Positions 1 through 64,000 of a DNA stretch of 64,000 bases are shown here, in pieces; within the stretch, counting starts at the first letter, position 1; every line of letters starts with the position of its first letter. The DNA lies in NCBI GenBank assembly GCA_002454195.1, contig DKIJ01000027.1:22616-86615 (forward strand). Direction: 5' to 3'. The translations under genes and the position numbers were made by a program. Under the pieces are notes generated by a model, which was not told the DNA's origin, made no database searches, and worked only from the letters and a program-made list of their open reading frames with translations. Origin of the DNA: Flavobacterium sp. UBA6721. GTDB taxonomy: Bacteria; Bacteroidota; Bacteroidia; Flavobacteriales; Flavobacteriaceae.

Positions 1-103
1 TCGAACTGACGGTGGTAGTATCGAAAAGTTTAGTCGCTACGCTCGCTGATAATCAATTAAAATAAAATTTGATTTTAGGTAAAATAGATTTAATACATAA
101 TAA

Positions 104-1243
104 ATGAATAACTCTAAAATATGGTTGTCTTCTCCGCACATGGGAGGAACAGAACAAAAATACGTACAGCAAGCTTTTGATACTAATTGGGTAGCCCCTT
201 TAGGACCCAATGTAAACGGATTTGAAGCCGATTTAGAAAACTATTTAGGGGTTGAATCTCATGTAGCAGCTTTAAGTTCGGGTACGGCTGCGATTCATTT
301 AGGATTAATTTTATTAGGTGTTCAGGCTGGTGATGAGGTCATTTGTCAGAGTATGACGTTTTCGGCTTCGGCTAATCCTATTTTGTATTTGGGAGCTACT
401 CCTGTTTTTGTAGATAGTGAATCAGAAACCTGGAATATTTGCCCGCTTGCTTTAGAAGAAGCAATAGTAGATAGGATTACCAAAGGGAAAAAACCGAAAG
501 TAATCATAGCTGTTCATTTGTATGGGATGCCTTTTAAAGTAGAAGCAATCAAAGCGATTGCAAGAAAGTATGAAATCCCAATTTTGGAAGACAGTGCGGA
601 AGCTTTAGGAAGTCGCTATAAAGGACAAAAGTGCGGCACTTTTGGAGATATCGGGGTGCTGTCTTTTAACGGGAATAAAATTATTACTACTTCTGGAGGG
701 GGGGCTATTGTTACAAAAAATAAAGAACTAAAAGAAAAAGCGGTCTTTTTAGCGACACAGGCTAGAGACAATGCGCCTCATTACCAACATTCTGAAATTG
801 GGTATAATTATCGAATGAGTAATATTTGTGCTGGTATTGGTCGTGGACAAATGGAAGTTCTGGATAAGCATATAGCTTTACGACGAAAGATGAATGATTT
901 TTATAAAGAATTATTTCAGGATGTTGAAGGAATAAGCGTTTTTGAGAATCCCAATTCAGATTTCCAATCCAATCATTGGCTGACAGCCATTGTAGTGGAT
1001 TCGGAAAAAACCAAAGGAATTACAGCCGAAAAAATCCGATTAGCCTTAGAAAAAGAGAATATCGAATCACGTCCATTGTGGAAACCAATGCACCTGCAGC
1101 CTGTTTTTGAAAACTATCCTTACTATGGAGGAAATATTGCCGAAAATCTTTTTGAGAACGGTTTGTGTTTACCTTCCGGTTCGAATTTAACAAGTGAAGA
1201 CAGAACAAGAATAAAAGAAGTTTTTAAAACATTGTTTACCTAG
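104..1243 (+). CDS. DegT/DnrJ/EryC1/StrS-family sugar aminotransferase (PglE-like)
   Basis: This is a PLP-dependent aminotransferase of nucleotide-sugar biosynthesis, 379 residues, the normal length for the family. The N-terminal WLSSPHMGG stretch, the EDSAEALG motif (D163) and the PLP lysine K192 in FNGNKIITTSGGG are all present. Relatives of this subtype aminate a UDP-4-keto-6-deoxy-GlcNAc, giving a UDP-4-amino-4,6-dideoxy sugar (bacillosamine type). The dehydratase at 9037-11004 could supply that 4-keto substrate, so the two are probably one pathway split across the locus. A PglD-type acetyltransferase would be expected nearby and may lie upstream of the window. The family is clear; the exact sugar is inferred. 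Confidence 0.85.
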   Translation: MNNSKIWLSSPHMGGTEQKYVQQAFDTNWVAPLGPNVNGFEADLENYLGVESHVAALSSGTAAIHLGLILLGVQAGDEVICQSMTFSASANPILYLGATPVFVDSESETWNICPLALEEAIVDRITKGKKPKVIIAVHLYGMPFKVEAIKAIARKYEIPILEDSAEALGSRYKGQKCGTFGDIGVLSFNGNKIITTSGGGAIVTKNKELKEKAVFLATQARDNAPHYQHSEIGYNYRMSNICAGIGRGQMEVLDKHIALRRKMNDFYKELFQDVEGISVFENPNSDFQSNHWLTAIVVDSEKTKGITAEKIRLALEKENIESRPLWKPMHLQPVFENYPYYGGNIAENLFENGLCLPSGSNLTSEDRTRIKEVFKTLFT

Positions 1244-1321
1244 AATATAGTATAGGTCTTTATAAAAACAAAACAGTAGTTAAAAGTGAAGTTCTGGTGA
1301 AAAGTAATCTTCAATTTTTCC

Positions 1322-1427
1322 ACAATCGTATTCCCCTCTTTGAGAGGGGCTAGGGGTGTGTAAAATCGAGAAGAACAATCACTTTAGTTTTCCACCCTTT
1401 AGGGCTGGGGTAAAGAAAAAACCGAAC
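1322..1427. repeat. First copy of a ~105-bp intergenic direct repeat carrying the CCCCTCT/AGAGGGG palindrome
   Basis: A palindrome of the CCCCTCTTTGAGAGGGG type is followed by CTAGGGGTGTG, a linker, then a second palindrome (CCACCCTTTAGGGCTGGGG) and an A-rich end. The same order recurs at 1512-1615 with few differences. The first palindrome belongs to the family that surrounds the DUF559 gene near 28.5-29.8 kb. Confidence 0.8.
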
Positions 1428-1511
1428 AATTCACCATTCACAATTTTCTCAGCGGACAGTCTGGGGCTAGGTTTTTTTGGGCAATGCAAAAAAGAACAGT
1501 ATTATTAGCAC

Positions 1512-1615
1512 CATTGTATTCCCCTCTTAGAGAGGGGTTAGGGGTGTGTAAAATCGAGAAGAATAATCGCTCTGGTTTTTTCCACCCTTTAGGGGCGGGG
1601 TAAAGAAAAACCGAA
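1512..1615. repeat. Second copy of the ~105-bp intergenic direct repeat
   Basis: It repeats 1322-1427 in the same orientation: CCCCTCTTAGAGAGGGG, TTAGGGGTGTG, the linker, then CCACCCTTTAGGGGCGGGG. It is preceded by TTAGCACCATTGTATT, close to the TTAGCACTA lead-in of the copies at 29671 and 29744. Confidence 0.8.
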
Positions 1616-1889
1616 GCCTACCCAACGAACATCGAAAACCCCAAACCGAACATCGAAAACCGACCAACGATTAACGGTCAACGACCAACGAACACCGCTC
1701 AACAAAAAGATACTCCATACATACCCCATACATACTCCATGGATAAGGCATGGATAATCACAAATGAAATAGAACCCAGAAATAGAGCTTACTATATTTG
1801 AATCTCAGTTGCTTATTGACAATAAGTGATTAGTGAGCGAGATGAAGTAAATGTTTTTACTTACAATTTAACTGATATTATTAGTAAAG

Positions 1890-1925
1890 GAGATAACAAT
1901 GCTTATCATTTTATCTCTATATTTG
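1890..1925 (+). promoter_or_regulatory. Putative wza operon promoter with an overlapping inverted repeat
   Basis: TATATTTG at 1918-1925 fits the Bacteroidetes -7 element TAnnTTTG and lies 25 bases before the wza ATG. Directly upstream, 1890-1917 forms an 11-bp inverted repeat (GAGATAA-C-AATG / CATT-TTATCTC) with a 5-base loop and one bulged C. No TTTG -33 box is visible at the expected spacing. The inverted repeat may therefore be a regulator site; this is inferred from sequence only. Confidence 0.5.
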
Positions 1926-1950
1926 CCTTCATAAAAAAAAATACAATAGC

Positions 1951-2727
1951 ATGAAATATTTCTTTTTATCAAAAAGACCAATCCTTTTCTTTTTGGTTCT
2001 TTTCTTTTTTTCTTGTACCCCAAAGAAGAATATTTTGTATTATCAAAATATTGATGAAATGGCTGCTGCTAAATTAAATTCCTATGAAATCAAAATTCAA
2101 CCGGATGATTTGCTAACAATAAATGTGTCGGCAGAAGATCCTAAAATCACCGCTCCTTTTAACCTAAATCCTATGAATGTCTTTGGAGAAGGGAATAGTC
2201 AAGCACAGTTGAATAAATCCGCAGTCAATGATTATCTTGTGGATGCAGATGGTTATATTAATTTTCCAGAATTAGGCAGAATTAAATTGGGTGGCTTAAC
2301 GCGAACAGAAGTATTAAATCTTCTCCAAAAGAAAATAGGCGCCTATATCAAAAATCCTATTATTACCGTACGAGTAAAAAACTTTAAAGTAGCGGTTCAT
2401 GGTGAAGTAAATGGAGCAGGAATGGTTACTTGTGAAACAGATAGATTGACTTTAATTGAAGCTTTGACAAAATCTGGAGACTTAAAACCAACAGCGAATA
2501 GAAAAAACATCTTAGTAATAAGGGAAATTGATGGAGTGAAAACTTTTTTTAGGGTAGATGTAACCAAATCGGACTTTATCAATTCGCCCTATTATTATTT
2601 GGCTCAAAATGACGTAATCTACGTAGAACCTAAAAACAGATCTTTAAGTCCGGATGTAACCTTAGTGACAACTATAAGTTCATTATTGTTAACGGCGGTT
2701 TCATTTATTTTAGTACTTACGAAATAG
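1951..2727 (+). CDS. wza: Wza-like polysaccharide export outer-membrane lipoprotein
   Basis: An outer-membrane polysaccharide exporter (OPX family) of 258 residues. A type II signal peptide ends in a lipobox with cysteine C22 (FFFSC). The polysaccharide-export domain follows at about 45-140 and an SLBB-like segment after it. A hydrophobic helix at about 233-257 closes the protein, as in Wza. The gene sits 4 bases before the wzc-like gene, a standard pairing: Wza forms the outer-membrane pore and Wzc drives polymerisation and export from the inner membrane. Confidence 0.9.
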   Translation: MKYFFLSKRPILFFLVLFFFSCTPKKNILYYQNIDEMAAAKLNSYEIKIQPDDLLTINVSAEDPKITAPFNLNPMNVFGEGNSQAQLNKSAVNDYLVDADGYINFPELGRIKLGGLTRTEVLNLLQKKIGAYIKNPIITVRVKNFKVAVHGEVNGAGMVTCETDRLTLIEALTKSGDLKPTANRKNILVIREIDGVKTFFRVDVTKSDFINSPYYYLAQNDVIYVEPKNRSLSPDVTLVTTISSLLLTAVSFILVLTK

Positions 2728-2731
2728 TTTT

Positions 2732-5077
2732 ATGGAGAATAATAATATGATTTCAGAGGATATCGGACAAAGTTTTGATATTAAAGCCGAGATAAATAAG
2801 TACTTAGTACATTGGAAATGGTTTGTTGTAAGTGTCTTTTTATGCTTGACTTTTGCATTTCTTAAATTAAGATATACAGTCCCTTTTTACAATGCTTCAA
2901 CCAAAATTTTGATGAAAGATACCAAAAAAGGAGGTAGGCTTTCCCAAGCAGCTGCTTTTTCTGATTTAGGTTTGAATGCCGGTGGGACGAGAAGTGTTGA
3001 TGATGAAATTGAGATTTTAAAATCAAGAACATTGTCTGAATCAGTGGTTAAAAAGTTGAATTTCAATGTTTCATATATTGCACATGGTAAAGTATTGGAT
3101 GTTGAACTATTTGATAATGCACCAATAGAGGTTCATTTTATGAATCAATCCGATTCATTTTATGAAAAAGATATGCATTTTGAATTTGAAGAAACCCTTA
3201 CAGGAAATTTTACATTGTCAAGTCCAAATCATTTGGCAAAAGCCAAACAATATAAATATGGACAGTCTATTAAAACCCCTTATGGCGATTTAATTATCAC
3301 AAAAAAGCATAGTAGTGATGATCAAGTACAGCCCTTGACAATTTTAATAAAACCACTTAAAGCAGTAGCTGCCAGTTATAGAAGTAGATTACAAATAGAA
3401 CCACTAACTAAAGGGAGTAATGTAATTGTATTAAATATTAACGATCCTGTTGAAAAAAAAGCGGAATTGTTTTTAGATTATTTAGTCAAAACGTACAATG
3501 AAAATGCGGTTGCGGATAAAGAATTTATCTCTAAAAACACCTCTCTTTTTGTATCGAACCGTTTGGATTTGATAAGTAAAGAATTAGCAGGAGTAGAAAA
3601 GGATGTGGAGAATTTTAAGGTTTCTAATCAATTAACTGATTTGGAATCAGAGTCCGAACAATTTGTTTCTGGATCGACAGAGTTAAATAAGAAATCTATT
3701 GATCTTCAGGTACAACTTAATGTGTTAAATTCCGTGATGGATTATATTAAAAAAAGTTCTAATGAGAATTTGTTGCCTGCAAATCTATTTTCTGATGTAG
3801 CTGGAGATGCATCTGGTTTAATTAGTTCCTATAATGATATGATTTTGGAAAGAAATAGAATGCTGAAATCGGCTACTGTTTCTAATCCAACGTTAGTTAA
3901 ATTAGATCAAGAATTAGTGAGTTTGAGAGCTACTTTACTTTCTAGCTTACAAAAGAGTAAATCGATATTACAAATACAAAAAAAAGATGTTGAAAGAAAC
4001 GAAAATACATTTAATGAAAAAAAACTGAGAGTTCCTTCACAAGAAAGACAATTTAGAGATATTGAGCGTCAACAAAAAGTAAAAGAAGAATTGTATTTGT
4101 ATCTTTTACAAAAAAGAGAAGAAACGGCGCTGGCTTTGTCATCAACTGAACCTAATGCGAAAGTCATTGATGCAGCATTGTCTTCTGGACCAGTTTCAAC
4201 AAATCCTAGAATTATCTATTTAGGAGGTTTGTTGTTAGGATTATTAATTCCAATAGGCATTATATTTGTAATCGACTTTTTAGACACAAAAATCAAAAGT
4301 CGTCTGGATTTAGAGGGGAAAACACAAATACCATTTATTGGGGATGTACCTACATCTGAAGATGCTTCCTCCATTATGCAGTCAGAAAGTAGATCGAGTT
4401 CGGCTGAAGCTTTGCGTATTATTAGGACTAATCTAGAATTCATGTTGGCTAAAGTGCCAGAAGGCATTGCCAAAACTATTTTCCTGACTTCGACTTTTCC
4501 TAAAGAAGGAAAAACTTTTGTCTCTGTGAATTTGGCTGCTACTTTTGCATTGTCGGGCAAGAAAGTATTATTGATAGGGATGGATATTAGAAATCCGAGA
4601 CTTGATGAGTATTTAACCTTGCCAGATAGAGGAGTGACTAATTATTTGTCTTCAAAAGAATTGAGTTTAGAGGATTTGATTATTCAACAAAAAGGCTATG
4701 AGGATTTTCATGTGTTGCCAGCAGGGGTAATTCCACCTAATCCAGCCGAATTATTGATGAGTAAAAAAGTAGATGTTTTATTTGAAACATTAAAAAAGCA
4801 GTATGATTATATTATTGTGGATACCGCTCCTGTAAGTTTAGTAACGGATACTCTTTTAATAGCTAAGCATGCTGATACTTTTATTTATGTAGCCCGTGCT
4901 AATTTCTTAGAAAAACGCATGTTGGATATACCAAACGGTTTACACAAGGATCAAAAATTACCAAATATGTGTATGTTGTTAAACGATACCGACTCTACGA
5001 AAGGTTATGGTTATGGTTATGGTTACGGTGTGAAAGTAGAGAAAACACCTTGGTATAAAAAAAACTTTAAAATTTAA
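2732..5077 (+). CDS. wzc: Wzc-like polysaccharide co-polymerase and tyrosine autokinase
   Basis: A 781-residue inner-membrane protein controlling polysaccharide chain length and export. A transmembrane helix at about 30-47, a long periplasmic part with coiled-coil character (about 260-460) and a second helix at about 494-516 form the Wzz-like portion. The cytosolic BY-kinase has Walker A (PKEGKT, about 590-595), Walker A' (KVLLIGMDIRNP, about 611-622) and Walker B (YIIVDTAP, about 694-701). The tail at about 758-767 alternates Gly and Tyr and is the expected autophosphorylation cluster. The CpsB-type phosphatase at 11326-12063 is the likely antagonist. Confidence 0.93.
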   Translation: MENNNMISEDIGQSFDIKAEINKYLVHWKWFVVSVFLCLTFAFLKLRYTVPFYNASTKILMKDTKKGGRLSQAAAFSDLGLNAGGTRSVDDEIEILKSRTLSESVVKKLNFNVSYIAHGKVLDVELFDNAPIEVHFMNQSDSFYEKDMHFEFEETLTGNFTLSSPNHLAKAKQYKYGQSIKTPYGDLIITKKHSSDDQVQPLTILIKPLKAVAASYRSRLQIEPLTKGSNVIVLNINDPVEKKAELFLDYLVKTYNENAVADKEFISKNTSLFVSNRLDLISKELAGVEKDVENFKVSNQLTDLESESEQFVSGSTELNKKSIDLQVQLNVLNSVMDYIKKSSNENLLPANLFSDVAGDASGLISSYNDMILERNRMLKSATVSNPTLVKLDQELVSLRATLLSSLQKSKSILQIQKKDVERNENTFNEKKLRVPSQERQFRDIERQQKVKEELYLYLLQKREETALALSSTEPNAKVIDAALSSGPVSTNPRIIYLGGLLLGLLIPIGIIFVIDFLDTKIKSRLDLEGKTQIPFIGDVPTSEDASSIMQSESRSSSAEALRIIRTNLEFMLAKVPEGIAKTIFLTSTFPKEGKTFVSVNLAATFALSGKKVLLIGMDIRNPRLDEYLTLPDRGVTNYLSSKELSLEDLIIQQKGYEDFHVLPAGVIPPNPAELLMSKKVDVLFETLKKQYDYIIVDTAPVSLVTDTLLIAKHADTFIYVARANFLEKRMLDIPNGLHKDQKLPNMCMLLNDTDSTKGYGYGYGYGVKVEKTPWYKKNFKI
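5003..5029 (+). repeat. In-frame hexanucleotide repeat in the Wzc tyrosine tail
   Basis: Three GGTTAT units, one GGTTAC and a final GGT encode the alternating Gly-Tyr tail of the Wzc-like kinase. Each unit adds one Gly-Tyr pair, so slipped-strand events would change the number of phosphorylatable tyrosines without a frameshift. Confidence 0.8.
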
Positions 5078-5161
5078 TTTGAAATTACGGTACAAAAACA
5101 TCAAAAAGTTATAGGATTTGATTTTATAATGTTTTTATGTTTTTTATTTTTAATAGAAATA

Positions 5162-5710
5162 ATGATCATCGAAGAAACAACAATCAAGGATTTATTAGTT
5201 ATTCAACCTGCTGTCTTTAAAGATGAAAGAGGTTATTTTTTTGAAGCCTATAATCAGGCGAAATTTCAGGAAAATGGAATTCATTACAATTTCATTCAGG
5301 ACAATCAATCATTTTCCACACGCGGGGTAATTAGAGGTTTACATCTGCAAATCAATCCTTTTGCTCAGGCTAAATTAGTTCGGGTTTTGCAAGGAGAAAT
5401 TCTGGATGTAGCGGTTGATTTGCGAAAAAATTCACCCACTTACGGTCAACATTTTTCTATTGTTTTAAGCGCCGAGAACAAGAAGCAATTAATGATTCCA
5501 CATGGTTTTGCACATGGATTTTCGGTATTAAGCGAAACTGCTTCAGTTATGTATAAAGTAGATCAGGTCTATCATAAAGAAAGTGAAAGAGGAATTCGTT
5601 TTGATGATCCTACATTAAATATTGACTGGCAAATGGATTCCAATAAAGTAATTGTTTCAGAAAAAGATTTAATACTTCCGGCCTTTAAAGATATTGATTG
5701 GGGATTTTAA
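5162..5710 (+). CDS. rfbC: dTDP-4-dehydrorhamnose 3,5-epimerase
   Basis: Epimerises dTDP-4-keto-6-deoxy-glucose at C3 and C5, third step of dTDP-L-rhamnose synthesis. The cupin-fold family is clear from RGVIRGLHLQ with catalytic His61, from KLVRVLQGEILDVAVDLR and from the HGFAHGF stretch. I start at the ATG at 5162, giving 182 residues; an in-frame ATG at 5129 would add an unusual hydrophobic N-terminus. First of four rhamnose genes in the order rfbC, rfbD, rfbB, rfbA. Confidence 0.93.
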   Translation: MIIEETTIKDLLVIQPAVFKDERGYFFEAYNQAKFQENGIHYNFIQDNQSFSTRGVIRGLHLQINPFAQAKLVRVLQGEILDVAVDLRKNSPTYGQHFSIVLSAENKKQLMIPHGFAHGFSVLSETASVMYKVDQVYHKESERGIRFDDPTLNIDWQMDSNKVIVSEKDLILPAFKDIDWGF

Positions 5711-5786
5711 TAATGAATAGTCAGTGATGAGTGATAGGTTGGTGATTAGAATAATTTGTGAAATACGTATTAATTAGGAATATTAG

Positions 5787-6647
5787 ATGAGTAAAATATT
5801 AGTTACTGGTGCTAATGGCCAGTTGGGTTCTGAGTTAAGAGTACTTTCAAAAAATACTGATTTTGAATGGTTTTTTACAGATTATCAGGAATTAGATTTA
5901 TGTGATTTAGAAAATTTAACGCTTGCAATTGCCAAAATTAATCCTCAAATTTTAATTAATTGTGCTGCACACACAGCTGTTGATAAGGCGGAATCTGAAT
6001 TCGAATTGTCAGATGTTCTAAATCATAAGGCAGTTTCTAAAATGGCCCAATGGAGTTATTCAAATAGCTGTAAATTTATCCATATTTCTACTGATTATGT
6101 TTTTGATGGAAATTCGGCTGTGGCATTGACTGAAGATGCGCCAACTGCTTCTATCAATGTATATGGTCTTACCAAACTAGCAGGAGAAAAAGCTTGTCAA
6201 AAACAAAATCCAGATGCAGTCATTATTCGAACTTCATGGGTGTATTCCAGTTTTGGGAATAATTTTGTGAAAACCATGTCTCGTTTAATGCAGGAAAGAG
6301 ATACTCTAAATGTGGTAAATGACCAAATAGGTAGTCCAACTTACGCCGCCGATTTAGCCCAAGCTATTTTGACTATTATCAATCATTCAAATTGGCAAGC
6401 CGGAATTTATAATTTCTCCAATGAAGGAGAAATTAGCTGGTTTGAATTTGCTTTAGCGATTCAAGAAATAGGTAATTTTGATTGTGAGGTTAACGGAATA
6501 CCTTCTTCAGCTTATCCAACACCAGCCAAACGACCTGCTTATTCTTTATTAGATAAAACTAAGATTAAAAATACTTTTGGGGTGGTAGTTCCGGATTATA
6601 AAGAAAGTTTGAGGAAGTGTATGGAATTATTGAAAGTTAGAAGTTAG
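5787..6647 (+). CDS. rfbD: dTDP-4-dehydrorhamnose reductase
   Basis: NADPH-dependent short-chain reductase making dTDP-L-rhamnose, the last step of the pathway. The cofactor loop is GANGQLG (8-14), STDYVFDG is at 101-108, and the catalytic Tyr126 and Lys130 sit in VYGLTK. At 286 residues it has the usual length. The 76-bp gap to rfbC holds degenerate GTGATGAGTGATAGG-like repeat words. Confidence 0.93.
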   Translation: MSKILVTGANGQLGSELRVLSKNTDFEWFFTDYQELDLCDLENLTLAIAKINPQILINCAAHTAVDKAESEFELSDVLNHKAVSKMAQWSYSNSCKFIHISTDYVFDGNSAVALTEDAPTASINVYGLTKLAGEKACQKQNPDAVIIRTSWVYSSFGNNFVKTMSRLMQERDTLNVVNDQIGSPTYAADLAQAILTIINHSNWQAGIYNFSNEGEISWFEFALAIQEIGNFDCEVNGIPSSAYPTPAKRPAYSLLDKTKIKNTFGVVVPDYKESLRKCMELLKVRS

Positions 6648-6670
6648 AAGCTGGAAGTTAGGAGTTAGCA

Positions 6671-6784
6671 AATTTCTTTTTCCACCCTTTAGGGAGGGGA
6701 AAGAAAAAGAAATTTTAGTGACTGAGTATCCGAAAGAAAACATAAATTTTCGCTTTCCCCAGCCCTAAAGGGAGCCGAAAATTT
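6671..6784. repeat. Two palindromic elements of the CCCTTTAGGG / CCCTAAAGGG family
   Basis: 6671-6716 has AATTTCTTTTTCC and GGAAAGAAAAAGAAATT arms around CCCTTTAGGG. 6744-6784 has perfect AAATTTTCG/CGAAAATTT arms around CCCTAAAGGG. Both would form hairpins in RNA. The same family occurs at 11052-11093, 11121-11163, 11203-11236 and 12146-12177, always between genes. Confidence 0.75.
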
Positions 6785-6903
6785 AATAATAATGTACTAA
6801 ATCTTTGCTCCTTTTAAACGGAGTAAACAAAAAAGAATATTTAATTTCAAAAATTTGGATTAATTCGTATAAAATTCGATTTAATTCGCGAGAAAAAATA
6901 GAA

Positions 6904-7950
6904 ATGAAAAAAATACTAATTACCGGTGGGGCTGGATTTATTGGTTCTCATGTTGTAAGACGATTTGTAACGAGGTATCCTGAATACCAAATTTTTAATT
7001 TGGATGCTTTAACCTATGCGGGAAATTTAGAGAATATTGCCGATATTGAAAAAGCGCCCAATTATACTTTTATAAAAGGAGATATTGTAGATGAAAATTT
7101 AATCAACGCTCTTTTTGATGAACATCAATTTGATGGAGTGTTGCATTTAGCCGCCGAATCGCATGTAGATCGTTCCATAACCGATCCGATGGCATTTGTA
7201 AAAACCAATGTAATTGGAACCGTTAATTTATTGAATGCTGCAAAAAATTGTTGGAAAGATAATCAAAAAGGAAAACGCTTTTATCATATCAGTACTGATG
7301 AGGTGTATGGAAGTTTAGGAGCAGAAGGCTTATTCACAGAAACCACAGCCTATGATCCTAATTCCCCTTATTCGGCTTCTAAAGCGAGTTCGGACCATTT
7401 TGTGCGTGCCTATGGAGAAACCTATGGTTTGCCTTATGTGTTGACTAATTGTTCTAATAATTATGGACCGAATCATTTTCCAGAAAAATTAATTCCATTG
7501 TTTATTAATAACATCATTAATAATAAAGCTCTACCAGTTTATGGTGATGGAAAATATACCCGTGACTGGCTTTTTGTAGAAGACCATGCGGTGGCTATTG
7601 ATTTGGTTTTTCATGAAGGTAAAAATCATGACACCTATAATATTGGTGGTTTTAACGAATGGCAGAATATTGATTTGGTAAAGTTACTTTGCAAAATCAT
7701 GGACGAAAAATTAGGTAGAGTTGCTGGAACTTCAGAGCGATTAATTACTTATGTAAAAGATCGTCCTGGTCATGACCTTCGTTATGCGATTGATGCCACG
7801 AAAATCAATAAAGAATTAGGATGGAAACCCTCAGTAACTTTTGAAGAAGGCTTAGAAAAAACGGTTAACTGGTACATGAACAACCAAGAGTGGTTAGATA
7901 ATGTTACTTCGGGAGCCTATGCTTCTTATTATCAAAAACAGTATTCTTGA
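6904..7950 (+). CDS. rfbB: dTDP-glucose 4,6-dehydratase
   Basis: Converts dTDP-glucose to dTDP-4-keto-6-deoxy-glucose, second step of dTDP-rhamnose synthesis. The NAD loop is GGAGFIG (8-14), the STDEVYG motif is at 130-136, and Tyr156/Lys160 lie in PYSASK. I start at the ATG at 6904 (MKKILITGG), giving 348 residues; the upstream in-frame extension from 6805 is unlike the family and falls in an AT-rich intergenic stretch. Confidence 0.94.
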   Translation: MKKILITGGAGFIGSHVVRRFVTRYPEYQIFNLDALTYAGNLENIADIEKAPNYTFIKGDIVDENLINALFDEHQFDGVLHLAAESHVDRSITDPMAFVKTNVIGTVNLLNAAKNCWKDNQKGKRFYHISTDEVYGSLGAEGLFTETTAYDPNSPYSASKASSDHFVRAYGETYGLPYVLTNCSNNYGPNHFPEKLIPLFINNIINNKALPVYGDGKYTRDWLFVEDHAVAIDLVFHEGKNHDTYNIGGFNEWQNIDLVKLLCKIMDEKLGRVAGTSERLITYVKDRPGHDLRYAIDATKINKELGWKPSVTFEEGLEKTVNWYMNNQEWLDNVTSGAYASYYQKQYS

Positions 7951-8030
7951 TTTTTAATAATCTTATGGGTTATTTGTCTTTGTAGGGTACAAACTTATAA
8001 CTCATAACCCATATCTCATAACTTTAAGAA

Positions 8031-8900
8031 ATGAAAGGAATTATACTAGCCGGAGGTTCAGGTACACGTTTGCATCCACTTACTTTAGCGGTGAGTAAGC
8101 AAATGATGCCTGTGTATGACAAGCCAATGATTTATTATCCATTGTCCACTTTAATGACTGCGGGAATTAATGAGATTTTAATTATTTCAACACCCCACGA
8201 TTTACCTAATTTTAAAAAGTTGTTAGGGGATGGATCTGCTATTGGCTGTCAATTTAGTTATGCCGAACAAGCAATCCCAAATGGTTTAGCTCAGGCTTTT
8301 GTGATTGGAGAAGAATTTATAGGTAAGGATAGTGTTGCTTTGGTTTTGGGTGATAATATTTTCTTTGGCTCCAATATGGATGAATTGTTACAATCCAATA
8401 CCAATCCAGATGGTGGAGTCGTTTTTGCTTATCATGTTTCGGATCCTGAACGATATGGTGTAGTTGAATTTGACAAAGAACTAAAAGCCATTTCAATCGA
8501 AGAAAAACCATTACAGCCTAAATCGAATTATGCCGTACCAGGTTTGTATTTTTATGATAATTCGGTAGTGGAGATTGCCAAAAATATTCAACCTAGTGCC
8601 AGAGGCGAGTATGAAATAACCGATGTGAACAAAGCCTATTTAGAACAAGGCAAATTAAAAGTAGGTATCTTGAGTAGAGGAACCGCTTGGCTAGATACAG
8701 GAACATTTAATAGTTTGATGCAAGCAGGACAATTTGTACAAGTTATTGAAGAACGACAAGGATTAAAAGTAGGATGTATTGAAGAGATAGCTTGGCGTCA
8801 AGGTTTTATATCCGACATTCAATTACAAAGTTTGGCCGAACCTTTAAAAAAATCAGGTTATGGAGAGTATTTGCTAGGATTATTAAAACATAAATTTTGA
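8031..8900 (+). CDS. rfbA: Glucose-1-phosphate thymidylyltransferase
   Basis: Forms dTDP-glucose from glucose-1-phosphate and dTTP, the first step of the rhamnose pathway. The nucleotidyltransferase signature [11 protein letters not shown] (8-18), the [11 protein letters not shown] motif and the LGDNIFFG metal site are intact. 289 residues is the normal length. It completes the rhamnose set, so dTDP-L-rhamnose should be available to the locus glycosyltransferases. Confidence 0.94.
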
Positions 8901-9036
8901 TTAATTTCATTTTTTTTGTTTGAAATGAATGTTTGTAGGTTTAGTGAATCTATAATAGGTTGAAATTTACTACTTTAGATGTTTTAATCGTTAATGTTTA
9001 TATTTGTTATTGTTAATATAATAAAATAGAGTATTC

Positions 9037-11004
9037 TTGAATAATTATACGAAACAAGATTTTAAAAGGTTAATATTGCCTTTTTCTTCTGGAAATAATT
9101 TAATTCTTAATATAAGAAATTTAAGTTATTTGCCCAGATGGATAGTTTTAGCTATCGATTTAGCAGTCTTAATTGCTAGTTTTTTCTTCACAAAGTTAAT
9201 AATTAATGGTATAGGCTTGCATTTTATTTCTTTTGAGAACAAGCTTAAATTTATTTGTTTATTAGTAGGTGTTAACCTTTACTTTTTTTGGATTTTCAGA
9301 ACATATGCTGGTATTATTAGGTATTCTTCCTATACCGATGCTATTAAATTATTATTTTCTCAAGTTTCGGTCTTTTTCATTTTTGTTTCAGGAAATGCAG
9401 TTTATGAATTTTTTTATGCTACTAAAATATATTTAAACACCGCTTTATTTATATACATGATTCTCTCTTTTTGTGGTTTATTCATGTATCGTGTGGTAGT
9501 GAAACAAGTTTTTGAACAAGTTTTTTCAGAAAAAAATCGTATCAATTTACCAAGGACCCTTATTTATGGTACCGATGCTAATGCTCTAGCTGTAGCTAAA
9601 TCATTAAAACTTGAGATCCCAACCCGTTTTAAAATCGTTGGTTTTGTAGATAGAAATAGTCAGAACTCTTCCAAAAGGATGATGGATTTACCTATTTTAA
9701 TTCAAAAGAAAAAGTTGCCTACTTTAATGCGTTCTGTGGGAGCAGAGGGGGTTATTATTGCGGATAAAAGTTTGTCTAAGGAAGAACGATTGGTTATAGT
9801 TGAGCAATGTCTTGAATTTAATTATAAGGTTTATATAGTTCCTTTGATTACTGACTGGGAAAATAAAAAAGAAATTTCTCAAAAAGTAAAAAGTCTCCAG
9901 ATAGAAGACTTATTAGACAGAAAGCCTATTGTTTTGGATGGAAAATCAATTTCTAAGCAATTAAAAGATAAAACGGTTTTGATAACGGGAGCTGCCGGTT
10001 CTATAGGCAGTGAAATCGTGCGACAGGTATTGCAGTTTAAACCAAAAAAAATTATTGCAGTCGATCAGGCTGAAACGCCTTTACATAATTTATGTTTAGA
10101 AATGAAAGCTCTAAATACAGCTATTTCTATAGTTACCATAGTAGCCGATATTCGTAATTTTGATGCTATGGGTAGAATATTTAAAGATTATTTACCCGAA
10201 GTGGTATACCATGCGGCGGCTTATAAACACGTTCCGCTTATGGAAGAAAATCCTTCTCAGGCAATTTTAACTAATGTCGAGGGTACTAAAAATGTAGCCA
10301 ATTTATCTTGCCAATACAAAGTGAAAAGTTTTGTTATGGTTTCTACAGATAAAGCAGTAAATCCTAGTAATGTCATGGGAGCTAGTAAGCGAATTGCTGA
10401 AAAATATGTACAATCCTTACAGCTAAAATCAGTTGCTAATAAAAACGCTAAGAGTACTAAATTTATTACTACTCGATTTGGTAATGTATTGGGTTCTAAC
10501 GGTTCAGTTGTGCCATTGTTTACTAAACAAATTGCCGAAGGAGGACCTATAACCATTACACATCCAGATATTATTCGGTATTTTATGACCATTCTTGAAG
10601 CTTGTCAGTTGGTATTAGAAGCAGGAGCAATGGGCAAAGGAGGAGAAATTTATATCTTTGATATGGGCAAACCCGTGAAAATTATTGACTTAGCTCGAAA
10701 AATGATTAAATTAGCAGGCTTTGTTCCGGATCAAGACATTAAAATCAAGATAGTTGGTTTGCGTCCAGGTGAAAAGTTGTATGAAGAATTACTCAACGAT
10801 ACTTCTAAAACCATCCCAACTCATCACCATAAAATTATGATTGCTGAAGAAATTCAGGAAGAATTTGAAATTTTGCATGACGAAATAGAAGAACTAATTA
10901 CCATCGCAAATTTTCATAATAAGGAAGCCATCGTGGCAAAAATGAAACGAATAGTTCCTGAGTTCAAAAGTATGAACTCTACTTATGAGGTGTTGGATAA
11001 ATGA
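9037..11004 (+). CDS. WbpM/CapD-type UDP-N-acetylglucosamine 4,6-dehydratase, membrane-bound
   Basis: A 655-residue nucleoside-diphosphate-sugar dehydratase. About four transmembrane helices (first ~140 residues) are followed by a CoA-binding-like Rossmann region (about 165-260) and the catalytic SDR domain. The catalytic domain has TGAAGSIGSE near 317 and the Met/Lys pair in NVMGASK near 447-451, which replaces the usual Tyr/Lys. This family makes UDP-4-keto-6-deoxy-HexNAc, matching the aminotransferase at 104-1243. The start is a TTG at 9037; no ATG lies before the first transmembrane helix. A hairpin-rich repeat block follows. Confidence 0.88.
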   Translation: MNNYTKQDFKRLILPFSSGNNLILNIRNLSYLPRWIVLAIDLAVLIASFFFTKLIINGIGLHFISFENKLKFICLLVGVNLYFFWIFRTYAGIIRYSSYTDAIKLLFSQVSVFFIFVSGNAVYEFFYATKIYLNTALFIYMILSFCGLFMYRVVVKQVFEQVFSEKNRINLPRTLIYGTDANALAVAKSLKLEIPTRFKIVGFVDRNSQNSSKRMMDLPILIQKKKLPTLMRSVGAEGVIIADKSLSKEERLVIVEQCLEFNYKVYIVPLITDWENKKEISQKVKSLQIEDLLDRKPIVLDGKSISKQLKDKTVLITGAAGSIGSEIVRQVLQFKPKKIIAVDQAETPLHNLCLEMKALNTAISIVTIVADIRNFDAMGRIFKDYLPEVVYHAAAYKHVPLMEENPSQAILTNVEGTKNVANLSCQYKVKSFVMVSTDKAVNPSNVMGASKRIAEKYVQSLQLKSVANKNAKSTKFITTRFGNVLGSNGSVVPLFTKQIAEGGPITITHPDIIRYFMTILEACQLVLEAGAMGKGGEIYIFDMGKPVKIIDLARKMIKLAGFVPDQDIKIKIVGLRPGEKLYEELLNDTSKTIPTHHHKIMIAEEIQEEFEILHDEIEELITIANFHNKEAIVAKMKRIVPEFKSMNSTYEVLDK

Positions 11005-11325
11005 TACTAAGCTCGATGTTAGAAGTTAGGAGTTGGAAGTTAGAAGTAGAAAAATTTTCGCTTTTCCCCAGCCCTAAAGGGAGCCGAAAATTATAACGTA
11101 TAGGATTAGCAATTACATGTAAATTTCTTTTCCCCTTTAGGGGCAGGGGAAAGAAAAGAAATTCATTTGACAACCCACAACCCACAACTGATAACCCATA
11201 ACTTTTTTAAAGGGGCAGGGGGAAGAAAGGAAATTCACTTGAGAACTGTACCGACAACTGATAACCGACAACCCACAACCCACAACTGAAAAACCGACAT
11301 GATTTCTAGGGTAAAAAATAAAAAA
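11005..11325. repeat. 321-bp non-coding block of palindromes and AAC-type heptamer words
   Basis: No gene is visible. Palindromes of the CCCTTTAGGG family lie at 11052-11093, 11121-11163 and 11203-11236. They are mixed with heptamer words: GTTAGAAGTTAGGAG at 11008-11047, and ACAACCCACAACCC and GATAACCCATAAC at 11169-11203 and 11249-11290. The left part reads GTTAG and the right part its complement, so long hairpins are possible. The block separates two convergent genes and could terminate both. Confidence 0.75.
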
Positions 11326-12063
11326 TTAAACCTTAAAAAACTGATTATTAGCAATAACCTCTTTCAGTGGATTCAAGTCTTTTAATTTGACCTTTTGATC
11401 AAAAGCAGCAATATGATTGTTGTGATGTACATCGGAACCTACAAAATCATACAGGCCTTTTTGAAGCAAGTTTTCAGCCACTTTGGTGATGTTCTCCCCG
11501 TAATAGCCAGTAACAGCTAATAAATTTAATTGAAACAAACAGCCCGCCTTTTTTAATTTCTCGTATTCGTTTATATTTTTATGGTAAAACAAATAGCGTT
11601 CTGGATGGGCAAGAACAGGAGTATATCCGGCCACTCTTAAATCAAATAAAATAGAATACAACTGAATAGGTGCATTGATGTATGACATTTCAACCAAAAC
11701 ATAATTATCTTTCAAAGTCAATAATGCTTCCGATTGGAACAAACGAACAAATTGATCATCCATTAAATATTCGGCAGCTGCTTGAAATGGTACACTAATG
11801 TTGTTTTTACGAAGTGCCTCAACAGTACTGTTTTTATTGGCTAGAATCTGTTCATGACTGTTTTCCCAAACATGTTGAATAACGTGAGGTGTGGTAATGA
11901 ATTGAGAAACGCCAAAACTTTTCAAAGCTTGCGTTAAACGTAAGGAATCTTCAAAATTTTTAGCGCCATCATCAATACCAGGAAGAAGATGGGAATGAAT
12001 ATCAATATGGTTGTCCGGAATTAAATCCTTCAAAACCGGCTTGGATTTAAAAAGTGTAAACAT
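11326..12063 (-). CDS. CpsB/CapC-type tyrosine-protein phosphatase (PHP domain)
   Basis: A 245-residue metal-dependent phosphatase of the PHP superfamily. The N-terminal DIHSHLLPGIDDG (His23 and His25) and the later metal-binding HPER and GSDVHH are present. The family dephosphorylates BY-kinases of polysaccharide loci, so the Wzc-like kinase at 2732-5077 is its probable substrate. It is the only gene of the polysaccharide locus on the minus strand. Its transcription is probably separate: a TATCTTTG element on the minus strand (12075-12068) sits so close to the ATG that the mRNA may be nearly leaderless. Confidence 0.88.
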   Translation of the reverse strand: MFTLFKSKPVLKDLIPDNHIDIHSHLLPGIDDGAKNFEDSLRLTQALKSFGVSQFITTPHVIQHVWENSHEQILANKNSTVEALRKNNISVPFQAAAEYLMDDQFVRLFQSEALLTLKDNYVLVEMSYINAPIQLYSILFDLRVAGYTPVLAHPERYLFYHKNINEYEKLKKAGCLFQLNLLAVTGYYGENITKVAENLLQKGLYDFVGSDVHHNNHIAAFDQKVKLKDLNPLKEVIANNQFFKV

Positions 12064-12398
12064 AGCGCAAAGATAAGGAAAAAGTGATGGGATTGAAATG
12101 ATTAGTTCTGGGTTGTAAGTTATGAGTTAGGTATTGGAAGTCTATAAATTTCTTTTCCCCTTTAGGGGCAGAAAAAAAAATACCCCACAACCCACAACTC
12201 AGAACTCAGAACTCAGAACTCACAACCCAGAACTCACAACCCACAACTCACAACTCACAACCCACAACCCCACAACAAACAAGGATTTTCTTTTAAAACG
12301 GGTAGTTTTTAGTCTTTTTAGGTTATTAGTCGGTTATTTTTGGTGGGTTTAGAGAATGAGATTTATATTTACAACTAAGAATTTTTGAATTAAAAATA
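12064..12398. repeat. 335-bp gap with a heptamer-repeat tract, upstream of wzm
   Basis: No credible gene. 12146-12177 is a partial CCCTTTAGGG palindrome. 12184-12280 is a tandem of 7-base words AACCCAC, AACTCAG and AACTCAC. An open frame at 12134-12352 merely translates these repeats (Thr-His-Asn-rich) and is not a gene. The last 100 bases are AT-rich and must hold any wzm promoter; I see only TATATTTA near 12364, a weak match. Confidence 0.7.
12068..12075 (-). promoter_or_regulatory. Putative -7 element for the tyrosine phosphatase gene
   Basis: TATCTTTG on the minus strand matches TAnnTTTG. It ends only 5 bases before the start codon at 12063, so a normal Bacteroidetes start site would put the transcript 5' end at or next to the ATG. 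Confidence 0.45.
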
Positions 12399-13268
12399 AT
12401 GAAACCAAAAGATACTGTTGATGAAGATTGGCTGTTTGAAATCAAACCCAAAAACAGTTTTTTTTCTCTGAATCTAAATGAAGTTTGGCGCTATCGTGAT
12501 TTATTATTTCTTTTTGTCAAAAGAGATGTAGTAACCGTGTACAAGCAAACCGTTTTAGGACCACTTTGGTATCTCATTCAACCCTTATTTACATCCATTA
12601 CCTTTACCATTATTTTTAATACCGTCGCAGGTATCGAAACAGGAGCAGTACCTCCTTTTTTATTTAATATGGCAGGAATTACTGTTTGGAATTATTTTAC
12701 CACTTGTTTGAATGGAACTTCCAATACCTTTGCGGCCAACGCAGGGATCTTTGGTAAGGTATATTTCCCTAGGATAATAACGCCGCTTTCGGTGGTGATC
12801 TCTAACGTATTGAAATTTGGTATCCAATTTATAATTTTCATTTGTTTTTATCTTTATTTCTATTGGAATGGAGCAGCAATAGGACTCACCATTTGGGTTT
12901 TGTTTTTTCCTTTGTTAATCGTTTTAATGGGGATTTTGGGCTTAGGCTTAGGAATGATTATTTCTTCAATGGTGACTAAATACCGCGATTTAAATTACCT
13001 TATTGGTTTTGGAGTACAATTGTTAATGTACCTTTCGGCAGTAGTTTATCCTATGGCACTTATTGAAAAGAAAATGCCACAATACAGCTGGTTAGTACAA
13101 TACAATCCATTGGCCTATATCATTGAAACATCCCGAGTCATGTTACTGAATGTGGGGGAGATTTCAGTTTATGGCATTGTGTATACAGCGTCGATTACGA
13201 TCAGCGTTTTTATTTTAGGCTTATTAGTTTTTAATAAGGTAGAAAAGAGTTTTATTGATACGGTTTAA
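12399..13268 (+). CDS. wzm: Wzm-type ABC transporter permease for polysaccharide export
   Basis: ABC-2 family membrane protein of 289 residues with about six transmembrane helices. The N-terminal cytosolic stretch (VWRYRDLLFLFVKRDVVTVY) and the LGPLWYLIQPLF motif are typical of Wzm/KpsM/RfbA-type permeases. It pairs with the ATPase at 13830-15086 to move a lipid-linked polysaccharide across the inner membrane. Unusually, a four-helix-bundle gene with flanking repeats separates the two subunits. Confidence 0.9.
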   Translation: MKPKDTVDEDWLFEIKPKNSFFSLNLNEVWRYRDLLFLFVKRDVVTVYKQTVLGPLWYLIQPLFTSITFTIIFNTVAGIETGAVPPFLFNMAGITVWNYFTTCLNGTSNTFAANAGIFGKVYFPRIITPLSVVISNVLKFGIQFIIFICFYLYFYWNGAAIGLTIWVLFFPLLIVLMGILGLGLGMIISSMVTKYRDLNYLIGFGVQLLMYLSAVVYPMALIEKKMPQYSWLVQYNPLAYIIETSRVMLLNVGEISVYGIVYTASITISVFILGLLVFNKVEKSFIDTV

Positions 13269-13269
13269 G

Positions 13270-13340
13270 CAGTTATGAGTTGTGAGTTGTCAGTTATGAG
13301 ATAGTCCAACTGATAACCCACAACTGATAACCCACAACAA
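13270..13340. repeat. Heptamer-repeat hairpin left of the four-helix-bundle gene
   Basis: The left half reads GTTATGAGTTGTGAGTTGTCAG and the right half reads AACTGATAACCCACAAC words. AGTTGTGAGTTGTCAGTT can pair with AACTGATAACCCACAACT with only two G-T type mismatches, so the transcript can fold into a long stem. Confidence 0.7.
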
Positions 13341-13346
13341 AAAAAC

Positions 13347-13721
13347 ATGAGCGATTTTAAAAGTTATAAAGATTTAGACATTTACAATATTGGTTTGGAT
13401 TTGTTTTTAACGGTACATCCTAATAGTCTAAAGTTACCCAAGTACGAATTGTATGAGTTAGGAAGTCAGTTGCGGCGCTCTTCAGATAGTGTAGTGTCTA
13501 ATATAGTAGAAGGATATGGAAGAAGAAAATATAAAGCTGATTTTATTCGGTTTTTGGTTTTTTCTCATTCTAGTTGTTTAGAGACAATTGGTCATATTTA
13601 TAAAATAGTAGTACTATATCCTAATTTGAAACCGGATTTTGAATCATTAATACAGCGTTATGAAAATTTAGGTGGAAAAATTTTTAACTTTATAAAGTAT
13701 GTAGAACAAAATTGGAAATAG
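13347..13721 (+). CDS. Four-helix-bundle protein (23S rRNA intervening-sequence protein family)
   Basis: A 124-residue protein of the family annotated as four helix bundle or S23-type IVS protein. Visible hallmarks are YKDLDIYNIGLDL near the start, the central ELGSQLRRSSDSVVSNIVEGYGRR and the YENLGGKIFNFIKYVE end. The biochemical role of the family is unknown; it was first noticed in insertions within 23S rRNA genes. Here it lies between wzm and wzt, flanked on both sides by heptamer-repeat hairpins, and does not resemble a polysaccharide gene. I interpret it as a cassette inserted into the operon. Confidence 0.85.
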   Translation: MSDFKSYKDLDIYNIGLDLFLTVHPNSLKLPKYELYELGSQLRRSSDSVVSNIVEGYGRRKYKADFIRFLVFSHSSCLETIGHIYKIVVLYPNLKPDFESLIQRYENLGGKIFNFIKYVEQNWK

Positions 13722-13723
13722 CA

Positions 13724-13862
13724 TCAGTTGTGAGTATTGAGTTATGAGTTTTAGAGGTTTTAGAACCCAGAACCCAGAACCCAGAACCCACAACTCACAA
13801 CCCAGAACCCTGAACTCACAACTCAAACAATGCCCGACAACCCACAACCCACAACTCACAAC
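13724..13862. repeat. Heptamer-repeat tract right of the four-helix-bundle gene, running into wzt
   Basis: It starts with GTTGTGAGTATTGAGTTATGAG and then switches to AACCCAG, AACTCAC and AACCCAC words, the complement of the left part, so it can fold back. The last ~33 bases (13830-13862) lie inside the wzt reading frame and supply its start codon and first residues. Confidence 0.75.
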
Positions 13863-15086
13863 AAGAATATTATTCTAAAAGCCGAAAACATCTCCAAGCA
13901 ATACCGATTAGGTACGGTAGGAACGGGTACGCTTAGTCATGACTTTAATCGTTGGTGGCATCGTATTCGAGGAAAAGAAGATCCGTATTTAAAAATAGGC
14001 GATGTGAATGATCGTTCCACAAAGGGAAGTTCCGATTATGTATGGGCGTTACAGGATATCAATTTTGAAGTAGAGCGTGGGGAAGTATTAGGAATCATTG
14101 GTAAAAATGGAGCAGGGAAATCAACGCTCTTAAAAATTCTTTCAAAGGTTACAGCACCTACAACAGGAACTATTAAATCCCGTGGTCGTATCGCTTCTTT
14201 GTTAGAAGTGGGTACCGGTTTTAATGGCGAATTAACAGGCAGGGAAAATATTTATCTCAATGGTGCTATTTTAGGAATGACCAAAAGCGAAATCACATCC
14301 AAGCTCGATGAGATAATCGAATTTTCAGGTTGTGAACGCTACATAGACACTCCTGTAAAACGCTACAGTAGCGGAATGACCGTTCGTTTGGCATTTGCTG
14401 TAGCTGCCTTTCTCGAACCTGAAATTTTAGTTATCGATGAGGTATTAGCCGTAGGCGATGCCGAATTCCAAAAAAAAGCCATCGGCAAGATGCAGGATAT
14501 TTCCAGAGGAGAAGGAAGAACAGTGCTTTTTGTGAGCCATAATATGGCAGCGGTGAAGAGTTTGTGTACCAGAGGAATTGTTTTAGAGCATGGGAAAGTG
14601 GTTTTTGAGGGGGGGATTGAAGAAAGTGTTCAATATTATTTAATGAGTGAAAATAAATCGGAAGACTCCAGAATCTTCACTAACAGTAAAAAGGGGTCAA
14701 ATGGAATTAAAAAAATCCAAATTCAGGGAATTGACGGTATTCACAAACATGAAGATGATATTTTAATAAACATAACTTTTTCTGAAATTAATACCGAATG
14801 TAGAGTTGGTGTTGCATTATTAAATGCAAATAAAACTAAAGTTTTTACGGATGTATGTAAAATTAATAAACAGAATAAAGAAATAGGTTGTAAAATTCCC
14901 GGATTTTTACTGCTTAAAGGTACCTATAGTATAGATGTTGCGACTTTTAGTGATAATGTAGTTTATGATTATATCGAAGATGTATGTCCATTTCAAATTG
15001 TCGATTTAATAAATGACTATAAGATTTATAACGGTAAAATTGGTGATTTAAAAATTAAATGTGAATGGAATGAAGTTGAAAGATAG
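13830..15086 (+). CDS. wzt: Wzt-type ABC transporter ATPase with C-terminal carbohydrate-binding domain
   Basis: A 418-residue polysaccharide-export ATPase. Residues about 15-265 are the ABC domain: Walker A GKNGAGKST, signature YSSGM and Walker B ILVIDEVLAVGD. Residues about 270-418 form the Wzt-type C-terminal domain that recognises the glycan in O-antigen systems. The only ATG before the domain is at 13830, inside the heptamer repeat, so the first ~11 residues (MPDNPQPTTHN) are repeat-encoded and probably not conserved. It works with Wzm at 12399-13268. Confidence 0.9.
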   Translation: MPDNPQPTTHNKNIILKAENISKQYRLGTVGTGTLSHDFNRWWHRIRGKEDPYLKIGDVNDRSTKGSSDYVWALQDINFEVERGEVLGIIGKNGAGKSTLLKILSKVTAPTTGTIKSRGRIASLLEVGTGFNGELTGRENIYLNGAILGMTKSEITSKLDEIIEFSGCERYIDTPVKRYSSGMTVRLAFAVAAFLEPEILVIDEVLAVGDAEFQKKAIGKMQDISRGEGRTVLFVSHNMAAVKSLCTRGIVLEHGKVVFEGGIEESVQYYLMSENKSEDSRIFTNSKKGSNGIKKIQIQGIDGIHKHEDDILINITFSEINTECRVGVALLNANKTKVFTDVCKINKQNKEIGCKIPGFLLLKGTYSIDVATFSDNVVYDYIEDVCPFQIVDLINDYKIYNGKIGDLKIKCEWNEVER

Positions 15087-15609
15087 ATTTCTCAAATTTT
15101 TTCATTTAAAAAAAGACATAAAGAAAAATGTTTTTTTACATAACTCAACTAAAGTGTATCCGAATGTAATTTTTGATACAATTTATGGTGGAAATATTGA
15201 AGTTGATGAGAAAACTGAAATTCTATATGGTGTTATTCTTATGACATATGGGGGATTTATTAAAATAGGTAAAAATTGTTCCATTAATCCTTACACTATT
15301 TTATATGGTCATGGCGGTTTAACTATTGGCGATAATGTATTGATTGCCGGTCATTGTTTAATAATTCCTGCAAATCATAATTTTAGCAATCCTGATATAC
15401 CAACTAACCAACAAGGCGAAACTCGAAAAGGAATTGTTATAAAAGATAATGTATGGCTTGGTTCGGGAGTCAAAATTCTGGATGGAGTAACTATTGGTTC
15501 TGGTGCAATAGTTGCGGCTGGAGCTGTAGTTTCAAAAGATGTAGAACCAAATACAATTGTAGGAGGAGTTCCTGCAAAAAAAATAAAAGATAGATTTCAA
15601 TCATCATAA
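15070..15609 (+). CDS. Left-handed beta-helix (hexapeptide) O-acyltransferase
   Basis: About 179 residues with imperfect hexapeptide turns through the second half (KIGKNCSINP, LTIGDNVLIAGH, GIVIKDNVWLGSG, VTIGSGAIVAAG) and the typical ending IVGGVPAKKI. It resembles maltose/NodL-type acetyltransferases; the histidine in PANHNF is the likely catalytic base. I use the ATG at 15070; a GTG at 15061 is also in frame. The start overlaps the end of wzt by 17 bases, so translation is probably coupled. The sugar acceptor is unknown. Confidence 0.82.
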   Translation: MKLKDRFLKFFHLKKDIKKNVFLHNSTKVYPNVIFDTIYGGNIEVDEKTEILYGVILMTYGGFIKIGKNCSINPYTILYGHGGLTIGDNVLIAGHCLIIPANHNFSNPDIPTNQQGETRKGIVIKDNVWLGSGVKILDGVTIGSGAIVAAGAVVSKDVEPNTIVGGVPAKKIKDRFQSS

Positions 15610-15610
15610 A

Positions 15611-16426
15611 ATGAAATTAAAAAAACTTAGAAAAATTTATAGGGTTTTATTTCCAATAAAGCTTTCTCCCAATCAAAATTTTATAAATAATCTAAAGGCT
15701 AATAAGCAGATTAAAGATTTCGAAAAAGAGGAAGGGCTTTATATCTTTATTTTACAAAATAATCAAAAAATCTATTGTAGGGATCAAAATCATAGTGATT
15801 ATTCGGTTTTCGATCAGATATTTAATAAGGAAGAATACTCGGATGTGTCTTCTGTTTTAAATTTGAATAAAGAGTTTGATTCTAAAGAAAGCATCTTAAT
15901 TGATGCTGGAGCAAATGTTGGATTTGCGACTATTTATCTATCTCAAAAAAGAATATTCGATAAGATTTTCTGTATAGAACCTTCAAAATCTAATTTTGAA
16001 ATTTTAAAGAAAAATATTTCCACATTAGATACAACAATAAATGTGACACTTTTAGAAAATGCACTTTCAGCCAGAGAAAATCAAAGTTTTCATCTCAAAA
16101 ATGATTTTAGAGACGGACAAGACTGGTCAATAACAACTATCCAAAGAGAAAATGGAGAAGTTAAAGGAATTACTATAAATGAAATTATAAATAAGTATGA
16201 TTTAGAGGAAATTACGTTGTTAAAAATAGATATTGAAGGAGCAGAAAGATTTATTTTTGATGAATCAGTAAATTTGGAATATTTGGATAAGATTAAAATA
16301 ATTGTTATTGAAATACACGATGAATTTGATATCAGAGAAGATATTTACAAAGTTTTAAAAAATAATAACTATTTATTAATTGAATCAGGCGAACTAACAA
16401 CTGCAATAAATAAAAAGTTTCTGTGA
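15611..16426 (+). CDS. FkbM-family SAM-dependent methyltransferase
   Basis: 271 residues. The SAM-binding motif LIDAGANVGFATIYLS (about 96-111), the acidic CIEPSKSNFEILKKN and the ITLLKIDIEGAE block near 200 identify the FkbM family. In glycan loci these enzymes usually O-methylate a sugar, often at a terminal position. The gene follows the acyltransferase by one base and starts the long glycosyltransferase run. Confidence 0.85.
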   Translation: MKLKKLRKIYRVLFPIKLSPNQNFINNLKANKQIKDFEKEEGLYIFILQNNQKIYCRDQNHSDYSVFDQIFNKEEYSDVSSVLNLNKEFDSKESILIDAGANVGFATIYLSQKRIFDKIFCIEPSKSNFEILKKNISTLDTTINVTLLENALSARENQSFHLKNDFRDGQDWSITTIQRENGEVKGITINEIINKYDLEEITLLKIDIEGAERFIFDESVNLEYLDKIKIIVIEIHDEFDIREDIYKVLKNNNYLLIESGELTTAINKKFL

Positions 16427-16444
16427 TTTTAAATTATAGAATAT

Positions 16445-17281
16445 ATGAATCCAATAATAAGTATAATTATTCCTTGTTATAATTCTGAAGTAACTTTAGA
16501 TAAAACTTTGAGATCAGTTATAGAACAAGAATTTCAGGATTGGGAAGCATTAATAATTAATGACGGTTCAACAGATGATACAGAGAAAGTTGCTTTAGAA
16601 TGGGTAAATAAAGATAATAGATTTAAATATTTCTCTAAACAGAATGAAGGACTAGGTAAAACCCGGAATTTTGGAATCAATAAAGCAACAGGAACTTATA
16701 TATTACCCTTAGATTCAGACAATCTCATTGAAAGGGATTTTATTCAGGATGCGATAAACGTTTTTGAAAATAATCCAGAAATTGGGATTGTCCATGGTCA
16801 TGCCGAGTATTTTGGTGAAAAAACAGGAATTTGGATAATTGAGGAATTCAATTTGACTAATATGTTAGCTCATAATTATATAGATGCTTGTGCCATATAT
16901 AAAAAAGTACTTTGGCAACAGGTAGGTGGTTATGATGAAAATATGCCACATCAGGGTAATGAAGATTGGGAGTTATGGTTAGCATTTGGAGTTGCAAATG
17001 TGAAATTCTACCATCTTAAAAAAGTTACTTTCCAATATTTTGTTTCAAAAAATTCAATGATTAGATCTTTCTCTGAAAAAATGATTAAAGACAATCAGGA
17101 TTATATATTAAAAAGATATAGCAAAGAATATCACTCTCAATATTGCAAGCTAATTTCATCAATTAAAAAAAAAGAAAACTATGTGCGTGAAAAACTAAAA
17201 AGCAAAAAGGTTGTGATGAATCTTTTCACCCATATGTTTTTTGGATTTAAAATTTTCACGAAAATAGATGATAAATTTTAA
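16445..17281 (+). CDS. GT2-like glycosyltransferase A
   Basis: 278 residues, GT-A fold. The start ISIIIPCYNSE, NDGSTDDT (39-46) and metal-binding DSD (90-92) are present; NEDWEL near 177 carries the likely catalytic acid. It is a clear paralogue of the proteins at 20845-21708 and 23524-24348, sharing the QEFQDWEALIINDGS-like segment and the GGYDENM...EDWELW block. Donor and acceptor cannot be assigned from sequence. Confidence 0.85.
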   Translation: MNPIISIIIPCYNSEVTLDKTLRSVIEQEFQDWEALIINDGSTDDTEKVALEWVNKDNRFKYFSKQNEGLGKTRNFGINKATGTYILPLDSDNLIERDFIQDAINVFENNPEIGIVHGHAEYFGEKTGIWIIEEFNLTNMLAHNYIDACAIYKKVLWQQVGGYDENMPHQGNEDWELWLAFGVANVKFYHLKKVTFQYFVSKNSMIRSFSEKMIKDNQDYILKRYSKEYHSQYCKLISSIKKKENYVREKLKSKKVVMNLFTHMFFGFKIFTKIDDKF

Positions 17282-17284
17282 GAA

Positions 17285-18133
17285 ATGATTTCAATCATAA
17301 TTTGTTCACGAAAAGCTAGTATTTCACAAGATCTTTCAGTTAATATTAAAGAAACGATAGGATGTGTTTATGAACTAATTATTATAGATAATTCAGAAAA
17401 CCATTATTCCATTTTCGAAGCATATAATTTAGGAATAGATAAGAGCGTTGGAAAGTATTTGTGTTTTATTCATGATGATATTCTTTTTCATACCCAAAAT
17501 TGGGGATTAATTTTGAATAATATTTTTGACAAAAATCCTAACATTGGTCTGATTGGTGTTGCAGGTGCAAAAGTAAAAACCAAGATGCCATCAGCTTGGT
17601 GGGATTGTTTAGAGGATTTTAAAGTTTTAAATCTCATTCAACACCTTGATGCTGATAAAAAACAGTTTTGGAATAAAGGATTTCAGAAATCTGAGGAAGA
17701 AGTTGTAGTTGTTGATGGTGTTTTTTTAGCTGCAAAAAGAATAGACGGTATAGGTTTTTGTAAGAAGTTAAAAGGATATCATAATTATGATTTGAATTTG
17801 TCTTTTGAATATTTAAAGAAGGGTTTTAAAATTGTTGTAACAAATAAAATTTTAATTGAACATTTTTCACTTGGAAAACTTGATAAATCCTGGATTATTT
17901 CAGCATTAAAAATTCATGAAATTTATTCTGATTTTCTTCCGTTGACTTCTTTGGATGTTTATGAAATAAAAAATCAGGAATTTAAAAATGGAAGTAAATT
18001 TGTAAATGAATTGTTATATTACAAAATGTTTAGGGAAGCGATATTTTTATGGTCAAAGTTAGTTAGACTAAAACCTAAAAGTAAATTCCATTTAGAATTT
18101 ATAAAAAAAATCAAAACTGCATGCTTGCCATAA
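17285..18133 (+). CDS. GT2-like glycosyltransferase B
   Basis: 282 residues, starting ISIIICSRKAS. The expected acidic motif is HDD (63-65, FIHDDILF). The conserved KLKGYHNYDLNLSFEYLKKG block and a late HFSLGKLDKSW histidine segment match a GT2 subgroup found in Bacteroidetes polysaccharide clusters. It overlaps the next gene by 13 bases. Substrate unknown. Confidence 0.75.
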   Translation: MISIIICSRKASISQDLSVNIKETIGCVYELIIIDNSENHYSIFEAYNLGIDKSVGKYLCFIHDDILFHTQNWGLILNNIFDKNPNIGLIGVAGAKVKTKMPSAWWDCLEDFKVLNLIQHLDADKKQFWNKGFQKSEEEVVVVDGVFLAAKRIDGIGFCKKLKGYHNYDLNLSFEYLKKGFKIVVTNKILIEHFSLGKLDKSWIISALKIHEIYSDFLPLTSLDVYEIKNQEFKNGSKFVNELLYYKMFREAIFLWSKLVRLKPKSKFHLEFIKKIKTACLP

Positions 18134-19023
18134 TAATTCCCTATTATAAAGCTGTTTTCTTTGAAGAAACCCTGAAGTCTTTGGCTGAACAAACGGACAA
18201 ACGTTTTAAAGTATATATTGGTGATGATGCAAGTCCGGATGATTGTATAGTAATGGTAGAAAAATTCCGTTCTAAGTTTAATATTGTTTATCATAGGTTT
18301 GAATCCAATCTGGGGAGTAAATCACTTAGTAAACATTGGGAACGTTGCATCAGCTTGTCTTCAGAAGAGAACTGGTTAATGATTTTAGGAGATGATGATT
18401 ATTTAGAAAATAATGCAGTAGCCTCATTTTATAATAATTTGGAAAATTTTCAAAATAAAACGAATGTAGTCCGATTTGCTTCTAAAATTTACAGACAAGA
18501 ATTAGGCGTGTTTTCAAGATTATATGAGCATCCTATTTGGGAAAAAGCTTCGGATTCTTATTTTAGAAAGTTCCGGTTTTTAACAATGAGTTCTTTGTCT
18601 GAATATATTTTTAAAAAAGAAAGTTATAATCAATTTAAATTTTCTGATTTTCCTTTGGCTTGGTATTCGGATGATATGGCCTGGCTTGAATTTTCCGGTA
18701 CTCAAGAAATCTATTCAATCAATGAAGCTGTAGTAGTTTTTAGATTTTCAAATTATAATATTTCTGGTAAAGAAGATAATGTAACAGATAAGGAGCAAGC
18801 TAAGTTTTTATTTTATAAAAAACTAATCAAAAATCAGTTAAACAAGTTTACAGCATTTCAGAGAGAAAAATTATTATTAGAATTTGGTATTACAATTATT
18901 GCTCAAAATAGAGTAAATACAGAACAATTCAGTTTGGTCTTTTTTCAGTTAATTAAAAACGGATCGTTCTATGCTTCTGCTAAGTTTATTAGAAGAGTGA
19001 TTTTAGCAAAACTTAAAAAGTAA
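18121..19023 (+). CDS. GT2-like glycosyltransferase C
   Basis: 300 residues. IIIPYYKA opens the protein, GDDASPDD (34-41) is the nucleotide-binding block and GDDDY (90-94) the metal site. The central DMAWLEFSG segment takes the place of the usual ED-W catalytic block. It starts inside the end of the preceding gene, so translation is probably coupled. Substrate unknown. Confidence 0.8.
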   Translation: MLAIIIPYYKAVFFEETLKSLAEQTDKRFKVYIGDDASPDDCIVMVEKFRSKFNIVYHRFESNLGSKSLSKHWERCISLSSEENWLMILGDDDYLENNAVASFYNNLENFQNKTNVVRFASKIYRQELGVFSRLYEHPIWEKASDSYFRKFRFLTMSSLSEYIFKKESYNQFKFSDFPLAWYSDDMAWLEFSGTQEIYSINEAVVVFRFSNYNISGKEDNVTDKEQAKFLFYKKLIKNQLNKFTAFQREKLLLEFGITIIAQNRVNTEQFSLVFFQLIKNGSFYASAKFIRRVILAKLKK

Positions 19024-19032
19024 TTATAAAAA

Positions 19033-19989
19033 ATGCAGCTTTCAGTTATTATTCCAACCTATAATGTAGAACGTTTTATTAAAAAAGCGATTCAATCTGT
19101 TTTGGAACAAGCTGAAGTAGCCGAAATTGTTGTGGTTGATGATGGGAGTACAGATTCTACAGTCCAAATTGTAAACCATTTGAAACAGGAATATCCAATT
19201 ATTAAATTGTATTCTCATCCAAATAATGAAAATAAAGGACGCTCAGCTACAAGAAATATTGGAATTCAAAGAGCTACAGGGGATTTTGTCGCTTTTTTGG
19301 ATGCTGATGATTATTATTTGCCTAATAGATTTACTAACGATTTCGCAATTTTTCAAAATGATTTTAATTGTGATGGCATATATAATGCAGTAGGTTTTCA
19401 CTTCTATCGAAAAGCAACTGAGGACGAATTAAAATCACATCAATTATATACTGTAAGACAGAAAGTTGCTCCTGAAGACTTGTTTAAAAACTTGTTGTAT
19501 GGTAAATGTGGACATTTCCATATTAATGGCCTTACGGTGAAGAAAAAAGTTTTTGAAGAAACGGGTTTGTTTAATGAAGAATTAGTAGTGGCAGAGGATT
19601 CGGAAATGTTTTGGAAAATGGCTATAAAATGTCGTTTAGAATCCGGAATTGTAGATAGAGCAGTCGCTATCCGAGGAGTCCATGATAATAATATTTTTGA
19701 TAAAGAAGACTTGTACAAAATATATAATATTAAAATGCATGAAACGCTTGCTGTCTGGTGTAGTAAAAATCAAGTGAAAGCTGCCACTATCGATGATATT
19801 TTAAAATGGATTTGGATGCTAAGATACCAAGAGCATAACAAAATGTATATAAACATTAAAGCTTGGGCACAATTTTTTTTCTCACAGCCCCAATTGCTTT
19901 TTACTCTATTCAGCATTAAATATTTTCCTATTATTAGGTATAGACAAATGCTTTTCCCATTTTTGTACTCAAAGAAAAATATAGAATAA
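19033..19989 (+). CDS. GT2-like glycosyltransferase D
   Basis: 318 residues with a canonical GT2 N-terminus: LSVIIPTYNVE, VDDGSTDST and FLDADD (88-93). EDSEMFWKMA near 196 is the catalytic region. It lies 9 bases after the preceding transferase in the same operon. Substrate unknown. Confidence 0.85.
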   Translation: MQLSVIIPTYNVERFIKKAIQSVLEQAEVAEIVVVDDGSTDSTVQIVNHLKQEYPIIKLYSHPNNENKGRSATRNIGIQRATGDFVAFLDADDYYLPNRFTNDFAIFQNDFNCDGIYNAVGFHFYRKATEDELKSHQLYTVRQKVAPEDLFKNLLYGKCGHFHINGLTVKKKVFEETGLFNEELVVAEDSEMFWKMAIKCRLESGIVDRAVAIRGVHDNNIFDKEDLYKIYNIKMHETLAVWCSKNQVKAATIDDILKWIWMLRYQEHNKMYINIKAWAQFFFSQPQLLFTLFSIKYFPIIRYRQMLFPFLYSKKNIE

Positions 19990-19999
19990 TTTATAAATA

Positions 20000-20845
20000 A
20001 TGAAAGGCAAGAGTAGTAATGTAACTGTAATTATTCCCTGTTATAATGATGGGCAATACATAATGGAAGCATTGCAATCCCTGTACAAGCAAACACTTTT
20101 ACCAGAAAAAATCATTATTGTTGATGATGGGTCCAATATTGATACCAAAAAAATAGTAAGAACGATTAATCATTCTTTAGTTCAAGTTATTCATCAGGAA
20201 AATAAAGGAGTGAGTGCGGCCAGAAATTTGGCTATTTCTATTACTGAAACGGATTATATAGCTAATTTGGATGCAGATGATTTTTACGAACCAACTTTTA
20301 TTGAAAAAGCGGTTAGGGAATTAAACCAAAACAAAGAAATTAAGGCTGTAAGTAGTTATTGCCGGATATTTCAAAAAACAAAAACGGTTGAGATTGTTAA
20401 ACCTTTAGGTGGTAAATTGAAAGATTTTATTGTAATCAATAATTCCAGAGCGAGTGCTGTTTTTCGAAAGAATAGTTGGGAATCTGTTGGGGGATTTGAT
20501 GAAGCAATGCGTGAGGGTTATGAAGATTGGGAATTTTGGATAGCCATTTTAAAAAAAGGAGGGGAAATTCATATTTTACAAGAAGTATTGTCTCATTATC
20601 GCATTAAAGCGGTTTCCAGAGATCAAAACGCATTACAAAAACATGATTTTGAATTGAGGCAATATATTTATTTGAAACACAAAGAGGTGTATCATGAGCA
20701 TTTGGATTTTTACATTGGGGAATTGTTGCGTCAAAATTCACTTTTAAGGAATAGTGTCCATAAAGTTAAAAAATCCATTGATTACAGTCTTGGTCGTTTC
20801 ATTTTAAAACCTTTTAGGAGTCTTAAAAAAATAATGAAATTATAA
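20000..20845 (+). CDS. GT2-like glycosyltransferase E
   Basis: 281 residues. VIIPCYNDGQY, VDDGS and NLDADDFY (89-96) mark the GT-A core; EDWEFW near 175 marks the catalytic block. The C-terminal SLGRFILKPFRSLKK is shared with the protein at 20845-21708 (MGKFLFKPFRML), showing that the two arose by duplication. Its stop overlaps the start of the next gene by one base. Confidence 0.86.
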   Translation: MKGKSSNVTVIIPCYNDGQYIMEALQSLYKQTLLPEKIIIVDDGSNIDTKKIVRTINHSLVQVIHQENKGVSAARNLAISITETDYIANLDADDFYEPTFIEKAVRELNQNKEIKAVSSYCRIFQKTKTVEIVKPLGGKLKDFIVINNSRASAVFRKNSWESVGGFDEAMREGYEDWEFWIAILKKGGEIHILQEVLSHYRIKAVSRDQNALQKHDFELRQYIYLKHKEVYHEHLDFYIGELLRQNSLLRNSVHKVKKSIDYSLGRFILKPFRSLKKIMKL

Positions 20846-21708
20846 TGAGTACTCTAGTATCCATCATAGTTCCCTGTTACCAGCAAGCGCATTATTTGCC
20901 CGAAGCCTTGCAATCGGTTTTGGAGCAAAGCTATTCTAACTGGGAATGTATTATTGTGAATGATGGCAGTCCTGATGCTACGGAGATGGTAGCGCAACAA
21001 TGGCTGGAAAAAGATGCTCGTTTTCAGTATGTATATAAAGAGAACGGTGGTTTGTCTTCGGCACGAAATACAGGAATTAGTAGGGCTAAAGGTGAATTTA
21101 TTTTGGCCTTAGATGCCGATGATATTTTGCACTCCGATTATTTAAAGCAAACAGTTCCGGTTTTAGAATCCAATAATCAACTGGCAATCGTTTCTTGTTA
21201 TCGTTATTTTTTTATCAACAAGAAAACAAATATTATAAAAGAATATAAGGCTTCGGGAAGTAATTATCGCGATTTAATGTTTGAAAATCAATTAATGCCA
21301 TCATCATTATTTAGAAAAAAATGTTGGGAGCAAGTAGGAGGCTATGATGAGAGTATGAAAAAAGGCTTTGAAGACTGGGAGTTTTGGCTCAATGTCACAA
21401 AAAGAGGTTGGGAGTTTCAGTTTGTGCAGGAGTTTTTATTCTATTACCGCAAAGCCAAAAAATCCATGTTGGTCGATACCATCAATCACCATTCGGAAGC
21501 GAATATGGAATACATTTTTAGAAAACACCAGGAAATCTATTGCAAGCATTTTGATAATACCGCTGAGGTGCTTTTTTACTACATCAAGACCCATCGTATG
21601 GGGAAAATGCAAATTAAACATTCTGTTGAATATACAATGGGGAAGTTCCTTTTCAAACCTTTTCGAATGCTTTCTGATTTATGGAATAAAGAAACTAAAA
21701 GCAAATGA
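20845..21708 (+). CDS. GT2-like glycosyltransferase F
   Basis: 287 residues with VSIIVPCYQQAHY, NDGSPDAT and ALDADD (88-93), then EDWEFW near 174. It is paralogous to E (20000-20845) along its whole length and to H (23524-24348) in the first 100 residues. Overlaps the next gene in an ATGA arrangement. Substrate unknown. Confidence 0.86.
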   Translation: MSTLVSIIVPCYQQAHYLPEALQSVLEQSYSNWECIIVNDGSPDATEMVAQQWLEKDARFQYVYKENGGLSSARNTGISRAKGEFILALDADDILHSDYLKQTVPVLESNNQLAIVSCYRYFFINKKTNIIKEYKASGSNYRDLMFENQLMPSSLFRKKCWEQVGGYDESMKKGFEDWEFWLNVTKRGWEFQFVQEFLFYYRKAKKSMLVDTINHHSEANMEYIFRKHQEIYCKHFDNTAEVLFYYIKTHRMGKMQIKHSVEYTMGKFLFKPFRMLSDLWNKETKSK

Positions 21709-22484
21709 TTTCAGTAGTTATTCGAAATAAAAATCAAGCTGCTGCCTTGTCTTTTCTGTTAAAGAACTTAACCGAAAGGTACGCTGCAGATATAGACGAA
21801 ATGATTGTAATTGATAATCTTTCCACCGATAGCAGCAAAGCCGTTGCTGCGCAATATGGAGCGCGTTTTGTAACGATAGAAAAGTTCAGTTATGGCGGTA
21901 GTGCTAATCTTGCGGCTCAGGAAGCGCAATTTCCTATCGTGGTTATTTTTAGTGCTCATTCCTATCCGGTAAGCCATGATTTTTTTCGATTAATCAAAGA
22001 AAAAATGCTGGCCAACCCTAATCTAGCAGGACTACGTTGTTTGCATGCCACGAATGATTACCGCAATTATATCAATCAAGTTTCGGCTCAAAGTGATCCT
22101 AACAAATCGGGTTTGATTTTTTCAGGTTCGGCATTCAGTAAGAAGGTTTGGGAAAAGCATCCTTTTCGGGAAGAGGTAGCTACTTTTGAAGACAAAGAAT
22201 GGTCTAAAAGAGTTTTAGAAAATGGCTACGAAATTGAATTTGTGCCGTCTATTTTTCATTATGAAATAAGAAGAACGCCACAACAACAGTTCTTTCGGTT
22301 TCAAAATGACGTGGTAGGCAATTACCAATTATGGCATCAGGATATTACTTTTATTCAAACTTTGAAAGGTCTTTTAGGGAATATATGGAACGCCTGTAAA
22401 AACTTTTTTATTGAAATCAAATACGCTTTTTTACGCTTTTTTTACTTAATTAAGTTTATAAGGAATAAACCGAAACAGTTTTGA
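21705..22484 (+). CDS. GT2-like glycosyltransferase G with SAH in place of DxD
   Basis: 259 residues. The fold is GT2-like (ISVVIRNKNQAAAL, IVIDNLSTDSS), but the metal-binding position reads FSAHSYP (82-88) rather than Asp-x-Asp. A subgroup of polysaccharide GT2 enzymes has this SAH-x-P form, so it is likely functional, though metal use may differ. EDKEWSKRV near 165 fits the catalytic block. It begins in an ATGA overlap with gene F. Confidence 0.78.
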   Translation: MISVVIRNKNQAAALSFLLKNLTERYAADIDEMIVIDNLSTDSSKAVAAQYGARFVTIEKFSYGGSANLAAQEAQFPIVVIFSAHSYPVSHDFFRLIKEKMLANPNLAGLRCLHATNDYRNYINQVSAQSDPNKSGLIFSGSAFSKKVWEKHPFREEVATFEDKEWSKRVLENGYEIEFVPSIFHYEIRRTPQQQFFRFQNDVVGNYQLWHQDITFIQTLKGLLGNIWNACKNFFIEIKYAFLRFFYLIKFIRNKPKQF

Positions 22485-22486
22485 AG

Positions 22487-23527
22487 ATGGAGCTAAGATT
22501 AACAAATAATAATTTTGATTTCCTACGATTCCTATTTGCTCTTTTGGTGGTTATTTCTCATGCGTATGCTTTATCTGGAAGTACTGAGGATAATGTTGGG
22601 ATTTATAAGATTTCAAATGGACAATTAACATTTTCCCAAATTGGTTTAAATGGGTTTTTTATTATAAGTGGTTATTTTATTTTTAAAAGTTTACAAAGAA
22701 GTAAAAGTCTTTTAGACTATTATAAGAAACGATTTTTAAGACTTTTTCCAGCACTTATAATTGTATTGATACTAACGTTGTTTTTAGCTCCAATTATATA
22801 TGTAAATAAAACTCCTTTTTTACAAAATATTGAAGCGTTGACTTATTTACCCTACAATTTAAGTTTATATGGATTTCAGTCAGGTATAAAAGGAATTTTT
22901 GATACAAATAGCTATCATTCCATTAATGGTTCTTTATGGACTATTAGGTATGAATTTACTTTATATGTTGCCTTATCAATACTTTATTGTATGAAAAATA
23001 AAAAGAAAGCTTTAACTTTTTTGTTAAGTTTAGCATTTTTTATTTTTTATATGTTGTATCTTTTTCTTCTACCAAAATTAGCAGGCTTTAGTTTATTTAA
23101 CTTGTTAGGTATTCATGTACTAAATTTAGGTGCTTTTTTTATTGCCGGAAGCGTTTTGGCTTCATTGGAATTTGAAAAAATTAAGTATAAGAAATGGTTT
23201 TTGTTCTTGTCATTAATACTCTTAACTTTCTCGATTTATTTTAATTTTTATGATTTGACAAAACATGTTTTGTTGCCATTTTTTATTCTATTATTAGGTT
23301 TTTCTACAATTCCTGGGATTAAAGATTTTGGGAATTTTGGTGATGCTTCTTATGGTATTTACATTTACAGTTTTCCAATTCAACAAAGTTTAATGTGGTT
23401 CTTTAAATTGGATTCATATGCCTTAATGATTTCTTCAATACCGCTTTCTGTTATTCTGGGTTATTTTTCATGGCACTTGATTGAGAAAAAAGCGTTTAAA
23501 TTAAAATTAACAAAACAAGAAATATGA
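22487..23527 (+). CDS. Acyltransferase-3 family membrane O-acyltransferase
   Basis: 346 residues with about ten transmembrane helices. The N-terminal FDFLRFLFALLVVISHA contains the conserved R-H pair, and the KKRFLRLFPALI block is typical of the family (OafA/WecH type). It would transfer an acetyl or other acyl group to a sugar at the membrane. I use the ATG at 22487; a TTG at 22481 overlaps the previous stop. Located inside the transferase operon. Confidence 0.87.
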   Translation: MELRLTNNNFDFLRFLFALLVVISHAYALSGSTEDNVGIYKISNGQLTFSQIGLNGFFIISGYFIFKSLQRSKSLLDYYKKRFLRLFPALIIVLILTLFLAPIIYVNKTPFLQNIEALTYLPYNLSLYGFQSGIKGIFDTNSYHSINGSLWTIRYEFTLYVALSILYCMKNKKKALTFLLSLAFFIFYMLYLFLLPKLAGFSLFNLLGIHVLNLGAFFIAGSVLASLEFEKIKYKKWFLFLSLILLTFSIYFNFYDLTKHVLLPFFILLLGFSTIPGIKDFGNFGDASYGIYIYSFPIQQSLMWFFKLDSYALMISSIPLSVILGYFSWHLIEKKAFKLKLTKQEI

Positions 23528-24348
23528 TTATTTATCCATTAATTTCAATAATCGTTCCATGTTACAAACAAGCACAATACTTGGGAGAAGCATTACAATC
23601 AGTAATAGATCAAAGTTATCAAGACTGGGAATGTATCATTGTTGATGATGGTAGTCCAGATAAGACAGCTCAAATTGCTAAGGTATGGATAGCAAAAGAC
23701 AGTCGATTTAAATATAGGTATAAAGATAATGGAGGAATAGCTAGTGCAAGAAACTTTGGTATTAATCAAGCAAAAGCTGAATTTATATTAGCCTTAGATG
23801 CTGATGATAAAATAGCAAATGATTATTTAGAATTAGCTATTAATGAATTTCAAAAAGATCCAAGTCTTAAAGTAGTTTATGCCAGGGCTGAGAAATTTGG
23901 AGAGGAATCAGGTCTATGGTATTTACCTCCATTTAATATTTCAAAATTAGGCTTGTACAATATGATTTTTTGTTCTGCATTATATAGAAAAGCCGACTGG
24001 CAAAGAGTGGGAGGCTATGATGTTAATATGGTTTTGGGACTAGAAGATTGGGAGTTTTGGATTGCTTTATTAAAAAATGGAGGTAATGTATGCCAACTAA
24101 ATAAAATAGGTTTTTATTATAGAATAAAAGAAAAATCTAGACATGTGGACTTGAAAATTTCAGATAAAGAAGAATTATATAACTATTTATCAGTAAAACA
24201 TGCTGATTTTTATGTAAAGCATCTGGGGTCATTTATTGCTTTAAATTCTGAAATGGAGAAATTAAAAAAAATGAGAATTATTAAAGGAAGAAAAAAGGTG
24301 TTGAATTTATTTTGTGAGACTTTTTTCGGCTTTCGTCTTTTTAAATAG
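23524..24348 (+). CDS. GT2-like glycosyltransferase H
   Basis: 274 residues: LISIIVPCYKQAQY, VDDGSPDKT and ALDADD (90-95), then EDWEFW near 175. It is close to gene F at the N-terminus and to gene A at the C-terminus (LNLFCETFFGFRLF against MNLFTHMFFGFKIF), which suggests reshuffled duplicates. It begins in an ATGA overlap with the acyltransferase. Confidence 0.86.
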   Translation: MIIYPLISIIVPCYKQAQYLGEALQSVIDQSYQDWECIIVDDGSPDKTAQIAKVWIAKDSRFKYRYKDNGGIASARNFGINQAKAEFILALDADDKIANDYLELAINEFQKDPSLKVVYARAEKFGEESGLWYLPPFNISKLGLYNMIFCSALYRKADWQRVGGYDVNMVLGLEDWEFWIALLKNGGNVCQLNKIGFYYRIKEKSRHVDLKISDKEELYNYLSVKHADFYVKHLGSFIALNSEMEKLKKMRIIKGRKKVLNLFCETFFGFRLFK

Positions 24349-24359
24349 AAATACATTAA

Positions 24360-25289
24360 ATGACTAAGATTACTGTCAGTGTCTTTATTTTAACCTATAA
24401 TCAAGAACAATTTATATCTCAGACTATTGAAAGTGTTTTAATGCAACAAACGGATTTTGCATACCAATTAGTCATAGGAGAAGATTGTAGTACTGATTCT
24501 ACTAGGCAAATATGTGAAAATTTTGCTTCACAGTATCCTAATAATATAAAATTGCTTCCAGCTTTAGATAAAAATATTGGTTTGATCGCTAATTATATGC
24601 GTACCATTAAGGAATGTGATGGTAAATACATTGCTATTTGTGATGGAGATGATTATTGGATTGATAAATACAAACTACAAAAGCAAGTTGATTTTTTAGA
24701 ATCAAATCCTGATTTTTCAATTGTTTATACGAATTTGAACAAATTATATCCTAACGGAGCAATCAAGAAAGCTTACACAAAATATCCGCGTAAAGATGCT
24801 GACTTTACAGATTTGATAAAGGATAATTTTATTCCCTCGGTTACGGCTCTTTTTAGGAATGTTCAAAGTGTTCAAAATGAGTTGCCTAGTTGGGTTTTGA
24901 AATTTCCTTATGGAGATTGGCCCACCTATTTATGGACCATAAAAGATGGTGGTAAAATTTACTTTTTAGATGAAGTAACGGCAGTATATCGGATGGATAT
25001 AGGGGTTTCTTTTAACATTATAAAAAAAAAATCGGAGTTGTTAAATGTAAATTTGGAGATTTTAAATCAAATGTTGAAAGATGCTACTTTTGATAATAGA
25101 AAAGAGAGTATTCAAGCAGAGATAGTACAGAAAAATATAAGTTTGATGGTTAGTTATAATAGAGAAAGTAATTTTATTAAAGGACTACATCAATTGATTT
25201 TAAATTTAAAAGTAAATGACAATAAATTTAGTATCTTAAAGCTGTATTTATATTCCATATATAAAAAACTGCTACTTTTAATTTCGTAA
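24360..25289 (+). CDS. GT2-like glycosyltransferase I
   Basis: 309 residues of the subgroup with VSVFILTYNQEQFI, GEDCSTDSTR and CDGDDYWID (94-102). The KFPYGDWPTYLW segment near 180 fills the catalytic region. This subgroup is common in Bacteroidetes glycan clusters. Substrate unknown. Confidence 0.85.
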   Translation: MTKITVSVFILTYNQEQFISQTIESVLMQQTDFAYQLVIGEDCSTDSTRQICENFASQYPNNIKLLPALDKNIGLIANYMRTIKECDGKYIAICDGDDYWIDKYKLQKQVDFLESNPDFSIVYTNLNKLYPNGAIKKAYTKYPRKDADFTDLIKDNFIPSVTALFRNVQSVQNELPSWVLKFPYGDWPTYLWTIKDGGKIYFLDEVTAVYRMDIGVSFNIIKKKSELLNVNLEILNQMLKDATFDNRKESIQAEIVQKNISLMVSYNRESNFIKGLHQLILNLKVNDNKFSILKLYLYSIYKKLLLLIS

Positions 25290-25302
25290 TTACTGATCTA
25301 TT

Positions 25303-26442
25303 TTGAAAATCCTCCTAGTTGCAATACCGAATCATCATTTTTTTCAATGGGTAAACCAGTTGAAAGAAAGCGGGCATGAAGTATTTTGGTTTGATATTAC
25401 AGATCGAGCAGGATTTTCAGAAAAAATCGGTTGGGTAAAACAGTTTAATGGGTGGAAATTGAAATGGAACTATCCCTTTCGATACCGAATCAAAAAACAT
25501 TTGTCTAAATTATATTCCTTTCTGGAAAAATACACAGTCAATAAAGTTGAAATCGTTTTTGATGAAATTTTAAACGAAATTCAACCTGATATTGTACATT
25601 GTTTTGAAATGAGGCTAGCTGGTTTACCCATTATTTCAGTAATGCAGAAAAACAAAATTCCATTTGTATATTCATCTTGGGGGAGTGATATGTATTTTTT
25701 TGAACAGCATGGTACCTCAAAAAAAGAAGTGCAATTTTTTTTAAAAAGAGTTGATTATTTAATAACCGATTGTTCTCGTGATTTTAAAATAGCGCAACAA
25801 TTAGGTTTTGCTAATCAATTTCTTGGAGTTTTTCCAGGTAACGGAGGGATTAGTATTGATAAAGAATTTATTCAATCCATTTCCAATAGGAAAACTATTT
25901 CTATCAAAGGGTATGAAGATGGAGTTGGAAAGGCTTTAAATGTGTTGAAAGCCATTGAGTTAATAGATTTAGATGAATCAATTGACTTTTTAATCTTTAG
26001 CGCAGATGAAATTGTAGCCAATCATGTAAAAGAATCAAAGTATTTTAATCAAAGAAAAGTAGAAGTAATTTATAGAAATGCTTTTTTGGAGAATAAAATA
26101 CTTTTGCAAAAGTTAGGGGCTTGCTTACTTTATATAGGAAACAGTATTTCTGATGGTATGCCAAATTCTTTGCTGGAATCAATGGGAATGGGGGTGTTTC
26201 CAATTCAATCAAATCCGGGGAATGTTACTCAAGAAGTCATTAAAAATGGTGTTAATGGTTTTTTAATTGAAAATCCTAATGATGTTGAGGCAATTGCAGT
26301 GTTGATTCGAACTGCTATTGAAAATAAAGAAATGAGACTCAAAGCACAAAAATCCAATGTGAATTTTGTGCAGCAAAATTTCAATAGGAAAAATTTAGAG
26401 AAAGAAATTATAGATTTATACCAAACTGTAAAAGAGATCTAA
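25303..26442 (+). CDS. GT4-like glycosyltransferase A
   Basis: 379 residues, GT-B fold. The N-terminus KILLVAIPNHHFFQWVNQL is canonical and begins at a TTG codon at 25303, with no ATG nearby. The middle HCFEMRLAGLPI and SSWGSDMYFF segments, and the C-terminal SDGMPNSLLESMGMGVFPI with the retaining E-x7-E-like block, place it in the GT4 group. It ends in a one-base overlap with the next gene. Confidence 0.82.
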   Translation: MKILLVAIPNHHFFQWVNQLKESGHEVFWFDITDRAGFSEKIGWVKQFNGWKLKWNYPFRYRIKKHLSKLYSFLEKYTVNKVEIVFDEILNEIQPDIVHCFEMRLAGLPIISVMQKNKIPFVYSSWGSDMYFFEQHGTSKKEVQFFLKRVDYLITDCSRDFKIAQQLGFANQFLGVFPGNGGISIDKEFIQSISNRKTISIKGYEDGVGKALNVLKAIELIDLDESIDFLIFSADEIVANHVKESKYFNQRKVEVIYRNAFLENKILLQKLGACLLYIGNSISDGMPNSLLESMGMGVFPIQSNPGNVTQEVIKNGVNGFLIENPNDVEAIAVLIRTAIENKEMRLKAQKSNVNFVQQNFNRKNLEKEIIDLYQTVKEI

Positions 26443-27317
26443 TGCAAATATCATTTCTTATTGTTACTAAAAATCGTCCCGAAGAATTGCAGTTTACATT
26501 AAAACAGTTGTACACTATCTTTGATTCGAATTGTCAAGAAGTCTTAGTGTGTATTGATGGTTGTGCTGCAACTGAACCATTGCAAGAGCAGTATCCATGG
26601 GTAAAATGGTTTGTGTTAAAAAAGAGTATTTCAGCGTCACCTGCTCGAAACTTTTTGTATCAAAAAGCGGTTGGTGCAATTTTTATAGGATTGGATGACG
26701 ATGCCCATTTAATTTCTGAAAAACCAATAGAAATGATTAAAGAATATTTTCAATCCAATGAAAATCTTGGAATTCTAGCTTTTTTAGAAGTAAAAGGTAT
26801 TTTTGAAACACCAAAAGAGTGTATAAAAGCTATTGAAAAAGAAGAATATCTAACTACAGAGTTTATTGGTTCTGGTTTCGCCATTCGTAAAGAAGTTTAT
26901 GATCAGACCAATGGGTTTCCGGTTTGGATGGATATTTATGGCGAAGAAACATGTGTGTCATTAGAAGTTCTAGATTTAGGGTATGATATTTTGTATTCGA
27001 ATCAAGTGGTGGTAAATCATCGCGTTGATCTTGAAAAAAGGAAGCAACAAGGAAAAAATTACTTTCGTTTTCAAAAACAGCTTCAAAATAGTTTTAAAAT
27101 TTACCTGGTCTATTATAGAAATCCATTTAAAAAGATATTGAAACTTTTATGGCATAATTTCAGGAAATATGCGCTGTCTGACAGGACTTATTTTAAATTA
27201 TTTTTTAAAGCAGCAGGAAATATGCTGGGCAGTTGTATTAGTCTTTTGAAATTTAGAAAGCCTGTGAAACAATCAACTCTGAATCGTTTAAAACAATTAA
27301 AAATGATTCAATATTAG
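26442..27317 (+). CDS. GT2-like glycosyltransferase J
   Basis: 291 residues. ISFLIVTKNRPEEL opens the GT-A fold, LDDDAHL (84-90) is the metal motif, and GEETCVSLEVLDLGY near 167 takes the catalytic place. It is the last transferase before the nonulosonate genes, and a promoter-like element follows it, so this may be the end of the first long operon. Confidence 0.82.
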   Translation: MQISFLIVTKNRPEELQFTLKQLYTIFDSNCQEVLVCIDGCAATEPLQEQYPWVKWFVLKKSISASPARNFLYQKAVGAIFIGLDDDAHLISEKPIEMIKEYFQSNENLGILAFLEVKGIFETPKECIKAIEKEEYLTTEFIGSGFAIRKEVYDQTNGFPVWMDIYGEETCVSLEVLDLGYDILYSNQVVVNHRVDLEKRKQQGKNYFRFQKQLQNSFKIYLVYYRNPFKKILKLLWHNFRKYALSDRTYFKLFFKAAGNMLGSCISLLKFRKPVKQSTLNRLKQLKMIQY

Positions 27318-27345
27318 CTTAAAATAGTACTAAAACATAAAACAG

Positions 27346-27353
27346 TATATTTG
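27346..27353 (+). promoter_or_regulatory. Putative promoter of the nonulosonate module
   Basis: TATATTTG matches TAnnTTTG and lies 18 bases before the ATG at 27372. It gives the CMP-sugar synthetase gene its own start site within the locus. No TTTG -33 box is evident. Confidence 0.45.
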
Positions 27354-27371
27354 ATTTTTAGAATATAGAAA

Positions 27372-28529
27372 ATGAAAAAAACAGCCATCATACCCTTACG
27401 TATAGATTCCAAAGGGATTCCGGGAAAAAATAAAAAGAAAATGCTGGGACGCCCCCTTTTTTCATGGGTTTTAGGAGAAGCTATTTTTTCTGATTTGGAT
27501 GAAGTCTTTGTCTTTACCGATGACGTGGAAATTATCGATTATATCGCAAAAGAATACCATTGGACTCCAAAAGTAAAAGCACTTTTGCGTTCCAAAGAAA
27601 ATGCAACGGATACCGCTTCTACCGAAAGTGCTATGTTGGAATTTGCGGAACAAATCCAATACGATTTTGATGTACTGTGTTTGTTGCAGGCTACTTCGCC
27701 TATGACTACCGCTAGAGATATTAATACCACTTTAACTAAAATTGAAAATGAAAATTACGATTCGGCCCTCACGGTTGTGAATACGCATCGTTTTACTTGG
27801 AATGCCAATGGGACACCTCAAAATTATGATGTGTTCCATCGGCCAAGGCGTCAGGATTTTGAAGGTTTGTTAATTGAAAACGGTGCTGTTTATGCTACTA
27901 CAAAAAAGGCTTTTTTAGAATCTAAAAACAGAGTGAGTGGTAAAATCGGTTTAGTGACAATGCCTGAAAATTCATTGGTAGAAATCGATTCTATGACCGA
28001 TTGGAAAATTGTAGAAGAACTTTTAGCCAGCCGATTGAAAAAAGCAAAACAACAGCAACGGATTGATTATTTAGTGTTAGATGTTGACGGTGTGTTCACT
28101 AACGGACAGGTGTTTTATTCGGCAGAAGGAGAATTGGCTAAAGCCTTTGATATGCGTGACGGAATGGGATTGGAGATACTACGTCAAAATCAGGTTGAGG
28201 TGGTCGTAATAACATCTGAGAATTCAGCCTTAGTGGCGCAACGCATGAAAAAACTCCAAATTGAAAATACTTTTTTAGGGGTAAAAGATAAATATGCCTT
28301 TTTGCAACAATTTGCTAAAACCAGAAATACTAATTTTAATTCTTTTGCCTACATAGGCGATGATGTAAATGACTTAGCGAATATATGCGCAGTAGGATGG
28401 TCATTTTCACCGGCCAATGCCACAACAATAGTAAAACTAAATGCCGATTATTTATTAACGAAAGCTTCCGCTGAGGGTGCAATTCGCGAAGCTTGTGAAA
28501 AAATAATTGTTTATAACGAACGGTTTTAG
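27372..28529 (+). CDS. Fusion: CMP-nonulosonate synthetase plus HAD (KdsC-like) phosphatase
   Basis: 385 residues with two catalytic domains. Residues 1 to about 225 are a NeuA-type cytidylyltransferase (AIIPLRIDSKGIPGKN; LLQATSPMTTARDI). Residues about 233-385 are a C0-type HAD phosphatase with motif I DVDGVFT, motif II ITSEN, the motif III lysine in GVKDK and motif IV GDDVND. Fusing the nucleotidyltransferase to a phosphatase fits a route in which the synthase makes a 9-phosphate that must be dephosphorylated before CMP activation. Partner: the NeuB-like synthase at 29813, separated from it by a DUF559 cassette. Confidence 0.88.
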   Translation: MKKTAIIPLRIDSKGIPGKNKKKMLGRPLFSWVLGEAIFSDLDEVFVFTDDVEIIDYIAKEYHWTPKVKALLRSKENATDTASTESAMLEFAEQIQYDFDVLCLLQATSPMTTARDINTTLTKIENENYDSALTVVNTHRFTWNANGTPQNYDVFHRPRRQDFEGLLIENGAVYATTKKAFLESKNRVSGKIGLVTMPENSLVEIDSMTDWKIVEELLASRLKKAKQQQRIDYLVLDVDGVFTNGQVFYSAEGELAKAFDMRDGMGLEILRQNQVEVVVITSENSALVAQRMKKLQIENTFLGVKDKYAFLQQFAKTRNTNFNSFAYIGDDVNDLANICAVGWSFSPANATTIVKLNADYLLTKASAEGAIREACEKIIVYNERF

Positions 28530-28867
28530 ACTAAAAGGGAAAGTAGAAGAATTCAAAATACAAACCCCCAACCCCTATCAAGAGGGGAGTTAGTTTTCGG
28601 AAAATAATTCCATTTTGCTTTGAAATATTATAAAAAGCAATTGAAAAATCTATTTTTGGAGCGACTAATTTATAATTAACGTCATCGTATTCCCTTCTTG
28701 AGGGAGACAAGGGAGGTGAGAAAAAGAGAAGTTGTAAAGATATAGTAGTAGATGTAATTAATGTCATCGTATTCCCCTCTTGAAATCGAAGATGTAACGA
28801 TTCCATAAAAAATTAATAAAGGGAGTTAGAGGGGTTAGGGGTGTGTAAAAAGATAAAATATTTCATC
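28530..28867. repeat. 338-bp repeat block left of the DUF559 gene
   Basis: No gene apart from the end and start of its neighbours. Copies of the CCCCTCT/AGAGGGG palindrome lie at 28551-28612 (reversed), 28681-28720 (degenerate) and 28761-28850. The last is interrupted by a 45-bp insert at 28784-28828. All share a TCATCGTATT or TTAGCACTA lead-in and a TTAGGGGTGTG tail. Confidence 0.75.
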
Positions 28868-29275
28868 ATGTCTAAACGAAAAATCATCCCCTATAATCCT
28901 AAACTAAAAGAATACGCTCGGGAACTTAGAAATAATTCGACACAATCAGAGATATTCCTCTGGATGAAGTTAAAAGGAAAACAAATGTATGGTTATGATT
29001 TTCACAGACAAAAACCTATAGATAACTATATTTTAGATTTCTTTTGTCACGAATTAATGCTAGGTATAGAATTAGATGGTTATTCGCATCAATTAATTGA
29101 AGTGCATAATAAAGATTTGAAAAAAGAAAAAAGAATGATGGAATTAGGTGTGACCATATTACGATTTACAGATGAGCAAGTCACAAAGGATATCGAAAAC
29201 GTAATTAGAGCAATAGAATTTTTTATTGAAGAGTTTGAAAAACACACCCCCAACCCCTCTCAAGAGGGGAGTTAG
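28868..29275 (+). CDS. DUF559 endonuclease-like protein with repeat-encoded C-terminus
   Basis: 135 residues of the DUF559 family, related to very-short-patch-repair (Vsr)-like PD-(D/E)xK nucleases. Visible marks are NSTQSEIFLW (the conserved early Glu), KMYGYDFHRQKPI-like text, YILDFFCHELMLGIELDG with the Asp and Glu of the core, and TILRFTDEQV. I start at the ATG at 28868; a GTG at 28841 lies inside the repeat. The last ten codons, HTPNPSQEGS and the stop, are the palindromic repeat itself. It interrupts the nonulosonate gene pair. Confidence 0.87.
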   Translation: MSKRKIIPYNPKLKEYARELRNNSTQSEIFLWMKLKGKQMYGYDFHRQKPIDNYILDFFCHELMLGIELDGYSHQLIEVHNKDLKKEKRMMELGVTILRFTDEQVTKDIENVIRAIEFFIEEFEKHTPNPSQEGS

Positions 29276-29282
29276 TTTTCGT
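29241..29282. repeat. Palindromic repeat copy overlapping the 3' end of the DUF559 gene
   Basis: ACCCCTCTCAAGAGGGGA with the flanks CACACCCCCA and GTTAGTTTTCG is the reverse orientation of the CCCCTCTTGAGAGGGG family. It encodes HTPNPSQEGS and the TAG stop of the DUF559 protein. Confidence 0.85.
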
Positions 29283-29812
29283 AAATGAATGACGACTATT
29301 ATAAAGATTCAGGGCTGAATCAGGGGATTGTTGTAAGGTGTGGTAAGAGTCAAGTGACTATAGATTTGGAGAATGTAATTAGGATGATTGAATTTTTTAT
29401 TGAAGAGTTTAAAAAACACACCCCAACCCCTATGAAGAGGGGAGTTAAGTCCCTAATAATATTTTCGTCTTGTATTTTATTTTAGATAAAGTCCAGATTT
29501 GAAATTGTAAAATCAGTTATAATTAGCACTAAGGAGTTCCTCTCTTGAAATCGAAGATGTAACGATTCCATAAAAAATAATAAGGGCAATAGTGTAATAA
29601 GGTTGTGAAAGAAAAAAAAGTCAAGTAAAAGTATTTGAGGTAGTTAAAATGTAAAATAGAAGTTATCAATTAGCACTATTATATTCCCCTCTGTAGAGGG
29701 GCTAGGGGTGTGAGATATGATGTGTGTAAAGATAAAATTTGTTGATTAGCACTAATGAATTCCCCTCTTGAGAGGGGTTAGGGGTGTGTGAAAATTATAA
29801 AACGAAACGTAA
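29276..29812. other. 537-bp decayed repeat region between the DUF559 gene and neuB
   Basis: It holds the DUF559 remnant (29348-29447), a second copy of the 45-bp insert sequence joined to half a palindrome (29538-29587), and two full palindromes at 29681-29712 and 29751-29790, each with the TTAGCACTA lead-in. No intact gene is visible. Confidence 0.75.
29348..29447 (+). pseudogene. Remnant of a second DUF559 gene (C-terminal end only)
   Basis: About 100 bases duplicate the 3' end of the intact gene (29174-29275). The reading ENVIRMIEFFIEEFKKHTP matches ENVIRAIEFFIEEFEKHTP, followed by a damaged palindrome (CCCCTATGAAGAGGGG). The frame upstream does not look like DUF559. This is a decayed second copy and shows that the cassette duplicated or recombined here. 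Confidence 0.8.
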
Positions 29813-30688
29813 ATGAATAACTATAAAAAACCTTATGTAATTGCCGAAATAGGTTGCAATCATAAGGGGGAAATGGAAATTGCTAAGGAGCTCATCAAAA
29901 TTGCTAAAATATTTTGTAATGCCGATGCAGTCAAATTTCAGAAAAGAAATAATAAAGAATTACTAACGGAAGAGCAATACAATGCTCCACATCCCAATAG
30001 TTCCAATGCGTATGGGGATACCTATGGCGCGCATAGAGAGTATTTGGAATTTGATTTAAACCAACATTCCGAATTGAAAAATTACTGTGAATCGGTTGGT
30101 ATTACATATTCTACTTCGGTTTGGGATTTGACTTCCGCTAAAGAAATTGCTTCATTACATCCTGATTTTATTAAAATTCCTTCTGCTTGTAATAATAATT
30201 ATGCGATGTTATCTTGGTTATGCGAAAATTACCAAGGTGAGATTCATATTTCGACAGGAATGACAACTAAAAATGAAACTGAAGAACTAGTCAATTTCTT
30301 TATTGAAAAAGGGCGTAATCAGGATTTGGTTTTGTACAACTGTACATCTGGATATCCGGTACCATTTGAAGATGTTTGCTTGCTAGATATTAATTTGCTA
30401 ATAGCTAAATATGGAGAAAAGGTCAAACACATTGGTTTTTCAGGGCATCATTTAGGGATAGCAGTTGATATAGCAGCTTATACTTTAGGAGCCAATATTA
30501 TCGAAAGACATTATACACTGGATCGTACCTGGAAAGGAACCGATCATGCCGCTTCATTAGAACCTATGGGCTTACGAAAATTAAGTCGTGATTTAAATGC
30601 AGTTCATTCGGCGTTGACATTTAAAAGCAGTGATATTTTACCAATTGAAGCTGTGCAACGAGAGAAGTTGAAGAATAAGAAAGGCTGA
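29813..30688 (+). CDS. NeuB-like nonulosonic acid synthase lacking the SAF domain
   Basis: Condenses phosphoenolpyruvate with a hexose or N-acyl-hexosamine (phosphate) to give a nine-carbon sialic-acid-like sugar. The TIM-barrel motifs are intact: AEIGCNHKG (11-19), VKFQKR, KIPSACNN, STGMTT, GFSGHHLG and ERHYTLDR with the metal-binding histidines. At 291 residues it ends right after the barrel. The C-terminal SAF (antifreeze-like) domain of usual NeuB proteins (about 340-350 residues) is absent, and no remnant follows before the next promoter. With the fused synthetase/phosphatase at 27372 it forms the nonulosonate module. Confidence 0.88.
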   Translation: MNNYKKPYVIAEIGCNHKGEMEIAKELIKIAKIFCNADAVKFQKRNNKELLTEEQYNAPHPNSSNAYGDTYGAHREYLEFDLNQHSELKNYCESVGITYSTSVWDLTSAKEIASLHPDFIKIPSACNNNYAMLSWLCENYQGEIHISTGMTTKNETEELVNFFIEKGRNQDLVLYNCTSGYPVPFEDVCLLDINLLIAKYGEKVKHIGFSGHHLGIAVDIAAYTLGANIIERHYTLDRTWKGTDHAASLEPMGLRKLSRDLNAVHSALTFKSSDILPIEAVQREKLKNKKG

Positions 30689-30718
30689 TTTTTTGTTTAA
30701 GCAAAAAGAAATAAGCAT

Positions 30719-30726
30719 TAGGTTTG
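30719..30726 (+). promoter_or_regulatory. Putative promoter of the gene at 30745
   Basis: TAGGTTTG matches TAnnTTTG, 18 bases before the ATG at 30745. TTTG at 30692-30695 could be a -33 box, but the 23-base spacing is longer than usual. Confidence 0.4.
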
Positions 30727-30744
30727 CACTCATAAAAATAATCA

Positions 30745-32142
30745 ATGAACAATAAAAAAATCCTTGTTTTTTTCCCGGATGGTGTAGGGCTTCGCAATTT
30801 TGCCTTTACCCAATTTAAAGAAATTGGTGAAGAGCGTGGAAACCAAATAATATATTGGAACAATACCGTTTATCCTTTACAAGAAGAATTAGGGTATGAA
30901 GAAGTAAAAATCAAGACACAAAAGATTCATCCTTTAACTTCTTACTATTGTCGTGTTAGAAAACATATTGAACTGAATGTTGCTACCAAAAAGTTCAAAG
31001 ATCAAGTATATCAAACTTATAAATTTCCCTTTAATTACAATGGATTAAAGAATACTTTGATGACACTTTTTATCAAAGTGCTTATTGGTTTGAATTCTTC
31101 TGAAAAAGGGATAGTACGAATTCGAAAAAGAATTAATGCTTTAGAACGTGCTACCAAAAAGTATCAGTATTGCAAAAAACAATTGGAAGAAATAAAACCC
31201 GATTTGGTTTTTTGTACTACCCAAAGAGCTACTCAATCTATTGGCGCTTTATTGGCTGCACAGGATTTAGGGATTCCTACTTTAACGTTTGTGTATTCTT
31301 GGGATAATGTGCCTAAAGCGATGCAATTGGTAGAAACCGATTATTATTGTGTGTGGAGTGATTTGATGAAAAAGGAAATGCTACAATATTACCCTTTTGT
31401 TAAGGAAAACCAATTAATAGTTACGGGAACACCTCAATTTGAACCGCATTACGATACTGCTCTAACGCAAAGTAGAGAAGCTTTTTTTGCCGAATATCAG
31501 TTGGATATCCAAAAAAAATACATTTGTTTTTCAGGAGATGATGAAACCACATCACCATTAGATCAGTATTATTTAGAAGATTTAGCTCATGCTGTTCGTA
31601 CTTTAAGTGCTAAAGGATATAATTTGGGGATTATCTATCGTAAATGTCCTGTTGACACTACTTCCCGATACAATGCAGTAATTGAGGCTAATAAAGATAT
31701 CATCGCAGTAATAGATCCATTATGGAAGGCTTTAGGGAAAAATTGGAACGAAGTATTTCCTACTAAGGCCGATTTAGGATTATTACATAATGTTTGTGCG
31801 CATTCTGAATTGGTAACCAATGTGTGTTCTTCCACAGTTTTCGATTTTGTAGCGCATAATAAGCCATGTATTTATTACAATTATGAACAGCCTCAATTGA
31901 AAGAGGGAATTCGTGACATTGGGCAAAACTATAAATACGTTCATTTTAGATCAATGCCAAGTCAGCAAGCTGCTGTTTTTTGTACAGATAAAAATCAATT
32001 AGCCAATCAGATTGAAGCAATTCTAAAAGGAGAATTATCAAATGTTTCAGAGGGAAAAAAATGGTATGCTATTGTAGCAGGTGAAACGCCAACACAGGCC
32101 TCGGAGAAAATTTGGGATGCTATTGATCGCATTGTAAAATGA
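30745..32142 (+). CDS. Unassigned GT-B-like protein, candidate nonulosonate transferase
   Basis: 465 residues that I cannot place in a named family. It looks like a GT-B fold: an N-terminal ILVFFPDGVGLRNFAF, a middle LVFCTTQRATQSIGALLAAQ with TFVYSWDNVPKA, VTGTPQFEPHYD at the domain junction, and a C-terminal VTNVCSSTVFDFVAHNKPCIYYNY that resembles the sugar-nucleotide-binding end of UDP-glycosyltransferase or glycerophosphotransferase relatives. Directly downstream of the synthase, it is the best candidate in the window for transferring the CMP-activated nonulosonate. This role is an inference from position. Confidence 0.6.
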   Translation: MNNKKILVFFPDGVGLRNFAFTQFKEIGEERGNQIIYWNNTVYPLQEELGYEEVKIKTQKIHPLTSYYCRVRKHIELNVATKKFKDQVYQTYKFPFNYNGLKNTLMTLFIKVLIGLNSSEKGIVRIRKRINALERATKKYQYCKKQLEEIKPDLVFCTTQRATQSIGALLAAQDLGIPTLTFVYSWDNVPKAMQLVETDYYCVWSDLMKKEMLQYYPFVKENQLIVTGTPQFEPHYDTALTQSREAFFAEYQLDIQKKYICFSGDDETTSPLDQYYLEDLAHAVRTLSAKGYNLGIIYRKCPVDTTSRYNAVIEANKDIIAVIDPLWKALGKNWNEVFPTKADLGLLHNVCAHSELVTNVCSSTVFDFVAHNKPCIYYNYEQPQLKEGIRDIGQNYKYVHFRSMPSQQAAVFCTDKNQLANQIEAILKGELSNVSEGKKWYAIVAGETPTQASEKIWDAIDRIVK

Positions 32143-32228
32143 AATCAGAAATTGAAAATTTTATCCTAGATTTGCTGCTTAATTAGTTAATGAGAATTTG
32201 CCCCACTTTGAGATAAGGGAAGAAGAGA

Positions 32229-32278
32229 ACTCATAACTTCTAACTCATAACTTCTAACTCATAACTTTTAACTCAAAA
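32229..32278. repeat. AACTCATAACTTCT tandem just upstream of the MBOAT gene
   Basis: Three near-copies of AACTCATAACTTCT/TTTT lead directly into the start codon at 32280. They belong to the same heptamer-word family as the blocks around the four-helix-bundle gene. Confidence 0.7.
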
Positions 32279-32279
32279 A

Positions 32280-33713
32280 ATGTTCTTCAACTCTTTCGCT
32301 TTTGCGATTTTTTTACCCCTCGTTTTTATTTTGTATTGGTTTGTGTTTAACAAAAACAAAACCACTCAAAATAGTTTATTAATTATTGCCAGTTATTATT
32401 TTTATTCTTGTTGGGATTGGCGCTTCCTATTTCTTTTAGTATTTTCGACTTTTTTAGATTATTATACGGGTATTCGAATTGAAAAAAGCCAGAAAGAAAG
32501 CAGTCGAAAATTTTGGTTTTGGTTGAGTATCGGAGTCAATTTAGGATTTCTGGGCTTGTTTAAGTATTATAACTTCTTTGCGGCTTCTTTTGCGGAGCTA
32601 ATGCAGGGATTTGGTTTAAAAACATCACCTTTTTTGTTGGACGTAGTCTTACCTGTGGGGATTTCTTTTTATACCTTCCACGGCCTATCCTATGTAATTG
32701 ATATTTATTACAAAAGAATTAAAGCCGAATACAACTTTGTCGATTATTCCCTGTTTGTGAGTTATTTTCCGCTTTTGGTGGCAGGACCTATCGAAAGAGC
32801 AACCCATTTATTGCCAGAGATCAAAGAAAAACGAAGTTTTAATTTCGAACAGGCTAAAGCTGGAATCTACCAAATGCTATGGGGATTACTAAAAAAAGTA
32901 GTCATTGCCGATACCTGTGCGACTTATGCTAATGCCATCTTTGACCATTATGGCTCAATGAATTCGTTCTCGTTAGTATTAGGAGCTATTTATTTTGCGT
33001 TCCAAATTTACGGCGACTTTTCAGGATATTCAGATATGGCTTTGGGGATGTCTAAATTGTTTGGATTAGAACTACTAAGAAATTTTAATTATCCCTATTT
33101 TTCAAGAGATATAGCCGAGTTTTGGCGTCGTTGGCACATTTCGCTATCCTCTTGGTTTCGCGATTATTTATACATTCCGTTAGGAGGTAGCAAAGGCGGA
33201 ATGTGGATGAAAATCCGAAATACCTTTATTATCTTTTTGGTCAGTGGTTTTTGGCATGGTGCCAATTGGACGTATGTAGTTTGGGGGCTGATTAATGCCT
33301 TGTACTTTTTACCACTTCTTATACGGAAATCCAATCGAAACAATTTGGATACAGTTGTTTTAGATCGAAGTTGGGAATCGTTAAGAACGGTTGCCAATAT
33401 CGTACTCACCTTTGCACTAAGTTGTTTGGCTTGGGTGTTTTTTAGGGCAAAAACAATCACAGATGCTTTTTTGTATTTAAAAAAAATGTTTACCAATGGG
33501 CATTTCGAAACCCAATATTTGGCTAACGAAAGATACAACTATGAAATTATCCTCTTGTTGCTGCTGTTTATCACGGTCGAATGGAACAATCGCACCAAAG
33601 AAGAACCGATTTCGGGTAAATATCAAACGATAAAATTAGCTTTATGTTTGGCCGCTATCATGGCTTTAGGAACCTATTCGGATTACAAAGAGTTTATTTA
33701 TTTTCAGTTTTAG
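32280..33713 (+). CDS. MBOAT-family membrane O-acyltransferase (AlgI-like)
   Basis: 477 residues, about eleven transmembrane helices. Family marks are PVGISFYTFHGLSYVID, the FWRRWHISLSSWFRDYLYIP block and SGFWHGANWTYVVWG with the conserved histidine. MBOAT proteins of this type pass an acyl group through the membrane, and a periplasmic SGNH partner finishes O-acetylation of the glycan. The SGNH partner is at 34518-35387, separated from it by a GIY-YIG gene and its repeats. Confidence 0.92.
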   Translation: MFFNSFAFAIFLPLVFILYWFVFNKNKTTQNSLLIIASYYFYSCWDWRFLFLLVFSTFLDYYTGIRIEKSQKESSRKFWFWLSIGVNLGFLGLFKYYNFFAASFAELMQGFGLKTSPFLLDVVLPVGISFYTFHGLSYVIDIYYKRIKAEYNFVDYSLFVSYFPLLVAGPIERATHLLPEIKEKRSFNFEQAKAGIYQMLWGLLKKVVIADTCATYANAIFDHYGSMNSFSLVLGAIYFAFQIYGDFSGYSDMALGMSKLFGLELLRNFNYPYFSRDIAEFWRRWHISLSSWFRDYLYIPLGGSKGGMWMKIRNTFIIFLVSGFWHGANWTYVVWGLINALYFLPLLIRKSNRNNLDTVVLDRSWESLRTVANIVLTFALSCLAWVFFRAKTITDAFLYLKKMFTNGHFETQYLANERYNYEIILLLLLFITVEWNNRTKEEPISGKYQTIKLALCLAAIMALGTYSDYKEFIYFQF

Positions 33714-33752
33714 GATTTTGTATAAACTTTTAAGATTGATATATAATTTTAG

Positions 33753-33851
33753 GATGTGATTCCTCCTTCGTCGGAATGACACACTAGCTGCATTTTGTCA
33801 TCTCGACGAAGGAGACTCGAGCTATAGTGAACAGGCGAAGCAGATCACATA
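33753..33851. repeat. Inverted repeat left of the GIY-YIG gene (copy 1)
   Basis: GATGTGATTCCTCCTTCGTC with GGAATGACA on the left and TGTCAT, CGACGAAGGAG and GATCACAT on the right are complementary arms around a short loop. It is a full copy of the repeat family whose second copy ends the GIY-YIG reading frame. Confidence 0.85.
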
Positions 33852-33916
33852 AAGAAACTCAATAAAGAAAATTAATCGTATTTTGTCATCACCTAAATTA
33901 AGTTGAATAAAAAAGT

Positions 33917-34264
33917 ATGTTTGATTATAGAGAAGGCTATCATACTTATTATGTATACATCATAACGAATCGTTATCGTTCGACTTTTTATATTGGTATG
34001 ACAAATAATTTAAGGAATAGATTACAACAACATCATAAAAATATTGAAGAAGCTAATAAAACGTTTGCAGCAAAATATGGAATTGAGTTTTTGGTATATT
34101 ATGAAAAACACAGTTGGGTACATTTGGCAATCACAAGAGAAAAAGAATTAAAAAGCTGGAATAGAACTAAAAAAATAGAATTAATTCGTTCTTTCAATCC
34201 GGAATTTGAGTTCTTGAATGAAAGATTTAAAAATGGGGATGTGATTCCTCCTTTGTCGGAATGA
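33917..34264 (+). CDS. GIY-YIG nuclease-domain protein with repeat-encoded C-terminus
   Basis: 115 residues of the single-domain GIY-YIG (UPF0213/YhbQ-like) family. YYVYIITNRYRSTFYIGMTNNL carries the GIY and YIG equivalents, the arginine and the downstream EKELKSWNR with the conserved glutamate are present, and REKELK-type spacing is normal. The last eight residues (DVIPPLSE) and the TGA stop are encoded by the left arm of repeat copy 2. The nucleic-acid target is unknown. It separates the MBOAT from its SGNH partner and is flanked by its own inverted repeats on both sides. Confidence 0.87.
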   Translation: MFDYREGYHTYYVYIITNRYRSTFYIGMTNNLRNRLQQHHKNIEEANKTFAAKYGIEFLVYYEKHSWVHLAITREKELKSWNRTKKIELIRSFNPEFEFLNERFKNGDVIPPLSE

Positions 34265-34317
34265 CACACTTACACAGATTGTTTTGTCATTTCGACCAAA
34301 GGGAGAAATCACATAGA
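34237..34317. repeat. Inverted repeat overlapping the 3' end of the GIY-YIG gene (copy 2)
   Basis: The left arm GATGTGATTCCTCCTTTGTC plus GGAATGACA covers the last codons and the stop. The right arm TGTCATTTCGACCAAAGGGAG ends in AATCACAT, complementary to the left arm. Confidence 0.85.
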
Positions 34318-34354
34318 GAAAGTCTACAAAGTGAGTAAAGAAAAAGTAATAAAC

Positions 34355-34430
34355 GAGATGAGATTTCTCCTCTGGAGGAATGACACAATCAAACGCACAT
34401 TTTTTTATCTCGTCGCAACTGCCAAACTCG
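34355..34430. repeat. Degenerate third copy of the GIY-YIG-associated repeat
   Basis: GAGATTTCTCCTCTGGAGGAATGACACA and a weakly matching right half (ATCTCGTCGCAACTGCC, then ACTCGAG) resemble copies 1 and 2 but are decayed. Confidence 0.6.
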
Positions 34431-34517
34431 AGTGATTGCGAAAAGTTGTAAAAAAGCGCATAAAGTAGCTATAAAGAAAAGCTTTATTAGTTCTTACAGA
34501 TACAGTTAAAAAAAATA

Positions 34518-35387
34518 ATGAAACAATTTCTACAATTCACCATAAAAACAATAATCATACTATTGCTAATTGCAGTAGTATTAGACTATAGCTATACCTC
34601 CGTTTATATGCATTCGAATAATCGAAATAAAATAGACTATGTTTACAATTCCAAAGCTACAAATTATGATGTAGTCATTTTAGGGTCTTCCAGAGCCAAT
34701 AACCATTTTGTGACCGAAATGTTTGAGCAAAAAGGCTTGAAAACCTTCAATTATGGAATCAGTGGAGGGCATTTGTTTGAAGCTTCGCTGATGTTAAAAT
34801 TAATGATGGAACGAGGCTACAAAATTAAAACACTGATGCTGGAAGCCGATTTGAATTTGTCTAACGAAAAACGTTCCGAAACAGTTGCAGCCAAATTTTT
34901 GCCTTATATTCACGACTCTGAAACAATCAAAAATCATTTTGCACCTGAGCCTGATTTTATGCAAATCTATTTCATTCCCTTTTATCGATATATTAATTTT
35001 GATGCTTTAATTGGTTTCAGGGAAATGTATAAGACTTTTAGTAAGCAGCCAACGAATATTTTAGATAGAGGGGGATACCATGCCTTAGGAAATAAAAAAG
35101 GCAGGATGAAGAATGATATTAGAACATTAAAGCCATTGAAAAACAAATATTACGAAGAAATAAAGAATATTTGCGCAGCCAATAATATTAAGTTCATTGC
35201 TGTAATGACACCCATGTGTGAGAATACAAAAGGAATTGACTATTTTGAAAAAGTAAAAAAGGTTTATCCAGAAATTCACAATTATGAAAAGATAGTAGAG
35301 GAAGACCAATTTTTTTCGTCTTGTGGTCATATGAATGATGCCGGAGCCGAAATTTTTACTGCTCGGATTATCAATGATTTTTTCTAA
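34518..35387 (+). CDS. SGNH-like periplasmic O-acetyltransferase partner of the MBOAT
   Basis: 289 residues. One N-terminal membrane anchor (about 5-26) precedes a periplasmic SGNH-like domain: block I ILGSSRANNHF with the candidate catalytic serine (about 55-65), block II NYGISGGH, and a C-terminal SCGHMNDAGAEIF carrying the catalytic histidine. In most relatives an aspartate precedes that histidine by three residues; here the position is serine. Likely completes glycan O-acetylation with the MBOAT at 32280-33713. Confidence 0.72.
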   Translation: MKQFLQFTIKTIIILLLIAVVLDYSYTSVYMHSNNRNKIDYVYNSKATNYDVVILGSSRANNHFVTEMFEQKGLKTFNYGISGGHLFEASLMLKLMMERGYKIKTLMLEADLNLSNEKRSETVAAKFLPYIHDSETIKNHFAPEPDFMQIYFIPFYRYINFDALIGFREMYKTFSKQPTNILDRGGYHALGNKKGRMKNDIRTLKPLKNKYYEEIKNICAANNIKFIAVMTPMCENTKGIDYFEKVKKVYPEIHNYEKIVEEDQFFSSCGHMNDAGAEIFTARIINDFF

Positions 35388-35390
35388 GCT

Positions 35391-36488
35391 ATGAAAAATA
35401 GAAAAATAGAAAAATTGCACTATATCGATGCAATAAGAGGAATAGCTATTTTAATGGTGTTAATTACACATACCGCACAACAAGGAGTTGTAAAAGTACC
35501 TAACGAATTATCCGTGATTTTTAGTTTAGGTGCTAGAGGAGTACAGCTTTTTTTTATTGCCAGTGCATTTACATTATTTAGGTCTTATAAAAGTAGGGGG
35601 GTAGAGAGAAGACCAAGAGAAAATTTTTTCATTAGAAGGTTTTTTAGAATAGCACCTGTTTTTTATTTGGGTATTCTCTATTACATAATTAGAATTAAGT
35701 TTGATTTACCTTTTTGGTTAGGGCAACAATCATATATTTCTAATTGGAATATATGGTCTAATTTTTTCTTTTTACACGGCTTAAGTCCTTATTGGATTAA
35801 TAGTTTTGTTCCAGGTGGCTGGTCTATTACTGTAGAAATGATGTTTTATATGCTTTTTCCTTTTCTATTTAAGAAAATAAAGAATTATAATGATGCTTTA
35901 ATTTTTTTAAATGTTTCTTTAATAGTTAAATTGTTTTTTCAAGAGTTTTTGCAATATTTTGTAAGTATCCCAGACGCTTTGATTTGGAGGGAATTTTTAT
36001 ATTATTATTTACCATGTCAATTGCCAATATTTGCATTAGGTTTAGTTATGTACTTTGTTATTGAAAATAGATCAGTTTTGGCAGACTTAAATTCTAAAAT
36101 GATTTTACTTTTCTTAGTGTTGTTGCCTTTGCAAATAGGTTCCCATTTTGATTTTTTATACCTAAATCATATTATTTTTGGTGTTCTATTTGTGTTTTTT
36201 GGATTCCTATTGAGTAAAGGGAAATTGAAGTTTTTTTCAAATGTTGTTACTCGCTATGTTGGTAAAATAAGTTTTAGTATTTACATCATTCATTTTATAG
36301 TTATATCTTGGCTAGCAAGATTTAATTTGGTTGATTTTTGTGATTATTATTTACTTAATTTTTTAATTCGTTTTTTAGTAATTACTTCGCTATCTGTTGT
36401 GTTATCGAGTTTAAGTTACAATTGGATAGAAATTCCTTTTCAAAATTTTGCAAAGAAGTTAATTTCTAAAAGAGAAAAAGAGTTGTAA
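35391..36488 (+). CDS. Acyltransferase-3 family membrane O-acyltransferase (second)
   Basis: 365 residues with about ten transmembrane helices. LHYIDAIRGIAILMVLITH has the family R-H motif, FFIRRFFRIAPVFYLG the next conserved block and GGWSITVEMMFYMLFPF the third. It starts 3 bases after the SGNH gene, so the two are probably co-transcribed. With the protein at 22487, the MBOAT pair and the two hexapeptide enzymes, it points to a heavily acylated glycan. Confidence 0.88.
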   Translation: MKNRKIEKLHYIDAIRGIAILMVLITHTAQQGVVKVPNELSVIFSLGARGVQLFFIASAFTLFRSYKSRGVERRPRENFFIRRFFRIAPVFYLGILYYIIRIKFDLPFWLGQQSYISNWNIWSNFFFLHGLSPYWINSFVPGGWSITVEMMFYMLFPFLFKKIKNYNDALIFLNVSLIVKLFFQEFLQYFVSIPDALIWREFLYYYLPCQLPIFALGLVMYFVIENRSVLADLNSKMILLFLVLLPLQIGSHFDFLYLNHIIFGVLFVFFGFLLSKGKLKFFSNVVTRYVGKISFSIYIIHFIVISWLARFNLVDFCDYYLLNFLIRFLVITSLSVVLSSLSYNWIEIPFQNFAKKLISKREKEL

Positions 36489-36524
36489 AGATTCCAAACG
36501 AAGAATTTTGTTAATTTATAAACT

Positions 36525-37685
36525 ATGCATATTGCCTTCTTGACTCCCGAATATCCTCATACTAAGCTAGCTCATGCAGCTGGGATAGGCACGAGTATTC
36601 AAAACTTAGCAAAAGCTTTAGTCCATCAAGGAGTTAAGGTGACAATATTGGTGTATGGTCAAAAAGAACAAAAAGTTTTCACCGATAATGAAATTCAAAT
36701 TCACAGTATAAAGTATAAAAAGTTCCAGTTTTTAACTTGGTTTTTTCATCGAAAATATATTGAGAACTATTGCAATTCGGTTATTAAACAACAAAAGATT
36801 GATTTAATTGAAGCAGCCGATTGGACAGGGATTACTGCCTTTATGAAATTCAAAATTCCTTTGGTAATTCGTTTTCATGGAAGTGATACTTATTTTTGTC
36901 ATTTGGAAAAACGAAAACAAAAGTGGAAGAATTTATTTTTTGAAAAAAATGCTATTTCAAAAGCAGATGCTTTTATAGCTCCAACTTCTTTTGCGGGTGA
37001 ATTATCGAAACAGCTTTTTAATTTAAAAGACAAAGAAATTCAAATTATTAATTATGGTTTGGATTTGGCCCGATTTGAAAATAAGGCTCCAGCCTTATTT
37101 GAAGAAGGTTTAATCTTGTATGTAGGAACGGTAATTAGAAAAAAAGGAGTTTTTGAATTGCCTGCTATTTTTAACAAAGTACGCGAACAATTTCCTGAGG
37201 CGAAATTACTTTTGATAGGGGGTGACGCTGCTGATGTATACTCACAATCACATTCAACTTGGGAATTGCTTCGGCAAGAATTTAAGGCTTCGGATATCGA
37301 AAAGGTGCATTATTTAGGCAAAATTTCTTATGATAAAGTGCAGCACTACATCAAAAAAGCAAATGTTTGCGTGTTTCCTACTTTTGCAGAAACCTTAGGC
37401 ATGGTGACTATTGAAGCGATGGCAATGCAGAAAGCAGTGGTGAATTCTAATTTTGGTTGGGCTCAGGAGTTAATAACAGATGATGAAAGTGGTTATTTGG
37501 TTTCACCAAAAGACCCTATTACATTTGCTCATAGAATTGTACAACTATTACAAAATAAAAAGCAGTGTTTAGTAATAGGTGCTAATGCTCGACAGCGAGT
37601 AGAGTTACAATTTGATACGAAGAAAATAGTGCTACAAAATATTACCTTTTATCAGCAATTGATAGATAAAAAAAATAGCAAGTGA
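36525..37685 (+). CDS. GT4-like glycosyltransferase B
   Basis: 386 residues, GT-B fold. The N-terminus (IAFLTPEYPHTKLAHAAGIG), the RFHGSDTYFC loop, the domain-2 start ILYVGTVIRKKGVFELP and the catalytic block PTFAETLGMVTIEAMAMQKA with E-x7-E are intact. Probably retaining. Substrate unknown. Confidence 0.87.
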   Translation: MHIAFLTPEYPHTKLAHAAGIGTSIQNLAKALVHQGVKVTILVYGQKEQKVFTDNEIQIHSIKYKKFQFLTWFFHRKYIENYCNSVIKQQKIDLIEAADWTGITAFMKFKIPLVIRFHGSDTYFCHLEKRKQKWKNLFFEKNAISKADAFIAPTSFAGELSKQLFNLKDKEIQIINYGLDLARFENKAPALFEEGLILYVGTVIRKKGVFELPAIFNKVREQFPEAKLLLIGGDAADVYSQSHSTWELLRQEFKASDIEKVHYLGKISYDKVQHYIKKANVCVFPTFAETLGMVTIEAMAMQKAVVNSNFGWAQELITDDESGYLVSPKDPITFAHRIVQLLQNKKQCLVIGANARQRVELQFDTKKIVLQNITFYQQLIDKKNSK

Positions 37686-39211
37686 TAATCCTTTACCATA
37701 ACAATAACAAATTAGTTCAGGTAGTAAGAAATGGTGAAAACTTAGATTTTCCTCAGTTTTCTATGGCTACTGCTTTAGTTCGTTTAGCAGAGAATTATCC
37801 TCAAGATTGGTTGATTTGGTGCAGTGAAGAAGTTGCTTCTTATTTGAATTGTGATAATTTGGAAAAAATTTTCCATCATTATAAAATTATGGCCTCTTAT
37901 ACGATGGCAAAGCAGTTTTATATTCCAGCCGCTATTGGCTATGTGGAAGAGTCCCCCTTTATCAAGGTCAATAAGCAAGTATCATATCCTACCTGGTTAA
38001 TGAGTGCTGATGCAGGTGGTATACATGCTTCGGTTGTACTTAAAATGGGGAGACTTATACCTAATGGGGCAGATTTTGAATATTTTTTAAATTCAATGGC
38101 TAAGTTAGGAATGATAGCAGGCCTTTTTTGTTATTCCGAACCTCGATTGCTAACTACGATTAATCAAGAGCGTAATACGAAAATTACTGCTGGTTTTTTC
38201 ACTCTTTTCCGTTTCGTAAGACAGCATTATAAAAAAAGGTGGTTGTTGTTATTGTTTTTAAACCTAATGCTTTTTGAGAAACGATTTCCAGTGGCTCCTT
38301 TTTGTTATGCTTTATTTTTTAAGAGTAGAAAAAAAATCCCATTGAATTTAGATTCTATTCTGGTACAGTCAACGAAAGAGTTTGAAAGCGATTTTTCGAT
38401 AGATGTCATTATTCCAACCATTGGAAGAAAAGAATACCTTTATGATGTCCTGAAGGATTTGGCGGTACAAACCCATTTGCCTAAAAAAGTAATCATTGTG
38501 GAACAGAATCCTATTCCAGAAAGCCTGCCAGAATTAGATTATATAAAGAATGAAAATTGGCCGTTTCAAATTCAGCATCTTTTTACACATCAGGCAGGGG
38601 CTTGTAATGCTAGAAATCTGGCTTTGGCTGAGGTTAGTAGTAATTGGGTGTTTTTGAATGATGATGATAATCGATTAGGTAATAATTTAATACAAGAAGT
38701 TTTTGCTAAGGCCAATCAATATGGAATTGATGTAATAACTACAACCTACTTACAACCCAATGAAGTTCAGTATTATAAAATAGTTCATCAATCGGGGATT
38801 TTTGGTTCGGGTAATAGTTTTGTAAAAAAAGATTGTTTAAAATATATTCGATTTGATAAAGCCTTAGAATTTGGTTATGGTGAGGATACTGATTTTGGAC
38901 TGCAATTACGCAATCAAGGATTTGATGTTATTTATTTTCCCGATTTGAAAATTACCCATCTAAAAGCACCAATGGGAGGATTTAGGATTCAAACCCAAAA
39001 AAAATGGGATGCAGATAAAATTCAGCCCAAACCGTCACCTACCATTTTGTATGTACTCCAAAAGTATTATACAAGAGAACAATTGAAAAGTTATAAATTA
39101 GTCCTTTTTTTAAAATTACTAAAGCACGAATCAGTTCGTAATTATGTTACTTTTTATAAAAACTTCAAACAAAGATGGATAAGAAGTGTTTATTGGGCAA
39201 ATAATATATAA
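37682..39211 (+). CDS. Two-part GT2 glycosyltransferase with an extra N-terminal domain
   Basis: 509 residues, about 200 longer than its neighbours. Residues about 242-470 are a GT2 domain: VIIPTIGRKEYL, EQNP, NARNLALAE, LNDDDN (about 325-330) and GYGEDTDFG. Residues 1 to about 230 (LVQVVRNGENLDFPQFS..., YPTWLMSADAGGIHAS) match nothing I know. The start is a GTG at 37682 overlapping the previous stop by four bases. The N-terminal region may be an acceptor-binding or partner domain; that is speculative. Confidence 0.78.
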   Translation: MIILYHNNNKLVQVVRNGENLDFPQFSMATALVRLAENYPQDWLIWCSEEVASYLNCDNLEKIFHHYKIMASYTMAKQFYIPAAIGYVEESPFIKVNKQVSYPTWLMSADAGGIHASVVLKMGRLIPNGADFEYFLNSMAKLGMIAGLFCYSEPRLLTTINQERNTKITAGFFTLFRFVRQHYKKRWLLLLFLNLMLFEKRFPVAPFCYALFFKSRKKIPLNLDSILVQSTKEFESDFSIDVIIPTIGRKEYLYDVLKDLAVQTHLPKKVIIVEQNPIPESLPELDYIKNENWPFQIQHLFTHQAGACNARNLALAEVSSNWVFLNDDDNRLGNNLIQEVFAKANQYGIDVITTTYLQPNEVQYYKIVHQSGIFGSGNSFVKKDCLKYIRFDKALEFGYGEDTDFGLQLRNQGFDVIYFPDLKITHLKAPMGGFRIQTQKKWDADKIQPKPSPTILYVLQKYYTREQLKSYKLVLFLKLLKHESVRNYVTFYKNFKQRWIRSVYWANNI

Positions 39212-39213
39212 GG

Positions 39214-40008
39214 ATGGAGGATGTACTAAAAATAAGTTTTTTAATTACACATTATAATAGACCTTATGATTTAGCTCAATGTATTAATGGAATAAGAAAA
39301 ATTCCACTTACAAACTATGAAATTGTTGTGAGTGATGATGGAAGTTCTCCTCAAAATATTAAAACTATTCAATCATATGAAATAGATCAATTAGTTTTAG
39401 CTACAGTTAATCAGGGATTGGCTGCTAATATCAATAAAGGCTTGAAAGTTTGTAAAGGGCAATATATTATTTATTGTCAGGAAGATTTTATGATTAGCCC
39501 TGAAATATCAAATGTAATGGAAGAATGTTATGAATTATTAGAAAATAATAGTTTAGATCTAATTCGTTTTACTTCAAATTTTTATTTTAAAGAAACGATA
39601 CCACTAACTTCTTCGATAAGTAGAATACCAAAATTTTCTTGGAACAATTTTTTTTATAATTTTTATCAATACAGTGACCATCCCTTTATTATTAAAAGTG
39701 GTTTTCATGATCAATATGGTTACTATCAAGAAGAAACTTCTGGAAGATATGGTGAAACAGAATATGCAATTCGAATTTTAAAATCTAATGCAAAAATAGG
39801 GATAACTAATAGATTTATGGCTTTTTCAATTGAGGGAAGTAAATCTGTACTGGCTAATGAGTCTGATACAACTAGAAGAAATAACAGTAAACCACTCAAT
39901 AAATCTTTAATTAAAATGGTCAGAGCTTTGAGGTTGTATATAGAATGCTTGTTGTATCAAAAATCTAACAGAGGATTAAAAACTTATAGAAATTACAGGG
40001 AAAAATAA
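39214..40008 (+). CDS. GT2-like glycosyltransferase K
   Basis: 264 residues: ISFLITHYNRPYDL, SDDGSSPQN and CQEDFMI (88-94) in the metal position. EETSGRYGETEYAIRIL near 175 takes the catalytic region. Two bases separate it from the preceding gene. Substrate unknown. Confidence 0.8.
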   Translation: MEDVLKISFLITHYNRPYDLAQCINGIRKIPLTNYEIVVSDDGSSPQNIKTIQSYEIDQLVLATVNQGLAANINKGLKVCKGQYIIYCQEDFMISPEISNVMEECYELLENNSLDLIRFTSNFYFKETIPLTSSISRIPKFSWNNFFYNFYQYSDHPFIIKSGFHDQYGYYQEETSGRYGETEYAIRILKSNAKIGITNRFMAFSIEGSKSVLANESDTTRRNNSKPLNKSLIKMVRALRLYIECLLYQKSNRGLKTYRNYREK

Positions 40009-40012
40009 ATTT

Positions 40013-41035
40013 ATGCTAAAAGTATACACAGAACAAATTTATTTAACACCAGAAAACAGAAGATTTGTTTTTCCGTTATTGTTTGATTTATGGTATGTGC
40101 CAAATACTGAGTTATTAGAAAAATACCAAATAGTTTCTGAAATTGCTGATTGTGATATTGCAGTAGTTCCTATTGATATTGCCCGTTATGATAGTTCTAA
40201 AAGGCAGCAAAAATTAAATGATTTTATTAAAAAAGCATCGGATTTAGATAAAAAAGTTTGGCTGTATTCAGGGGGCGATTATGGAAAAAGTGTATCTACA
40301 AATGCGTATACTTTTCGCTTAGGTGGTTTTGCTACTCTATTGGATTCGCAAACATTTATTTTACCTTCCTTTATAAATGATCCGTATGTTATTTTAGCAA
40401 AAGAATTTAGAACTTTGGATAAATCACCACAGGCTCAAATTGGTTTTGTAGGTCATGCTAATGATTCATTTGTAAAGCGAATAAAAGAGTATTTGCTTTT
40501 TTTGAACTATAATTTTAAACGTTGGATAGGTAAAATACAAACGGATTTTCAACCCTTTTATTCATCTAGTAGTAAAAGGTACAAGTATTTAAAACAATTA
40601 GAGAAAAGTCCAGAAGTTGAAACCCATTTTATATTTAGAGATAAATACAGAGCGGGAGTAAAAACAACTGAAGAAAAGAGAGTAACTAGGCTGGAGTTTT
40701 TTGAAAATATGGAATCTCATCCTTATACTTTTTGTATGCGTGGAGTTGGAAATTTTTCGGTTCGTTTTTACGAAGCGCTTGCAATGGGTAGAATTCCATT
40801 TGTTATTGATACCGATTTTAGTTTACCTTTAAACCAAGATATTAACTGGGATAAGCATTGTGTTATTGTAAAAGCAGATAAAATGGTTGCGTCTTTAATT
40901 GATTTTCATCAAAGAATAAGTGAAGAAGATTTTGAAATTATGCAGCAGAATAATAGAAAATTATGGCAAAGCCATTTAGAACGTAAAGCCTATTTTTTAA
41001 AAGTTTATTCCCTATTTAAGGTAGCTAGAAAATGA
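40013..41035 (+). CDS. Exostosin-like (GT47-type) glycosyltransferase
   Basis: 340 residues. The C-terminal half carries the exostosin-family layout: IGFVGHAND, a basic stretch, then FFENMESHPYTFCMRGVGNF followed by SVRFYEALAMGRIPFVIDTD. GT47 enzymes are inverting transferases best known from eukaryotic heparan and plant cell-wall synthesis and are a minority in bacterial glycan loci. It ends in an ATGA overlap with the next GT2. Donor sugar unknown. Confidence 0.78.
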   Translation: MLKVYTEQIYLTPENRRFVFPLLFDLWYVPNTELLEKYQIVSEIADCDIAVVPIDIARYDSSKRQQKLNDFIKKASDLDKKVWLYSGGDYGKSVSTNAYTFRLGGFATLLDSQTFILPSFINDPYVILAKEFRTLDKSPQAQIGFVGHANDSFVKRIKEYLLFLNYNFKRWIGKIQTDFQPFYSSSSKRYKYLKQLEKSPEVETHFIFRDKYRAGVKTTEEKRVTRLEFFENMESHPYTFCMRGVGNFSVRFYEALAMGRIPFVIDTDFSLPLNQDINWDKHCVIVKADKMVASLIDFHQRISEEDFEIMQQNNRKLWQSHLERKAYFLKVYSLFKVARK

Positions 41036-42024
41036 AATTTACATTAATTGTATGTACTTATATGCGTCCAGAGCCCTTGTTGCGATTATTGCAATCCGTT
41101 CAAGAGCAAACCGTTTATCCTGATGAAATTATAATTATTGATGGTTCTTTAAATCGAGATACAGAATTTGTTTTAAAGGATAAGGCAATGCAAAATTTGC
41201 AGTATTTTTTGGTCGAAGATGAAAATAGAGGATTGACAAGACAACGAAATTTTGGGATTTCAAAAGCTGCTATAGATTCTGAGATAGTGTGTTTTTTAGA
41301 TGATGATACCGTTTTAGAGAATGATTATTTTGAGCAATTAATAAAAACCTATACTATTTTTCCTGATGCTTTAGGTGTAGGAGGTTATATTGTAAATGAA
41401 ATTAAGTGGGAAAAAGTAGAAGCTAATTATATTCCAAATAGTAATGAATTCTATTTTGATGGCTGGAAACGTAAAGACGGAAGTCGTTTTGTGTTGCGGA
41501 AAAAATTAGCTTTAGATAGTAATTGTCCTCCAGGTTATTCTCCGTTGTATTCTCACGGTAGAAGTGTTGGTTTTCTTCCTCCAAGTGAAAAAATATATGA
41601 AGTAGAACAACTTATGGGGGGCGTTTCGTCTTTTAAGAAGTCCGTTTTTGAGACGTTTTCATTTTCAACATATTTTGAAGGATATGGACTATATGAAGAT
41701 GCCGATTTTAGTTTACGATTGGCAAAAACAGGAAAATTGTATGTAAATACAAGAGCCAAAATAAGTCATTTCCATGAAAGCTCAGGTAGACCTAATCAAT
41801 ATCATTACGGTAAAATGGTGGTGCGGAACGGTTGGTATGTATGGAGAGTAAAAAATCCAGAACCTGTTTTTAGAGATAAATTTAAATGGCATGCAATAAC
41901 GATACTTTTGATGTCAACTCGTTTTTTAAATACAGTAACAACTGCGAATAAAAAAGAGGCTTTTACAGAAGCCCTTGGGCGTTTTGTGGGTTGGTGGAGT
42001 TTGATTTTTAATAAACCAAAATAG
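41032..42024 (+). CDS. GT2-like glycosyltransferase L
   Basis: 330 residues: LIVCTYMRPEPLLRLL, IIDGSLNRD and CFLDDDT (87-93), followed by LMGGVSSFKKSVFE and GYGLYEDADFSLR near 225, a complete GT2 set. Residues 120-190 are an insertion that includes the RKDGSRFVLRKKL stretch. Substrate unknown. Confidence 0.85.
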   Translation: MKFTLIVCTYMRPEPLLRLLQSVQEQTVYPDEIIIIDGSLNRDTEFVLKDKAMQNLQYFLVEDENRGLTRQRNFGISKAAIDSEIVCFLDDDTVLENDYFEQLIKTYTIFPDALGVGGYIVNEIKWEKVEANYIPNSNEFYFDGWKRKDGSRFVLRKKLALDSNCPPGYSPLYSHGRSVGFLPPSEKIYEVEQLMGGVSSFKKSVFETFSFSTYFEGYGLYEDADFSLRLAKTGKLYVNTRAKISHFHESSGRPNQYHYGKMVVRNGWYVWRVKNPEPVFRDKFKWHAITILLMSTRFLNTVTTANKKEAFTEALGRFVGWWSLIFNKPK

Positions 42025-42029
42025 ATTTT

Positions 42030-42581
42030 ATGAATTTATTTCAATTGATTTATTTAGATTATAAAAAATATAAAAAGTATGGAGGGAATTTTTTTTCCAT
42101 ACTTTTTTTTACTCAAGGTTTTTGGGCTGTTTTTCAATATAGAATTGCCCATTTTGTTTATCAATTAAAGATTCCAATTTTAAAACAATTTTGTCAAGTT
42201 GTATGTTTACTATGGCAAAAAATGATTGAAATAAGTACAGGTATTTCAATTCCATCTTCTGCGGCAATTGGACATTCTTTTTATGTTGGTCATTTTGGAG
42301 GAGTAATCATAAATGCAAAAGCAATTATTGGTAACAATTGCAATATTTCTCAAGGAGTAACTATTGGTGTATCAGGTTTAAATGAAAGTAGAGGCGTTCC
42401 AAGAATTGGTAATAATGTGTATTTAGGAGCTAATAGTGTTGTTGTCGGAGCTATTGATATAGGAGATGATGTTTTAGTAAGCGCTTGTTCACTAGTGGTT
42501 AAAAATGTTGAATCGCATCATGTAGTATCCGGAGTTCCTGCAGTTATCATTTCATCTAAAGGTTCTAAAGGATATATATAA
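42030..42581 (+). CDS. Serine-acetyltransferase-like hexapeptide O-acetyltransferase
   Basis: 183 residues. A helical N-terminus is followed by a left-handed beta-helix: GISIPSSAAIGHSFYVGHFG, AIIGNNCNISQGVTIG, PRIGNNVYLGANS and the ending VVSGVPA. The architecture is that of CysE, but polysaccharide-locus relatives acetylate sugars. The histidines in GHSFYVGH are the likely catalytic site. It lies between transferase genes, so a glycan role is likelier than cysteine synthesis. Confidence 0.82.
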   Translation: MNLFQLIYLDYKKYKKYGGNFFSILFFTQGFWAVFQYRIAHFVYQLKIPILKQFCQVVCLLWQKMIEISTGISIPSSAAIGHSFYVGHFGGVIINAKAIIGNNCNISQGVTIGVSGLNESRGVPRIGNNVYLGANSVVVGAIDIGDDVLVSACSLVVKNVESHHVVSGVPAVIISSKGSKGYI

Positions 42582-42584
42582 ATT

Positions 42585-43703
42585 ATGAAATTAATAGTGT
42601 TTTCATCTGCACCAATTATAAAGCTTGAAGGGAAATTACATATGTATTCTCCTTATGAAAAAGAAATGCAGCTATGGGCTAAATTTGTAGATGAAATTAT
42701 TTTTTGTTGCCCTGTATGGAATGAAGATAGAGACCTATTGATTTCGGAATTAAATTTTTCAACTTCAAGGCTTATTCCTCTCACTGAATTCAGTATTAAA
42801 AGTATCAAGTTGGCATTTCAATCCATAGCTAAAGTATTGAAAAATGGTTTGATTATTTTCAAAGCCATGCAACAAGCCGATCATATTCATTTGCGTTGTC
42901 CTGGCAACATGGGATTGTTAGCTTGCTTTTTACAAATACTTTTTCCATCCAAACCTAAAACGGCTAAATATGCCGGAAATTGGGATCCAAAAGCAAAGCA
43001 ACCTTGGTCGTATCGTTTACAAAAATGGTTGTTAGCGAATACTTTTTTGACTCGAAACATGAAAGTCTTGGTCTATGGCGAATGGAATAATCAATCGGTT
43101 AACATTACACCTTTTTTTACCGCCAGTTATTCAGAGAAAGAAATAGTTATCGAGCCAAAGAAAATAAAAGCTAATAAAACCATTCGACTGCTATTTGTAG
43201 GGAGTTTAGTAGAAGGAAAAAATCCCTTATATGCCATACAAATTTTGGAACAATTGAGAGCAAAGCAAATAAATGCAGTGCTGGATATCTATGGTGAGGG
43301 TGTTTTGCGTTCGTCTTTAGAACTTTACATTGTGGAAAACCAACTTCAAGAATATGTTATTTTACATGGGAATCAAAATCAGGAAGTGCTAAAAAAAGCT
43401 TATCAGGAGAGTCATTTTGTGGTATTAGCTTCTAAAAGTGAAGGTTGGCCTAAAGCCATTGCCGAAGCTATGTTTTGGGGTTCTGTTCCTATCGCTACTT
43501 CAGTTTCCTGTATTCCTTTTATGTTGGATGATGGGAATCGAGGGATTATATTGCAAAAAAAGCTGGACAAGGATGCTGAGGCTGTGCTGAGGCTAATAAA
43601 TAATGCTGCAGATTATGAAAATAAAAGTGCGGCAGCGATACATTGGTCAAGAAAGTATACCTTAGAACGTTTTGAATTAGAAATTCAAAAACTAATCAGA
43701 TGA
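42585..43703 (+). CDS. GT4-like glycosyltransferase C
   Basis: 372 residues, GT-B fold. Domain 2 begins IRLLFVGSLVEGKNPLYAI; the catalytic block is SKSEGWPKAIAEAMFWG with E-x7-E. The middle HLRCPGNMGLLACFLQ and AKYAGNWDPKAKQPW are shared with a Bacteroidetes GT4 subgroup. It overlaps the next gene in an ATGA arrangement. Confidence 0.86.
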   Translation: MKLIVFSSAPIIKLEGKLHMYSPYEKEMQLWAKFVDEIIFCCPVWNEDRDLLISELNFSTSRLIPLTEFSIKSIKLAFQSIAKVLKNGLIIFKAMQQADHIHLRCPGNMGLLACFLQILFPSKPKTAKYAGNWDPKAKQPWSYRLQKWLLANTFLTRNMKVLVYGEWNNQSVNITPFFTASYSEKEIVIEPKKIKANKTIRLLFVGSLVEGKNPLYAIQILEQLRAKQINAVLDIYGEGVLRSSLELYIVENQLQEYVILHGNQNQEVLKKAYQESHFVVLASKSEGWPKAIAEAMFWGSVPIATSVSCIPFMLDDGNRGIILQKKLDKDAEAVLRLINNAADYENKSAAAIHWSRKYTLERFELEIQKLIR

Positions 43704-44785
43704 GAGTAGTGCAACTAATAGATTCCTTGGAGGCAGGCGGAGCCGAACGAATGGCGGTAAATTATGCCAACACTTTGGCGGAAAATTGTGCTTTCTCTGC
43801 ACTAGTGACTACACGCAAAGAGGGACTGCTCAAAGCGCAATTAAATCGCAATGTCGCCTACTTGTTTTTGAATAAAAAAAGAACTTGGGATGTTAATGCA
43901 GTTCTAAAATTACGAAAATTCATTCGTGACAATAAAATGCAAGTGATTCAGGCACACAGCTCGTCTTTCTTTTTAGCAGTATTGGTTAAATTGTGCTACC
44001 CGAAAATTAAAATTATTTGGCACGACCATTATGGGAATAGTGATTTTTTGTCCGAACGTTCCAAACGAGCTTTGCAACTGGCAAGTATGTTTTTTAGTGC
44101 TGTGATCGTAGTGAATGAAAAGTTACATCTTTGGGTAAAAGAATATTTAAAATGTCAAAATACGATCTATTTGCCCAATTTCGCAGTAGTCAATCAGGCT
44201 GTTAGCGAACCAACACAATTGAAAGGTCAAGCGGGGAAACGAATTTTATGTTTGGCCAATTTGCGAGAGCAAAAAAATCATTTAATGTTAGTAAAAGTGG
44301 CTGCTAAACTCAAAGAGTCCCATCCTGATTGGAGTTTGCATTTGCTGGGCAAAGATTTACAAGATGACTATTCTAGGATGATAAAGAACAGTATACAAGA
44401 ACACAATTTGTCCCAACAGCTTTATATGTATGATACATGCTTGGATGTTGAAGCCATTATAGCTCAAGTTGAAATTGGAATTTTAACATCCATTTCAGAA
44501 GGACTTCCTGTAGCTGTTTTGGAATATGCTTTGGGTAAAAAAGTGGTTCTAGCCACCAATGTTGGGCAAATAGCGGCTCTTGTGGAAGATAATAAAAATG
44601 GTTTTTTGGTGCCTTCTAATGATGGTGAAATGTTTTACAATCGATTGGTTCAGTTAATAGAGAATCCATCACTAAGAGATACCTTTTCAGAAAGGCTAAA
44701 TGATAAAGTAGAGCACTATTTTTCGGCAACATCCACTATAAAGAAATATATTTGTTGGGTACAAAAAACAATTATTAATGAATAA
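43700..44785 (+). CDS. GT4-like glycosyltransferase D
   Basis: 361 residues. The N-terminus QLIDSLEAGGAERMAVNYA is canonical, WHDHYGNSD lies in the cleft, and SEGLPVAVLEYALGKKVV is the catalytic block. The glutamate seven residues after the SEG glutamate is present. Ends in an 8-base overlap with the polymerase/ligase gene, so it may act on the last sugar or the repeat unit. Confidence 0.86.
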   Translation: MRVVQLIDSLEAGGAERMAVNYANTLAENCAFSALVTTRKEGLLKAQLNRNVAYLFLNKKRTWDVNAVLKLRKFIRDNKMQVIQAHSSSFFLAVLVKLCYPKIKIIWHDHYGNSDFLSERSKRALQLASMFFSAVIVVNEKLHLWVKEYLKCQNTIYLPNFAVVNQAVSEPTQLKGQAGKRILCLANLREQKNHLMLVKVAAKLKESHPDWSLHLLGKDLQDDYSRMIKNSIQEHNLSQQLYMYDTCLDVEAIIAQVEIGILTSISEGLPVAVLEYALGKKVVLATNVGQIAALVEDNKNGFLVPSNDGEMFYNRLVQLIENPSLRDTFSERLNDKVEHYFSATSTIKKYICWVQKTIINE

Positions 44786-46136
44786 ATCGGAAATTGATTA
44801 TATCCAACTCCTTGCGCTTCATATAGGTTTAGCGGTAGTCCTGTTTTTTATTCCTTTTTTGTCTAAAATCTATGCCTTACTCATAGCCGTTATTGGGGTG
44901 TATTATATCATTAGTAAAAACAACCAAAATAATGAAGTGTTTTATGTTTCGGCCTATTTAGTGGGAGCCGAAGTGTTTTTAAGAATGACAGGAGGGAATT
45001 TAAATAATGAATACGTGAAAACAATCGTTTCATTGTTAATGTTGTTGGGTTTTGTATTGAGCGGTTTTTCAAAAAATAGTATCGTTTATTGGTTGTATTT
45101 TTTGCTACTAATACCAGGGATTATTGTGACGATGAGTAATCAAAATTTGGATTTAGAAATCCGTAAGGCAATAACCTTTAATATCTCGGGACCAGTTTGT
45201 TTGGGGTTGAGCGCTTTGTATTGTTATCAAAGGAAAATAACATATAATCAGTTGCATAATGGCTTGATTTTTTTAGGTTTACCTATAGTAAGTACCCTAA
45301 CTTATTTATTGTTGTACAATCCTTCGGTAAGGGAGGTGGTTACGGGAACCCAGTCTAACTTTGCTACCTCAGGTGGTTTTGGTCCTAATCAAGTGGCAAC
45401 CATTTTGGGCATAGGAATGTTTGTGTTTTTTTGCCAATTGGTTTTTTTATCGAAATCAAAAAGGATGATGTTGTTAAACGGGTTTTTGTTAGTAACCTGT
45501 AGTTACAGAGCCATTGTTACCTTTTCACGTGGAGGAGTTATTTCAGGAGTAGCAATGATAGTTTGTGTGATTCTGGCGACTTATTTTTTAGCGAATACAT
45601 CAGGAAAAAGGAAAGTAAGTTGGATTGTTTTTGTGACGGGTATTTTGGCTTTGAGTATTTGGACTTATAGTGTCATTCAAACAAATGGTTTAATTGCCAA
45701 AAGATATGCGAATCAAGATGCCGCAGGTAGGGTAAAAGAGGATCGATTGGGAGGAAGGGAACAAATACTTGGTACCGAACTAGAACTGTTTAAAGAAAAT
45801 CCAATTATGGGTGTGGGTGTAGGTATGGGAAAGTCTTATCGAGGTGAAATGTTAGGAGAAGAAGTGGCAACTCATAATGAAATGACGAGATTGTTAGCAG
45901 AGCATGGCATGTTTGGGGTTCTAATACTTCTAATACTGTTAGTTACCCCCATTATTTTATATGTTCTGAATTATCAAAATATTTACTTTTTTTCGTTTTA
46001 TTTTTTTTGGTTACTTACAATCAATCATGCCGCAATGCGTATAGCTGCACCAGCATTTGTGTATGCCTTAACCTTATTAAAACTGGTTATAGAACCTGCT
46101 CCTAAAGTCCAACAAGAAGAGGTTCAGGAGGGATAG
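44778..46136 (+). CDS. O-antigen polymerase/ligase-like membrane protein (Wzy or WaaL type)
   Basis: 452 residues with about twelve transmembrane helices. The long periplasmic loop ends in ATHNEMTRLLAEHGMFG, the H-N-x-L-x-x-A-E-x-G motif of the Wzy_C family; loop residues RVKEDRLGGREQIL precede it. Polymerases (Wzy) and ligases (WaaL, PglL) share this domain and cannot be told apart by eye. Because the locus uses Wzm/Wzt and has no visible Wzx, a ligase role (to lipid A or protein) is quite possible. Confidence 0.8.
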   Translation: MNKSEIDYIQLLALHIGLAVVLFFIPFLSKIYALLIAVIGVYYIISKNNQNNEVFYVSAYLVGAEVFLRMTGGNLNNEYVKTIVSLLMLLGFVLSGFSKNSIVYWLYFLLLIPGIIVTMSNQNLDLEIRKAITFNISGPVCLGLSALYCYQRKITYNQLHNGLIFLGLPIVSTLTYLLLYNPSVREVVTGTQSNFATSGGFGPNQVATILGIGMFVFFCQLVFLSKSKRMMLLNGFLLVTCSYRAIVTFSRGGVISGVAMIVCVILATYFLANTSGKRKVSWIVFVTGILALSIWTYSVIQTNGLIAKRYANQDAAGRVKEDRLGGREQILGTELELFKENPIMGVGVGMGKSYRGEMLGEEVATHNEMTRLLAEHGMFGVLILLILLVTPIILYVLNYQNIYFFSFYFFWLLTINHAAMRIAAPAFVYALTLLKLVIEPAPKVQQEEVQEG

Positions 46137-46190
46137 TTTGCATTTAAACGGATAAACGGCAAATTGTAGCGCTTTTTTCAACTTAAATAA

Positions 46191-46198
46191 TATTTTTG
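46191..46198 (+). promoter_or_regulatory. Putative promoter of the polyprenyl sugar transferase gene
   Basis: TATTTTTG matches TAnnTTTG, with about 60 bases of leader before the ATG at 46265. It would let the initiating transferase be expressed separately from the long upstream operon. Confidence 0.4.
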
Positions 46199-46264
46199 TA
46201 TCGATAAGTGCAACTATCTCAATAGCTGTGCTACGCAATTTAAATTGAAGTGAGATAAAAACGA

Positions 46265-47653
46265 ATGCCAAAAGACAAAATACATTTTGAAATTTCTGAA
46301 AGGAAAATGATGCTACATCTCGTAGATGTGCTTTGTATTGTGTTTTCGTTATATGCAGTGGGTTATTTTTTTGATTTAAGTTATTTAAAAACAACAGTTT
46401 CCAATGTAACGCATTTAGTAGTGCTGATTTTCTATTTGAAAGTTATTGGTGCTATTTTTGAACTGTACAATCTTCAGGTTTCGAGTAATGAGTTTTTAAT
46501 CGGTAGAAGTGCAATACTAACAGTTACAACGACGGTTCTGGCCTATTTTTTAACTCCTGTCTATGCCGCTTCTTTACCTACTAACCGACTACAAATCATT
46601 ACTTTTTTAGTCGTTATTTTTCTGTCTTTAGTGCTTTGGCGACTTTTTTATGTTCGTTTTTTAGCCTCCAAACGATTTCATCAAAATGCATTGTTGATAT
46701 GTGATGAAGAACAGTTAAACGAATTGGTTTCGGGAATTGAGAGTATCGATCCACATTATAAAATTGTGGCCTATTGGAGTGATTCTGAGGAGAATTTTTC
46801 GACTCAACAAGCGAGTCTTAAAAAAGTTTCATCCACTGATTTGGTCAATTTTGTTCGAAAAGCAAATATTAAAGAAATAGTGGTAGCCACTCAAAAAAAA
46901 GCAGCTATTACAGCCGATTTATACCAACAGTTATTAAAATTACTAGAATCTGGCAAAGTAATTAGAGAATATTCTCAGCTGTATGAAACAAAAACGCAAC
47001 GCATACCAGTCAAGCATGTTGAACGTGATTTTTATCTTTTTTTTCCTTTTAGCCGCAGCAATCAAAACAAATTGTATCTGTCTATTGTGAGGTTGTTAGA
47101 AATTGTTTTATCGGTAGTTGGAATTGTAATTATGATACTTCTTATTCCATTTATATTTCTAATGAATACCATTGCGAATAGAGGTAGTTTGTTTTATACC
47201 CAAGAACGTGTGGGGAAAGACGGTGTGATATTTAACATTTTAAAATTTCGCACAATGGTTGCAAATGCTGAATCCCAAAATGCCGTTTTTGCAACCAATA
47301 ACGATAGTAGGATAACTGCTTTTGGGCGATTTATGCGAAAAACCAGAATGGACGAATTTCCACAATTTGTCAATATTTTAAAAGGAGAAATGGCAGTAAT
47401 TGGTCCACGACCCGAGCGTCCTTTTTTTGTTAAAGAAATTACACAAATAATGCCTTTTTATGAAACCCGTCATATTATAAAACCAGGTCTTACTGGTTGG
47501 GCACAAGTAAACTACTCTTATGGAGAAAGTATAGACGATAGTTTAATTAAACTGCAATACGATTTGTATTATATCAAACACAGGAGTTTTTACTTGGATT
47601 TCAATATCAGCTTAAAAACAATAACAACGATCCTTTTTTATAGAGGACAGTAA
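46265..47653 (+). CDS. Polyprenyl-phosphate sugar-1-phosphate transferase (WcaJ-like)
   Basis: 462 residues. About four N-terminal transmembrane helices, a CoA-binding-like Rossmann region (about 135-240), a further helix near 275-300 and the C-terminal phosphoglycosyltransferase domain: FKFRTM-type GVIFNILKFRTMV, KTRMDEFPQFVNILKGEMAVIGPRPERP and PGLTGWAQVNY. It would load the first sugar phosphate onto undecaprenyl phosphate and start glycan synthesis. Last gene of the polysaccharide locus and convergent with the next gene. Confidence 0.9.
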   Translation: MPKDKIHFEISERKMMLHLVDVLCIVFSLYAVGYFFDLSYLKTTVSNVTHLVVLIFYLKVIGAIFELYNLQVSSNEFLIGRSAILTVTTTVLAYFLTPVYAASLPTNRLQIITFLVVIFLSLVLWRLFYVRFLASKRFHQNALLICDEEQLNELVSGIESIDPHYKIVAYWSDSEENFSTQQASLKKVSSTDLVNFVRKANIKEIVVATQKKAAITADLYQQLLKLLESGKVIREYSQLYETKTQRIPVKHVERDFYLFFPFSRSNQNKLYLSIVRLLEIVLSVVGIVIMILLIPFIFLMNTIANRGSLFYTQERVGKDGVIFNILKFRTMVANAESQNAVFATNNDSRITAFGRFMRKTRMDEFPQFVNILKGEMAVIGPRPERPFFVKEITQIMPFYETRHIIKPGLTGWAQVNYSYGESIDDSLIKLQYDLYYIKHRSFYLDFNISLKTITTILFYRGQ

Positions 47654-47656
47654 CTT

Positions 47657-48799
47657 CTATATGATGATTGGAATCGGTTTTTTGTTTTTTAAAGCAATTT
47701 GAATTAAAAAATATGCCGAAGTCAATACCATTGGCATTACAATTAATAAATGCGCTTTATTAATCAGTATTCCCAAATAAACAGCCAGAGCAATTAAATT
47801 CAATAGCGAAAAGCGATAGCTCCACACGCGGTTTTTTTGGGCATAAAAAACAACTAAAACTAGCAGTAAGGGATTAAATAGAAGGACATTGTAATTGTTT
47901 GCTAATTCCAAATGATCAGAATAGAAACCCATAAAAAGGAAAAATAAGCCTACTATTCCCATTAAAGTAAAATAGCCATAATGAATCCCTTTTTTGTTTA
48001 AAATTAATAATAAAGCAATTACAAGGATATAAGTATAAATGTTATTCCACCAAGAACTAGGATGTGATTCTTCAAAATGTAACAGGGTTTGGTTTTTAGG
48101 TGCTAATGGCTGATTCTTGTACTGAATAAGTTTTAAGCTTTTTTGTAATTCTTGAGGCAAAAATAGTTTGGTTCCCAATTGGTCTACTTTCGAACCAAAA
48201 ATAATGCTAGTGCCTAATTTCTCATAAAAATGATAATCAAAATAAGGGAATAAAATACTTCGATAAGTCAAATCAGTATCTACTTTTTTAGTGATTATGT
48301 TGCTTCCTAGGGTTTTATTGATAATATCGACAACCATCGAAGTACAGTTTTTGTCAATAAATTTATAGGTGTAATGACTGTCTCCAGAGGCTAGTGAAGT
48401 ATTGAGGTTCTCGAAAAGTTGTTGTTTTAATTGGAGTGGAATTTGTAATTCTTGTTCATCAACTGAACGATTTTCATAGGTATATTGGTTAATAAAATCA
48501 GTATAGCGATGGACCACAGCAAAATATTCTAAGTCCCCTTTGGCAAATTTAGGAACGAAATTAGGAGTGTTAAAATCAAATGCACCATAATTATAAACAG
48601 CATCTATAAAATTGGCATCGTCTTTAATTCGGATAGCGGTATGACCAAAGAGTGAATAGGATTCATTTCCTAGGCCACATGTAATCACGCTCACTTTGGC
48701 ATCTTTTGATAATTGGATGTTTTGAGCCCAAAAGGCATTGAAAAAAAGAAAAAAGAATAAAAGGAATACCGTTTTTTTAGGTGTGAAAATAGCCGCCAT
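47657..48799 (-). CDS. DUF4105-family membrane protein
   Basis: About 380 residues. A signal peptide (AIFTPKKTVFLLFFFLFFNAFWAQ) leads a periplasmic domain with GNESYSLFGHTAIRI and YNYGAFDF, the hallmark of the DUF4105 family, followed by about five transmembrane helices at the C-terminus. The function is unknown; a conserved histidine and cysteine suggest a peptidase-like role, unproven. I place the start at the ATG at 48799 because a TACTTTTG promoter element (48831-48824) lies between it and the more distal ATG at 48835. Ends a few bases from the polysaccharide locus, convergent with it. Confidence 0.8.
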   Translation of the reverse strand: MAAIFTPKKTVFLLFFFLFFNAFWAQNIQLSKDAKVSVITCGLGNESYSLFGHTAIRIKDDANFIDAVYNYGAFDFNTPNFVPKFAKGDLEYFAVVHRYTDFINQYTYENRSVDEQELQIPLQLKQQLFENLNTSLASGDSHYTYKFIDKNCTSMVVDIINKTLGSNIITKKVDTDLTYRSILFPYFDYHFYEKLGTSIIFGSKVDQLGTKLFLPQELQKSLKLIQYKNQPLAPKNQTLLHFEESHPSSWWNNIYTYILVIALLLILNKKGIHYGYFTLMGIVGLFFLFMGFYSDHLELANNYNVLLFNPLLLVLVVFYAQKNRVWSYRFSLLNLIALAVYLGILINKAHLLIVMPMVLTSAYFLIQIALKNKKPIPIII

Positions 48800-48823
48800 A
48801 GTATTTGTCTTTGTTATTTTTTT

Positions 48824-48831
48824 CAAAAGTA
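48824..48831 (-). promoter_or_regulatory. Putative -7 element of the DUF4105 gene
   Basis: TACTTTTG on the minus strand fits TAnnTTTG and gives about 19 bases of leader before the ATG at 48799. It argues against the longer reading frame from 48835. Confidence 0.45.
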
Positions 48832-48937
48832 TCATTTTTTAATGAGCTAATGTATTTATGCATTTAAATATATAATCAATATTTCTTTCTGTTGATAATT
48901 GATGTTTAAGATAAGTGCAGGCATTCACTAATTATAT

Positions 48938-48945
48938 TAAATTTG
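48938..48945 (+). promoter_or_regulatory. Putative -7 element of pssA
   Basis: TAAATTTG fits TAnnTTTG and is about 27 bases before the ATG at 48972. It lies inside the N-terminal extension of the longer open frame starting at 48915, so it supports the shorter start. Confidence 0.45.
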
Positions 48946-48971
48946 TGGCTATACTCAAAAATGCTAAAGAA

Positions 48972-49697
48972 ATGAATATTAAAAAACACGTCCCGAATAC
49001 AATTACATTATTAAATCTTTTTTGTGGTTGTATTGCCCTTGTTTTTGTGAGCCAACAGGATTTTCAAATGGCATTTTTCTTTGTTTTTCTGGGAATATTT
49101 TTTGATTTCTTTGATGGTTTTTTTGCCCGTTTATTTAAGGTTACAGGCGAATTAGGTTTACAATTGGATTCTCTTGCCGATATGGTTACTAGTGGAGTGG
49201 TTCCCGGTTATGTAATGTATTATTTACTATTAAACGGTCAGCATGAAATTACGAGTTGGAATTATTTTCCATTTGTAGGATTTGTAATTACTATGGGGTC
49301 ATGTTATCGTTTGGCCTTTTTTAATATTGATACCCGTCAGTCGGAATCTTTTATCGGATTACCTACACCAGCTAATTCTTTGTTTATGTTAAGCTTGCCC
49401 TTAGTAATTGAAAATTCGGATTCGTTTTTTATTTTTGAATTGCTAACAAATCAATGGGTTTTAGTACTGATTACAGCATTTAGTGCTTATATTCTAAATG
49501 CCGAAATACCTTTATTTTCATTAAAAATCAAGGAGTTCACCTTGAAAGATAATCTGTTGCAAGTTAGTTTTATAACCCTAGCACTATTGTTAGTGCTGTT
49601 TTTTAAATACGCTGGAGTACCGCTTGTGATTATAAGTTATGTGTTGTTGTCGGTATTGAATAATAAGTTTTCTTTAGATGGCAAAGCAAAATCATAG
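48972..49697 (+). CDS. pssA: CDP-diacylglycerol--serine O-phosphatidyltransferase
   Basis: Makes phosphatidylserine, the precursor of phosphatidylethanolamine. 241 residues with about seven transmembrane helices. The CDP-alcohol phosphotransferase signature is visible as FFDFFDGFFARLFK with LQLDSLADMVTSG following. The start MNIKKHVPNTITLLNL matches the family length. The end overlaps the GH25 gene by 20 bases. Confidence 0.9.
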   Translation: MNIKKHVPNTITLLNLFCGCIALVFVSQQDFQMAFFFVFLGIFFDFFDGFFARLFKVTGELGLQLDSLADMVTSGVVPGYVMYYLLLNGQHEITSWNYFPFVGFVITMGSCYRLAFFNIDTRQSESFIGLPTPANSLFMLSLPLVIENSDSFFIFELLTNQWVLVLITAFSAYILNAEIPLFSLKIKEFTLKDNLLQVSFITLALLLVLFFKYAGVPLVIISYVLLSVLNNKFSLDGKAKS

Positions 49698-50547
49698 GCG
49701 GCGTGTTATAACTACCCGAAAATCCCCAAAGAAATCGTCTACTAAAACACTGAAGAAGAAGCTTGTTCAGATTGCTATTGTTGTTTTTTCAATACTAATT
49801 TTCTTTGGAATTGTCTACCATTACCGCAACGGGCTGGCTTATTATTTTAGTTTTAAAACGGATAAGCTCTTGGATAAAGCGGCTAGAGAGAAGCATATTT
49901 CAGATGTTCGTAATTATCAAGTTTTAGAGAAAAAAGGCAACAAGGCTACCGGTTTTGATGTTTCAGAATACCAAGAGGATATTGAGTGGAAAGAGGTTAA
50001 GACTTTAGACGATGATTATGAATTGTCTTTTGTTTTTATTCGTGCGACTGTTGGTAAAGATCGATTGGATAAAAAATTCAATGAAAATTGGCGCAAAGCC
50101 AAAGAAAATCATTTTATTCGTGGGGCGTATCATTATTACCGTCCTGATGAAAATTCATTGGAACAAGCCGAACTTTTTATTAAAACGGTTCAATTGCAAA
50201 AAGGTGATTTACCCCCTGTTTTAGATATTGAACGTCTTTCTGAGAATCAATCTATGGAGCGCTTGAAAATTGGTTTAAAACGATGGTTGACTATGGTGGA
50301 AGCGCATTACAAAATAAAACCGATTATTTATACTGGCGAACGCTATTATGATGATTTCTTAAAAAAGGAATTCTCGGATTATCTATTTTGGATTGCTAAT
50401 TATAATTTCTACAGAGAAAAAATGGATGAAGACTGGCTCTTCTGGCAATTCACCGAAAAAGCTTCCATTTCAGGAATAAAAGGCAATGTTGATGTCAATA
50501 TCTTTAATGGAGATGTAGAGCAACTACGATTTATTACAAAGGAATAG
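49678..50547 (+). CDS. GH25-family lysozyme, membrane-anchored
   Basis: 289 residues. A basic N-terminus and one transmembrane helix (about 31-50) anchor a GH25 muramidase domain: GFDVSEYQEDIEW with the first catalytic Asp, GAYHYYRP and PPVLDIER with the acidic pair, then WIANYN and FWQFTEKASI. It would cut peptidoglycan from the periplasmic side. The basic, Lys/Arg-rich first 28 residues are typical of the Bacteroidetes form. Confidence 0.88.
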   Translation: MAKQNHRRRVITTRKSPKKSSTKTLKKKLVQIAIVVFSILIFFGIVYHYRNGLAYYFSFKTDKLLDKAAREKHISDVRNYQVLEKKGNKATGFDVSEYQEDIEWKEVKTLDDDYELSFVFIRATVGKDRLDKKFNENWRKAKENHFIRGAYHYYRPDENSLEQAELFIKTVQLQKGDLPPVLDIERLSENQSMERLKIGLKRWLTMVEAHYKIKPIIYTGERYYDDFLKKEFSDYLFWIANYNFYREKMDEDWLFWQFTEKASISGIKGNVDVNIFNGDVEQLRFITKE

Positions 50548-50790
50548 TTATCGTGTTTTTTGGGTTTCTATGGTCAAGATGACTAAAGCGGCAAATAAAA
50601 GTATACCTATCATTGCTAAAATCGATTTTGTATTGGCGAAATTAGTGGTAAATCCCATCCATTCAATTTTCTTGGGAGGAAAGATGCGTTTGTCTTTTGG
50701 ATTGTAATAAAACATTCCCCAAATCCAATTGTTCGGGTCTTTAGACCATTTTTCTAATGTTTCTTTACTTGGATTGTTTGGATCTTCCAT
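50548..50790 (-). CDS. Small DUF5808-like membrane protein
   Basis: 80 residues. The central WSKDPNNWIWGMFYYNPKDKR and IFPPKKIEWMGFTTNFAN resemble the DUF5808 domain (W, YYNP, DKR, PKR-like, NFA). A single transmembrane helix (about 56-74) ends the protein. Function unknown. It is convergent with the lysozyme gene, with no gap between them. Confidence 0.72.
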   Translation of the reverse strand: MEDPNNPSKETLEKWSKDPNNWIWGMFYYNPKDKRIFPPKKIEWMGFTTNFANTKSILAMIGILLFAALVILTIETQKTR

Positions 50791-50846
50791 TTATTATAGA
50801 ATTAGTTTTAAAGCTGCTCACTAAAAACTGTACACTGAATACTTTC

Positions 50847-51587
50847 TTAAAACTCTAATTTCTTCTTTCTTAATTCGAAATTTTGTCCTAGATACACTCT
50901 TCGTACCATTTCGTCTTCTACCAATTCTTCTGGTTTTCCAGCTTTAAGAATTCCTCCTTCAAACATCAGGTAGGTTTTATCGGTAATAGCAAGGGTTTCC
51001 TGTACGTTGTGGTCTGTAATTAGAATTCCGATGTTTTTGTTTTTTAATTGCGCAACAATTCTTTGGATATCTTCAACTGCAACAGGGTCAACTCCTGCAA
51101 ATGGTTCGTCTAGCAAAATGAATTTTGGATCCGTAGCAAGGCAACGTGCAATTTCAGTTCTACGGCGCTCTCCTCCTGATAATAAATCACCACGATTTGT
51201 ACGAATGTGTTCTAAGCTAAATTCGGCAATTAAACTTTCCATTTTGGCGATTTGAGCTTCTTTGGAAAGCTTAGTTAGTTGCAAAACACTCAGGATGTTA
51301 TCCTCAATACTTAATTTTCTAAATACAGAAGCTTCTTGTGCCAAATATCCAATTCCTTGCTGTGCTCTTCGGTACATTGGGAAATTTGTAATATCAGTAT
51401 CGTCAAGGTGAATGCTTCCAGCATTTGGTTTTACTAAGCCAACAATCATGTAAAATGAAGTGGTTTTTCCAGCACCATTAGGGCCTAATAAACCAACAAT
51501 TTCCCCTTGATTTACTTCAACCGAAATGCCTTTTACAACACTTCTTCCTTTGTATGTTTTTACTAAATTATCGGCTCTTAAAATCAT
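50847..51587 (-). CDS. lptB: LPS export ABC transporter ATPase
   Basis: 246 residues; energises lipopolysaccharide transport with LptFG. Walker A GPNGAGKTT (about 35-43), Q-loop YLAQEASVF, the LptB-type signature LLSGGERRRTEIA and Walker B KFILLDEPFAGVDP are all intact. Third gene of a minus-strand run kdsD, tatC, lptB, which links Kdo precursor supply with LPS export. Confidence 0.93.
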   Translation of the reverse strand: MILRADNLVKTYKGRSVVKGISVEVNQGEIVGLLGPNGAGKTTSFYMIVGLVKPNAGSIHLDDTDITNFPMYRRAQQGIGYLAQEASVFRKLSIEDNILSVLQLTKLSKEAQIAKMESLIAEFSLEHIRTNRGDLLSGGERRRTEIARCLATDPKFILLDEPFAGVDPVAVEDIQRIVAQLKNKNIGILITDHNVQETLAITDKTYLMFEGGILKAGKPEELVEDEMVRRVYLGQNFELRKKKLEF

Positions 51588-51672
51588 TTGTATTCAATTA
51601 TTTGAATTTTTGCTTGTTAGATTATTAGACAAATTAACGAATAACCCAATAAACAAATAGTGAAATTAACAA

Positions 51673-52482
51673 TTAATTATTCTTTTCTTTTTTGGCAACA
51701 AAAACAGAAATAAAAATACTTGCTTCGTAAATTAATAGCATCGGGATGGCAACTATAGTTTGGCTCACTACATCAGGAGGTGTTACAATTGCGGCAATGA
51801 TTAATACAAGCACTATGGCATATTTTCTATAGGTTCTTAAGAAATTAGGCGTTACTAGTCCTAGTTTAGTTAAGAAATAGATAATTATGGGTAATTCAAA
51901 AAACAATCCGCTAGCAAGTAGGGAGGTTTTTACCATCCCAATGTAAGAATCCAGTGTGAATTGGTTTAAAACTGTTGGGCTAATGGTGAAAGTCGCCACA
52001 AAATTCACAGACATGGGTATCACCACATAATAACCAAATACAACACCTAAAAAGAATAATAACGAGGAGAAAAAGATGAATATTTTAGCATGCTTTTTTT
52101 CATTTTGGTATAATGCAGGACTGATAAATTTCCAAACTTCCCATAATATATAAGGAAAACTAAGGATGAAACCGAAAAGAATACACATCCATATGAATAC
52201 ATTTACCTGTCCTTCCATTGTTGTATTTTGGATAATAAAAGGCATTTCGGTAATGCAAATGCTTTCGGCAAAACCGAGAGAGTGCGATAATTCACAAAAG
52301 TAAACATAGGTGAAAAAGTTTGCTCTTGTAGGACCAAATATAACCGAGTCGAATAAAAAATCACTAAAGCAATAAGCAACAAATGCCATGATAATGATAG
52401 CAATTGTACTTCGAACTAATAACCATCTTAAGTCTTCAAGATGATCTAAAAAAGACATCTCATTTACGTTTTTATTTGCCAT
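51673..52482 (-). CDS. tatC: Twin-arginine translocase subunit TatC
   Basis: 269 residues, six transmembrane helices. The N-terminal NEMSFLDHLEDLRWLLVRS matches the TatC start and the FELPIIIYFLTKLGLVTP block is characteristic. Receives folded Tat substrates at the inner membrane. Its ATG overlaps the stop of kdsD by one base, so the two are coupled. An insertion at about 50-85 (FVYFCELSHSLGFAESICITEMP) is also seen in Bacteroidetes TatC. Confidence 0.93.
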   Translation of the reverse strand: MANKNVNEMSFLDHLEDLRWLLVRSTIAIIIMAFVAYCFSDFLFDSVIFGPTRANFFTYVYFCELSHSLGFAESICITEMPFIIQNTTMEGQVNVFIWMCILFGFILSFPYILWEVWKFISPALYQNEKKHAKIFIFFSSLLFFLGVVFGYYVVIPMSVNFVATFTISPTVLNQFTLDSYIGMVKTSLLASGLFFELPIIIYFLTKLGLVTPNFLRTYRKYAIVLVLIIAAIVTPPDVVSQTIVAIPMLLIYEASIFISVFVAKKEKNN

Positions 52483-53447
52483 TATAGGATTCCTTCTTTT
52501 AAAATATCATGTAAATGTAAAACTCCTTTGTATTCTTCATTGTCTATAACAATAAGTTGGGTTATGGAGTGGTTTTCCAATATTTGCAAAGCATCAATTG
52601 CCATCGTATTAGATGAAGTCCATTTTGGATTTTTGGTCATGATGTCTTTAGCTGTCAAGTCGGTAAAACTATCTCTATCGTTTAGCATTCTTCGAATATC
52701 ACCATCGGTTACAATACCTACAACTTTGTTGTTTTCTATAACGGCAGTTACTCCCAATCTTTTTTCAGAAATTTCAAAAATTACTTTTTTTACTGGAGTC
52801 TCAGGACCTACTATTGGTTTTTGATTGTACTCAATCAAGTCTTTCACTTTGAGTAAAAGTTTTTTCCCTAAAGCGCCACCTGGATGGTATTTAGCAAAAT
52901 CTTCTGCTTTAAAATCGCGCATTTCCATTAAGCAGATGGCTAAAGCGTCTCCCATTACTAATTGAGCAGTGGTACTATTCGTAGGGGCGAGGTTAATTGG
53001 GCAAGCTTCTGCATCTACAGTAGTGTTTAAAACATAATCAGAACCTTTAGCTAATGCCGAACTGGTGTTTCCACAAATTCCAATTAGTGGATTCCCATCT
53101 CTTTTTAATAAAGGAATAAGCGCTTTGATTTCGGGGCTGTTTCCACTCTTAGAAATACAAATGATAACATCGTCTTTTTGAATCATTCCTAAATCACCGT
53201 GGATAGCTTCGGCTGCGTGTAGGAACATAGATGGGGTTCCAGTTGAGTTAAAAGAGGCAACCATTTTTTGACCAATAATGGCGCTTTTTCCGATCCCGGT
53301 AACTACTAAACGACCTTTAGATTGAAAGATTAGTTCTACAGCTTTTGAAAAATTATCATCTAAATAATCAATTAATTTTACAATTGCTTCACTTTCAGAT
53401 AAAATGGTTTTTTTGGCAACAGCCAATATATTTTCTTTGGATATCAA
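52482..53447 (-). CDS. kdsD: D-arabinose-5-phosphate isomerase (KdsD/KpsF type)
   Basis: Interconverts ribulose-5-P and arabinose-5-P, the first step to Kdo of LPS. 321 residues with an N-terminal SIS domain (TGIGKSAIIGQKM, CISKSGNSPE, the GGALGKK end) and two C-terminal CBS domains. I start at the TTG at 53447 ((M)ISKENILAVAKK), because the longer frame begins at a TTG that is part of the TAAATTTG promoter element at 53511-53504. Confidence 0.9.
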   Translation of the reverse strand: MISKENILAVAKKTILSESEAIVKLIDYLDDNFSKAVELIFQSKGRLVVTGIGKSAIIGQKMVASFNSTGTPSMFLHAAEAIHGDLGMIQKDDVIICISKSGNSPEIKALIPLLKRDGNPLIGICGNTSSALAKGSDYVLNTTVDAEACPINLAPTNSTTAQLVMGDALAICLMEMRDFKAEDFAKYHPGGALGKKLLLKVKDLIEYNQKPIVGPETPVKKVIFEISEKRLGVTAVIENNKVVGIVTDGDIRRMLNDRDSFTDLTAKDIMTKNPKWTSSNTMAIDALQILENHSITQLIVIDNEEYKGVLHLHDILKEGIL

Positions 53448-53463
53448 AACAGAATGTTTAAAA

Positions 53464-53511
53464 TTTGTGTGTGTAAAAGAAATTTGTATCTTTATGTGAT
53501 GCAAATTTATA
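53464..53511. promoter_or_regulatory. Overlapping divergent promoters for kdsD and recQ
   Basis: On the minus strand TAAATTTG (53511-53504) fits the -7 consensus for kdsD. On the plus strand TTTG at 53464-53467, then 19 bases, then TATCTTTA (53487-53494) is a near-consensus pair for recQ. The two divergent elements overlap, so transcription in one direction may hinder the other. Confidence 0.5.
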
Positions 53512-53532
53512 CAAAATACCAGATAATAAAGA

Positions 53533-55728
53533 ATGAATTCAAACGAAATTGATATCCATAAAGAATTAAAGAAATATTTTGGCTTTAGTCAATTTAAGGG
53601 ATTACAAGAGCAAGTGATAACAAGCTTAATGAAGAAGCAAAATACATTTGTGATAATGCCTACAGGTGGGGGAAAATCTTTGTGTTATCAACTACCAGCT
53701 TTAATTCAAGAAGGGACTGCAGTAGTAGTTTCTCCATTAATTGCTTTAATGAAAAATCAGGTAGATGCTATACGGAGTTTGTCTTCTGAAAATGGCATCG
53801 CTCATGTGTTAAATTCTTCACTTACTAAAACCGAAATAGCTCAGGTTAAAAAGGATATTACTTCTGGTTTAACTAAATTATTATATGTTGCTCCAGAGTC
53901 TTTAACCAAAGAAGAGAATGTTAGTTTTTTAAGAAGTGTGCCTATTTCCTTTGTCGCTATTGATGAGGCGCATTGTATATCGGAATGGGGACATGATTTT
54001 AGACCTGAATATCGAAATCTAAAAAATATTATTAAGCAAATAGGTGATGTTCCTGTGATTGGACTTACCGCAACTGCTACTCCAAAAGTACAGGAAGATA
54101 TCCTTAAGAACTTGGATATGTCTAATGCAGTTACTTTTAAGGCATCGTTTAATAGACCTAATTTATTTTATGAAGTACGCACGAAAACCAAGAATGTCGA
54201 ATCAGATATTATTCGTTTTATTCGTCAGCATAAAGGGAAGTCGGGAGTAATCTATTGTTTGAGTCGTAAAAAAGTAGAGGCTATTGCCGAGGTATTGAAA
54301 GTAAACGGTATTAGTGCAGTTCCGTATCATGCAGGATTGGATGCGAAGACCAGAGCCAAGCACCAAGATATGTTTTTGATGGAAGATGTAGAGGTGGTAG
54401 TGGCAACAATTGCATTTGGTATGGGAATTGACAAACCAGATGTACGTTTTGTAATACACCACGATATTCCAAAATCATTAGAAAGTTATTACCAAGAAAC
54501 GGGTCGTGCTGGTCGTGATGGAGGAGAAGGACATTGTTTAGCCTATTACTCCTATAAAGACGTTGAAAAGTTAGAGAAATTCATGTCAGGTAAGCCTGTA
54601 GCAGAGCAGGAAATTGGATTTGCTTTGTTACAAGAAGTGGTGGCTTATGCCGAAACTTCGATGTCAAGAAGAAAATTCTTGCTACACTATTTTGGTGAAG
54701 AATTTGATAGCGAAACAGGCGAGGGAGCTGATATGGATGACAATGTAAGGAATCCAAAAACCAAAGTGGAAGCTAAAAACGAAGTGGTTAAGCTTCTGGA
54801 AGTGGTTCGCGATACCAAACATTTGTATAAGTCGAAAGAAATTGTCTTCACCTTGATAGGTCGTGTGAATGCTGTCATCAAGGCGCATCGTACTGATTCG
54901 CAGTCTTTCTTTGGTTGTGGTGCCGATCACGACGAAAAATACTGGATGGCTTTGTTACGACAGATTTTAGTTGAAGGTTATTTGTCTAAAGATATTGAAA
55001 CATACGGAATTGTGAAAATCACTCAAAAAGGATTGGATTTTATTGCTAATCCAACTTCTTTCATGATGTCTGAGGATCATGAATACAGTGAGGCTGATGA
55101 TGAGGCAGTAGTTACGGCTTCTAAATCGGCAGGTACTGCTGATGAAGCATTAATGGAAATGTTGCGTGACTTGCGTAAAAAAGTAGCTAAGAAATTAGGA
55201 GTGCCTCCTTTTGTTGTTTTCCAAGAACCTTCTTTAGAAGATATGGCTTTGAAATATCCAGTAACTTTAGCAGAATTAACTAATATTCACGGTGTAGGTG
55301 AAGGTAAGGCTAAAAAATACGGAGCAGATTTTGTGGCTTTAATTAATCGATATGTAGAGGATAATGATATTATCAGACCAGATGATTTGGTAGTGAAATC
55401 TACGGGAACTAATTCGGCGAACAAATTATATATCATTCAAAATATTGATAGAAAATTGCCATTAGATGATATCGCTAAAGCAAAAGGATTAACGATGGAT
55501 GCATTGATTAAAGAAATGGAGCAAATTGTTTATTCTGGAACCAAGCTAAATATTAAATATTGGATTGATGATATGCTTGATGAAGATCAGCAGGAAGAAA
55601 TTCATGATTATTTCATGGAATCAGCAACCGATAAAATTGAAGAAGCATTAAAGGAATTTGATGGCGATTATGATATCGACGAATTGCGTTTGATGCGCAT
55701 TAAATTTATAAGCGAGGTAGCAAATTAG
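53533..55728 (+). CDS. recQ: ATP-dependent DNA helicase RecQ
   Basis: 731 residues. Helicase core with Walker A GGGKSLCYQLPA (about 46-57), DEAH box (AIDEAHCISEWGHDF), TATATP, and the motif VI QETGRAGRDG. The RQC region and an HRDC domain (about 535-610, FVVFQEPSLEDMA) follow, with a further ~120-residue C-terminal extension. Unwinds DNA in recombination and fork repair. A strong terminator follows at 55749. Confidence 0.95.
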   Translation: MNSNEIDIHKELKKYFGFSQFKGLQEQVITSLMKKQNTFVIMPTGGGKSLCYQLPALIQEGTAVVVSPLIALMKNQVDAIRSLSSENGIAHVLNSSLTKTEIAQVKKDITSGLTKLLYVAPESLTKEENVSFLRSVPISFVAIDEAHCISEWGHDFRPEYRNLKNIIKQIGDVPVIGLTATATPKVQEDILKNLDMSNAVTFKASFNRPNLFYEVRTKTKNVESDIIRFIRQHKGKSGVIYCLSRKKVEAIAEVLKVNGISAVPYHAGLDAKTRAKHQDMFLMEDVEVVVATIAFGMGIDKPDVRFVIHHDIPKSLESYYQETGRAGRDGGEGHCLAYYSYKDVEKLEKFMSGKPVAEQEIGFALLQEVVAYAETSMSRRKFLLHYFGEEFDSETGEGADMDDNVRNPKTKVEAKNEVVKLLEVVRDTKHLYKSKEIVFTLIGRVNAVIKAHRTDSQSFFGCGADHDEKYWMALLRQILVEGYLSKDIETYGIVKITQKGLDFIANPTSFMMSEDHEYSEADDEAVVTASKSAGTADEALMEMLRDLRKKVAKKLGVPPFVVFQEPSLEDMALKYPVTLAELTNIHGVGEGKAKKYGADFVALINRYVEDNDIIRPDDLVVKSTGTNSANKLYIIQNIDRKLPLDDIAKAKGLTMDALIKEMEQIVYSGTKLNIKYWIDDMLDEDQQEEIHDYFMESATDKIEEALKEFDGDYDIDELRLMRIKFISEVAN

Positions 55729-55748
55729 AGAATAAATTCCAATATTTT

Positions 55749-55796
55749 AAATTCCAAATTCCAAGTGCTATAATATTGGGATTTGGAATTTTTTTA
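55749..55796 (+). terminator. Rho-independent terminator after recQ
   Basis: AAATTCCAAATTCCAA and TTGGGATTTGGAATTT form a 16-bp stem with one G-T pair, an 11-base loop and a following T run. Confidence 0.8.
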
Positions 55797-55822
55797 TTGG
55801 ATTTTTTTAAGTTATTTGTAAT

Positions 55823-56062
55823 TTACTCTATGTAAAGTTCCCCTCGATGCGGTTTCAAAGCATCTCTGACCTGAATCATATTTTCGTCAGTTACCACCAT
55901 AAATGCGATAGCGTGTATTTCGTCATAAACTTTAAAACCAGTAATATTTATAGGTAATTTTTCAATAGTGATGTATTCTTTTAAGTGGATTTCGTGATGT
56001 TCGGCAGTTTTTGCAGAAGCAGGGCCGCGAAAATCCCAAATCAATTTTATTTTTCTAGACAT
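55823..56062 (-). CDS. Conserved small protein of unknown function
   Basis: 79 residues from the ATG at 56062. KIKLIWDFRGPASAKTAEHHEIHLKEY and the C-terminal QVRDALKPHRGELYIE contain a pair of histidines and invariant-looking charged residues; no domain is recognised. A TACCTTTG promoter element (56098-56091) lies between this ATG and the more distal one at 56101, so the shorter form is preferred. I believe relatives are common in Flavobacteriaceae, from memory. No functional guess. Confidence 0.65.
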   Translation of the reverse strand: MSRKIKLIWDFRGPASAKTAEHHEIHLKEYITIEKLPINITGFKVYDEIHAIAFMVVTDENMIQVRDALKPHRGELYIE

Positions 56063-56090
56063 TGATAAAAGTTTCAAAGATTTTAAGTGA

Positions 56091-56098
56091 CAAAGGTA
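56091..56098 (-). promoter_or_regulatory. Putative -7 element of the 79-residue gene
   Basis: TACCTTTG on the minus strand fits TAnnTTTG, about 29 bases before the ATG at 56062. Confidence 0.45.
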
Positions 56099-56262
56099 CA
56101 AAGTCTTTCTTAAAAGGGCTAAGTTTGTAAGAGGTTAAGGTGCTGGTTTTTTTTCGATAGAGCCTCACTACGATGCGTTTTTACTATTATGTAAATCTGC
56201 TTCAATCTGTGTAAATCTGCGTGCAAATTTTGGAGTAAAGATAAAATCTCATTTCAAAATTG

Positions 56263-56270
56263 TATTTTTG
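56263..56270 (+). promoter_or_regulatory. Putative -7 element of the FAD dehydrogenase gene
   Basis: TATTTTTG followed by C fits the Bacteroidetes -7 consensus. The leader to the ATG at 56318 would be about 40 bases. Confidence 0.45.
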
Positions 56271-56317
56271 CAACTTCTTTTCATAGAAAGAAAAGCCAAT
56301 AAAATAAATACATCATC

Positions 56318-57898
56318 ATGCCCAAAGAACTTTTACTTCAGGTAACTCCGGAAATTGCTGCCAACGAATCTTTGCTTAAAGATCATTTGTCCAAACAAAT
56401 AAAAGTAGCTGTTTCTGAAATTCAGCATGTTGTGATTCTAAAGCGTTCAATTGATGCCCGCCAAAAAGTAGTTAAAATCAATTTGAAAGTGCTTATTTAT
56501 TTAAAAGGGGAAGCTTTTCAGGAAAAACCATTACAACTACCGGATTATCCAAATGTAGCTAATGCACAGGAAGTAATTGTGGTAGGGGCTGGTCCTGCGG
56601 GACTTTTTGCAGCATTACAGTTGATTGAATTGGGTTTAAAACCAATTTTGATTGAGCGCGGAAAAGATGTTCGTGGTCGTCGTCGAGATTTGAAAGCTAT
56701 CAATCGCGATCATATTGTAAATGAGGATTCTAATTATTGTTTTGGCGAAGGTGGAGCAGGAACTTATTCGGATGGGAAATTGTATACGCGTTCTAAAAAG
56801 CGTGGCGATGTGAATCGGATTTTAGAATTATTAGTGGCTTTTGGTGCTACACCTGATATTTTAGTGGATGCACATCCGCATATTGGAACGAATAAATTGC
56901 CAAAAATTATTGAAGATATCCGTGAGAAAATCAAGGAATGTGGCGGTCAGGTTTTGTTTGAAACACGAGTTACGGATATTTTGGTTAAAAATAATGAGGT
57001 AGAAGGAGTGGTGATACAAAACGGAGACAAAATTTTGGCGAATAAGTTGATTTTAGCTACCGGACATTCGGCTCGAGATATTTTTGAATTATTAGACAGA
57101 AAAAAAATATTGATTGAAGCTAAACCTTTTGCTCTAGGCGTTCGCGCTGAGCATCCGCAATCTTTGATAGATAGTATTCAGTATAGCTGTGATTATCGTG
57201 GTGAGTTGTTGCCACCAGCGCCATATAGTATTGTGAAGCAAGTAGGAGGGCGAGGGATGTATTCTTTTTGTATGTGTCCCGGAGGTGTCATTGCGCCTTG
57301 TGCTACCAGTCCTGGTGAAGTCGTGACAAATGGCTGGTCGCCTTCTAAAAGGGATCAAGCTACTGCTAATTCGGGTATTGTTATCGAATTGAAATTGGAA
57401 GATTTTAAGCCTTTTGCCAAATTTGGTGCCTTGGCAGGAATGGAATTCCAGAAAAGCATCGAACAAAAAGCATGGCATTTGGCAGGTGAAACTCAAAAAG
57501 TTCCTGCACAAAAAATGATTGATTTTACCCAATCCAAAGTTTCAAAAGATATACCGAAAACTTCTTATGTACCGGGAACTACTCCGGTTGAATTAGGGCA
57601 AGTTTTTCCTGGGTTTTTAACACAAATATTACGCGAAGGATTTACTGCTTTCGGGAAGTCTATGAAAGGTTATTTAACTAACGAAGCGGTATTGCATGCG
57701 CCGGAATCCCGAACCTCTTCACCTGTTCGTATTCCTAGAGATACAATGACTTTAGAGCATTTGCAAATAAAAGGTTTGTATCCTTGCGGTGAAGGAGCGG
57801 GTTATGCAGGTGGAATTATCTCAGCTGCCATTGATGGCGAAAAATGTGCTTTGATGATTGGTGAAGCATTAGGTAAAAAAGCCCGAATTATTACTTAG
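56318..57898 (+). CDS. NAD(P)/FAD-dependent dehydrogenase (COG2509 type)
   Basis: 526 residues. A small N-terminal domain (about 1-80, with HVVILKRSIDAR) precedes the Rossmann FAD-binding site VVGAGPAGLFAALQL (about 88-102), then YCFGEGGAGTYSDGKLYTR and LATGHSARDI. The C-terminal GEGAGYAGGIISAAIDGE closes the FAD site. The family is widespread and of uncertain substrate. The gene stands alone between two convergent units. Confidence 0.85.
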   Translation: MPKELLLQVTPEIAANESLLKDHLSKQIKVAVSEIQHVVILKRSIDARQKVVKINLKVLIYLKGEAFQEKPLQLPDYPNVANAQEVIVVGAGPAGLFAALQLIELGLKPILIERGKDVRGRRRDLKAINRDHIVNEDSNYCFGEGGAGTYSDGKLYTRSKKRGDVNRILELLVAFGATPDILVDAHPHIGTNKLPKIIEDIREKIKECGGQVLFETRVTDILVKNNEVEGVVIQNGDKILANKLILATGHSARDIFELLDRKKILIEAKPFALGVRAEHPQSLIDSIQYSCDYRGELLPPAPYSIVKQVGGRGMYSFCMCPGGVIAPCATSPGEVVTNGWSPSKRDQATANSGIVIELKLEDFKPFAKFGALAGMEFQKSIEQKAWHLAGETQKVPAQKMIDFTQSKVSKDIPKTSYVPGTTPVELGQVFPGFLTQILREGFTAFGKSMKGYLTNEAVLHAPESRTSSPVRIPRDTMTLEHLQIKGLYPCGEGAGYAGGIISAAIDGEKCALMIGEALGKKARIIT

Positions 57899-57907
57899 TT
57901 TCGAAGT

Positions 57908-58037
57908 TGCCACGAATTACACCAATAACACAAATTCGAAACCGAAAAACATATTTCACTGATTTTTACTTTGTGTATAGGTTTATGAAATTAATGGAAA
58001 TTTGTTTTTGTGCTAATTTGTGCAATTTGTGTTCGTA
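57908..58037. repeat. Degenerate inverted repeat of the ACACAAATTCG family
   Basis: CACGAATTACACC and ACACAAATTCG on the left are roughly complementary to AATTTGTGC, AATTTGTGTTCGT on the right. It lies between convergent genes and could act as a bidirectional terminator. An open frame across it (57907-58110) is not a gene. Confidence 0.5.
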
Positions 58038-58649
58038 TTATTTTTTCAATCTGTTTTTAAAGACCTTTTCAAACTTTTCTAATTTAGGTTGGATGACCAA
58101 ACGACAATAGGGTTTATTTGCATTGTTGATAAAATAGTCTTGATGATAGTCTTCTGCTTCATAGAAATTTTTGAAAGGTTCAACTTTTGTAACAATGGGA
58201 TTGTTGTAAACTTTGTTTTTGTTTAATTGATTGATGATTTCTAGAGCTGTTTTTCTTTGTAATTCATTATGGTAAAAAATAGCCGAACGGTATTGTGTTC
58301 CCACATCGGCTCCTTGACGATTCAGGGTGGTAGGATCGTGTACCGTGAAAAAAACTTTTAGGATTTCATCCAGATTGGTTTTGGTTTTATCAAATGTAAT
58401 TTGAACAACTTCGGCATGTCCTGTTTTTCCTGTACAAACGTCTTCGTAACTAGGATTGGCTAATTTTCCTCCTGAAAATCCAGAAACTACTGTTTTTACA
58501 CCTTTTAAATTTTCAAAAATGGCTTCAATACACCAATAGCAGCCACCGCCTAGAGTGATTGTTTCTAGATGAGTGTTGTTTTTATTTGGCTTAGTTTGAG
58601 CATCTATATTTAAAGCAAATAACAGAATTAATAATAAAAACTTTTTCAT
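58038..58649 (-). CDS. msrA: Peptide methionine-S-sulfoxide reductase MsrA, secreted
   Basis: 203 residues. A signal peptide (about 1-17) precedes the MsrA domain with the catalytic Cys37 in GGGCYWCIEAIFE; the more usual form is GCFWC, so Phe is replaced by Tyr. The GHAEVVQ, DPTTLNRQGADVGTQYRS and EDYHQDYF blocks are intact. It would repair oxidised methionine in exported proteins. Three bases downstream of msrB. Confidence 0.92.
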   Translation of the reverse strand: MKKFLLLILLFALNIDAQTKPNKNNTHLETITLGGGCYWCIEAIFENLKGVKTVVSGFSGGKLANPSYEDVCTGKTGHAEVVQITFDKTKTNLDEILKVFFTVHDPTTLNRQGADVGTQYRSAIFYHNELQRKTALEIINQLNKNKVYNNPIVTKVEPFKNFYEAEDYHQDYFINNANKPYCRLVIQPKLEKFEKVFKNRLKK

Positions 58650-58652
58650 TGT

Positions 58653-59228
58653 TTAATTTTGAGTGTTTTCGATAAGTAAATTGTTGTCTGGAATGAAGTC
58701 TAGTGCAATTGAATTCATACAATATCTTTTTCCAGTGGGTGCAGGACCATCATCAAATAGATGCCCTAAATGACCATCACATCTTCCACAAAGAGCTTCA
58801 ATTCGTTCCATATTGTAGGAGTAGTCGTTTTTGAATACGATACTTTTTTTATTTTCTTGTTCAAAAAAACTGGGCCATCCGCAACTGCTGGAAAATTTGG
58901 ATGTAGAGCGAAAAAGCATATTTCCACAAGATGCGCAATAGTATGTTCCTTTTTCGTCAGTGTTCCAATATTTGCCTGTAAATGCTCTTTCGGTTTCGGC
59001 TTTTCGCATCACTAAATACACATCTTCGGGTAAAACTTTTTTCCATTGTGCATCGCTCAATTTAAGTTTTGTGGTGTCTGTATTGGAATAATAAGGATTA
59101 GATGGTTTAGTGATTTTATTTTCTTTTATTGCCGTTTCTGCAACTGTATTTTTTTTGTTTTGTCCACAGGCTGAAAGAACAAATAAAGGAATAATGAATA
59201 TCAGATTTATTAAAGAATTTGTTTTCAT
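58653..59228 (-). CDS. msrB: Peptide methionine-R-sulfoxide reductase MsrB, lipoprotein
   Basis: 191 residues. A lipobox ending at Cys21 (VLSAC) makes it a membrane-anchored lipoprotein. The MsrB domain has the zinc pairs C98/C101 and C147/C150, SSSCGWPS (C116) and the catalytic Cys170 in RYCMNS. With MsrA it repairs both methionine sulfoxide stereoisomers outside the cytoplasm. A TATCTTTG element (59294-59287) is the likely promoter of the pair. Confidence 0.92.
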   Translation of the reverse strand: MKTNSLINLIFIIPLFVLSACGQNKKNTVAETAIKENKITKPSNPYYSNTDTTKLKLSDAQWKKVLPEDVYLVMRKAETERAFTGKYWNTDEKGTYYCASCGNMLFRSTSKFSSSCGWPSFFEQENKKSIVFKNDYSYNMERIEALCGRCDGHLGHLFDDGPAPTGKRYCMNSIALDFIPDNNLLIENTQN

Positions 59229-59286
59229 AAATGGATTGCTTATTCGTTTTTAAAGTTTAGAGCTGTTAATGAGTCTTTTGTATAGA

Positions 59287-59294
59287 CAAAGATA
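59287..59294 (-). promoter_or_regulatory. Putative -7 element of the msrB-msrA operon
   Basis: TATCTTTG on the minus strand fits TAnnTTTG with a leader of about 53 bases before msrB. Confidence 0.45.
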
Positions 59295-59496
59295 GCTGTC
59301 AATTGGTTTTGTTTACTACAACGAAGGCTATTTTTAACAGCTATTTGGGGCTTGTTTAACAATTGTATTTACGTAATCGCACTTTCTTTGGTTTTTTAAT
59401 CGGATAAGGATGTAAGCAAGTGTTTCTTTTCTAAGAATTTTTTGTAATATAATTCAAAGAGAACGTTAAAGACGGCTTGTTTCCTTATCTTTTTTG

Positions 59497-59504
59497 TATT
59501 TTTG
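59497..59504 (+). promoter_or_regulatory. Putative -7 element of idi
   Basis: TATTTTTG fits TAnnTTTG and lies 17 bases before the ATG at 59522. Confidence 0.5.
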
Positions 59505-59521
59505 TTTACCTATAAAAATAT

Positions 59522-60049
59522 ATGTTAGAAGAAAACGTAATACTGGTTAACGAAAATGATGAGCCTATTGGCTTGATGCCTAAATTAGAGGCTCATGAAA
59601 AAGCGGTATTACACCGTGCTTTTTCGGTTTTTGTTTTAAATGATAAAAACCAATTGATGTTGCAGCAACGTGCGCATCATAAATACCATTCTCCATTGTT
59701 GTGGACTAATACTTGTTGTAGTCATCAGCGCGAAGGCGAAACAAATCTTCAGGCTGGAAACAGAAGATTGATGGAAGAAATGGGTTTTAAAACCGAATTA
59801 AAAGAATTGTTTCATTTTATTTATAAAGCCCCTTTTGATAATGGCTTGACAGAGCATGAATTGGATCATGTGATGATTGGCTATTATAATGAGGAGCCTA
59901 TAATTAATTTGGACGAGGTTGAAGCGTGGAAATGGATGGATATTGAAGCTGTGAAACAGGATATTACTTTAAATCCAGAGATTTATACCATTTGGTTTAA
60001 GATTATTTTTGATGAATTCTATCATTATTTAGAAGAACATAAAGTTTAA
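59522..60049 (+). CDS. idi: Isopentenyl-diphosphate delta-isomerase (type I)
   Basis: Interconverts isopentenyl and dimethylallyl diphosphate. 175 residues of Nudix fold: HRAFSVFVLN, LMLQQRA, the NTCCSHQREGE block with the catalytic Cys, RLMEEMGF, HELDHVMIG and the EVEAWKWMD end. First gene of an apparent idi-queD-bcp operon. Confidence 0.93.
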   Translation: MLEENVILVNENDEPIGLMPKLEAHEKAVLHRAFSVFVLNDKNQLMLQQRAHHKYHSPLLWTNTCCSHQREGETNLQAGNRRLMEEMGFKTELKELFHFIYKAPFDNGLTEHELDHVMIGYYNEEPIINLDEVEAWKWMDIEAVKQDITLNPEIYTIWFKIIFDEFYHYLEEHKV

Positions 60050-60072
60050 ACACTTTTGATTTATATAGGATT

Positions 60073-60483
60073 ATGAAAGTAACAATAAGTAGAAAAGCAC
60101 ATTTTAATGCCGCTCATCGTTTGTATCGCAAAGACTGGAGTTTCGAACAGAATGATGCTGTTTTTGGGAAATGTAATAATCCAAATTTTCATGGGCATAA
60201 CTATGAACTGATTGTGAGTGTTACGGGTCCAATTAATCCCGAAACAGGTTACGTAATGGATGCTAAGATTTTAGCTGATATTATTAAGGCTGAGGTTGAA
60301 GATGCATTTGATCATAAAAATCTCAATTTAGATGTATCTGAGTTTGAAAATCTAAATCCAACAGCTGAAAACATTGTGGTGGTAATTTGGAATAAGATAA
60401 GAAAGCAAGTAGAAAGTCAATTTGAACTAGAGGTAGTGTTATACGAAACACCTCGAAATTTTGTAAGCTATAAAGGATTATGA
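60073..60483 (+). CDS. queD: 6-carboxytetrahydropterin synthase / 6-pyruvoyltetrahydropterin synthase-like
   Basis: 136 residues. The zinc histidines are in FNAAHRLY (His15) and FHGHNYEL; FGKCNNPNFHG carries the catalytic cysteine, and the GYVMDAKIL and DHKNLNLD blocks follow. QueD acts in queuosine/preQ0 synthesis; a PTPS-like pterin role cannot be excluded. The stop overlaps the start of the peroxiredoxin gene (ATGA). Confidence 0.88.
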   Translation: MKVTISRKAHFNAAHRLYRKDWSFEQNDAVFGKCNNPNFHGHNYELIVSVTGPINPETGYVMDAKILADIIKAEVEDAFDHKNLNLDVSEFENLNPTAENIVVVIWNKIRKQVESQFELEVVLYETPRNFVSYKGL

Positions 60484-60933
60484 TGCCATTGAAGGAAGGG
60501 GATAAGATACCTCATTTTACCGCTAAAGATGCCAGTGGTCAGTTGTTTGAAAGCCACACAGTGATTGGAAAAAAAAGCAGTTATTATTTATTTTTATCCA
60601 AAGGATAATACACCTCAATGTACTGTTCAGGCATGTGGTTTTCGGGATAATTATTCGGAATTTTTAAATTTAGGTGTTGATGTCATCGGAATTAGTGTTG
60701 ATGATGTGGCTTCTCACCAAAAGTTTATCCAAAAATTTAATTTGCCTTTCACACTTTTAGCTGATACCGATAATTCAATTCGTAAGCTTTTTGGTGTTCC
60801 GTCTAAAATATTTGGTTTGCTTCCGGGTAGAGTGACCTATTTAGTAGATAGTGACGGAATCATTCAAAAGGTTTTTGATAGTGTTTTAGGGATGAAGCAT
60901 GTCACTAAAATGTTGGAAACAATAAAAAAATAA
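60480..60933 (+). pseudogene. bcp: Bcp-type peroxiredoxin with a frameshift at an A8 tract
   Basis: The 5' part (60480 on) reads MMPLKEGDKIPHFTAKDASG, a normal Bcp start, and runs to GKK before shifting to SSYYLFLSKG and a stop near 60606. From the A-run at 60569-60576 the next frame continues correctly: KKAVIIYFYPKDN, TPQCTVQAC with the peroxidatic and resolving cysteines, GISVDDVASHQKFI and the rest to 60933. One extra A explains the break. It may be a real mutation, a phase-variable or slippage site, or a sequencing error. If corrected, about 150 residues. Confidence 0.85.
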
Positions 60934-60949
60934 ATCGAATATTAAGTAC

Positions 60950-60988
60950 AAAGTAGCTTTTCAAAGTAAATGTTAGGCTACTTTTTTA
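60950..60988 (+). terminator. Putative terminator after the peroxiredoxin gene
   Basis: AAAGTAGC and GCTACTTT form an 8-bp stem around a 19-base loop, followed by a short T run. Confidence 0.6.
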
Positions 60989-61026
60989 TTATAAACAATT
61001 ACAATCTTTAAAAAAAACAATTACTA

Positions 61027-61992
61027 ATGAAGAGTATCTATCCATTACAGTTTGAACCTATTTTAAAAGAAAGAATTTGGGGTGGTGAAAAATTAAAAAC
61101 AGTTTTAGGTAAACCAATTCAGTCTTCAACAGTTGGGGAAAGTTGGGAACTTTCTACCGTTGAAGGTGACGTTAGTGTTGTGGCTAATGGCGAATTGAAA
61201 GGAACCTCTTTAATGACACTTATTGATGAGAGTCCAAATGAGATTTTAGGTACTGCTGTTTATGCACGATTTGGAAAACAATTTCCATTATTATTTAAAT
61301 ATTTAGATGCTCGCGAAGATTTGTCAATACAAGTTCATCCAAATGATGCTTTAGCTAAAGAGCGTCACAATTCGTTTGGTAAAACGGAAATGTGGTATAT
61401 CATGCAAGCCGATGAAGATGCACGTATAATAGTTGGTTTCAAAGAAAAATCAAATGCAGAGGAATATGTGGCAAATCTTAAAAATAAAACCTTACTATCT
61501 ATTTTGGATGATGTGAAAGTGAAATCAGGTGATGTGTTTTTTCTTGAAACGGGTACGGTTCACGCCATTGGAGCAGGATTAGTAGTAGCAGAAATTCAGC
61601 AAACCTCTGATATTACCTATCGTATTTATGATTTTGATAGAGTTGATGCTCAGGGTAATGGAAGAGAATTGCATATAGATTTAGCATTGGATGCAATTAA
61701 TTATGATAAAGTAGATACGTATAAAAACTATAGTAAAGAACCTAATACATCAAATACAGTAGTAGATTGTCCTTATTTTACCACTAATTTAATTCCATTA
61801 GATGGCGAAGTAAAAGTGAATAAAAATGGAGAAACTTTTACAGTGTATATGTGTGTAGAAGGAAGTTTCGAATTAGATTATAATGGTATGAAATACAGCT
61901 ATAAAAAAGGAGATACTGTGTTGATTCCGGCAGAAATTAAAGCATTTGTTTTAAGTGGAAAAGCTTCTGTTTTAGAAATATACATTTCATAG
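61027..61992 (+). CDS. manA: Mannose-6-phosphate isomerase, type I
   Basis: 321 residues. Interconverts fructose-6-P and mannose-6-P. The ERIWGG start, SWELS, LFKYLDAREDLSIQVHP with the zinc histidine, GKTEMWYIM and the LETGTVHAIGAGLVVAEIQ block identify the cupin family. Mannose-6-P would also be the substrate if the nonulosonate module at 27-30 kb makes KDN; that link is speculative, as manA is a housekeeping gene. Confidence 0.92.
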   Translation: MKSIYPLQFEPILKERIWGGEKLKTVLGKPIQSSTVGESWELSTVEGDVSVVANGELKGTSLMTLIDESPNEILGTAVYARFGKQFPLLFKYLDAREDLSIQVHPNDALAKERHNSFGKTEMWYIMQADEDARIIVGFKEKSNAEEYVANLKNKTLLSILDDVKVKSGDVFFLETGTVHAIGAGLVVAEIQQTSDITYRIYDFDRVDAQGNGRELHIDLALDAINYDKVDTYKNYSKEPNTSNTVVDCPYFTTNLIPLDGEVKVNKNGETFTVYMCVEGSFELDYNGMKYSYKKGDTVLIPAEIKAFVLSGKASVLEIYIS

Positions 61993-62014
61993 TGACTAAT
62001 AGAAAGTTTATGTG

Positions 62015-62022
62015 TATTTTTG
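62015..62022 (+). promoter_or_regulatory. Putative -7 element of the 88-residue gene
   Basis: TATTTTTG followed by C fits the Bacteroidetes -7 consensus and leaves about 25 bases to the ATG at 62048. Confidence 0.5.
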
Positions 62023-62047
62023 CAAGCGCAAATTAAAATTTAAAAAA

Positions 62048-62314
62048 ATGGCAAACGTTAAGAATTTAAAGAAAGACATCAACTACGTTTTAGGGGATAT
62101 TATTGAGGCGGTTTACTTATTTGAACTTTCAACTACTGGAAAACCAACTGCAGAAACTAATAATTTAATTGATGAAGCTATTGCTGCTTTTGATAATTTG
62201 ATAACAAAAGTAAATGCTAAGAATGTTGAAAATAAAAAAGCACACTTCAAACAAATCAATGTAGAATTGGAACAAGTTGCTAATCAATTGATTGCTAAAA
62301 TCAACGAATTGTAG
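62048..62314 (+). CDS. Conserved small helical protein of unknown function
   Basis: 88 residues from the ATG at 62048; the promoter element at 62015-62022 argues against a GTG at 62012. The sequence (NLKKDINYVLGDIIEAVYLFEL... EVEQ-like end) is wholly alpha-helical with an acidic N-terminal helix and a C-terminal KINEL; the family is not recognised. Its own promoter and compact size suggest a real, small cytosolic protein. Confidence 0.7.
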   Translation: MANVKNLKKDINYVLGDIIEAVYLFELSTTGKPTAETNNLIDEAIAAFDNLITKVNAKNVENKKAHFKQINVELEQVANQLIAKINEL

Positions 62315-62346
62315 TCAGTAAAAAGCGAAAAAAAGTGCAAATTTAG

Positions 62347-62377
62347 TTTGGAAAATTGAAATTCAGCTGTATCTTTG
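62347..62377 (+). promoter_or_regulatory. Consensus promoter of the tRNA-Thr pair
   Basis: TTTG (62347-62350), 19 bases, then TATCTTTG (62370-62377) is a full match to the Bacteroidetes -33/-7 consensus TTTG-N19-TAnnTTTG. The predicted start is about 62383, just before the first tRNA. Confidence 0.75.
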
Positions 62378-62393
62378 CACCCGTAATAATGAC

Positions 62394-62467
62394 GCCGATG
62401 TAGCTCAGCTGGCTAGAGCAGCTGATTTGTAATCAGCAGGTCGTGGGTTCGAGTCCCTCTATCGGCT
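62394..62467 (+). tRNA. tRNA-Thr (anticodon TGT), first copy
   Basis: 74-nt cloverleaf. Acceptor arms GCCGATG/TATCGGC, anticodon stem GCTGA/TCAGC with loop TTTGTAA (anticodon TGT, reads ACA), and the T-arm GTGGGTTCGAGTCCC. CCA is not encoded. Identical to the copy at 62527. Confidence 0.93.
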
Positions 62468-62469
62468 CA

Positions 62470-62492
62470 AAACTTCTAAATTGTAGAAGTTT
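62470..62492 (+). other. Hairpin in the tRNA spacer
   Basis: AAACTTCTA and TAGAAGTTT form a perfect 9-bp stem with a 5-base loop, 3 bases after the first tRNA. It may help processing or attenuation; no strong T run follows. Confidence 0.55.
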
Positions 62493-62526
62493 GTTATTGA
62501 AATTCGATAATCATTATTACACAATT

Positions 62527-62600
62527 GCCGATGTAGCTCAGCTGGCTAGAGCAGCTGATTTGTAATCAGCAGGTCGTGGGTTCGAGTCCCTCTATCGGCT
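62527..62600 (+). tRNA. tRNA-Thr (anticodon TGT), second identical copy
   Basis: 74-nt cloverleaf, identical in all positions to 62394-62467 and separated from it by 59 bases. Followed by a terminator. Confidence 0.93.
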
Positions 62601-62607
62601 CTTAAGT

Positions 62608-62648
62608 AAAACCATCTAACGTTTGTTAGGTGGTTTTTTGTTTTTTTA
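62608..62648 (+). terminator. Rho-independent terminator after the tRNA-Thr pair
   Basis: AAAACCATCTAAC and GTTAGGTGGTTTT form a 13-bp stem with one G-T pair and a GTTT loop, followed by a T run. Confidence 0.85.
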
Positions 62649-62692
62649 TCACTTTCTTTGACTTGAATTCATAAAAATAAATAAACTGTAAG

Positions 62693-63559
62693 ATGAAATG
62701 GATTACCAGAGAGCGACCAAAAATAGATAGAATTGCCTGTCCATGGCTTATTAAGAAATTTATTGATAGCGAAGCTGAGATTATTTATGTGCCATTTGTT
62801 GAAGTGACGGATAAGGCAAAAGAGTTAAAGGGAATTCCTTTTGATATACCTAATGTAGAGTATACACATTATGGAACCGAAAGCACATTTGACTATATTA
62901 TAAAAAAACATAAAATAACAGATCCGGCTATTTTAATAATGGCTGATATCATACGTGGCGCAGATACTGACAGACATGAAATTACGGAAGAATCTGCCGG
63001 TTTATGGGCTATATCAGCCGGTCTTTCTTATAATATTACCGATGATTACAAACTTTTAGAAACGGGGATAGTTATTTACGATGCTTTATACAGTTGGGCA
63101 AAGCATCTTTATAAACAAAAACACCTGCAAAACAGTCCGTTTGAAAAATTACTTCATGAAGTTTATGATAAATTTTTGAAGGATAAAAAAGCAAACAAAA
63201 AAACTCCTGAATGGGTAAGAGATTTAAAAGCAATAATACAAGATCAGATTGATACTCAGTTTACTTTTGACCTTAAAAAGATTTCCACCGATTTAGAGCT
63301 GAATCCTTCATATTTATCAAGAGAGTTTTCTAAATATTTTGATGATTTGAATTTTGGTGATTATATCAGAAAATTGAGAATTGAGAAAGCGATTCATTTA
63401 ATACAAAATTCGACTTATTCCCTTACTGAGATTGCTTACATGACAGGTTTTTCAGATCAGAGTCATTTTACGAGAATATTCAAGCTTAGTACCGGGAAAA
63501 ATCCTTCTTCTTATAGAAAAAATGCTCAAAAAGGTAATTCAGATACAAAAAGTAAATAA
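62693..63559 (+). CDS. ChrB-like chromate-resistance domain fused to an AraC-type DNA-binding domain
   Basis: 288 residues. Residues 1 to about 135 match the chromate-resistance (ChrB C-terminal) domain: WITRERPKIDRIACPWLIKKF, YTHYGTESTFDYIIKKH and ADIIRGADTDRHE. Residues about 195-280 are an AraC-family double helix-turn-helix (ISTDLELNPSYLSREFSKYF; LTEIAYMTGFSDQSHFTRIFK with the conserved GFSDQSHF). The gene precedes chrA by 78 bases. A one-component chromate sensor-regulator of chrA is the simplest reading. Usual ChrB proteins lack the HTH, so the fusion is notable. Confidence 0.85.
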   Translation: MKWITRERPKIDRIACPWLIKKFIDSEAEIIYVPFVEVTDKAKELKGIPFDIPNVEYTHYGTESTFDYIIKKHKITDPAILIMADIIRGADTDRHEITEESAGLWAISAGLSYNITDDYKLLETGIVIYDALYSWAKHLYKQKHLQNSPFEKLLHEVYDKFLKDKKANKKTPEWVRDLKAIIQDQIDTQFTFDLKKISTDLELNPSYLSREFSKYFDDLNFGDYIRKLRIEKAIHLIQNSTYSLTEIAYMTGFSDQSHFTRIFKLSTGKNPSSYRKNAQKGNSDTKSK

Positions 63560-63587
63560 CATTCTATTTATAGTTTTAGGACGGTAT

Positions 63588-63595
63588 TAGTTTTG
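63588..63595 (+). promoter_or_regulatory. Putative chrA promoter element
   Basis: TAGTTTTG fits TAnnTTTG about 43 bases before the chrA ATG. TAGTTTT occurs again at 63571-63577, 17 bases upstream, and may be part of a regulator site. Confidence 0.4.
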
Positions 63596-63637
63596 ATGTT
63601 AGACTTCAAATAGGAATTATTTTAACAGCAAGAGATT

Positions 63638-64000
63638 ATGATAGAAAAACCTGTATATACATTAAGACAACTCATGTTGTATTTTTTGAAATTAGGAACC
63701 GTAGGTTTTGGTGGGCCGGTAGCCTTAGTGGGCTATATGCACAGGGATTTGGTGGAAGACCGAAAATGGATTTCTGAGGATGAATATAAGCAGGGTTTGG
63801 CATTGGCACAATTGGCTCCGGGGCCTTTAGCGGCGCAGCTTGGGATTTTTTTAGGATTTGTGCATTATCGGGTATTAGGTGCTACACTGGTAGGGCTGGC
63901 TTTTGTAATTCCATCTTTTATAATGGTGGTTTTACTTGGTATAGTTTATAAAATATATGGCGGTCTTGATTGGATGCAGGCTGTTTTTTACGGGGTTGGA
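63638..64000 (+). CDS. chrA: Chromate transporter ChrA (5' part, cut by the window end)
   Basis: From the ATG at 63638 the frame stays open to the last base, giving 121 residues of a protein expected to be about 390-400 long. The ChrA/CHR marks GTVGFGGPVALVGYM and ALAQLAPGPLAAQLG are present, with the first two transmembrane helices. It would export chromate. Regulator candidate: the ChrB-AraC fusion at 62693-63559. Confidence 0.92.
   Translation, partial: MIEKPVYTLRQLMLYFLKLGTVGFGGPVALVGYMHRDLVEDRKWISEDEYKQGLALAQLAPGPLAAQLGIFLGFVHYRVLGATLVGLAFVIPSFIMVVLLGIVYKIYGGLDWMQAVFYGVG

Follow-up and report, generated by a model that had tools for sequence, protein, structure and literature searches.

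Three small genes of a Flavobacterium sugar-coat gene cluster, each set in its own repeat class, suggest minimal transposase-free mobile cassettes

Three unrelated small genes of one sugar-coat gene cluster of Flavobacterium sp. UBA6721 each have a repeat class of their own on both sides, within the stretch of 64,000 nucleotides analysed here (the window). The same three pairings are met again in distant bacteria, where relatives have the site unoccupied; this suggests tiny mobile elements, and we consider it probable that each gene supplies the protein of a minimal, transposase-free, REPtron-like cassette which has its own class of repeat at the ends and whose protein would act on that repeat. 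More tentatively, and short of even confidence, we propose that transposase-free repeat elements may have evolved independently in bacteria at least three times, each kind with a fixed protein family and repeat grammar: GIY-YIG as the long-missing mobiliser of CGTC REPs, DUF559 with C-arm hairpins, and S23 as the partner of intergenic heptamer arrays and rRNA intervening sequences (IVS), while one DUF559 clade would have turned into a homing element that sits in frame in housekeeping enzymes and does without splicing. Among the dispersed repeats of bacteria, REP-like palindromes and heptamer arrays are common and, to our knowledge, a partner enzyme was known before for the GTAG REP class only.

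The open reading frames at 13347-13721 and 33917-34264 encode 124 and 115 amino acids, and that at 28841-29275 encodes 144 when read from a GTG, with an alternative ATG at 28868. Pfam assigned the first to 23S_rRNA_IVP (PF05635, also TIGR02436; E 1.9e-20), 28868-29275 to DUF559 (PF04480, E 3e-28, besides a weak MTES_1575 match) and 33917-34264 to GIY-YIG (PF01541, E 1.4e-14); the Y1/HUH tyrosine transposase was absent from the Pfam matches of the three genes, which comprised these families only, and between the flanking repeats of the three window cassettes there is no gene for a recombinase or transposase. The original observation, that each gene is embedded in its own repeat family on both sides, was confirmed by matches far above chance expectation. 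The pattern CCCCTCTTGAGAGGGG, with at most three mismatches allowed, gave 11 matches against 0.13 expected, palindromic places being scored on both strands and one match lying far away, at 1334; GATTCCTCCTTCGTCGGAATGACA gave 2 and AACCCACAACTCACAACCCA 22, both against 0.00 expected.

The pairing was evaluated with repeat detectors designed from own-genus and plasmid loci and then run on previously unread loci, counting repeats within 300 bp on any side of the gene, in the own genus and outside it, with the DUF559 gene of the window excluded. Results, with own genus and outside in brackets, were as follows.

YGTC-A palindromes: GIY-YIG 94/109 (25/29, 69/80); DUF559 3/51 (1/27, 2/24); S23 6/61 (3/35, 3/26).
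C-arm hairpins: GIY-YIG 1/109 (0/29, 1/80); DUF559 32/51 (15/27, 17/24); S23 0/61 (0/35, 0/26).
7/8-mer arrays: GIY-YIG 7/109 (2/29, 5/80); DUF559 2/51 (1/27, 1/24); S23 44/61 (24/35, 20/26).

The matrix is almost block-diagonal, that is, protein family and repeat class are paired nearly one to one over many phyla. It is hardly credible that this is a chance or annotation artefact in which three low-complexity regions happen to flank small open reading frames: the 7-mer arrays are indeed of low complexity and easily matched, but expected counts are around zero, control tags are enriched weakly or not at all, and the block-diagonal form makes chance very unlikely. Originally it had also been suggested that GIY-YIG and DUF559 genes of Proteobacteria carry repeat-derived tails. 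Repeats were seen by eye on at least one side at all 16 plasmid loci, not all of them from Proteobacteria, while repeat-derived tails were present at two of the six DUF559 loci (L149, L152) and at none of the ten GIY-YIG loci. With the detectors, the YGTC-A tag was found at 7/10 of these GIY-YIG loci and a CCTC-A tag at a further two, L143 having neither; C-arm hairpins were found at 4/6 of the DUF559 loci.

The GIY-YIG cassette consists of the following features.

33758..33814, no strand assigned: left inverted pair of TGTC-tagged palindromes (repeat search; DNA fold z -4.3).
33917..34264, forward strand: GIY-YIG nuclease gene, PF01541; neighbours, an MBOAT gene (32280-33713) and an open reading frame at 34518-35387.
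34243..34304, no strand assigned: on the right, another inverted pair of TGTC-tagged palindromes; its first member encodes the GIY-YIG tail VIPPLSE and stop (DNA fold z -3.0).
34363..34385, forward strand: third, decayed TGTC-tagged palindrome (DNA fold z -0.45, no better than shuffles).

Two of the three repeat stretches thus beat shuffled sequences. The open reading frame at 34518-35387, read earlier as SGNH, had no NCBIfam match. The window repeat, a TGTC tag followed by ATTCCGAC..., has the unpaired CGTC/TGTC tag and AT-starting stem that define CGTC REPs, described as carrying a CGTC, TGTC or CCTC tag and a short unpaired tail that frequently reads CCA (Di Nocera, De Gregorio and Rocco 2013, PMC3733652). 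A protein-only scan outside the own genus provided 80 GIY-YIG loci from about 20 phylum-level groups (according to record names), with 259 YGTC-A hairpins within 500 bp. Density of tagged palindromes was 3.27/kb near the gene vs 0.26/kb beyond 1.5 kb; 72/80 loci had one within 500 bp, 53/80 on both sides, and eight had none in that range. Twelve control tag rows on the same loci gave ratios of 0.6-2.4, any palindrome at 3-16/80 and both sides at 0-2/80, and the GTAG tag was not enriched. Compared with the published CGTC families, many of these repeats have shorter or interrupted stems (a strict detector retained 28/80 loci), and CCA was the commonest tail in 14/67 loci, the other 53 having mostly different tails; the window copies end in CACA. 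In the own genome, inspection by eye found the tagged repeat missing at L002 and L007 and only untagged look-alikes at L001.

Published CGTC REPs occur mostly as head-to-head dimers, occasionally inside genes, in hosts that include Bacteroidetes; in the accessible text of the class-defining paper they "apparently lack a dedicated transposase" and show no association with transposase genes, and what mobilises them is left open (PMC3733652). The repeats at GIY-YIG loci are like them in tag, AT stem and inverted dimers; in contrast to the published lack of a transposase link, small GIY-YIG genes lie among such repeats at the 72 protein-selected loci mentioned above.

In a set of 61 same-genus genomes, at least five copies of the window-dialect repeat were present in 24/24 genomes with a close GIY-YIG clade vs 5/37 others (G022, G027, G029, G044 and G058), a comparison uncorrected for ancestry and with a clade cut (E < 1e-35) chosen after the table was seen. 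Copies reached 57 per genome, and a reversed-pattern control gave zero in 100/100. Together with the matrix, this fits the original expectation that the repeats co-occur with their cognate protein family; they seldom accompany either of the others. All 20 repeat pairs examined were discrete inverted dimers with tags outward; they had been preselected as pairs, so that the count does not give the share of dimers among all copies. The REPtron arrangement, a gene between REPs with further, gene-free copies scattered over the genome, is found for the GIY-YIG type. REPtrons (RAYT/TnpA-REP, with GTAG REPs) and REPINs share with our elements one small gene flanked by repeats and dispersed gene-free inverted dimers, but their protein is a Y1/HUH transposase, here replaced by GIY-YIG, DUF559 or S23.

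Protein and repeat vary together, GIY-YIG identity being correlated with the repeat core over 67 loci (Mantel r 0.38, p 5e-4). Residues Y6, Y17, G19, R27 and E65 were 100% conserved in the GIY-YIG alignment (n=67) and N84 97%, while the DUF559 acidic residues E17, D46, E57 and D59 (domain numbering) were conserved in 59/59; judged by these catalytic residues, both enzymes look active. Such covariation and conservation speak against the unlikely view that other host or IS machinery moves the repeats and the small genes were trapped between copies or travelled by homologous recombination between repeats, and passive capture gives no reason for each repeat class to keep to a single protein family over many phyla. 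This view does find room for the five genomes with repeat copies and no close GIY-YIG, and for truncated gene 3' ends between repeats in this window and in Sinorhizobium meliloti. Recombination between repeated GIY-YIG and DUF559 regions has also been reported in Legionella, where, according to the part of the report available, 11 hotspots beside GIY-YIG genes and three transposase/DUF559 segments were involved in 44% of 61 long-range variants of an L. pneumophila evolution experiment (PMC12308824), a result that also counts, independently, for the cassette reading.

Under the cassette reading that we prefer, the GIY-YIG layout is REP(s)-gene-REP(s), with gene-free inverted dimers resembling REPINs in genomes of the same genus. 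The enzyme would recognise the tagged hairpin, most likely single-stranded during replication, and cut alongside; break repair or joining could then copy a REP dimer or the whole cassette into a new gap. Such cutting at tagged hairpins would make GIY-YIG a testable candidate for the missing partner of the CGTC REP superfamily, and partners are likewise proposed for two further repeat classes, which would give three vaguely annotated gene families a possible role.

For DUF559 the same scheme may apply, with a PD-(D/E)XK-type nuclease binding and cleaving C-arm hairpins (CCCCTC...GAGGGG). Its cassette contains the following features.

28560..28591, forward strand: left C-rich imperfect palindrome, ACCCCTATCAAGAGGGG (repeat search).
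28828..28846, reverse strand: AGAGGGGTTAGGGGTGTGT, half a repeat, which overlaps the GTG at which DUF559 may start (repeat search).
28868..29275, forward strand: DUF559 PD-(D/E)XK-type nuclease gene, PF04480; neighbours, a nonulosonate cytidylyltransferase/phosphatase gene (27372-28529) and neuB (29813-30688).
29242..29273, forward strand: C-rich palindrome encoding the DUF559 tail HTPNPSQEGS and stop (repeat search, translation).
29351..29446, forward strand: second, truncated DUF559 3' end with repeat, 80% alike to 29177-29256 (repeat family D4).
29686..29701, reverse strand: right C-rich palindrome, CCCCTCTGTAGAGGGG (repeat search).
29758..29789, reverse strand: right C-rich palindrome, 94% complementary to 29242-29273 (repeat search).

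Truncated gene 3' ends between repeats were also seen at locus L139 of S. meliloti. That the repeat supplies the C-terminus and stop of two genes holds for DUF559 (...HTPNPSQEGS*) and GIY-YIG (...VIPPLSE*), and the cassette reading would account for such repeat-encoded tails. None of the three DUF559 repeat stretches folded better than shuffles (z -0.7, -1.5 and -0.9; 19-49 of 200 shuffles did as well). Within 300 bp of its gene edges the window DUF559 has no C-arm hairpin and one YGTC-A match upstream, and it passes the C-arm detector, with one hairpin, only if the repeat-encoded 3' tail is counted; another DUF559 locus of the same genome, L016, has none. DUF559, which we take to share the PD-(D/E)XK fold family with Vsr, resembles Vsr nucleases in its conserved acidic residues and differs by its link to a hairpin class.

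Empty sites, which had been predicted in relatives, were found for all three families, and no target-site duplication was identified. GIY-YIG lies between sufB and sufC in Azospirillum lipoferum and is missing there in three other Azospirillum; the gap is occupied by GIY-YIG also in Shinella and by DUF559 in Sphingomonas. The linker of MetH is unbroken in 73/82 genomes with a MetH match and split by DUF559 in 8, with G046 ambiguous (seven split and 30 unbroken linkers were inspected by reading). The MetH-linker DUF559 sits in frame, in same-genus genomes and two Ignavibacteria genomes, and forms one clade (support 95/90) that excludes the window DUF559 and has the MetH site-2 domain inside; the linker state changes at least six times on the host tree, where filled genes are scattered. 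DUF559 domains flanked by two palindromes lie in frame in MetH, LeuS, RecG and a RecB-like helicase. Palindromic DNA lying in frame within conserved proteins is known also from Rickettsia palindromic elements and from intragenic REPs, such as those found in Xanthomonas at roughly one recB site (PMC3733652), but here a whole nuclease domain is enclosed by two palindromes. An intein was considered and rejected, as Pfam (E up to 1e-5) gave no intein/Hint model for nine proteins, eight of them with DUF559.

Recurrent insertion at one conserved target, as in homing, is thus found for the MetH-linker DUF559, and one DUF559 clade may enter housekeeping enzymes in frame in a homing-like manner, which would explain why DUF559 turns up so oddly within methionine synthase, leucyl-tRNA synthetase and repair helicases. 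As an account of the cassettes themselves, homing-type spread, in which the nuclease cuts empty conserved targets (the MetH linker, the end of sufB), break repair copies the cassette and the repeats are tolerated edges, appears doubtful. The single scattered clade and the reuse of the sufB-sufC gap fit it, but it leaves unexplained the repeat classes and the hundreds of one-dialect copies in 61 genomes, many as gene-free dimers in unrelated gaps, and most cassettes inspected occupy different gaps.

The third cassette, with related arrays nearby, is composed as follows.

11172..11289, no strand assigned: extra AACCCAC array of the same dialect, without adjoining S23 gene (repeat search).
12109..12271, no strand assigned: extra AACCCAC array of the same dialect, without adjoining S23 gene (repeat search).
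13272..13343, no strand assigned: left 7-mer array (repeat search; local hairpin in the fold).
13347..13721, forward strand: S23 / 23S rRNA intervening-sequence protein gene, PF05635; neighbours, wzm (12399-13268) and wzt (13830-15086).
13723..13865, no strand assigned: right 7-mer arrays, the terminal part translated as the N-terminus of the wzt open reading frame (repeat search).

The left array reads GTTATGAG TTGTGAG TTGTCAG ... AACTGAT AACCCAC AACTGAT AACCCAC and is itself an inverted pair, so the short palindrome described originally has to be replaced by a degenerate 7-mer tandem array in inverted orientation. Periodicity was evident at lag 14 upstream (z 5.4) and lag 7 downstream (z 9.3), and, judging from the sequence, the first ~8 residues of the wzt frame at 13830 are array-encoded. 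Over 61 S23 loci the flanks are inverted relative to each other (p 8e-21). Protein and repeat dialect were correlated within the genus (Mantel r 0.49, p 5e-4), where shared position by descent could yield the same, and not significantly outside it (r 0.10, p 0.20, n 26). The empty-site comparison for the window's own insertions covered wzm/wzt: S23 occupies the gap in 3/29 readable loci and is missing in 26, in agreement with the claim that it splits this pair, and wzt starts at most 161 bp after wzm in 11. The rimM-trmN6 gap holds S23 in 5/30. These empty sites and the family-specific repeats support the original idea of convergent single-gene cassettes comparable to RAYT/REP elements with different proteins.

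They also weigh against a host-beneficial, immobile regulatory system, in which the repeats would act as terminators or stabilise mRNA and the small proteins would be dedicated RNA-processing or RNA-binding factors. Most REPs lie 3' of genes and are presumed to be transcribed (PMC3733652), and S23 has been described from rRNA insertions that undergo processing (PMC4990558), but presence differs between relatives at the same gap in all three families, and regulation is difficult to reconcile with in-frame insertion in MetH, LeuS, RecG and a RecB-like helicase; we therefore deem it improbable.

Returning to a mobile cassette, the S23 element could be an intergenic relative of the 23S rRNA IVS. 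We know of no nuclease fold in S23; we therefore expect a protein that binds the array, as RNA or DNA, and either protects or presents it, and movement would have to depend on other enzymes. An S23 frame between inverted ends is common to both, and the Coxiella IVS has tandem heptamers (GACAGAT) ahead of the S23p start (PMC4990558). IVS lie within 23S rRNA, whereas the elements described here are intergenic, with several dialects per genome, and the window S23 region folds into two side hairpins instead of one stem closing over the frame; no Rfam match was found in 10500-36000, the element sitting between wzm and wzt, outside 23S rRNA. Direct repeats of the heptamer TAACTGA form intergenic arrays in Beggiatoaceae, Cyanobacteria and Bacteroidetes, with no transmission mechanism seen, and by word count that paper makes no mention of four helix, S23 or intervening sequence (PMC4679880); the window S23 array holds the same word in another register, AACTGAT.

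Three small open reading frames had been proposed in the window (G000:C29:22616-86615; source assembly 2.40 Mb, 73.7% complete), and all of them were present at the expected places, with the following families and neighbours:

13347-13721, S23 / 23S rRNA intervening-sequence protein (PF05635), between wzm and wzt
28868-29275, DUF559 (PF04480), between the genes for a nonulosonate cytidylyltransferase-phosphatase and neuB
33917-34264, GIY-YIG (PF01541), next to a gene for a DltB-type MBOAT protein; NCBIfam gave no match for the open reading frame after the GIY-YIG gene

As the original prediction held, each gene was flanked by a different repeat family, with copies on either side well above chance, and the stop codons of DUF559 and GIY-YIG fell within their own repeats. 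The palindromic repeat claimed for S23 had to be replaced by degenerate 7-mers, a run of them in inverted orientation; their word AACTGAT is the TAACTGA heptamer of PMC4679880 in another register. A single hairpin closing around S23, as in the rRNA intervening sequence (IVS), was set aside for the window because the minimum-energy fold of 13269-13870 consists of two side hairpins. Nothing in 10500-36000 matched Rfam. The DUF559 palindromes in the window are short, and none folded better than its own shuffles. At 29351-29446, and also at GIY-YIG locus L139, a truncated 3' end of the cassette gene (DUF559 and GIY-YIG, respectively) adjoins the full copy together with its repeat.

It had been suggested that repeats and matching proteins could be checked for co-occurrence. 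Three detectors built from own-genus and plasmid loci, for YGTC-A tagged palindromes, C-arm hairpins and 7/8-mer arrays, were all run on six locus sets, up to 300 bp on either side, and each class was found mostly at the loci of its own family and rarely at those of the other two.

Loci with each repeat class within 300 bp (own genus; outside, mostly other phyla with some Bacteroidota included)
YGTC-A palindromes: GIY-YIG 25/29; 69/80. DUF559 1/27; 2/24. S23 3/35; 3/26
C-arm hairpins: GIY-YIG 0/29; 1/80. DUF559 15/27; 17/24. S23 0/35; 0/26
7/8-mer arrays: GIY-YIG 2/29; 5/80. DUF559 1/27; 1/24. S23 24/35; 20/26

Short loci were left out (own genus, GIY-YIG 1/30, DUF559 1/28 and S23 1/36; outside, DUF559 6/30 and S23 4/30), as were L076 (a Vsr-like match), the own-genome DUF559 loci L015 and L016, 16 plasmid loci, and all own-genome GIY-YIG loci except that of the window. 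Since the DUF559 and S23 loci of the outside sets were drawn from 48 genomes reached via GIY-YIG loci, they do not count as independently sampled; S23 occurred in 35 of these 48 and DUF559 in 28. When the window genes were run separately, S23 and GIY-YIG were positive with their own detectors on both sides, while DUF559, taken from the gene edges, was negative with its own and gave one stray tagged match; one C-arm hairpin appeared if the tail was counted. Among plasmid loci, 7 of 10 for GIY-YIG passed the YGTC-A detector, two more carried a CCTC tag and L143 had neither, and the C-arm detector was positive in 4/6 DUF559 loci and negative in 2/6. Because the matrix did not rest on these loci, their failures left our estimate unchanged, and we consider it almost certain that each protein family is paired with its repeat class.

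In tag, stem start and dimer orientation, the GIY-YIG repeats fit the CGTC REPs (CGTC/TGTC-tagged palindromes) of Di Nocera et al. (2013; PMC3733652), whose authors state that a dedicated transposase is apparently absent. Eighty GIY-YIG loci were chosen by protein alone, as the best 80 of at least 571 confirmed matches, and spanned about 20 phylum-level groups according to record titles. A tagged palindrome lay within 500 bp at 72/80 and on both sides at 53/80 (none at L162, L171, L195, L197, L201, L207, L210 and L222), the density being 12.6 times that found beyond 1.5 kb, versus 0.6-2.4 times for 12 control tag rows, which were positive on both sides at 0-2/80. A stricter detector retained 28/80 loci, 15/80 of them on both sides, and GTAG was not enriched. 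Twenty repeat pairs, selected for copies 43-79 bp apart, were all discrete inverted dimers with unrelated flanks. The repeat tails of the GIY-YIG loci were tabulated as CCA or other, a division that was given up as a possible clade marker. Protein identity covaried with the repeat core (Mantel r 0.38, p 5e-4; 67/80 loci usable), for which joint inheritance of the cassette would be an alternative source. In 61 same-genus genomes, uncorrected for ancestry, at least five copies of the window dialect were present in 24/24 with the close GIY-YIG clade (E below 1e-35), in 4/25 with other GIY-YIG and in 1/12 with none. The alignment columns matching the catalytic positions of I-TevI (Y, Y, R, H, E and N) were conserved in 97-100% of 67 proteins.

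Pfam matches in the own genome numbered 8 for GIY-YIG, 6 for S23 and 3 for DUF559, with two of the GIY-YIG and one of the DUF559 matches falling in frames 458-601 aa long. By eye, each of the six S23 copies is flanked on both sides by a word-like array of its own (weak on one side at L010); inverted scores were 29-56, where the 95th percentile of the controls was 29. Identity among the six proteins is no more than 14-34%. Also by eye, GIY-YIG locus L004 has the repeat of the window on both sides, L003 a tagged repeat on one side and L001 untagged look-alikes only. No tagged repeat was seen by eye at L002 and L007, which, again by eye, adjoin tRNA-like sequence and possibly reflect a different insertion habit.

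Outside the genus, the best repeat lag of S23 flanks was 7 in 33/52 and 7 or 8 in 34/52; in the own genus it was 7 or 8 in 47/70, compared with 9/58, 5/54 and 7/44 in the three control sets with usable loci. Over 61 loci, the upstream flank resembled the reverse-complemented downstream flank more within a locus than between loci (p 8e-21), and the likeness was weaker when the flanks were compared directly (p 6e-5). Covariation of S23 protein and dialect was seen in the own genus and was not significant outside, and was rejected as a general rule. In the Coxiella IVS, PMC4990558 places tandem heptamers ahead of S23p within an rRNA element.

The empty sites that had been called for were found for all three families. 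For S23, rimM|trmN6 was filled in 5/30 loci and was a gap of 17-281 bp in 25/30, several S23-free gaps showing solo inverted arrays by eye; those at L307 and L319 have inverted word arrays around a short stretch of unrelated sequence, as an element with an internal deletion would. Of the 29 loci that could be read at wzm|wzt, three have S23 in the gap (own, G010 and G017); wzt followed wzm within 161 bp in 11/29, and elsewhere its start was left unplaced by the script. For GIY-YIG, the sufB-sufC gap of Azospirillum lipoferum 4B contains a REP pair, the gene and another REP pair, and is GIY-YIG-free in three other Azospirillum: 91 bp in A. ramasamyi and 87 bp in A. oryzae (identity across the matched stretch 95.6-96.2%), and 129 bp in strain B510, with a C-rich hairpin instead of the cassette. 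At gltA|lpxB, REPs are accompanied in S. meliloti Ak57 by one complete GIY-YIG gene and the truncated 3' end of another, and Sinorhizobium K101 shows solo REPs only (both by eye).

For DUF559, the empty sites concern a clade other than that of the window. In 16 of 29 new loci (best-scoring, one per genome) the domain lies in a long open frame (L048-L052, L054, L056, L057, L059, L060, L063-L066, L071 and L073), mostly with terminal palindromes (none by eye at L071), and a family search named hosts of these in-frame insertions including methionine synthase MetH, leucine--tRNA ligase, RecG, a RecB-like helicase and a Type ISP enzyme. The MetH linker match (PF02607|PF02310) was unbroken in 73 genomes and split in eight (G014, G021, G032, G033, G037, G047, G055 and G066), with one half only in G046. 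The linker stretch measured 14-16 residues in 30 unbroken loci, unbroken by choice since best matches were taken, versus 150-167 in seven filled loci. The own genome has no insertion at the linker. By eye, a second MetH site holds DUF559 in L054 and repeats or a remnant only in L050, L056 and L057. Filled genes required at least six changes on a 38-row host tree, a single change sufficing in 0/200 bootstrap trees. On a rough tree of few columns, the MetH-linker domains form one clade (95/90), including two from Ignavibacteria genomes and with the site-2 domain inside, and the window DUF559 falls in a separate clade of free-standing genes. In a protein search, the names shown among the 120 listed of 1017 matches were from Bacteroidota. 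No target-site duplication was seen by eye at sufB|sufC or MetH, where the empty relatives are too distant for certainty.

We conclude that the cassettes are very probably mobile. They resemble REPtrons (REP-flanked RAYT transposase genes) in having a gene between repeats and gene-free dispersed repeats, the difference being the enzyme. In the simplest scheme, GIY-YIG and DUF559 would cut beside an extruded or single-stranded hairpin and S23 would bind. In an L. pneumophila evolution experiment (PMC12308824), regions with GIY-YIG and DUF559 genes were hotspots of recombination, which fits active cutting and passive exchange between repeat copies alike, and we judge the chances evenly balanced that a nuclease drives cassette movement. 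This study and the Coxiella one are the nearest literature looked into; a link of these three gene families to such repeats was not found in titles and abstract openings of the openly licensed PMC literature, which bears only weakly on novelty.

The sufB-sufC gap of Shinella PSBB067 contains a GIY-YIG of another repeat dialect and that of Sphingomonas parapaucimobilis a DUF559; the gap 3' of sufB thus has cassettes of two unrelated types, spread over three genera of Alphaproteobacteria (L142 for GIY-YIG, L236, and L149 for DUF559). On a Deinococcus plasmid (L150), DUF559 sits between paaD and paaZ with near-perfect inverted C-rich repeats flanking it. In G030 (L330), a solo DUF559-type repeat (CCCCCTAGCCCTCTGAAGGGGG) fills the gap after wzm, where the window has its S23 cassette.
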